Source: a virus. From it: a DNA stretch of 27,145 nt. The DNA lies in IMG/VR virus record IMGVR_UViG_3300020187_000170, positions 1-27,145 of that record, one strand, 5' to 3'. Both the position numbers and the translations under genes were made by a program. This document shows, piece by piece, positions 1-27,145 of this stretch. Under the pieces are notes generated by a model. That model saw only the letters and a program-made list of their open reading frames with translations, was not told the origin of the DNA and ran no database searches. Position 1 is the stretch's first letter, and each line of letters opens with the position of its first letter.

Positions 1-71
1 AAACATCTCCCTCCGGCAGGCCATTTAAAGTGGCCCACGACGGAAAGCCCTTGTTTGATATACTTAATTAA
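1..71 (+). CDS. 3' end of an unidentified gene (start lies left of the window)
   Basis: One open frame reads in from the left edge (codons in phase with position 3) and ends at a TAA at 69-71. It gives 22 residues ending in GKPLFDILN. The other two plus-strand frames give less protein-like sequence, and a good terminator follows 20 bases later, which supports a real gene end here. The fragment is too short to name a function. Confidence 0.5.
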   Translation, partial: TSPSGRPFKVAHDGKPLFDILN

Positions 72-90
72 TAATTAAAACAACCCACTA

Positions 91-114
91 AAACCGCTAT
101 TAGCGGTTTTTTTG
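91..114 (+). terminator. Rho-independent terminator after the left-edge gene
   Basis: AAACCGC (91-97) pairs with GCGGTTT (103-109) around a five-base loop. An uninterrupted T run covers 107-113. It separates the left-edge gene from the replication block. On the minus strand the following T tract is only four bases, so it acts mainly on plus-strand transcripts. Confidence 0.8.
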
Positions 115-129
115 TTTATAAGTTTAGTC

Positions 130-158
130 TTGACAATTTGAAAGGATTTTGGTAAAAT
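130..158 (+). promoter_or_regulatory. Sigma70-type promoter of the replication block, leaderless geometry
   Basis: TTGACA (130-135), a 17-base spacer and TAAAAT (153-158) form an almost perfect sigma70 promoter. Only seven bases separate the -10 hexamer from the ATG at 166, so transcription should begin at or within a base or two of the start codon. There is no room for a Shine-Dalgarno sequence. It directly follows a terminator, so it is the natural entry point for the PHP, exonuclease and polymerase genes. Confidence 0.8.
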
Positions 159-165
159 ACTCTAC

Positions 166-915
166 ATGATACCATTATTCAAAAGTCATTTCTCCATAGG
201 AAAAAGCATTCTAACCCTAAAGGATCCGTCAGAGCATAAAGAAGGAGGTTCGGATAGCGTTTTTTCAATAGCAAAAGAAAACAAGTTAAAAGAAATTGTG
301 CTAGTGGAAGACTCCTTGACAGGCTTTCTCCAAGCAAAGAAGAACGCAGACAAATTAAAAGTTAAATTAATATTTGGACTAAGGATTGACATGAGGGAGG
401 ACGCCTCAATCAACCCAAAAGAAGAACCTGTAGATAGCTCTCATAAGATTATTATTTTTGCGAAGAACGCAAAAGGCTGCCAACTATTAAACGCAATTTA
501 TAGCGAAGCGTTTACAGAAAGTTTTAATTGTGTAGATGAAAAAATCCTGAAGAAGCACTGGAATAATAAACACCTAACTCTGGCAATACCTTTTTACGAC
601 AGCTTCATATTTAATAATTTAATGAAGTTTTCAAATTGCACGCCGAGTTTTGGTTTTTGCGATCCAACATTCTTCATTGAAGACAATGGCCTACCATTCG
701 ATAAATTTATAGAGAAGAAAGTAAAAGATTATAATTCAAAAAAAACAGAACTAACAAAAAGTATATATTATAAAAACAAAAAAGATGTCACAGCGCTACA
801 AACATATAAATGCATAACCGGAAGAACTTTCGGAAATAAAACTTTATCGAAACCAAACCTAGACCACTTCGGAAGCAATGAATTTTGCTTTGAAAGCTGG
901 AAAGAAAATAAATAA
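166..915 (+). CDS. Stand-alone PHP domain of a split DNA polymerase III alpha subunit
   Basis: This 249-residue protein corresponds to the N-terminal PHP region of DnaE. Residues about 1-80 follow the DnaE start: the degenerate metal-binding loop around H8, a helix, a stretch like 'ALTD', then IFGLRIDM where DnaE has 'IIGCEVYV'. Residues about 93-115 match the DnaE 'AKN..G..L' segment. The end (residues about 205-245: YYKNKKDV...CITGRTF...SNEFCFESW) matches the DnaE 'HYL..ED...L.CI.TGKT...eFylKS' end of PHP. Several canonical metal ligands are missing (the first His, and Glu replaced by Arg), so it is probably structural rather than a phosphoesterase. It probably assembles with the polymerase encoded at 1557-4115. 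The ATG is fixed by the promoter seven bases upstream. The exonuclease gene follows its stop codon directly. Confidence 0.75.
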   Translation: MIPLFKSHFSIGKSILTLKDPSEHKEGGSDSVFSIAKENKLKEIVLVEDSLTGFLQAKKNADKLKVKLIFGLRIDMREDASINPKEEPVDSSHKIIIFAKNAKGCQLLNAIYSEAFTESFNCVDEKILKKHWNNKHLTLAIPFYDSFIFNNLMKFSNCTPSFGFCDPTFFIEDNGLPFDKFIEKKVKDYNSKKTELTKSIYYKNKKDVTALQTYKCITGRTFGNKTLSKPNLDHFGSNEFCFESWKENK

Positions 916-1560
916 ATGAAAGAATCACTACTAAGATTTAAAAAAAATCAAAAATACTTACTTTTCGATTACGAAACATGTAATTTAAATTTAACCGCAA
1001 GCAACAAGCCTTGGCAATTAGCTTTTTTAGTTATAGAAAACAATAAAATCAAAGAGAAGAAAAACTATTGGCTAAAATGGGAAGAATTAAGCGTTTCCCC
1101 GGAGGCTGCAAAAATCACAGGATTTACAGAAGCTAAATACAAAAAGAAAGCCTCCTGCCCAAAAGAAGCCTTGGATGATTTCGAGCAATACCTATACGAT
1201 GATTCTTATATTAAAGTCGGGCATAATTTATTAGGGTTCGATGTATATATGCACAACCTGCATAGAAAATTAATCAACCCAAAAGCTGAATCGGATTATA
1301 GTTATACAGGAAGCTTGATAGACACACTCTGCCTCGCAAAAGCTTTAAAGAAAAGGATAAAGCTAGATAAGGATGACGATTTTTTAGCCTGGCAATACAG
1401 GCTTAACCACTTAATAGAAAGAGGTCTTCGCTGCAACCTCAAACAATGCTGCAAGGATTTTGATGTTGATTTTGACGAAAGCAAGCTTCACGATGCTCTT
1501 TATGATATTAATATTAACTTCGAAGTTTTTAAAAAAATGATATGGGAAATAGAAATATGA
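916..1560 (+). CDS. DEDDh 3'-5' proofreading exonuclease (DnaQ/epsilon family)
   Basis: This is a 214-residue DnaQ-like exonuclease. Exo I is LLFDYET (D18, E20). Exo II is GHNLLGFDVYM (residues 102-112, with D109). Exo III is LHDALYDI, with the H-x-A-x-x-D pattern at H192, A194 and D197, so the full DEDDh set is present. It should proofread for the polymerase encoded downstream. Its ATG directly abuts the TAA of the PHP gene, and its TGA overlaps the probable polymerase start, so the three genes form a tight operon. In PolC of low-GC Gram-positives an exonuclease is inserted inside the PHP region of one chain. Here the same order exists as separate genes. No Shine-Dalgarno sequence precedes it. 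Confidence 0.88.
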   Translation: MKESLLRFKKNQKYLLFDYETCNLNLTASNKPWQLAFLVIENNKIKEKKNYWLKWEELSVSPEAAKITGFTEAKYKKKASCPKEALDDFEQYLYDDSYIKVGHNLLGFDVYMHNLHRKLINPKAESDYSYTGSLIDTLCLAKALKKRIKLDKDDDFLAWQYRLNHLIERGLRCNLKQCCKDFDVDFDESKLHDALYDININFEVFKKMIWEIEI

Positions 1561-4115
1561 GTTTTACAGAACAGTTTACAGATTATACAGATTGCTGCCC
1601 TCCAGGGGTACGCCTGCCTGAGATTAAAATTGAACAAAAGTACTATGACATGCTTGAAGCAGATAATACTATATCCAATTTTGACTTTCTCAGGAAGTTG
1701 TGTCATAAAGGAGTTTTCGATAGAGGAATAGATAAATTCAAAAACAAGAAAGATTATTTCGATCGCGCAAAATCAGAATTAAAAATACTAGAAGAGCTAG
1801 GGTTTATTGATTATATTTTATTAAACTGGGATATAATTAATTTTTGTCACGAGCAGGATATTCCTACTGGCCCAGGAAGAGGTTCTGCAGCAGGATCTCT
1901 TGTATTGTATTTAATTGGGGTAACTAACGTTGATCCAGTTAAGTATAATTTGTTTTTTGAAAGATTTGTCTCCAAAAGCCGAGCGAAGAAAACCATAAAA
2001 GATGGAATAACTTTTTTAGACGGAAGCCTTTTGGCTGACGTTGATAATGACATTGCATATGAACGTCGCACCGAAGTTATAGACTATATCGAAAGAAAAC
2101 ATCCTGCTCGTACTGCAAAAATTTTAACATTAAACACTTTAAGCGGAAAGTTGTGTGTGAAAGAGTGCGGGAAAATCGTCGGAGAATTTTCGGAGCAAGA
2201 AGTTAATATTGTGAGCGACACAATTCCAAAAAAGTTTGGAGTAGTTGTTCCATTAGTTACGGCCATAGAAGAAAGCGAAAAGCTTGCGGAATGGTCAGCG
2301 GAAAACCCGGAAGTCTTCAATATAGCGTTAAAGCTTGAAGGGTTAAATAAAAACTCTGGAGTTCATCCAAGCGGAATAGCAATATCGTTCGACACAATGA
2401 CAGATATATGCCCCATTCAAAAATCAAGCGACGGAGCGATTGTTACTTGTTACGACATGAATTGGGTATCGGAGCTCATGGTAAAATTTGACATATTAGG
2501 CTTAAGGACACTGAGCGTAATTTACGATGTGTGCAAAAAGTTAAATATTAATTGTGCAGACATAGATCTTAATGACGAAGAAATATACAAACCCCTGCAA
2601 TCACTAGCGACTCCTCATGGATTATTTCAAATAGAGTCGGATACTAATTATCGCGTCTGCAAAAAAATTAAACCAAAAAATCTTGAACAATTAAGTGCGG
2701 TCATAGCTATTGGGAGGCCGGGAGCTCTTGACTTTCTTGGAGATTATTCAAAATATACGCAAACCGAAGAGGCTCAAGTGATTCATGAATTTTTTACAGA
2801 CGTCCTCGAGTATACTGGGGGAATACCCTTGTACCAAGAGCAGTTGATGCAAATGGCTGTGAAAGTAGGATTTACGCTAGACGAAGCGGAGCAGTTAAGA
2901 AGGATTGTTGGAAAGAAGAAGGTTGAACAAATGCCACTATGGAAAGCGAAAATTCAAGAAAAGATTATCGAGAATAATTTGGCAACAGAAATCGGAGATA
3001 TCTTATGGAGGGTCGCAGAAGATAGTGCAAATTACTCCTTCAATAAAAGTCACAGCTTAAGTTATTCGGTTCTTTCTGCGTGGACAGCGTATCTTAAATT
3101 CAAGCACCCACAACAATTCTTTTTATCTTTATTAAAAATGACAAAGTACGAACCTTGCCCTCAAGAAGAAATAGCTTCAGTATCTCAAGAATTGTCACAC
3201 TTTAACATAAAACTCCTGTCTCCAGACCTGGCCGAGTCAAAGATGGATTTCTCAATCGAGAATGATGACATTCGCTTTGGCTTAAACAGCATTAAAGGTG
3301 TTAGTGAAAAATCTCTAAGATCCCTAAGGGATTTTAGGTCAAGCGATACTCCTACTAAATATGATATATTTCTTGCTGCAAAACAAGCAGGATTGAATGT
3401 TGGAATATTGAGTTCGTTAATTCAAGCTGGAGCCCTCGAAAGCAAGGGTGAAAATCGTTCTCTCATGGTTCTCGAAGCTCAATCGTTCAACTTATTAACC
3501 GACAGAGAGAAGAGAAACTTCATTCTTCTTGGGGAAAAATATGATTACAAGCTTCTTAATTGCATATCTGATGCGAAAAAAGGAACTCTTGTAGGTGATG
3601 ACGGAAAAGCATTAATGAAAGAATCTAGATTTAAAACTTTTAAGAAAAAGTATGATATGTATAAATCAATTTACGACAAAAACAAACAGTACGAAAGTTT
3701 CGCCAATTGGTATTTTGAGACATCCCTCCTTGGATATAGTCACAGTTCCAACTTAAAAACTTGCTTCAAAGATTCTTATAATTCTCTAAACGATACAAGA
3801 GATTTGGCAAGAATGGAATCAGACGATAAAGGGAAATTCATAGGGGTCGTAGAAGATTGCATAAAAAGAACTTCAAGGAATGGAAATAAATACATGAAAT
3901 TATCGATATCTGATGAATTTGGCAAATTTGACGCAATGTTATTGAATTCGAGGAGAGGAAACTTTTATGATAAATACTTCGATTCAAACAACAAGACTCC
4001 AATTAAGAAAAGCATAGTTGTTGCCTTTGGGAGAAAAGGGGAAGATATTGTTTTTCTTGATTCTATAAATATTATGGATGAGAAAATCTATATGAAAATG
4101 TCAGACGTTAAATGA
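1557..4115 (+). CDS. dnaE: DNA polymerase III alpha catalytic subunit lacking its PHP domain
   Basis: This is a C-family replicative polymerase starting just after the PHP domain of ordinary DnaE. Counting from a possible upstream ATG at 1542, GPGRGSAAGS is at 110-119. The catalytic pair D166 and D168 lies in ADVDND, where DnaE has PDxDxDF. A GVHPSG motif is at about 274. The third catalytic Asp is D317 in VKFDILGLRTL. A helix-hairpin-helix (NSIKGVSEKS) lies near 578 and an OB-fold (GVVEDCIKRTSRNGNKYMKL) near 767-787. No tau-binding C-terminal domain is evident. The ATG at 1557 overlaps the exonuclease stop as ATGA and seems the better start; 1542 would add five residues. The Pro-to-Ala change before the first catalytic Asp is unusual. 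It should be the phage replicase core, with PHP and proofreading supplied by the two upstream genes. Confidence 0.9.
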   Translation: MSFTEQFTDYTDCCPPGVRLPEIKIEQKYYDMLEADNTISNFDFLRKLCHKGVFDRGIDKFKNKKDYFDRAKSELKILEELGFIDYILLNWDIINFCHEQDIPTGPGRGSAAGSLVLYLIGVTNVDPVKYNLFFERFVSKSRAKKTIKDGITFLDGSLLADVDNDIAYERRTEVIDYIERKHPARTAKILTLNTLSGKLCVKECGKIVGEFSEQEVNIVSDTIPKKFGVVVPLVTAIEESEKLAEWSAENPEVFNIALKLEGLNKNSGVHPSGIAISFDTMTDICPIQKSSDGAIVTCYDMNWVSELMVKFDILGLRTLSVIYDVCKKLNINCADIDLNDEEIYKPLQSLATPHGLFQIESDTNYRVCKKIKPKNLEQLSAVIAIGRPGALDFLGDYSKYTQTEEAQVIHEFFTDVLEYTGGIPLYQEQLMQMAVKVGFTLDEAEQLRRIVGKKKVEQMPLWKAKIQEKIIENNLATEIGDILWRVAEDSANYSFNKSHSLSYSVLSAWTAYLKFKHPQQFFLSLLKMTKYEPCPQEEIASVSQELSHFNIKLLSPDLAESKMDFSIENDDIRFGLNSIKGVSEKSLRSLRDFRSSDTPTKYDIFLAAKQAGLNVGILSSLIQAGALESKGENRSLMVLEAQSFNLLTDREKRNFILLGEKYDYKLLNCISDAKKGTLVGDDGKALMKESRFKTFKKKYDMYKSIYDKNKQYESFANWYFETSLLGYSHSSNLKTCFKDSYNSLNDTRDLARMESDDKGKFIGVVEDCIKRTSRNGNKYMKLSISDEFGKFDAMLLNSRRGNFYDKYFDSNNKTPIKKSIVVAFGRKGEDIVFLDSINIMDEKIYMKMSDVK

Positions 4116-4121
4116 TTTACC

Positions 4122-4131
4122 GTGTAAACAA
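4122..4131 (+). promoter_or_regulatory. GTGTAAAC box before the clpC-like gene
   Basis: GTGTAAAC lies 10 bases before the ATG at 4132, or 16 bases before the in-frame ATG at 4138. It matches the start-proximal GTGTA box found before at least seven minus- or plus-strand genes in this window. There is no Shine-Dalgarno sequence. It is probably a promoter element; a role in translation is not excluded. Confidence 0.4.
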
Positions 4132-6603
4132 ATGAAGATGATACCAAAACCAAACTTCACTCCTAGAGCGCAGCAGGCCATAAATGAATCTAAAAAAATT
4201 GCCCAACAATATGGAAGCGAATACGTTACACTAGAGCACTTATTTTACGGAATGGTGAACCTAAAAGCCGGAATATTAAGTGAGATTTTATTTCTATTAC
4301 AAATAGATCAACAAGATTTGCTAAGCAAAGTAGAAGACTCATTCTTCGATTTTGAAACGGACGAACCTCAAACCTTCTCGCCCATTGATCATGACCCCGT
4401 ATACGACGAGCATTACCACCTAGTCTTAAAAGTTTCAGCATCAATCAGCGAAAAGCTTGGTCACGAATATGTGGGAATAGAGCATATGGTTTTAGCTTTG
4501 CTGAAGTATGAAGAATCTTCTATACCTGGGTTCTTTAAAAGTTTTAATGCTACAGAAAATGATATAATATCAGAAATCAGGGAATACCTACATATATCAA
4601 AAGAACCTTCAAAACCGAGCTTCAGAGAAAGGCGGCCTGCAGCTCCGCCCATACAAGATACAAAGTTGCAAAACTTAGAAAAATTTGCAACAAACTTAAA
4701 CTCAAAAGCTCAGCAGGGTAAATTCGACAACATAATAGGAAAAGAAAAAGAAATATATGATGTTTGCGAAATATTATGCAGAAGAACAAAAAATAACCCC
4801 GTGTTACTTGGCGACCCAGGCGTTGGGAAAACAGCGATAGTGGAAGGACTGGCACAGGATATTATGTCTGGCTCCGCGCCGGACTTTTTGCTCAATAAAA
4901 CAATATACTCTTTAGACCTAGGGTCCTTGATCGCAGGAACTAAATACAGAGGGCAGTTTGAGGAGAGATTGAAGGGAATTATCGACGAAGCAAGAAAGAA
5001 TAAGGATATAATACTGTTTGTGGACGAAATACACACTCTGGTCGGGGCAGGAAGCGCTGAGGGTAGCATGGACGCAGCGAATATAATGAAACCCTTACTC
5101 GCTAGAGGAGAATTGAGGTGCATAGGTGCGACAACGCTAGATGAGTATAAAAAAACTATACTCAAGGACGGAGCTCTGGATAGGCGCTTTCAATCAGTAA
5201 GGGTTATAGAGCCAACGAAAGAAGAAACTCGCAAAATAATGGACGGGATTAAAGAAAAATATGAAGAATTCCACAGCATATATTACCCAGAAGAAGTTCT
5301 AGACTTAATTACGGAGTTGAGCGCCAAATACATATTAGATAAAAATTTCCCAGACAAAGCTATAGATATACTAGACCAAGCGGGCTCAAAAGTTAAAATA
5401 AAAAACATACAAAGACCTCAATTAGCGAAAGATATTGAAAAAGAATTAGAGACACTAGCAATGAACGAAGCAAAGGTTCAGAAATTAGGCTTTAGTACTT
5501 CAGAAGTTGAGGATCGACAATTAGATTTGTTAGAAGAGTACGACAAGGTTATAACTTCTTGGGCAAAGAAAACTTCAGAGAATAAAATATCCGTATCGAA
5601 GAAAGATATATATGAAGTAATGTCTTCAAGGACAGGGGTTCCAATATCAGAAGTATCAAAGAAAGACTCTGAGAAAATGCTCGGACTGTTTAATAAGTTG
5701 AACGGTAAAATAGTCGGTCAGTCCACAGCTGTAGACAAGATATCAGAATGCATACTTCGGTCAAAATCAGGACTACAAGATGAAAGAAAGCCAATAGGTA
5801 GCTTTTTATTAGTTGGGGCAAGCGGCACGGGCAAAACTTATACAGCAAAATGTATCGCTGAATTTATATATGGAAGCAAGAGCAAATTAATACAGATAGA
5901 CATGAGCGAGTATTCTGAGAAAATATCGGCAAGCAGATTAATAGGGGCTTCTCCGGGTTATGTGGGATATGAAGACGGTGGAGATTTAACAGAAAAGGTA
6001 AGGAGGAACCCTTATAGCGTGGTCTTGTTCGATGAAATTGAAAAAGCTCACCCAGAAGTAATAAATATATTATTGCAAATTCTTGAAGAAGGTTTCGTCA
6101 CTGATAATTCGGGGAGAAAGGTTAACTTTAATAATTGTACAATCATACTGACTGGGAATATCGGTAGTGAGAAAGCTATAAAGCCCTCAATAGGTTTTGC
6201 TGCGGAAAGCGATACGCTTGTAGAGGAAAGGTTAAAAAAGGAATTAAAGTCTTTCTTTCGCCCTGAATTCCTGAATAGGCTTAATGAAATTATATTATTT
6301 AAAGATTTTCAAATTGAGGATTTAATAAAAATATCAAAACTCGAAATTCTAAATTTGTCTAAAAAACTAAAGGAAAAGAAAATCAAACTATCAATAACTC
6401 CCAAAGTATATAGCTTTATAGCGGAAAAAGCTTTTAACGAAAAGATGGGGGCAAGGCCAATTAAAAGGCTTATTCAAAGACATATAGAAAACGAGTTATC
6501 CAAGTTAATTCTCTCAAAAGGGATTTGTGCCGATCAAGAAATTAAGTTTTCCTTATGCAAATGTGAGATCAATTATTCGATCAAGGAAGCAAAGGCTTCG
6601 TAA
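4132..6603 (+). CDS. clpC: ClpC/ClpA-type AAA+ protein unfoldase with ClpP-binding loop
   Basis: An 823-residue class I Clp/Hsp100 ATPase. An N domain (FTPRAQQAI...YVTLEHLF) covers about 6-150. D1 has Walker A GDPGVGKT at 227-234 and Walker B with D298 and E299 in FVDEIHT. A short, UvrB-like middle region lies near 445-475. D2 has Walker A GASGTGKT at 562-569 and Walker B with D634 and E635 in LFDEIEKAHPE. An IGF tripeptide (687-689) sits where ClpA and ClpC carry the loop that docks ClpP; ClpB lacks it. The middle region is too short for ClpB. The length matches bacterial ClpC. It probably unfolds proteins for the host ClpP, because no protease subunit is seen here. It lies downstream of the polymerase gene with its own GTGTA box. 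Its 3' end overlaps the convergent gene by 23 bases. The start could be 4138. Confidence 0.92.
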   Translation: MKMIPKPNFTPRAQQAINESKKIAQQYGSEYVTLEHLFYGMVNLKAGILSEILFLLQIDQQDLLSKVEDSFFDFETDEPQTFSPIDHDPVYDEHYHLVLKVSASISEKLGHEYVGIEHMVLALLKYEESSIPGFFKSFNATENDIISEIREYLHISKEPSKPSFRERRPAAPPIQDTKLQNLEKFATNLNSKAQQGKFDNIIGKEKEIYDVCEILCRRTKNNPVLLGDPGVGKTAIVEGLAQDIMSGSAPDFLLNKTIYSLDLGSLIAGTKYRGQFEERLKGIIDEARKNKDIILFVDEIHTLVGAGSAEGSMDAANIMKPLLARGELRCIGATTLDEYKKTILKDGALDRRFQSVRVIEPTKEETRKIMDGIKEKYEEFHSIYYPEEVLDLITELSAKYILDKNFPDKAIDILDQAGSKVKIKNIQRPQLAKDIEKELETLAMNEAKVQKLGFSTSEVEDRQLDLLEEYDKVITSWAKKTSENKISVSKKDIYEVMSSRTGVPISEVSKKDSEKMLGLFNKLNGKIVGQSTAVDKISECILRSKSGLQDERKPIGSFLLVGASGTGKTYTAKCIAEFIYGSKSKLIQIDMSEYSEKISASRLIGASPGYVGYEDGGDLTEKVRRNPYSVVLFDEIEKAHPEVINILLQILEEGFVTDNSGRKVNFNNCTIILTGNIGSEKAIKPSIGFAAESDTLVEERLKKELKSFFRPEFLNRLNEIILFKDFQIEDLIKISKLEILNLSKKLKEKKIKLSITPKVYSFIAEKAFNEKMGARPIKRLIQRHIENELSKLILSKGICADQEIKFSLCKCEINYSIKEAKAS

Positions 6604-7099
6604 CAGGCTCTATGTCAGAGTCCTTAACTTGCATAGGGTCGTCAAACTTCTCGCCAGGGTTACTTCTTGGCTCTCCGCTGTTTTCATTAAATACTTTCAT
6701 GCACGCATGAAACCTGTCGGATTGCACTGGATATCTTTTTTTCATGTTTGCATCAAGAATACATCTAGTAACAAACTGATCTCCAGTCTCTTGGGACGAT
6801 GGCAAAGGGTAGCGTTTGTCCTGGTTTGATAAGAAATTATTTTTGTCTTGCTCAGACTCCTCAGGTTCTTGGCTCCTGTTTGGGAATATTTTTTGATACT
6901 CTTCGTACCTTGTAGCTTCATCAATAAGCTCGTAAGCTTTAGTTATATTCTTCTTTACCCAGTCCTCGATATTGCTATCTTCCTTAACCATGTCATACAT
7001 AATTCTGGCTTTTTTCCAAATGTGAAATAGTTCGGACTTAACCTTGTTATTGATGTTTCGCGAATCCGACATGGAATCGCCTTCAGATAATTGACTCAT
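6581..7099 (-). CDS. Conserved-looking phage protein of unknown function
   Basis: 172 residues, no recognised enzyme motif. Residues about 15-70 are helical (ELFHIWKKARIMYDMVKE...WVKKNITKAYELIDEA) and resemble a short helical module I recall in marine-phage structural proteins. Residues about 107-135 hold FVTRCILDANMKKRYP...RFHACMKVF, which recalls a Cys-containing 'F..RC..D......FP...R.A.C' motif in phage head-gene neighbourhoods. That similarity is from memory, not from a search. The tail is acidic and Pro-rich. A GTGTATAAG box lies 14 bases before the ATG. The gene converges on clpC and their 3' ends overlap by 23 bases with no terminator between. Confidence 0.6.
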   Translation of the reverse strand: MSQLSEGDSMSDSRNINNKVKSELFHIWKKARIMYDMVKEDSNIEDWVKKNITKAYELIDEATRYEEYQKIFPNRSQEPEESEQDKNNFLSNQDKRYPLPSSQETGDQFVTRCILDANMKKRYPVQSDRFHACMKVFNENSGEPRSNPGEKFDDPMQVKDSDIEPVTKPLLP

Positions 7100-7104
7100 A
7101 GATA

Positions 7105-7113
7105 CTTATACAC
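7105..7113 (-). promoter_or_regulatory. GTGTATAAG start-proximal box
   Basis: On the minus strand GTGTATAAG occupies 7113 to 7105, and five bases (TATCT) separate it from the ATG of the 172-residue gene. It contains a TATAAG -10-like hexamer. A transcript from it would be leaderless or nearly so. Confidence 0.5.
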
Positions 7114-7145
7114 TAAAAATAATAGAATTAAAACTTGCATTAAGA

Positions 7146-7859
7146 TTATGAAGGGGCGTCCTTGCCGTAAACTTGGCTAGGTTTCGCAGAATATAAATTA
7201 TAAGCGAAAACTAAATCCTTAACTCTGTCTTGAGAAGCTAAGTAAGCGTCGTGATAACTTTTTGCGGTAGTATTCTTGTTCGAGCGTTGAATCATGGAAT
7301 CTCCCTCTCTAATGACCTGAAAATCTGGATTCCCATCACTTCCGTCAATCCCTCTCAAAACTCTTCTATGAGACTTCCTGTTATATTCGCTTAAATAAAG
7401 CTCTCTTAATATAGACTGCTCTTCAAGGTTAAAATTTTCAGGATTATAACCGCTGAATGATGTGAAAATTAAATTATTCAGCTCCCCTATGTGACCTTCC
7501 AGCCAATTAGCTATTAAAGAAACCTCTATGTTCCTAGATGAATCGTTAGATACTCCTGTCACTTGGGCAGAGGTATGCACGCTGTAGCTAGAATCTGGAA
7601 TTGCCATTCCAAAATTAATGTAATAATCGGAAGGGCTTATTCCCGAAATTGTATATGGAATTATTTGTCCAAGGTCGCTCTGCAAAGATAAAGTTACAGA
7701 CGGAGGTGAGTCAAAATCTTCTGGAAAATTAATCCTATATTGATCAAATCCTGGAGCCAAAGATGTTACAAATGATGCGTTTGCGTCAGAAATGGAACTC
7801 TGAAATCCAATTTCTTCATCATATATCTTAGAAGCAAGCTCTTGAAGTTTTGTGGTCAT
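7146..7859 (-). CDS. Hypothetical phage protein, probable virion component
   Basis: 237 residues with no catalytic motif I recognise. Residues about 40-105 are a beta-rich block (INFPEDFDSPPSVTLSLQ, GISPSDYYINFG, SYSVHTSAQVTG) that reads like the H-type-lectin-like beta-sandwich of some phage fibre and neck proteins; this is weak. Residues 140 onward are helical and polar. It starts two bases after the stop of the SAP-like gene, so the two are probably co-translated. Position after the capsid gene suggests a head-completion or neck protein, but the sequence alone does not show it. Confidence 0.6.
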   Translation of the reverse strand: MTTKLQELASKIYDEEIGFQSSISDANASFVTSLAPGFDQYRINFPEDFDSPPSVTLSLQSDLGQIIPYTISGISPSDYYINFGMAIPDSSYSVHTSAQVTGVSNDSSRNIEVSLIANWLEGHIGELNNLIFTSFSGYNPENFNLEEQSILRELYLSEYNRKSHRRVLRGIDGSDGNPDFQVIREGDSMIQRSNKNTTAKSYHDAYLASQDRVKDLVFAYNLYSAKPSQVYGKDAPS

Positions 7860-7861
7860 GC

Positions 7862-8278
7862 TTAATTCTTTAGGTAATCTATTACTTCTCTATCTCTTGG
7901 GTTATTTGGATCTAATTTTACAGGCTCCCCCATGAGCTGTATACTTCCCTTTCCATGCAAGCTGGAGTTGAACTCCTTTTTGATTTTGTTTCTTAATACA
8001 GTTTTGTTGCCAGATGGGAATACTCCCACCTTGACCGCAAATGACTGCAAATCTGTAAGATTCATATCTTGAAGCATTTCCTGAAAAGCTTGTTTGTTTT
8101 TTGTTTTGAATGGGTTAATTTTTGGTATACCCAGGATTTCCTCTAGCTCTTTCGCTCTAGACACTTGGTCTTCATAAACCTTTCCGGTTGTTTGTTGCAA
8201 GTTTTCAAGTTTTTTTGGTTTAATTGCATTAGATTTTGTAGATGAAGATTTACTCGTTGTAGTTTTTTTTCTTGCCAT
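7862..8278 (-). CDS. Small basic protein with SAP-like helix-loop-helix
   Basis: 138 residues. The first 25 residues are Lys/Thr/Ser-rich and probably disordered (MARKKTTTSKSS...). Residues about 85-118 (DMNLTDLQSFAVKVG...GNKTVLRNKIKKEF) have the spacing of a SAP-type motif, 'L...L..la...g....G.K..L...I', which often binds DNA. It may be a DNA-contacting head or neck protein, which fits its place after the capsid terminator. The start is the ATG at 8278, about 60 bases beyond the terminator. Function is not established. Confidence 0.62.
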   Translation of the reverse strand: MARKKTTTSKSSSTKSNAIKPKKLENLQQTTGKVYEDQVSRAKELEEILGIPKINPFKTKNKQAFQEMLQDMNLTDLQSFAVKVGVFPSGNKTVLRNKIKKEFNSSLHGKGSIQLMGEPVKLDPNNPRDREVIDYLKN

Positions 8279-8296
8279 AATTGCTTTGTTGTATAA

Positions 8297-8318
8297 ATTT
8301 ATAGATATACCTATTATA
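8297..8318 (-). promoter_or_regulatory. Possible promoter for the post-capsid genes
   Basis: Between the capsid terminator and the ATG at 8278 the minus strand reads TATAAT (8318 to 8313) and then TATAAAT (8303 to 8297), the latter within a palindromic TATAAATTTATA. Either could be a -10 element; TATAAAT also resembles T4-type late promoters. No convincing -35 was found. Confidence 0.3.
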
Positions 8319-8330
8319 AATGATTAAAAT

Positions 8331-8360
8331 AAAAAATCCACCCCAGTTACCTGAGGTGGA
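8331..8360 (-). terminator. Rho-independent terminator after the major capsid gene
   Basis: Read on the minus strand, a ten-pair stem with one G-T wobble (TCCACCTCAG against CTGGGGTGGA) and a GTAA loop is followed by six T residues. It closes the transcript that includes the protease-scaffold, decoration and capsid genes. Confidence 0.88.
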
Positions 8361-8390
8361 CTTTTATAAAACGTTAATTTTAAATTAAAA

Positions 8391-9536
8391 TTAAACGAGG
8401 AGACCAAGTAGAACTCTATCATCAATGATCATGCGACCCTCTTCAAGAGAACCGTAATAACCAATCTTAGATTGACGAGTAACGAATTGATCATCAGCGA
8501 TAAGAGAAAACTCATCGCCGGACTCGGAATCGGTAGCTATCGCACGAATCATAGACTCGCGAGATAAATCAACACCAACAATAACTTGCTCTGTCCCTTG
8601 AACTTCTTGAGCTGTACCGCCGTTAGCTTGAACCGAATAGTTGTCAGCAAACGTTGTTGATCCAGCAGCTGTTCCAAAAACAGTGTTCCATTTTTGACCT
8701 ACACCCATTTCGTTATACTCTTGAATGGATACGCCATAAAACTCAGGAATTCCAGCGCTATTGAAAACTGCGTCACGCATAGTATCTGTACCAGCGATTC
8801 CGTCTCCAGCAGTTGGTGCTCCACCAGCTCCGCCAATTGTATTAATTGGGTTATAAGCTAAGCCGCGAATTTCTTCTACGATTTCAGGAGAAACAAGAAG
8901 ATCTGTAATTCCACGACCACGACGCTCAGCAGGAGTTCCACCATTCCAAGCTGTATTGATACGCTTAGCTTTGGTGAATAACTTGTTAAGGTCGGAGAGT
9001 AAAAAACGTCCAGCTTGAGCGGAACGGATAATATGTTGCTCACTGTTTGTTGAGGCATTAGCTAAGGCACTCATTATCATGGTTGCAGAAGTCTTTTCTT
9101 GTTTAAGAAGGATTTCTTGAGCCATGCGTGTGAATGTTTTACTAACAACATCAAGTCTTGAGCGAGAAGCATAACGCTTGTCGAAACTCAATGCGCTATC
9201 GAGAGTATAAGTTGTGAACTTAAGCTCGCTTTGCGAAGGAGCGACTTGATTAGTTGGAAGTCCTCCAGGAACGGATTGACTCCAAACCTGAATATAGTCT
9301 TCATCAGTAATATCGTGATAAAGATCTAAAGGAATGCTTGGGCTTTCCTCGGAATTGAATTGAAGAGAAGAGAACATATTGCTCACAGTGGGAGCAGTAT
9401 TTATTACCTCTGCCAAAACTGGGCCGATAAATTCGGCGAGTGCAGTTTGCGCTTCGTAAGCAACATCTCTATTCTTTGAAGCCATAGCTTTAATAAGCTC
9501 GACTTGCTCGGGGGTTCTTTCTAAAGTAATTTTCAT
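8391..9536 (-). CDS. Major capsid protein (HK97-fold type)
   Basis: 381 residues. The N-terminal arm is helical and acidic (MKITLERTPEQVELIKAM). The body alternates beta segments and helices, including PSQSELKFTTYTLDSALSFDKRYASRS and a long helix with MAQEILLKQEKTSATMIMSAL, as in HK97-fold capsid proteins of large phages. The C-terminal domain has DRVLLGLLV at its very end. Context is strong: it follows a protease-scaffold and a decoration-type protein and precedes a strong terminator. It is also one of the few genes with a clear ribosome site, which fits very high expression. No sequence search supports the family assignment; it rests on pattern and order. Confidence 0.82.
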   Translation of the reverse strand: MKITLERTPEQVELIKAMASKNRDVAYEAQTALAEFIGPVLAEVINTAPTVSNMFSSLQFNSEESPSIPLDLYHDITDEDYIQVWSQSVPGGLPTNQVAPSQSELKFTTYTLDSALSFDKRYASRSRLDVVSKTFTRMAQEILLKQEKTSATMIMSALANASTNSEQHIIRSAQAGRFLLSDLNKLFTKAKRINTAWNGGTPAERRGRGITDLLVSPEIVEEIRGLAYNPINTIGGAGGAPTAGDGIAGTDTMRDAVFNSAGIPEFYGVSIQEYNEMGVGQKWNTVFGTAAGSTTFADNYSVQANGGTAQEVQGTEQVIVGVDLSRESMIRAIATDSESGDEFSLIADDQFVTRQSKIGYYGSLEEGRMIIDDRVLLGLLV

Positions 9537-9545
9537 AATTAAATT

Positions 9546-9550
9546 TCCTT
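9546..9550 (-). promoter_or_regulatory. Shine-Dalgarno site of the capsid gene
   Basis: AAGGA (minus strand, 9550 to 9546) lies nine bases before the capsid ATG. It stands out because most genes here lack one. Confidence 0.7.
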
Positions 9551-9553
9551 GGG

Positions 9554-10177
9554 TTAGAAGCTTATCTTACAGAGATATTTCTTGTTAGCACTTGCATCGC
9601 TTTCTTCTCCGATAGCGAGAACAGTTCCAACAACAGTACCAGTAGTAGCTGTTTGGAGCTTTCCTGCTGTGGAAGAAACCTCAAGGTCGTCTCCTAAAGC
9701 TGGGGCGCTCGCAAAAGCAGAAGCACTTAAAAGAACGAGTCCCTTGGATAAAACAGGAACTGTTTGTCCAGGAAGAACGCCTTGCGCTTCATCTAGTTTT
9801 TGTTTGTAGGATATCATCTTTTCTCCGTTCTCATCGAACGCTAAGGTTTCACGTAAAGTGATTCCAAGCGCTCTCGCGGAGCCATCAGCTGGAGCTACGG
9901 TCATACCTGTATTAGCGGGGTATCCGTTGAATCCAATATGAGCGCCACTAAAACTTGCACCCAAATAATCACGAAGATTATCTGGAGTAGTTGCGCGCAA
10001 TTCGGAAACCTCACCAGGTAGAGCTCCCGCACTTACAGCTACAACAACGCCTGCATCAAAGTCGCCTGAGCCGTTACTCTTGAAATCCGCAAGGGTTTCT
10101 CCAGTTACTTCAAGAGCGAATAAGTTAACAACATCGTGTTCACTGTAGTCTCGGTATGGTAGTATTCTTTTTGCCAT
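9554..10177 (-). CDS. Probable capsid decoration (head stabilisation) protein
   Basis: 207 residues, Gly/Ala/Val-rich and beta-rich, with no catalytic motif. The start (MAKRILPYRDYSEHDVVNLFAL) and the repeated short strands with 'VLSKGLVLLSAS' and 'GTVVGTVLAIGE' are typical of small beta proteins encoded between scaffold and capsid genes, which trim the outer capsid or assist assembly. It lies 17 bases upstream of the capsid start and 19 bases after the protease-scaffold stop. An AGAAG sequence about nine bases before the ATG may serve as a weak ribosome site. Expected product: a virion head component. The assignment rests mainly on position and composition. Confidence 0.65.
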   Translation of the reverse strand: MAKRILPYRDYSEHDVVNLFALEVTGETLADFKSNGSGDFDAGVVVAVSAGALPGEVSELRATTPDNLRDYLGASFSGAHIGFNGYPANTGMTVAPADGSARALGITLRETLAFDENGEKMISYKQKLDEAQGVLPGQTVPVLSKGLVLLSASAFASAPALGDDLEVSSTAGKLQTATTGTVVGTVLAIGEESDASANKKYLCKISF

Positions 10178-10196
10178 AATTTTTTTCTTCTATATG

Positions 10197-11798
10197 TTAG
10201 TATGAAATTTTAACAGACTCCTTAAAAGTCTTCGCGAAGCGCTCTTTGAGAGAAGATCCCTCTGATGAGCTTTCGTTATTATTTACCAAAGCAGCGTCTT
10301 CAACTTCGATAGCTTCAAGAGCTTCTTCTAATTGATCAGCAATCTCAACTTCTTGAGTTTCTGACGCTTGAGCAACTTCTGCTTCTTTTTTTGTTTCACT
10401 GGAAGCTTCAACACTTTCAGTTAGTCGCTTTGAAACTTCTTGAGAAACTCTGTCCTCAAAAGCTTTTTTCTCTTCAGCGATAAAGTCTTTATTTTTATGC
10501 TTCCAGATTTTTGCGAGCTTTTCTTGGTATGCTGCAAAACCCTCTTCTGTTTCATCAATAGAAGTTAATTCGGAAGCGAGAATTTTTGAATCCTCAGAAT
10601 CTAATTCGTAAATCTCGTTCAACGATTCCATTCTTGAGTTGAATCTAATTTCCGCTTCACGATTAGCGTTTTCTTCTTCAAGTACTGATAATTTTTGTTG
10701 AGTGGATTTCAATTGGTTTTCAACTTCTGACATTTTTTCTTGTAGGGAACTTTGAGCCAGAACAGCTTCTTCTTTTTCAGCCTTTGCTTTGTCAAGGTCA
10801 GCAACATACTTTTCGCCTTTTTCGCGAATAGCTTCGATAAAAACTTTGGAAATGCTTGCGACAGCCTCCTCAGAGAAATCTTGTTTGCCAAGCTTTTCAT
10901 CTAAAGCTGCTCGGAATTCATTTATAATTTGATCTTTGTCCATAATATTAGTTGATTCTTTGATTGTTACATTTTCTAAAGTGGAATGGGAAGTTTTTTT
11001 ACTTTTTGTTATAATTTTATTTATAGGTTCTCTGCTCGTGTTTTCGTTCTCTGGAGAACTCTCACGTTCTGCAATAATACCTTTTACGTCTGCAGCAGGG
11101 TTAGAAGTGAATCCAATACCTAAAGGGTAAATATCTCCAATAATTAATCTATTAATCTTGCGGCCGTCCTGCAAGGCGCCCTTGCCTCCTAGAGATTTTA
11201 AATAAGGAGAATAAGCTTTCATTTCTTCTGGATCAGAAATAATAGAAGACTCATGGAGATCATCGCCTCCGACAGAAATTACATAATCATTAAATCCAAC
11301 CTCCCAGCTAGCAGAAACGGTTTCAAAGTAATCGCTATCTGCATCTGTGGAATTTACAACAAGATCAGAAAACTCTTTACTTGCTGTTTTATAAATTACT
11401 GCAGCTAATGAAATATTGTACGACCCCTCTTCAACCAAAGCTTCGTCGTCACTCATTAATTCTGAATTGCTACCGTATCTCGAGAAACCAGCAGAAACAA
11501 TGTGTCCAACAATATTATCTCTATCGTGCTCTATGTTTGTCGGTTTGTGCACAAAGTAATCCTTTATTGCTACTGCAGATTCACTGTTGATTCCATCGCC
11601 ATTCTTATTAAATTTGTTTACGACTGCCGCGTTGAACGCAACACCTAATAAATCTATATTCCTATCTAAGTCTATATCTTTAGGTATTAAAGGCCGTAAG
11701 GACTCGAGCGAAGCCTTGCTGATGTTTGATTCCTCGATATCACTGGAAGCAAAGACTACGCTATCAAAAGTGGCTGTATATTTATATTGATTATCCAT
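10197..11798 (-). CDS. Prohead protease fused to scaffold (core) protein
   Basis: 533 residues with two parts. Residues 1-245 look like a phage prohead protease. A candidate catalytic His is H91 in NIEHDRDNIVGHI, which resembles the 'HD....iG' motif of HK97-type S78 proteases. Candidate Ser residues S162 and S164 lie in ETVSASWEVGF. This region ends in a 'GIGFTSNPAADVKG' stretch. Residues 285-470 are Glu/Lys/Ala-rich coiled coil (DKAKAEKEEAVLAQSS...QLKSTQQKLSVLEEEN), which suits a scaffold cleaved during maturation. The C-terminus is acidic and ends in a basic helix (LKERFAKTFKESVKI), as in scaffolds that bind capsid protein. It follows TerL by 16 bases. M286 (ATG at 10943) marks the scaffold boundary and could be an internal start. 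The protease family is inferred. Confidence 0.78.
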   Translation of the reverse strand: MDNQYKYTATFDSVVFASSDIEESNISKASLESLRPLIPKDIDLDRNIDLLGVAFNAAVVNKFNKNGDGINSESAVAIKDYFVHKPTNIEHDRDNIVGHIVSAGFSRYGSNSELMSDDEALVEEGSYNISLAAVIYKTASKEFSDLVVNSTDADSDYFETVSASWEVGFNDYVISVGGDDLHESSIISDPEEMKAYSPYLKSLGGKGALQDGRKINRLIIGDIYPLGIGFTSNPAADVKGIIAERESSPENENTSREPINKIITKSKKTSHSTLENVTIKESTNIMDKDQIINEFRAALDEKLGKQDFSEEAVASISKVFIEAIREKGEKYVADLDKAKAEKEEAVLAQSSLQEKMSEVENQLKSTQQKLSVLEEENANREAEIRFNSRMESLNEIYELDSEDSKILASELTSIDETEEGFAAYQEKLAKIWKHKNKDFIAEEKKAFEDRVSQEVSKRLTESVEASSETKKEAEVAQASETQEVEIADQLEEALEAIEVEDAALVNNNESSSEGSSLKERFAKTFKESVKISY

Positions 11799-11814
11799 TA
11801 ATAAAAAAGTACAC

Positions 11815-13686
11815 CTAGTTTATAAACATGGGAGTAAAAGTGTAATTCACGCTTGCGGCCTTGATATTCATCATATCATAATACAATTTTATCATCCAAT
11901 TTCCAAGTACCAGAGCGGAATAACTATCTTTCCTCGCTTTCTCTGGGCCAGTTTGCCTTTTTAAGCTTGGGGGAAGATCAAAAGTTTGCGTACCACCTGC
12001 GGATGTAGAAATCTGGATTAGAGAACACTGAGTCTTGATTAAATTCATCATATCAAACTGATGCTCTACGAAATCAATCATTTTCGCCGCATCGGTTTGC
12101 TTATCTAAACTCTGAGAGGTTCTCAGGAATTTTAGATCCTTAATTGGTATTTTTTTCTTTCGCTGTTCGTTATAGGCATCATCAATAGCGCGGGATGCAA
12201 AGTATATTCTATTGTGGTCAAAATTTGCTTGCAGTAATTCGTTAGCAACTCGTATCCACTGGCTACTAGGTTTTCGCAAATAACAAATAGTCTTGTCCTC
12301 AAGATTATACTCTCTTTGCCCTTCTAGTAATTTCTTTTGATAATTTTCTATATCATCAAAGTTTGTATTTATGCATTTTATATTTAATTTGTTAGTCTTA
12401 AATAAACTGCTCTCGTTGCATGCGCTTATAAATTGAACTCCTCCATTATAATCTCCAACTATAGATACAATATTAAAATGAGTGAGTAAATAATAAAAAT
12501 AAAATATATGCTGTTTTAAATTTGTTCCCGATAAAGCATAACTATGAACAACCGTCCCGATTTTCTTCTTGTCCTCCAATTTTAGAACCATCATTGCGAA
12601 ATCATCACTACTTTCGCTTTCTGCCCAACTAGGATCGAACGCGAGAATATATTTTTCACCAATTTCCCCTTTAACTTCTATATTTGGTGTTGCTCCATCC
12701 TCAAGAGTGCACGAGGCCATCTTAGAAGTCTTGAAATACCCGCTACTATCATCTGTAAAAATAGAACCAAATTCTCGATCAAACTGACTCTGGCTCATTG
12801 TTGATTTAGCCTGCTCTAATAGATTTTTGTCATAAAGTTGCTTGGGAGCGCAGTCATAACTAAATTGCATTATCACACGATTAGCGTCAGAATGCTTCTT
12901 GCTGCCAGTATGAATTAATTGCTCGAATTGCTCATAAGCTTTATACATATATTCAAATTTGTAACTCGCAGAAGAGAGAGCTATCAACTTATTATTTGGC
13001 CAAAGATGACGATCGTCTTCAGCCATCTCTCCCTTCTTAATTGATTGGGTCTCTAGGTTATAAAGGGCCTCTCTCTGAGTCGGGTTCTCAACAACACTCA
13101 AGAACGGGATAATAACCTCATTATAAATACGTTCAGGCATTAAAGCAAACTCATCAATGATAATCCTATGAAAACGAAACCCTCGAAGCTTTTCTCCGTC
13201 CCCTAATGGCAACGCTCGTATCCGAGAACTTCCAATCTCGAGGAGCCATTCGTCATTACTTTTTGATTTGTGAGTTATGCATTGTTGCAGATAAGTGGCT
13301 CCAGGCTTTGCGGCAATATCCTCTATTTTTTTAAAAATCATTTTTGCCTGACGAAATGACTTGGACAATATACCTATCTCAACACCCTGATTCAGTATCG
13401 CGTCAAGATATGCGTAAATTGCAGTTGTAAAAGACTTGCTCATTCCTCGACTCCAGACGCCCATGAAATAATCGGTAGCAAACATAGACTTGATGGCCAT
13501 ATGTTGAAATGGAAAAAGTTGAACTCCGCTAACCAGGTCTGCGGTAAAAGTTATATTTTCTCTTAGAAATTGATACAATAATAGTTTAGCCTCCTTCTCC
13601 TCAATAAACCCTTTAACCTCAGAAAGTTTCTGATTAAAGTCGTTATGCTGATTCCGAGATAATTGATTTCCTGCTTCCCAAGTCAT
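11815..13686 (-). CDS. Terminase large subunit (DNA-packaging ATPase and nuclease)
   Basis: 623 residues. The ATPase has a deviant Walker A WSRGMSKS (residues 78-85), Walker B IIIDE (D178, E179) and a coupling motif LSSAS (237-241). The nuclease domain begins at ILAFDPSW (D351). A second acid is D412 in VGDYNGG. A third acid is probably D532 in QTDAAK, so the RNase H-like site seems complete. It cuts concatemeric DNA and pumps it into the prohead. The ATG overlaps the TAA of the nuclease gene upstream (TAATG), so the two are coupled. The protease-scaffold follows directly; the portal gene usually found there is absent. Length fits large-phage TerL. Confidence 0.93.
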   Translation of the reverse strand: MTWEAGNQLSRNQHNDFNQKLSEVKGFIEEKEAKLLLYQFLRENITFTADLVSGVQLFPFQHMAIKSMFATDYFMGVWSRGMSKSFTTAIYAYLDAILNQGVEIGILSKSFRQAKMIFKKIEDIAAKPGATYLQQCITHKSKSNDEWLLEIGSSRIRALPLGDGEKLRGFRFHRIIIDEFALMPERIYNEVIIPFLSVVENPTQREALYNLETQSIKKGEMAEDDRHLWPNNKLIALSSASYKFEYMYKAYEQFEQLIHTGSKKHSDANRVIMQFSYDCAPKQLYDKNLLEQAKSTMSQSQFDREFGSIFTDDSSGYFKTSKMASCTLEDGATPNIEVKGEIGEKYILAFDPSWAESESSDDFAMMVLKLEDKKKIGTVVHSYALSGTNLKQHIFYFYYLLTHFNIVSIVGDYNGGVQFISACNESSLFKTNKLNIKCINTNFDDIENYQKKLLEGQREYNLEDKTICYLRKPSSQWIRVANELLQANFDHNRIYFASRAIDDAYNEQRKKKIPIKDLKFLRTSQSLDKQTDAAKMIDFVEHQFDMMNLIKTQCSLIQISTSAGGTQTFDLPPSLKRQTGPEKARKDSYSALVLGNWMIKLYYDMMNIKAASVNYTFTPMFIN

Positions 13687-14603
13687 TATATTAATTTGTT
13701 ATCGAGATAATATTGCAGATCAACGTTCCACAATTTCTTCCCGAGCGTTAAGATCTTAGGTATTAATCTTTCAGACTCTTGTCTACTGCTTGTAAAAATA
13801 AATTGACAAGCCCCTGCGAACTGATGAGAGAGAACTCTCATATTGTGGTATATATATTTCATATTTGAAATGTGAGCACCCCTTTTATTATTATGCTGAA
13901 TGCTTCGTATGTCATTTTCTGTGACGATAAATAAATAACTATCAAAATCTCTAGCCCGAGTCAATTCGTACTTAAAGCGATCATAATTATTTTTACTCAA
14001 AGTGGACTTAAAGTCTTGTTCGCCTTTTCTATCTACATAAGTATAGTCGTAAAATTCTTCGCCAACAGCATAATCACCAAAGTCTAACTTGAGAGGTTCT
14101 GAATTCGGAAACTCTAAAGGTTTCTGCTCTCTTGTGTCGATAAATATTTTCATCATAGGATCCACTTCCGCATTCCACTCTTTTGGTAACCTAGAATTAA
14201 ACAAGGGCTCAACACCTGCTTCGTTGCACGCATAAGTATAAGATCCAAAATGTTTTTGATACAAGTCTATAGTTGGCATTTCATTATTAATTAATTCTAA
14301 ATGAGAAGGGCCTTTGAGCAACTCTTTTCTCTCAATTCTGTCTTTTAAAAGTTTTAATATGTATTGTTTTACTTGCTTGGGTTCGTTTTCTTCGCACCAC
14401 CTTAACAACTGATCTCTATTAAAAAAATCTCGACTAAAATAATCATCTTTATTCTTAAAAGGCAATAAATCTCCACTATATAAATTATATCTTGGATAAT
14501 ACTTTACATAGTATTCTGCGAGCGTTATTTTATGAGAGCGCAAATGCATGTGCAACTTTTTATCGCTCTCAAAATCCTCAAGACATATCTTGCATTTATT
14601 CAT
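13686..14603 (-). CDS. C2H2 zinc finger / homing-repeat / ERCC4-type nuclease
   Basis: 305 residues with three modules. A C2H2 finger (C4, C7, H20, H24) starts the protein, followed by a 'LAEYYVKYYP' segment seen in phage endonucleases. Residues about 109-133 (MPTIDLYQKHFGSYTYACNEAG) fit the homing-endonuclease-associated repeat (HNH_repeat). Residues 152-270 form an ERCC4 nuclease: IDTREQKPL (D156), DFGDYAV (D177) and VDRKGEQDF (D191, R192, K193, D197), which corresponds to the family's GDYxx...ERKxxxD. The second acidic residue is Asp rather than Glu. It is coupled at both ends: ATGA with the beta-helix gene and TAATG with TerL. It may process branched DNA before packaging, or descend from a homing nuclease. 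The motifs are clear; the role is inferred. Confidence 0.8.
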   Translation of the reverse strand: MNKCKICLEDFESDKKLHMHLRSHKITLAEYYVKYYPRYNLYSGDLLPFKNKDDYFSRDFFNRDQLLRWCEENEPKQVKQYILKLLKDRIERKELLKGPSHLELINNEMPTIDLYQKHFGSYTYACNEAGVEPLFNSRLPKEWNAEVDPMMKIFIDTREQKPLEFPNSEPLKLDFGDYAVGEEFYDYTYVDRKGEQDFKSTLSKNNYDRFKYELTRARDFDSYLFIVTENDIRSIQHNNKRGAHISNMKYIYHNMRVLSHQFAGACQFIFTSSRQESERLIPKILTLGKKLWNVDLQYYLDNKLI

Positions 14604-15283
14604 AACTCATGATTATAAACTTTCAACCATTCTTTGGTAAACCTTCGTCTTTTTCCGAATAAGCCTTTTCTTTGTCCATACCAAAATAACTTAACAAATA
14701 TTTCTGGAGCGTTAAACCTTAGTCCTGGAGAATTTTTCACCTGAGGGGTTTCAGAATACAGCCTTCTGTAAAGTATAGGGTGCTCAACTTCTTTCATGGA
14801 GCAGTTGATAATCTTAACGTCCCTAACTTTTGGCCTGTGCACATCATCGTAATCTGTCCAGTTTCCTAAATCAATGCATGCCCCATCCCACCAATTTCTA
14901 AACGAATTAACAAACTTACAGCTGTTAAAGGTTATTTGCTTTGCTCCGCCTTTGATGGTAACATGCTGACTAGTTCTTTCTCCAGCAAAAAAAGTGCAAT
15001 TGTCGAAAAGTATACCATCTCCGCGCACGATGTCCACGCAATCTTCATAGCCTCCAATAATAATTGAATTCGATACGATCACGTTGCTACAAAAAGATAA
15101 TTTCAAGCCTTCTGCAACTCCCTGCCCATCAATCGTGCAGGAATCTATTAATAAGTCAAACTGGTCTTGACCAGGTCTCCAAGCAAAGCCTAAGGCGTTT
15201 TTGTCAGTAAATCTTGATTCGCCGTCCTCTTCAATACCTGCGGAGAAATATTGATTCTTGAAGATTTTTTTGTTAGATAACAT
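14600..15283 (-). CDS. Small right-handed beta-helix protein
   Basis: About 227 residues. The middle is a run of short beta rungs with buried Cys, Asn and aliphatic residues (IDSCTIDGQG, LSFCSNVIVSNSII, ILFDNCTFF, ITFNSCKFV, VKIINCSM), the signature of pectate-lyase-like parallel beta-helices. No catalytic triad is recognised, and there is no tail-fibre adaptor. It lies inside the packaging operon, not with the fibres, so a head or packaging role should be considered beside a fibre one. I chose the ATG at 15283. A longer reading frame begins at a TTG at 15301 but overlaps the upstream gene more. The stop overlaps the next start as ATGA. Confidence 0.68.
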   Translation of the reverse strand: MLSNKKIFKNQYFSAGIEEDGESRFTDKNALGFAWRPGQDQFDLLIDSCTIDGQGVAEGLKLSFCSNVIVSNSIIIGGYEDCVDIVRGDGILFDNCTFFAGERTSQHVTIKGGAKQITFNSCKFVNSFRNWWDGACIDLGNWTDYDDVHRPKVRDVKIINCSMKEVEHPILYRRLYSETPQVKNSPGLRFNAPEIFVKLFWYGQRKGLFGKRRRFTKEWLKVYNHEL

Positions 15284-16325
15284 CTTCTTTAGAAATTCCA
15301 AGAACTCTTGCTTTCCAGTCGGGCATAGATTCTAGACGAGAAGCTTCCCCTCTTGCAGCCTTCTTTTGGAGTTCTGCGATCTTAATCATGACCTCTCTCT
15401 CTTCTTCCTCTTGAAATAATTGAACTAAAGATAGAATGCTTGCGTTTTGCTGCTGTTTTGAAGAAATTCTTTTGGATCTGTCGCCCTGTAGTTTTTGAAT
15501 AAGGGATTCCATTCTTTTTTCGCACTGATTATATTCTTCGCTTTTAGTTTTAAGTAACTCCGCCAACCTCACAGTTAAATCTTGTTGATCTTCTGCTTCA
15601 TCAAACATTTTATTTAATTTGTTAATTGCGCTTTGAATAATCTTTAAATGAATATAGTCCATGCAAACATTAATATATAAATTAATCTCGTCACTAGTCA
15701 AGTCAGGCTTGTCCCAAGTGGCTCTAACAAATTCAGCTTCAAATAGGTCTCTATCATCTTGACTATCGTAAGTATTAATAACCTGCAAGAACCGAGGGGA
15801 AGCTAGGAAGGCTCCAAGAGATTCTACACCCCTTCGCTCTTGCATGGTTAGCTTTTCTTCGTTAATTTTCGTCTGAGCGTAGTCGTTTATCTTTTTTATT
15901 ATTTTGCTTGAAGCTTTTGGTGGAGAATATTTTCTATTAACAGCGTTCTCTGACGGGGGAGTGGTTATAATATCCGAACTATCAACATAGCTTAGCACCG
16001 CCATATATTCCTTACAATTATGAGTTATCCTCTCAGACGGGAACATTACGGCGGCCACTTGAGAACAATTCATTCCATCAGATATTGATTGCTCTATAAA
16101 ATCTTTTTGATCAGCGGTCAACTCAATATCATCTTTTGGATAAATATGCTTTGTTTCGTACTCTATCTTGCTACTTACTAGAAAATTCCGAACAGCTCTC
16201 CCTTGCTTGCTTCTTCCATCGACTTTTTCTGCGTCCGGAAATGCCAACCTCGTCAACTCTGTTAAATCCAGAATCTTATCGGCATTCTGGAGGATGATTT
16301 CTTTCTGCGAATCGTTTAAGCCCAT
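15273..16325 (-). CDS. Probable small terminase subunit (two HTH repeats plus coiled coil)
   Basis: 350 residues. Two similar helix-turn-helix-like units occur: about 14-57 (LTELTRLAFPDAEK) and about 75-115 (CSQVAAVMFPSERI), each ending in a helix with a conserved 'FP' turn. Residues about 215-330 are long charged helices, probably coiled coil (Gln/Glu/Lys-rich). DNA-binding N-terminus plus oligomerising helices, and position two genes upstream of TerL, fit a small terminase subunit that recognises phage DNA. I could not assign a named family. It overlaps the sigma-like gene by ten bases and the beta-helix gene by about eleven. Confidence 0.6.
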   Translation of the reverse strand: MGLNDSQKEIILQNADKILDLTELTRLAFPDAEKVDGRSKQGRAVRNFLVSSKIEYETKHIYPKDDIELTADQKDFIEQSISDGMNCSQVAAVMFPSERITHNCKEYMAVLSYVDSSDIITTPPSENAVNRKYSPPKASSKIIKKINDYAQTKINEEKLTMQERRGVESLGAFLASPRFLQVINTYDSQDDRDLFEAEFVRATWDKPDLTSDEINLYINVCMDYIHLKIIQSAINKLNKMFDEAEDQQDLTVRLAELLKTKSEEYNQCEKRMESLIQKLQGDRSKRISSKQQQNASILSLVQLFQEEEEREVMIKIAELQKKAARGEASRLESMPDWKARVLGISKEDVI

Positions 16326-17059
16326 GGCGGTACAGCTTTTACTGCGATTATATCTTCTGTTTTGAGAATTTCTTGAGCCTTCTGTTTGAATACTTTTTTC
16401 AGATTTTTGATCTGCTTGTAGCCAGCCTTCCTTCCTTTTTCAGAAGTCTTGTAACCCATTTCTCTCGCGACCTCTTCTTCATCAATATGTTGAATGAATA
16501 ACAAATCGTACACTTGAAATTGTTTTGCAGAAAGCTGCTTTTTCATGTGTTCGTTAAGCTTCTCGTAAGCGTCAACAATATTAAAATTATGATCCTCCAT
16601 AGACCCAACTTCGAGACTATGATTCTCTAAAGCTAGTGCCATTTTTATTCCGTATGCGGGCTTTTTAGTTCTTTCCCATTTTGCGTATAATGGGCATGAT
16701 GAATCTTGAAGTCCGGTTTTCGTAAACCCACATAAAGAAGATTCCCCTCCATCTTTCATAGCGCAAGATTGATTAAAGGGGCAGTTTAAGCAAGGCCTAA
16801 CGAAATTGCTATAATTATTGCGCAAGATGTTTTTCATTTGATTCGTGACGATCTTATTAACCCAAGGCTTCAAAGATCTGCTTTGATCCCATTGGTCCCA
16901 TTTTTTAAATATGTGAGCCTTAATTATTTGCTCGACATCTTCGAAATCAAACCAAGCCAACGAGTCTAAAAACCACTTACCTCTTCTTTTCTTTATCTCA
17001 ACGTTTATTTCTTGAGATTTATCTTCGTAAGAAAAGTTAGTTTTTTTTGGGTCTGCCAC
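16316..17059 (-). CDS. Phage sigma-like transcription factor with a cysteine cluster
   Basis: About 247 residues from a GTG at 17059. A region resembling sigma70 region 2 is FDFEDVEQIIKAHIFKKWDQ...LKPWVNKIVTNQMKNILR. A region-4-like HTH follows near the C-terminus (LSAKQFQVYDLLFI...EEVAREMGYK..EKGRKAGYKQI). Between them are five Cys (PCLNCPFNQSC, SLCGF, SSCPLY) that probably bind Zn or an Fe-S cluster. A longer version starts at a TTG at 17119 and overlaps the zinc-ribbon gene by 83 bases; the GTG cuts this to 23. Region 3 is absent, as in ECF sigmas and T4 gp55-like factors. It probably redirects host RNA polymerase to phage promoters, perhaps the GTGTA class. Sigma homology is moderate. Confidence 0.72.
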   Translation of the reverse strand: MADPKKTNFSYEDKSQEINVEIKKRRGKWFLDSLAWFDFEDVEQIIKAHIFKKWDQWDQSRSLKPWVNKIVTNQMKNILRNNYSNFVRPCLNCPFNQSCAMKDGGESSLCGFTKTGLQDSSCPLYAKWERTKKPAYGIKMALALENHSLEVGSMEDHNFNIVDAYEKLNEHMKKQLSAKQFQVYDLLFIQHIDEEEVAREMGYKTSEKGRKAGYKQIKNLKKVFKQKAQEILKTEDIIAVKAVPPWA

Positions 17060-17399
17060 GATTCTTTGATTTTTTTGTTTGAGCTTTAGCTTCTTCCTGT
17101 ATTTTCTCGACCTCTCCAAGAGGTATGAGATCTTTTAAATTAAACTTATTTCTATCTCTCTCTATTGAGTACGATAATTTAGAAATGTTTGGCACTTGAT
17201 ACACATCCGTTCCGTCAGGGTCATGAACTTCTCGTTGAATAGAGGCTCTTGAGCTTGAGCTCACCATTCGCTCGCCCGCAGGTTTTTGTTTTAACGCGGA
17301 TGATATGTTTAAGGTTTCTCCGCAGCCGCCACAAAATTTCGGCGGCTGAGTGGAATACATATTTTTAAAACCACAATGAGGACAATAAGAAAAGGCCAT
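17037..17399 (-). CDS. Zinc-ribbon protein with AT-hook-like tail
   Basis: 120 residues. The N-terminus has a four-Cys ribbon: YCPHCGFKNMY then KFCGGCGETL (C-x2-C, 14 residues, C-x2-C). The middle is polar and poorly ordered. The end, AKAQTKKSKNRGRPKK, contains the RGRP core of an AT-hook, which binds the minor groove of AT-rich DNA. It lies just upstream of the sigma-like gene and overlaps it, so the two are probably made together; a role as a DNA- or polymerase-binding partner is inferred. A TTGATA-16-TATAAT promoter ends eight bases before the ATG. Confidence 0.68.
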   Translation of the reverse strand: MAFSYCPHCGFKNMYSTQPPKFCGGCGETLNISSALKQKPAGERMVSSSSRASIQREVHDPDGTDVYQVPNISKLSYSIERDRNKFNLKDLIPLGEVEKIQEEAKAQTKKSKNRGRPKKN

Positions 17400-17407
17400 A
17401 ATAATAC

Positions 17408-17435
17408 ATTATAACCTTAAAAAAAATTATATCAA
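17408..17435 (-). promoter_or_regulatory. Probable promoter of the zinc-ribbon/sigma/terminase operon
   Basis: On the minus strand, TTGATA (17435 to 17430), a 16-base spacer and TATAAT (17413 to 17408) lie eight bases before the ATG at 17399. The promoter overlaps the end of the GAF gene. The resulting leader would be about zero to two bases. Confidence 0.6.
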
Positions 17436-18017
17436 ATACCCACTAACCAGTCGAGCTTGTTTTCTTGTGAATTGTTCAACGTCTTCGCTCCATTTTCTTT
17501 TTGATTTTACGTACTCCAAACAGACTACTCCTATAATTTTACCATTCAAAGTTTTAACCGGTCTTGCAAAAAAACTTTGTATACCCTTTCCCTGCAAGAA
17601 GGACTTGAATCCTAAATCATCTTGATATAAATCAATATCATTGCAAATAAAGGTTTCTTCCTTTATGATAGATTTTACCAAACAATGAAAGTTGGATATT
17701 CTAATATTTTGAAGCTTGTTACTCTCAACGCTTATTCCTTCGCTTACAGCTTCGTATGTGCAACTAAATTTTTGCTGACTTCTTCCTGAAAAGTAGTGCT
17801 CTCCATTATGAAATTCTAAAATTGAAACCCTATCAGCTTCGGTTTCGCTTAGGATGAATTCTAATGCGGTAATTACATTTCCATGCATGGAGGGGTCATA
17901 GTTTAATTGCTTACCTTTCTTTTCGTCCATTTTAATCTTAAGCCACATGCCAAAAATACCGGTCGCCGCAGAAATTAAACCAGTTAAGCCAACAATAACA
18001 TCCAGTCCGAAACTCAT
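17427..18017 (-). CDS. Membrane-anchored GAF-domain protein
   Basis: 196 residues from the ATG at 18017, which overlaps the lipoprotein stop as ATGA. A longer reading frame from 18080 would overlap the whole end of that gene and adds nothing GAF-like. Residues 4-27 are one membrane helix (LDVIVGLTGLISAATGIFGM). The rest fits a GAF fold: VSILEFHNGEHYFSG, KFSCTYEAVS, and a closing GKIIGVVCLEYV strand with a final helix. GAF domains bind small ligands or light-absorbing groups; none of the usual chromophore Cys positions is clear. It completes the holin-like, lipoprotein, GAF cassette, so a sensor or timing role in lysis is possible but not shown. Confidence 0.68.
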   Translation of the reverse strand: MSFGLDVIVGLTGLISAATGIFGMWLKIKMDEKKGKQLNYDPSMHGNVITALEFILSETEADRVSILEFHNGEHYFSGRSQQKFSCTYEAVSEGISVESNKLQNIRISNFHCLVKSIIKEETFICNDIDLYQDDLGFKSFLQGKGIQSFFARPVKTLNGKIIGVVCLEYVKSKRKWSEDVEQFTRKQARLVSGYLI

Positions 18018-18241
18018 TTTTTTAGCATTGCGGGTAACACAGAGCAAGATATTACAAGCAAAATTATCGCTCCAAACCAAATTAATGGATTCACAGAGTC
18101 GTAAGTTTCAGGTTTATTCACGACATTAAATACATCATAATTTTGATTTGGAGAATTTAAAATTTCTGCTTTTTCATTTTTTTTAACAAACTTGCTTGAG
18201 CAGGACTGCAAGAAAAAAACAAATAATAATAAAAATCTCAT
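18014..18241 (-). CDS. Small lipoprotein with C-terminal membrane helix (u-spanin-like)
   Basis: 75 residues from an ATG at 18241 that overlaps the holin-like stop as ATGA. Residues 1-14 are a lipoprotein signal (MRFLLLFVFFLQSC; lipidation expected at C14). A polar linker of about 35 residues follows. Residues about 52-72 are a membrane helix (IWFGAIILLVISCSVLPAM) ending in LKK. An N-terminal lipid plus a C-terminal transmembrane helix is the layout of unimolecular spanins, which join the outer and inner membranes in the last step of Gram-negative lysis. The linker is short for crossing the periplasm, so the role is tentative. A longer upstream start is possible but lies in the neighbour's coding region. 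Confidence 0.62.
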   Translation of the reverse strand: MRFLLLFVFFLQSCSSKFVKKNEKAEILNSPNQNYDVFNVVNKPETYDSVNPLIWFGAIILLVISCSVLPAMLKK

Positions 18242-18672
18242 CTGCGCTTGCTTGGTATTGCGTAAAAACCTACAACCATAAAGCATAAATCCATAAAAGA
18301 TGCAAGCATCAAACCTCCAGTCATCTGAACCATCTCCCAATCTTTGCCCCCAAAAACCCAACTGAAGAAACCCCATTTTGCTCCGTCTCCCTTTGGAACA
18401 ATTAAATTATAAGTTATGTGAGGATTCATCGCATAATATATCATCAAAAAACACATCGTAAAAGTTATACTCATAAACAATATTCTTCGAGTGACCTTTA
18501 CAAAAGAATCGCTAGAATTTTTATCTTGGCCAGCGATCAATGCCGCCAACATTTTATCGTCTCTTGCGGCCAAAGCTAACTGATCTTGCCTTTTTTGTTC
18601 CAACCAAGAGTTAATTAGGTTGCAAACGAGCTTTATACCTGCTCCAATAACTGTATTTATAATAGGGCCCAT
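18238..18672 (-). CDS. Holin-like small membrane protein
   Basis: 144 residues. An N-terminal amphipathic stretch (IINTVIGAGIKLVCNLINSWL) is followed by a charged segment and two membrane helices: about 64-84 (ILFMSITFTMCFLMIYY) and about 115-137 (GGLMLASFMDLCFMVVGFYAI). It ends with a basic tail (SKRR). A Gly/Trp-rich loop (GDGAKWGFFSWVFGG) lies between the helices. Size, topology and its place before a lipoprotein suggest a holin or related lysis membrane protein; no lysin gene is seen nearby. A GTGTATATT box lies 14 bases before its ATG, and the lipoprotein start overlaps its stop. Confidence 0.6.
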   Translation of the reverse strand: MGPIINTVIGAGIKLVCNLINSWLEQKRQDQLALAARDDKMLAALIAGQDKNSSDSFVKVTRRILFMSITFTMCFLMIYYAMNPHITYNLIVPKGDGAKWGFFSWVFGGKDWEMVQMTGGLMLASFMDLCFMVVGFYAIPSKRR

Positions 18673-18677
18673 ACAGT

Positions 18678-18686
18678 AATATACAC
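18678..18686 (-). promoter_or_regulatory. GTGTATATT box of the holin-like operon
   Basis: GTGTATATT runs from 18686 to 18678 on the minus strand, five bases before the ATG at 18672. It is one half of a compact divergent promoter pair. Confidence 0.5.
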
Positions 18687-18715
18687 ACGAGATTAATATA
18701 AAAACCCCTTAATCA

Positions 18716-18724
18716 GTGTATAAT
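18716..18724 (+). promoter_or_regulatory. GTGTATAAT box of the antitoxin-like gene
   Basis: GTGTATAAT, with a perfect TATAAT (18719-18724), lies six bases before the ATG at 18731. It faces away from the box at 18678-18686 across a 58-base intergenic gap. Confidence 0.55.
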
Positions 18725-18730
18725 ATAGTA

Positions 18731-18922
18731 ATGTCACAAAAATCTATTCTAGAAATGCTAAGCAAAAACTTAAACTCTTATCAATCAACATGCTGGTTAA
18801 AATCAGAAAACGCTAAACTGAATGGATCTACTCCGGCAGAATTGATGATGGAAAATAAAACAGATAAAGTAATTAAAATATTACCAGCTGAAATAAAAAG
18901 AATAAAAAGTAAAAAGAGTTAA
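18731..18922 (+). CDS. Orphan antitoxin-like protein (MbcA/ParS/Xre C-terminal domain)
   Basis: 63 residues. The core, TCWLKSENAKLNGSTPAELM, followed by KVIKILPAEIKRI, fits the toxin-binding domain of Xre/MbcA/ParS antitoxins (family consensus 'WL..pN..L.g..P.elL......V..lL'). There is no N-terminal HTH, and no RES or COG5654-type toxin is next to it, so it would be an orphan. It could neutralise a host toxin, or act as a small adaptor. A GTG at 18716 gives a longer frame but lies within the promoter box, so the ATG at 18731 is preferred. The TAA overlaps the M64 gene's stop (convergent). The match is short, hence moderate confidence. Confidence 0.5.
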   Translation: MSQKSILEMLSKNLNSYQSTCWLKSENAKLNGSTPAELMMENKTDKVIKILPAEIKRIKSKKS

Positions 18923-20298
18923 TTGAACATTAACCATTTTCGTTCGTTATTTGAATAAAAATACGGAAATAGCTCTGGAGATGTCCATAGCCAGCCTTCG
19001 TCGGCAATAAAGAACCAGACACCAGATCCCGAAGCAGCCCCGTATACCCATTTTAATGTCTCGTGGTATACCCATCCATTGTCCAGCGCCATAAAGTGTC
19101 CAAACCAACAAGACTTGCGCCATTCACCTCGAACGATTGGCATGCATTCATACCATTTCTTGACTTCGGAGGCTGGATCAAATTTATATTCTATTGTTTG
19201 GATTAATTTATTTTTAGAGTCTTTTCTTACCCAACCCCCACGATCGTCAGTTTTGTAATCAGTATTTAAAGCAGTGTCCCAAGCAGTTAAAGTTAAATTA
19301 GAATCTTTGCTCAAATTTAAATCTTTTAAAATTAAGTATTTTTTATTTGATATAGGCTCTCCATTCAACTTCCAAACAACATCAATAATATCTTCATCTA
19401 TAACATTAACTTCAAGAATATCAGAGCCATTAACTGTGATATTATTATCAGAAGCTGAATCAATAACTTTGCAAAAATCATAAATAGATAATATCATATG
19501 TTCTCTTGCTACTGCATCATAAAAAGCATTTTGTACATTTTGATTGTTCATGATTGTATTGTGAGAGGATGGTCTATAATATAAACTAGACCCTGGGTAG
19601 TCTTTACCTTTGTATTGCATATGCGGGCCATCAATTGCTATTTTACTTATTGGATCAACATAGCCCTGCCAGCGAACCCACTTGTTCATGCTAAAAGTGA
19701 ACCTGCCTTCGCGCCCCGTAAAAATATCGGAATCCTCTTTAAGGATAATGTTTGCAGGGTATCGACCTGTATAATTGTATCTCATCGCGTATTCATCAGA
19801 TAAATGTCCCAGCGTGTGCCCCATTTCATGAGCAAACAATCTGAATGTTGAGCTTGTATATTCCTTAATAAAACAAAGTCTTGCTGCTGCATATGCGCCA
19901 CCTTGGTATGACCCTTTTAAGCTTTCAATATTTTCTCTTAATAAAACTCCAATATCTCGACCAGAAAACGATGCATTTAAGTCTGCAAAGTATCGTGCCA
20001 TTAAAATGTCATTATTCCACCATTTAGACATATTGGTTTTAGGTAAATCATCAAACAGTTCGGAAGACTTTACAAGATGCACATTGAAGAAATTTTTATA
20101 TCTTTTAAATAACGGATAAATCGAACAAGTATCCTTCCAAATGTCACCCACTTTTTTCTCGGCATTTATTACCTCCTCTGTTTTCACTAAAAAAACAATA
20201 TCACACCTATTTTCAGGCATGCCAGAATTAAAAATAAATTTATAATCGTTACCAATTAAACCCGATACAGTACTTAACAATAATATCCAATATTTCAT
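18919..20298 (-). CDS. Secreted M64-family zinc metalloprotease
   Basis: 459 residues. A signal peptide (MKYWILLLSTVSGLIG) precedes a region like the M64 (IgA-peptidase-like) family: RCDIVFLVKTEE near 31-42, then the zinc site HEMGHTLGHLSDEY (H157, E158, H161; D168 probably the third ligand), and YRPSSHNTIMNN (241-252), matching the family 'YRP...S.M' segment. Residues 280-370 are a beta-rich spacer. The end is Trp/Gly-rich (about 385-459: WFGHFMALDNGWVYHE, GWLWTSPELFPYFY), like C-terminal repeats I recall from Verrucomicrobiota secreted proteins. It cuts proteins outside the cytoplasm. It has its own strong promoter and looks like an accessory gene between tail and lysis genes. Confidence 0.82.
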   Translation of the reverse strand: MKYWILLLSTVSGLIGNDYKFIFNSGMPENRCDIVFLVKTEEVINAEKKVGDIWKDTCSIYPLFKRYKNFFNVHLVKSSELFDDLPKTNMSKWWNNDILMARYFADLNASFSGRDIGVLLRENIESLKGSYQGGAYAAARLCFIKEYTSSTFRLFAHEMGHTLGHLSDEYAMRYNYTGRYPANIILKEDSDIFTGREGRFTFSMNKWVRWQGYVDPISKIAIDGPHMQYKGKDYPGSSLYYRPSSHNTIMNNQNVQNAFYDAVAREHMILSIYDFCKVIDSASDNNITVNGSDILEVNVIDEDIIDVVWKLNGEPISNKKYLILKDLNLSKDSNLTLTAWDTALNTDYKTDDRGGWVRKDSKNKLIQTIEYKFDPASEVKKWYECMPIVRGEWRKSCWFGHFMALDNGWVYHETLKWVYGAASGSGVWFFIADEGWLWTSPELFPYFYSNNERKWLMFN

Positions 20299-20305
20299 AA
20301 TGGAT

Positions 20306-20334
20306 ATTATATCAAATCTAAACCATCACGTCAA
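20306..20334 (-). promoter_or_regulatory. Sigma70-type, leaderless-geometry promoter of the M64 gene
   Basis: TTGACG (20334 to 20329), a 17-base spacer and TATAAT (20311 to 20306) precede the ATG at 20298 by seven bases. It has the same geometry as the promoter at 130-158. It suggests independent, host-type transcription of this accessory gene. Confidence 0.8.
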
Positions 20335-20345
20335 GAATTTAAAAA

Positions 20346-20954
20346 TCAATAAGCCCACGCATAAATCTGGAAACCTAATTGATCAACAACGTTTGCTGTA
20401 CATCTAAATGCTGCGTGGTTATCTGGAGTCAGAAAAATACTGCCATTAGAGTGCGGTATCTTGTTGGCTACAGAAGTGTCGTTAAATTTAAATGAGTTTA
20501 ATCGAGGATATTGCATATTCTCAAATACAAAATTCTTCTGGCCGCTTTCTAGTTTATTCCAACCTCTTTCGTCAAGATACTCAACTCCTTCAGAATGATC
20601 TATAAGAATTATAATGTTTTTTGCTTCTGAAGGTATGCGCTTTTGACCTATATCTAAATCTGCGACCTGGACGTCTATATAGATATATTCGTCTACAGCT
20701 TCTGGAGTATCAAGGTCTGAATCCAATCCATAATCGGTGAATCTGTAGGTTTTATAATATAAATTGCTTGGTACAACTTTATTCCACTCATTTAACTCTC
20801 CAACATAATAAAAGCTTGCAGCAGCAAGTAATAAATTAAAATCAATCACCTTGAGTTGATTAGAGTCAGCTTTTTGTATCAGAATTAAATCCTGGTCGGG
20901 CGCAAAATCTTCCGGCGCGAGGCGAGGTAAAGTACCAATGCTTTTTGTTTTCAT
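20346..20954 (-). CDS. Tail-associated protein with N-terminal adaptor (paralogue 1)
   Basis: 202 residues. The first about 40 residues (IGTLPRLAPEDFAPDQDLILIQKADSN then DFNLLLAAAS) match the starts of the two genes upstream. A variable beta-rich body with 'EWNKVVPSNLYYKTYRFTDYG' follows, and the end is LGFQIYAWAY, similar to its neighbours. This shared adaptor plus different body pattern is typical of phage tail fibres or receptor-binding proteins. It lies 24 bases after the upstream paralogue's stop, with no ribosome site or GTGTA box, so it probably rides on the upstream transcript. Confidence 0.6.
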   Translation of the reverse strand: MKTKSIGTLPRLAPEDFAPDQDLILIQKADSNQLKVIDFNLLLAAASFYYVGELNEWNKVVPSNLYYKTYRFTDYGLDSDLDTPEAVDEYIYIDVQVADLDIGQKRIPSEAKNIIILIDHSEGVEYLDERGWNKLESGQKNFVFENMQYPRLNSFKFNDTSVANKIPHSNGSIFLTPDNHAAFRCTANVVDQLGFQIYAWAY

Positions 20955-20978
20955 TTTTTTATTGAGTTGCGAGAATTT

Positions 20979-21827
20979 TTATCCGAAATTAGAATAAGCT
21001 AAAATCTGAAAAGAAGTTAATTCACTTACTGAAGCGTCGGGCCTTTTTGCAAGAGAAAATGTTACCTGATCAATTGGATCAATATTATTTTGATTTTTAT
21101 TGCTTGGAATACGGTCGCGAGGAAAAGATAATGGACCCAACTCAGCATTTCTATCTGTCATTTTTCTTAGCCACTCGTTGGTTGTGAGCGCTGTCCTCCC
21201 GATAAATATATATGTCAGAATTGCGCTGGTAGTTTCTTTGTCGCTTTGATGCATTGGCAACTGAGTCACATAATAGTTCCCAGGATCATTCGGTGCATTA
21301 TTGAACAATCGAGGTGTTGCATCATTACGCACGACCACGTCTTGAATGTTCTCTAAAGGAAAAATTGCCACACTTTTTTCATTTAGCAAAGGGGTCACTA
21401 CTTCCCCGGAAGTTCTGAATCTTGAAGAAAACGCAAGCCCTTGACCAACAGCTTTAACAAGAACTCTTCGGACACCGCTCGGAATATATAAAGAACCGTC
21501 TGAAATGCCCGCAATTTTAACCCGAATTGTTTGGGTATTGTTGTCCATTGTGAGAGGGTTTGCGGCAGACAATATTCTTTCGTTATTGACGGTGGCTTGC
21601 TTGCCGCTACTTATAGTTACGTCTTGAATTAGCGCTTCTTGAAGGTAGGTTTTTGGTATAAAATTCCACGCAGTTTTTGCGCTTGGTCGATCCCGAGTAT
21701 TAAGAATTTCTTGAATATCATACAAGGTTGTATAGTGAGTTGATCCATTTTTCTCGATTAATATTCGATCTTTGTCTGGCTCTAAATCATTCACGCTCAA
21801 TATCTTGTCTAAATTATCTATTTTCAT
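20979..21827 (-). CDS. Tail-associated protein with N-terminal adaptor (paralogue 2)
   Basis: 282 residues from the ATG at 21827, two bases after the upstream paralogue's stop. A longer frame to 21893 adds 22 residues inside that gene and would displace the conserved start. The adaptor is LDKILSVNDLEPDKDRILIEKNG plus YDIQEIL. The body has 'TAWNFIPKTYLQEALI' and beta-rich segments, and the C-terminus (FQILAYSNFG) resembles paralogues 1 and 3. Probable virion fibre or receptor-binding protein; its ligand cannot be told from the sequence. Confidence 0.6.
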   Translation of the reverse strand: MKIDNLDKILSVNDLEPDKDRILIEKNGSTHYTTLYDIQEILNTRDRPSAKTAWNFIPKTYLQEALIQDVTISSGKQATVNNERILSAANPLTMDNNTQTIRVKIAGISDGSLYIPSGVRRVLVKAVGQGLAFSSRFRTSGEVVTPLLNEKSVAIFPLENIQDVVVRNDATPRLFNNAPNDPGNYYVTQLPMHQSDKETTSAILTYIFIGRTALTTNEWLRKMTDRNAELGPLSFPRDRIPSNKNQNNIDPIDQVTFSLAKRPDASVSELTSFQILAYSNFG

Positions 21828-21828
21828 A

Positions 21829-22671
21829 TCAAGCCCAGGCATGCATTTTAACATAAAACAGTTCAGAAGATGCAACTCTATTGCGGTTGGCATCGCTATC
21901 GCTTATCGTTGCGGGGATTACGCCGTTAGGTATTTGTGAAGCGGCTGTTTTGGCAGTAAGGCCCAATCCCGGGATGTTCCGCGAAACTTGACCCCAACCA
22001 CCATCATTCCTCCTTGGGGGAGACGCACCTTTAAAATAGCAGGGGTAAGTTGGAGTACTAGTTTTGAAGGTAATAAAAGTTCCTTCTTCCAGATTAATGT
22101 CGTCAATACCATGCTTAACAGAAGCTGGTTTGCCTACATGCTCTACAATAAATAAAGACTCAGAGCAGTGCCCAGAAGCTCGAGAGTCGCCAACGTCGTA
22201 TTCTCCTAAAAGAAAGTAATTCCAACCCCAATCTTTTGAATCTAAAACTCTACCTGCTCTGTCGCAAATAACCTCAGAGCTTCTTGCTCGAGCAAGAGAG
22301 ACTTCGCAATTTCTTGCGTACGCGGACATTAATATGCTGCGAGCAATAACCGGTACGCTCGAAGTAGTTTTTCCGCTACCAACGACTTTTTGAGACCAAG
22401 AAACTTTAAAGTCTTTAATTAGAGGGTTCCCTGTTAGTCCTGACAGCTTCTGGTGGATCATGTTGTACGGAATCAAATATTCAGGCTCAGCAAGCCAGTT
22501 CCAAGACCAAGCTCTGGTTCCTGGCAGGTTGGCCGAGGGGGAATTTATCAAGTCAAAAAATTTCGCTCGATAAGTTCCTCCAGAAGCTTTTTGAATCAAA
22601 AAGTTATCGACTGTAGGTAGAAAGTCAGCTTTTGAGAGTTTACCGAGTTCATGAACTTGCTTGTTTGACAT
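21829..22671 (-). CDS. Tail-associated protein with N-terminal adaptor (paralogue 3)
   Basis: 280 residues. The adaptor is ELGKLSKADFLPTVDNFLIQKAS followed by YRAKFFDLI. Next comes PGTRAWSWNWLAEPEYLIPY, whose 'PGTR...WNWL' is echoed by the 100-residue protein at 23464. The body is rich in Ser, Arg and Cys (YARNCEVSLARARSSEVICD), and the end is FYVKMHAWA. It leads the three-gene paralogue run and has a GTGTATAAT box five bases from its ATG. Likely a tail tip or fibre component. Confidence 0.62.
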   Translation of the reverse strand: MSNKQVHELGKLSKADFLPTVDNFLIQKASGGTYRAKFFDLINSPSANLPGTRAWSWNWLAEPEYLIPYNMIHQKLSGLTGNPLIKDFKVSWSQKVVGSGKTTSSVPVIARSILMSAYARNCEVSLARARSSEVICDRAGRVLDSKDWGWNYFLLGEYDVGDSRASGHCSESLFIVEHVGKPASVKHGIDDINLEEGTFITFKTSTPTYPCYFKGASPPRRNDGGWGQVSRNIPGLGLTAKTAASQIPNGVIPATISDSDANRNRVASSELFYVKMHAWA

Positions 22672-22676
22672 ACTTA

Positions 22677-22685
22677 ATTATACAC
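22677..22685 (-). promoter_or_regulatory. GTGTATAAT box of the three-paralogue fibre operon
   Basis: GTGTATAAT (22685 to 22677, minus strand) contains a perfect TATAAT and lies five bases before the ATG at 22671. Confidence 0.55.
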
Positions 22686-22796
22686 TATTTTAAATTAATA
22701 AATTATTTCTGCAGATATTTTCTGCATCTTATTATATAATAAACTACTATTGTTTTATATTCTATTTCTTTTATTGATATATATACATACAATATA

Positions 22797-23057
22797 TTGA
22801 ATTATCTAAAAATCATTTTATTATGCTGTGTGAGTGAGAGGTTAAGCTTTATTAGTGTTTTGGTGTTATTGGTATTCGTAGGATGGTTTGCGTGGAATCA
22901 AAGAGAAATCATTCAACGTCAGCAAGAATTAATAATAAAACAAGATAAACAATTAATACATCAAACTATAATCATGCAAATAGCATTGCAAGAATATAGC
23001 AATGAACCTATTAATGAAAAAACATATAATTCGCCGCGAAATTACTTTAAATTTTAA
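22797..23057 (+). CDS. Small single-pass membrane protein
   Basis: Up to 86 residues. One membrane helix (about 17-35: SFISVLVLLVFVGWFAW) is followed by a charged, Gln-rich helix likely to be a coiled coil (NQREIIQRQQELIIKQDKQLIHQ) and a polar tail. The start is unclear: TTG at 22797 or GTG at 22830, neither with a ribosome site. Layout recalls an inner-membrane spanin or a small holin partner, but it is too short to assign. It sits alone on the plus strand among minus-strand fibre genes, with the next small gene 23 bases on. Confidence 0.45.
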   Translation: MNYLKIILLCCVSERLSFISVLVLLVFVGWFAWNQREIIQRQQELIIKQDKQLIHQTIIMQIALQEYSNEPINEKTYNSPRNYFKF

Positions 23058-23065
23058 AATTAAAT

Positions 23066-23071
23066 TATAAT
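23066..23071 (+). promoter_or_regulatory. TATAAT element eight bases before the 108-residue gene
   Basis: A perfect TATAAT precedes the ATG at 23080 by eight bases. No clear -35 is seen. It fits the start-proximal promoter pattern of this window. Confidence 0.4.
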
Positions 23072-23079
23072 ATATACAT

Positions 23080-23406
23080 ATGACAGATGCAACATTAGAA
23101 AAACCAGAACAAACTGAAGAAAAAAACGCAGACTCAACAGAGAGTAAGGAATTAACTGCCGAGCAAAAAGCAAACCACGACATAGTAGCAACTGCTATAG
23201 CTAATCAATTTCTTGATAAAGCGAATTTGGCAGAAGCTTTAAGTACCGTATCATTAGGAACATTAATTCAGGCGGTTCAAAGCCAAGCTATGGTTCAAGC
23301 AAATAATACGATTGAACAAATGCCAACTGAAGATTTTGATAAACTTCTTAATGATATCAAAAATCCTACAGAAAATCAGAAACAAGAAAGCGCGAAATCA
23401 GAGTAG
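23080..23406 (+). CDS. Small acidic hypothetical protein
   Basis: 108 residues, strongly acidic at both ends (TEEKNADSTESKE; ENQKQESAKSE) with a helical middle (HDIVATAIANQFLDKANLAEALSTVSL). There is no membrane segment and no recognised family. The composition suits a soluble regulator or small structural protein. It ends at a strong terminator that separates it from the convergent 23464 gene. Its plus orientation, with the membrane protein just upstream, marks a small island between tail genes. Confidence 0.6.
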   Translation: MTDATLEKPEQTEEKNADSTESKELTAEQKANHDIVATAIANQFLDKANLAEALSTVSLGTLIQAVQSQAMVQANNTIEQMPTEDFDKLLNDIKNPTENQKQESAKSE

Positions 23407-23433
23407 GTTTTTAAAAATTTATATTTCATAAAG

Positions 23434-23466
23434 ACCAACGGTGATTAATTTGCCGTTGGTTTTTTA
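23434..23466 (+). terminator. Terminator between convergent genes
   Basis: ACCAACGG (23434-23441) pairs with CCGTTGGT (23453-23460) around an 11-base loop, followed by a T run from 23460 to 23465. The stop of the minus-strand gene overlaps the T run, so the hairpin lies beyond that gene and could slow its transcript as well. Confidence 0.8.
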
Positions 23467-23766
23467 TTTTAATTTACTTATAATGTAATTTAAATTACAG
23501 CATGTTATTCTATCTACTGAAATATCTGCAGCTTTATCTGTTTTTAAAGTAAATCCAGATTCTTGTTCTGTATCTATTATTAAATAACTTATAAAGTCGT
23601 GGGCACCAAACCCCTTGAGCCAGTTCCAATACATGCTACGGGTACCTGGCGGGCATTCTAGAAGCACATCCTCGAACTTGTATGTTCGGGCAAATAATGT
23701 AACATCGCGAAAACAAGAGATTTCGCTTGGAGGTTCGGTCAAGCAAGATTCTATAATCAATTTCAT
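23464..23766 (-). CDS. Small protein resembling the adaptor region of the fibre paralogues
   Basis: 100 residues. 'RTYKFEDVLLECPPGTRSMYWNWL' (about residues 28-51, in two parts here) parallels 'YRAKFFDLI...LPGTRAWSWNWL' of the protein at 21829-22671, with the same PGTR-x3-WNWL core. The rest (GFTLKTDKAADISVDRITCCNLNYI) is beta-rich. It may be a cut-down paralogue, or a chaperone or cap for a fibre. A GTGTAAT box lies nine bases before its ATG. The similarity is short and by eye. Confidence 0.5.
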   Translation of the reverse strand: MKLIIESCLTEPPSEISCFRDVTLFARTYKFEDVLLECPPGTRSMYWNWLKGFGAHDFISYLIIDTEQESGFTLKTDKAADISVDRITCCNLNYIISKLK

Positions 23767-23775
23767 GTAAAATAA

Positions 23776-23782
23776 ATTACAC
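23776..23782 (-). promoter_or_regulatory. GTGTAAT start-proximal box
   Basis: GTGTAAT (23782 to 23776, minus strand) is nine bases before the ATG at 23766; its G is 16 bases from the start codon. Confidence 0.4.
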
Positions 23783-23793
23783 GAAAAAATGTT

Positions 23794-24003
23794 TTATTCT
23801 TCGGCGTCTAATTTTGGAGTCAATTGCGTAGCTGTAACATATTCTAAAGCTTTTTCCCAGTCGGAATCATCTTTAGTAATTTCTTTATTTTCATAAACAG
23901 AAAAAATGCAAATCAATTCAGAATCATCTGAAAAGCGCAGCGCGGTGTATTTAAAACTAGAAGATTTGAATTGCGGAGATATAAGCGGTAAATTTTCGTT
24001 CAT
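23794..24003 (-). CDS. Small acidic hypothetical protein downstream of the beta-helix fibre
   Basis: 69 residues, acidic, beta-then-helix (FKYTALRFSDDSELICIFSVYEN, then DWEKALEYVTATQL). It starts five bases after the fibre gene's stop, with no ribosome site, so it is probably made with it. The small size and position suggest a fibre assembly helper or minor fibre part, though no family is recognised. Confidence 0.5.
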   Translation of the reverse strand: MNENLPLISPQFKSSSFKYTALRFSDDSELICIFSVYENKEITKDDSDWEKALEYVTATQLTPKLDAEE

Positions 24004-24008
24004 AATTA

Positions 24009-25340
24009 TTATTTAGTTGAAGGGGTTGCTATTAACAAAGTTAATCCAAAAGTTCCTGATTGAACATAATCAGCAATCGAAACTGCCTCTGCATTGTATA
24101 AGGATGTTCCAGGAATTCCTGGCGACGAAGTACTCCCGACGCTATCACTTTCATTGCTTCCAAAATCTTTAGTATCGGACATAGAAATAGATGCGTATTG
24201 TCTAGCATGAATCGCAGAATTGGCAATATAGATTGTTACTCCATTAGCTTTTGTAAAAACTGGGCCGTTGGCTTCAAAAATAGAACTTTGTGTGACAGAC
24301 ACTGTCGACAATTTTATATCTGCGTCTGTTGTAAAACAAATATTTGCATTAAAAGTCCATTCGCTGGAGAGGCCGCTAGAGGCATAGATATGTCCGTTAT
24401 ACTCAATTATGCGCATTACACCACCAGCTGCTGAATCGAGAATACTACTGAATCCTCCCGCATAACTTGCAAGATCCAATTCAAGAGCATTTAATGCGAA
24501 GCCTTGAATCATCGGATCCGCGGCCTGTAAGCCTGTTCCAAATCCATGAGCAACTCTAACCGTCATTTGTCCACCATCTCTAGCTTCTAGAATTTTAGGC
24601 ATCGGATAGGTGCTTGAGCCAGAAATTTTCATTTTGACCCCAATAACATGAGTGTTACCCCTATTCTCTGACCGAAAGACACCATACATCCCTCCATTGT
24701 GATTAACATCTTGAATGTCAAATTTGATGCCCTGAAAGCCCAATGATCCGCTTCCGTTCCACAGAATCATATTATTCGTCAATGCATTTTGTCCAGATAT
24801 TGTAACTGTATTTCTTGATCCTACATTGTCAGTGGTAAATGGAAGGTTCTGATCAATTGCTTGCAGTCCATAATATTGACTTCCCACGACATCAATTGTG
24901 CAAGTAAAATTTCGCATATCATAATGATTATAATGTGAGGATCTTATTTCAGTAATATCTGTTTCTACAACTATTTTAACACTCGCACCTGCTGAAAAAT
25001 TGTTTTGTGCGAAATGTAGTGCATCCCTTAAGGTACCAAACTTTAAATCTGCAATTTTCCAGACCGCATTAATCGAGCCGTCAGTATAAGTCATGTCTTG
25101 TGTATGTTCGTGCGCTGTTCCATTACTATTAACAAGCAAAACAAAAAACGCTGCTTCGGCAGAGACTCTTAAAGCTCCTTCTGAATTTTTACTCAACCCT
25201 CCACCTATTTGCACAGGAGCTACGATATCAGACAACTCTGATAATTTTACTTTTGCATTTAGCCCATTATGAGCGATGACTATTTCAGAATCCTTATTTG
25301 GATTTGAATTTGGAGTTAGATCTGATATTTTTGTTCCCAT
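24009..25340 (-). CDS. Beta-helix tail fibre or tailspike-like protein
   Basis: 443 residues. The start, MGTKISDLTPNSNPNKDSEIVIAHNG then KVKLSELSDI, is the 'KISDLT....d.E.vIA..G.n.kv.l..L' module common at the N-terminus of phage fibre proteins, and is distantly like the adaptor of the paralogues at 20346-22671. Residues about 110-350 have beta-rung sequence with periodic Gly and aliphatic residues (NNMILWNGSGSLGFQGIKFD, MRIIEYNGHIYASSG), as in pectin-lyase-like folds. The C-terminus is small and hydrophobic. It probably binds or cuts a surface glycan; no catalytic residues are recognised. A GTGTAAC box precedes it. Confidence 0.7.
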   Translation of the reverse strand: MGTKISDLTPNSNPNKDSEIVIAHNGLNAKVKLSELSDIVAPVQIGGGLSKNSEGALRVSAEAAFFVLLVNSNGTAHEHTQDMTYTDGSINAVWKIADLKFGTLRDALHFAQNNFSAGASVKIVVETDITEIRSSHYNHYDMRNFTCTIDVVGSQYYGLQAIDQNLPFTTDNVGSRNTVTISGQNALTNNMILWNGSGSLGFQGIKFDIQDVNHNGGMYGVFRSENRGNTHVIGVKMKISGSSTYPMPKILEARDGGQMTVRVAHGFGTGLQAADPMIQGFALNALELDLASYAGGFSSILDSAAGGVMRIIEYNGHIYASSGLSSEWTFNANICFTTDADIKLSTVSVTQSSIFEANGPVFTKANGVTIYIANSAIHARQYASISMSDTKDFGSNESDSVGSTSSPGIPGTSLYNAEAVSIADYVQSGTFGLTLLIATPSTK

Positions 25341-25347
25341 GATTATT

Positions 25348-25354
25348 GTTACAC
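25348..25354 (-). promoter_or_regulatory. GTGTAAC start-proximal box
   Basis: GTGTAAC (25354 to 25348, minus strand) lies seven bases before the ATG at 25340; its G is 14 bases from the start codon. A TATAAT further upstream is an alternative promoter element. Confidence 0.4.
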
Positions 25355-25425
25355 TTTGATTATATATTTGTGATTATGCCTTTTAATTGTTTTGAAAAGT
25401 ATTTCTGTATGAGTATGTGTCTATA

Positions 25426-26892
25426 TTAAGTCTTTATTATGTAATTTAAAATGATGGTTGGCTGGACATTGTTGTGCGCTCCGCCTCCCCCTGTTGAGCT
25501 AGATGTGGCTGTCCCTGTAACTGGACCATCCTCGATGGCCGTTGAACCTCCAGCGGTCACATTAGTTGTTCGATTATATGTGTGATCGTGAGCCGGCATT
25601 TCTGCAATACTGAGGGTATGCGTTTTTGTGCTATGGGCATTTGTAGCGCCAATTGCATCCGCTGATCCACTTAATAAAGTCCCGCCATGCCCAGCAATTA
25701 CTCGGCCTTGAAGGTCGGGGATATTGAAAGTGGTAGAACCATCTCCTTGGCCATAAGGGGAATCTGCTCCACCAAGTGCGGCGTAAAGAGTTGCGTAAGT
25801 AGTTCTGCTCTTGGCTGCACCATCGCATAGTAGATATCCAGTCGGAGCAGATGAGCCCGCATAAGGCACAATAGATGCTGTTGGCGCAAGAGATTCCGTA
25901 CTGCTTGAACTTATTGAGCCACCAAGTTCCAACCAAGGACTTGCAAGTTCTAAATCTAAATCCTGAACACCGTCTTCTGTGGAAATTGTACTGTTTCCAT
26001 CTTCTGTTGATAATTCTAACCCGATATATATCTTGAGAGAATTTCCGTCAAACCATGTATCACCAGATTTTGGATCTGTAGGCTCTGTTCCGATCGAAAC
26101 CGATTGATTGCCTTGATTGATAACTTCGTTCATCTTGGATCTTATTTGCTCGATTGAAGTTTGTCGACTTGATAAAGTATTAGAAGCTGAATCGACAATA
26201 GAAATTATATTGGTTCCTTGTAAAAATAGCCCATTTGAAGGCTGGTAACTCACTGATTTAGCTTCGTTAGACGTGTAACTCAATAACGTGTTACCGTACA
26301 AAGATCCAGCTACTGCAAAATGAGATTCGCCAAATTCCGCCTTGCTTCTGCTTTGTACAGGTTCGGCGGCAGCACCCCAAACATAAACCCAAACATTTGC
26401 AGGGTTATTGTAATAATCTAATAGATCGGGTTGCGAGTTAATATAATTTTCATAATCATCCATTCTTGCAACAATCGTTCCATCTAAATTATTCAACTGC
26501 ATTGGATAACCGTACACTCGAGGTGTAATCAAGCGGTATTCATCACTAAAGCCTATTTCTACTATAACGCTTTGAAGATTTGTATAAGAGGGCTGGGTAT
26601 AATGTTGCAAACCAGCAGGGTCTACAGCTCGATTAAGCATAATTGAATATGCCTTGGTTATAGATGCTATTGTCGGCACTGCTCCTAATTCCTCGTTCGT
26701 AAAAGATACCATAGAACGATATTCATATATCGCTATTGTATCTCCTGCGGGAATTATTATTTCTGGATTTTCTCCCAAATAAATCGGCTCATTTTCAACT
26801 CGCATTACACCAGCGGATATGGAGTAACCGCTGCGCCAAAGATAATGAGTTCGGGCGTTGCCGATTTCTATTGTATATATATGATTTGCCAT
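25426..26892 (-). CDS. Tail collar fibre protein with DUF4214-like segment
   Basis: 488 residues. Residues about 75-120 (ITKAYSIMLNRAVDPAGLQHYTQ) match the DUF4214-type 'Y..iL.R..D..Gl.yw' motif, and a second piece (YENYINSQPDLLDYY) follows. The middle has the fibre phrase 'PKSGDTWFDGNSLKIY'. From about 343, SIVPYAGSSAPTGYLLCDGAAKS through NIPDLQGRVIAG is a phage tail-collar domain. The C-terminal 150 residues are Gly/Ser/Thr-rich with His (EMPAHDHTY) and end VQPTIILNYIIKT, the usual collar-fibre tip. It is a virion tail protein likely to contact the cell surface. A GTGTAAT box precedes its ATG. Confidence 0.82.
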   Translation of the reverse strand: MANHIYTIEIGNARTHYLWRSGYSISAGVMRVENEPIYLGENPEIIIPAGDTIAIYEYRSMVSFTNEELGAVPTIASITKAYSIMLNRAVDPAGLQHYTQPSYTNLQSVIVEIGFSDEYRLITPRVYGYPMQLNNLDGTIVARMDDYENYINSQPDLLDYYNNPANVWVYVWGAAAEPVQSRSKAEFGESHFAVAGSLYGNTLLSYTSNEAKSVSYQPSNGLFLQGTNIISIVDSASNTLSSRQTSIEQIRSKMNEVINQGNQSVSIGTEPTDPKSGDTWFDGNSLKIYIGLELSTEDGNSTISTEDGVQDLDLELASPWLELGGSISSSSTESLAPTASIVPYAGSSAPTGYLLCDGAAKSRTTYATLYAALGGADSPYGQGDGSTTFNIPDLQGRVIAGHGGTLLSGSADAIGATNAHSTKTHTLSIAEMPAHDHTYNRTTNVTAGGSTAIEDGPVTGTATSSSTGGGGAHNNVQPTIILNYIIKT

Positions 26893-26900
26893 CTGAAAGG

Positions 26901-26907
26901 ATTACAC
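26901..26907 (-). promoter_or_regulatory. GTGTAAT box of the collar-fibre gene
   Basis: GTGTAAT (26907 to 26901, minus strand) lies eight bases before the ATG at 26892, its G 15 bases from the start. No Shine-Dalgarno sequence is present. Confidence 0.45.
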
Positions 26908-26968
26908 GTTTTTTTATTTTTTGAGAGTCTTGACTTTTTGCTCGAGCTTTTTATTTTAGTTAAACTAC

Positions 26969-27145
26969 TTAAGGGGAGGTGGAGAGTGAGAGATATATTG
27001 CATAAATAATAACCAACCCTAAAGCGGCCCAAGGCAAATAACGCAAAAGTTTCTTTTTGGTTTTAGGTTCGGGTTTGGGCTCGGGCTCGGGTTCAGGCTC
27101 GGGTTCAGGCTCGGGTTCGGGCTCAGGTTCGGGCTCAGGCTCGGG
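26969..27145 (-). CDS. Pro-Glu repeat protein with C-terminal membrane helix (5' end outside window)
   Basis: An open frame enters from the right edge and stops at a TAA at 26969-26971. The visible 58 residues begin with eleven Pro-Glu pairs, then PKPEPKTKKK, then a membrane helix (YLPWAALGLVIIYAIYLSL) and a short STSP end. The start is beyond the window. A long (PE)n rod next to a membrane anchor recalls the periplasmic spacer of TonB, but here the anchor is C-terminal, as in unimolecular spanins. If a lipoprotein signal lies at the unseen N-terminus it would be a spanin candidate. No other gene fits this stretch. Confidence 0.6.
   Translation of the reverse strand, partial: PEPEPEPEPEPEPEPEPEPEPEPKPEPKTKKKLLRYLPWAALGLVIIYAIYLSLSTSP
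27064..27145 (-). repeat. Imperfect six-base tandem repeat encoding (Pro-Glu)n
   Basis: On the minus strand CC(C/T)GA(G/A) units repeat without interruption from the right edge, with one Lys-coding variant near the end. Variation falls at codon third positions and the frame is kept, so it is coding rather than a CRISPR array or satellite. It is locally GC-rich in an AT-rich genome and may vary in copy number. Confidence 0.8.

Follow-up and report, generated by a model that had tools for sequence, protein, structure and literature searches.

GTGTA boxes in the window

The stretch analysed here, called the window, is a linear virus record of 27,145 bases (~37% GC) that encodes DNA polymerase III alpha genes, a clpC-like gene, terminase, cement and tail genes, and a sigma-like gene. 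A sequence-only reading of this DNA had pointed to nine genes with a GTGTA box shortly before the start codon, and all nine boxes (9/9) were found. They are listed below with distances counted from the start of the box to the A of the ATG; the fractions of orthologs with a box are underestimates, because the gene caller takes the first ATG.

4122..4126, plus strand: GTGTA box, 16 nt to the ATG at 4138 of the clpC-like gene; box in 27/27 orthologs
7109..7113, minus strand: GTGTA box GTGTATAAG, 14 nt to gene 6581-7099; 29/35 orthologs
11810..11814, minus strand: GTGTA box GTGTACTTT, 16 nt to the protease/scaffold gene 10197-11798
18682..18686, minus strand: GTGTA box GTGTATATT, 14 nt to gene 18238-18672; 33/50 orthologs
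18716..18720, plus strand: GTGTA box GTGTATAAT, 15 nt to the ATG at 18731; 33/53 orthologs plus 7 leadered
22681..22685, minus strand: GTGTA box GTGTATAAT, 14 nt to gene 21829-22671
23778..23782, minus strand: GTGTA box GTGTAATTT, 16 nt to gene 23464-23766; 4/20 orthologs
25350..25354, minus strand: GTGTA box GTGTAACAA, 14 nt to gene 24009-25340
26903..26907, minus strand: GTGTA box GTGTAATCC, 15 nt to the tail-collar gene 25426-26892 (Phage Tail Collar domain)

The boxes at 18682..18686 and 18716..18720 form the two sides of one divergent pair (18672/18731), and the box at 11810..11814 is placed in the gap past the terminase stop. The spacing had been described as 13-16 nt; it is indeed tight, with actual offsets of 14-16 nt. 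Shine-Dalgarno (SD) sites, said to be missing at the boxed genes, were matched at 0/9 of them. The two sites that had been ranked as looser forms, before the clpC-like and protease/scaffold genes, are both backed by conservation: every one of the 27 clpC-like orthologs has a box just upstream of its start, as do 72/115 protease/scaffold orthologs (65 leaderless and 7 leadered, with a sigma70-type promoter at none).

Several other features of the window were noted. Neighbouring genes at 20346-22671 and 24009-25340 have a common N-terminal motif, L..L...DF..D..LIQK or similar; some genes with such a motif have their own GTGTA box, and so do similar genes in a related contig, G001. On the minus strand, 26950-27145 encodes a Pro-Glu repeat stretch and then a hydrophobic C-terminus, interrupted by the window end. 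The gene at 13686-14603, which abuts the terminase gene start, has an ERCC4-type nuclease domain.

The box is a positional signal common to a phage lineage

GTGTA occurs 24 times in the window compared with 25 expected, yet at offsets of 10-16 nt it precedes 9 of the 30 gene starts, where 0.09 would be expected (binomial P = 3.5e-16), bearing out the claim that its spacing is too regular for chance. With no overall excess and this excess at gene starts, the signal is purely positional. None of the 30 starts has the box 17-40 nt upstream. At 13-16 nt it is found at 8/30 gene starts vs 3/779 other ATGs, and one of these three is the second ATG of the clpC-like gene, 4138.

Searches with three proteins, the sigma, the terminase and the putative capsid protein, gathered hundreds of related contigs. 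Across 195 related loci, the box lies at -17..-14 in 12.7% of 3260 gene starts vs 0.2% of 93,781 other ATGs; a motif equally common inside genes had been named as the outcome that would speak against the proposal, and the frequencies differ widely in the other direction. In a set of 92 non-redundant loci from the same family (1.53 Mb), GTGTA is the top enriched 5-mer in the interval -18..-9 before the ATG and is present at 238/1520 starts vs 5.3 expected, with a peak at -14/-15. All sigma clades tested, down to ~40% sigma identity, show strong enrichment, which also extends over the contigs G001 (211 kb) and G004 (180 kb of its 184 kb). The signal is thus shared throughout a lineage of large uncultured phages. 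In annotated phages no terminase match exceeded 27% identity, and the capsid and sigma proteins were without a match.

Six unrelated control phages had the box at 1/294 starts. On the host side, it was found at 0/300 starts in chromosome samples of four MAGs holding binned relatives, which may not be the hosts; the group assigned differs among the four MAG contigs that hold relatives, which makes binning an unreliable guide to the host. These samples replaced contigs C1 and C2 of the MAG G012 as a control, which were dropped since C1, with a copy of the second phage sigma gene, is itself probably phage. In G012, named Halobacteriovorax, contig C4 and probably also C1 belong to a phage of the GTGTA lineage, with the host by binning uncertain.

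Two probable leaderless promoter classes divide the genes

The genes with a box at -17..-14 have the sequence features of leaderless genes: a -10-like element adjoins the start codon (peak at -14/-15), and an SD site is present in 0/206. Where the box is further upstream (~-36..-25), an SD site lies between box and ATG in 53% of genes. The same phages have a second leaderless class, of the sigma70 type, with the layout CTTGACA-17-TAnnnT-6/7-ATG. The two classes are in equal register: the T of GTG-TA falls at -11/-12, and -12 is also the commonest position for the sigma70-type -10 to begin. In 956 kb we counted 98 sigma70-type leaderless genes vs 92 GTGTA genes and a further 46 leadered GTGTA genes. 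Sigma70-type promoters in the window include:

130..158, plus strand: sigma70-type leaderless promoter TTGACA-17-TAAAAT-7-ATG, before the DNA polymerase PHP gene at 166
17408..17435, minus strand: sigma70-type promoter TTGATA-16-TATAAT-8-ATG, before the Zn-ribbon gene heading the sigma operon
20306..20334, minus strand: sigma70-type leaderless promoter TTGACG-17-TATAAT-7-ATG, before gene 18919-20298

The division follows gene content. Replication genes are preceded by the CTTGACA class, and GTGTA stands mostly before virion genes. Orthologs of the DNA polymerase PHP gene are sigma70-type in 13/17 cases and have GTGTA in none. In G004 the polymerase and ribonucleotide reductase genes have sigma70-type promoters too; the Zn-ribbon gene heading the sigma operon is of this type in 58/124 orthologs. 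Ortholog clusters that mix the two classes number 5/64, compared with 38.5 in shuffles. Judged from this gene content, the GTGTA genes are probably late, with some boxes preceding genes that are not obviously so (the clpC-like gene and a kinase gene in G004). The remaining genes with a gap of at least 30 nt showed no sign of a third promoter class. In a few distant relatives (L289, L290), a TTGA hexamer and a GTGTA box are combined in one promoter before the Zn-ribbon gene and sigma operon, a pairing that suggests later self-activation of the operon.

Candidate readers of the box

Two sigma-like proteins of these phages are candidates for reading the box, one encoded in the window and one outside it; they are listed together with the first gene of the operon of the window's factor:

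16316..17059, minus strand: sigma-like factor, ECF-like; Pfam Sigma70_r2 8e-5, PHROG 1740 5.7e-6
17037..17399, minus strand: zinc-ribbon-like protein, first gene of the sigma operon, overlapping the sigma gene start
L255:13960-14586 and L260:3746-4339 (also in L514, L516, L517 and L518): second sigma-like protein (PHROG 351)

The sigma homology of the window's factor is weak, its Pfam match lying just below the cut-off; the top Foldseek matches of its model (pLDDT 66) are ECF sigmas at E ~1e-3. Of 26 related records, 25 have a homolog and the one that does not is an 11.6-kb fragment; identity among the homologs drops to 41%. The sequence-only reading had nominated this protein as the reader; it is plausible in that role, given its ECF-like character, PHROG match and conservation, and we favour it, though the assignment is not unique because the second factor is conserved as well.

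That second protein (~200 aa) has a sigma70-like region 2 with 'KFSTYLxNExKW', and its gene comes after a nucleotide-kinase-like gene. It would be an unlikely reader in place of the window's factor. It is conserved in 20 of the 26 records searched, in several clades, and in 3/7 phages checked its operon has a leaderless sigma70-type promoter (TTGAC-17-TAnnnT), as would fit a regulator made before the late genes. Against it, its best PHROG is not that of phiEco32 gp36, the one that the window's factor matches, and with 31-61% identity to the first row it is rather divergent for a protein that would read an invariant box, though the window's factor itself drops to 41%. Among the records, none was found to carry one of the two factors and clearly lack the other, and records without the second may be fragments, so presence and absence cannot pick the reader. 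The favoured candidate stays the protein at 16316-17059.

A third, clearly ECF-type sigma gene is present in two phages (L515:7986-8504 and L519:7954-8472; PHROG 1740 at 6e-22 and 3e-9). A search of 11 large records for RNA polymerase beta/beta'-type domains found none; the search for single-subunit RNA polymerases (PF00940) is uninformative, as the control had no match either.

Make-up of the box and comparison with known promoters

The sequence around the box was compared in 88 independent GTGTA promoters, one per ortholog cluster. The five bases of the box are essentially invariant, and no single-mismatch variant is enriched 2-fold or more. The five bases that follow are A/T-rich with G nearly absent, and A is found at +9 in 68%. 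No conserved upstream element that could serve as a -35 was found in the 88 promoters; TTGAC is upstream in 1/88, and the box thus departs from the -10/-35 layout of sigma70.

Phage T4 late promoters (TATAAATA) consist of a -35-less -10-type element read by the small phage sigma gp55 on host core polymerase. The kind of element is alike here but the sequence is different, GTGTA and not the TATAAATA box. A closer parallel in sequence is phiEco32, whose gp36 recognises tAATGTATAtA, a motif that needs no -35 and is placed 6-8 nt ahead of the transcript start; in phiEco32 and 7-11, sigma70-type promoters serve early genes and phage promoters the middle and late ones (PMC4281155, PMC4331800). The window's sigma matches the same PHROG as gp36, 1740 (5.7e-6, and 1.9e-45 for gp36), and the two motifs have in common a TGTA core, nearly equal register and the lack of a -35. 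However, the invariant core here is GTGTA, not AATGTATA; the motif differs from tAATGTATAtA in that the base before TGTA is always G and never A, and GTGTA is used at many sites per genome, predicted to be mostly leaderless. Direct profile comparison (hhalign) of the window's sigma with gp36 detected no similarity. Because the motif differs and no direct sigma similarity was found, we do not file GTGTA as a phiEco32-type promoter.

Leaderless bacterial genes carry TAnnnT at about -12 (Zheng et al., 2011, PMC3160421), which puts their -10 in the same register relative to the start codon; the phages described here have in addition a phage-specific GTGTA class with no -35. Thermus phage P23-45 has middle and late promoters of the extended -10 class, which host sigma-A uses independently of a -35 (PMC7403470). 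They share -35 independence with the GTGTA promoters but rely on host sigma-A rather than a phage sigma. By this precedent GTGTA could be a strict extended -10 promoter of the host primary sigma, perhaps with the help of a phage protein that stops the -35 from being recognised, as in P23-45, and several boxes do read GTGTATAAT. We regard this as distinctly unlikely: TG abuts TA (GTG-TA) where TGn-TATAAT would be expected, neither the last T nor the remainder of the hexamer is conserved, no mismatch is tolerated in GTGTA, and the box was missing at all 300 starts of the MAG chromosome samples, with the true host uncertain. A phage-specific promoter read by a phage sigma would fit these features, and its mechanism would work like phiEco32 or T4 late transcription with leaderless starts added. 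In the literature searched, no earlier description was found of GTGTATAAT, or of GTGTA with leaderless phage promoters.

The box marks the starts of transcription units

The distribution of the box over gene junctions points to transcription. It marks the starts of transcription units, both sides of divergent pairs included: for divergent pairs less than 150 bp apart, a leaderless box is present in 37% and a leadered one in another 10%, and for same-strand gaps of 5-30 nt a box is present in 35%. At overlapping or abutting genes it occurs in 6/548 (1.1%), a depletion for part of which coding constraint may account. GTGTA might instead act in the mRNA, as a signal for RNA processing or for translation, as its fixed distance to the start codon might suggest. 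This is highly improbable: the box is found on either side of close divergent pairs, a place where promoters have to be, it is nearly absent at overlapping genes, and in one class of genes it is far upstream, the SD site falling between box and ATG. From these patterns we take the box to be a promoter element rather than a ribosome signal. The proposal of a phage-specific -10-type promoter giving leaderless mRNA has strong support from where the box lies, its unit-start context, the lack of SD sites, conservation and absence from controls; its further suggestion, the sigma-like factor at 16316-17059 as reader, is plausible, with more than one candidate to fill the role.

A model for late transcription

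GTGTA appears to be a real and conserved promoter that is probably late and leaderless. Proceeding from the observed position, strictness, context and conservation of the box and the promoter class of each gene, we propose that GTGTA and the A/T-rich, nearly G-free stretch after it are the -10-like core of a phage-specific promoter without a -35, which would drive mostly late (virion) genes of the lineage. Most transcripts would begin with the A of the ATG and so be leaderless; in the minority of genes with the box 25-36 nt upstream a leader would be made, often with an SD site. The reader would most likely be host core RNA polymerase with a phage-encoded sigma, for which the protein at 16316-17059 is the first candidate. 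With the sigma operon itself expressed from a sigma70-type promoter, the order would run from host sigma to phage sigma to late genes. We put the probability of this model as a whole, a phage-specific, -35-less late promoter that is mostly leaderless and read by a phage sigma, at about 0.74.

A wider version, about as probable as its negation, is a two-class, mostly leaderless programme throughout the lineage, in which replication genes have host sigma70-type promoters and virion genes have invariant GTGTA promoters without a -35, used through a divergent phage sigma whose cysteine cluster is conserved. If so, virion proteins would be made from leaderless mRNA regardless of the SD usage of the host. 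The GTGTA signal itself amounts to a promoter grammar for a widespread uncultured phage group, obtained from sequence alone, and makes two questions testable: how a box of five bases is read by a phage sigma in the absence of a -35, and how virion synthesis is kept up from leaderless mRNA.

Prediction of start codons

By the model, GTGTA could be used to predict which genes are likely late, where operons begin and which start codon is the true one; for the clpC-like gene it points to the second ATG. In clpC-like orthologs the box is mostly 10 nt from the first ATG and 16 nt from the second in-frame ATG, an arrangement to which the 16-nt spacing to ATG 4138, proposed from the window's sequence, conforms; 4138 is probably the true start. 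Poor conservation of this box in one ortholog count was an artefact of first-ATG gene calling. The gene, called at 4132-6603, encodes a full-length clpC-like AAA+ unfoldase with a Clp_N domain.
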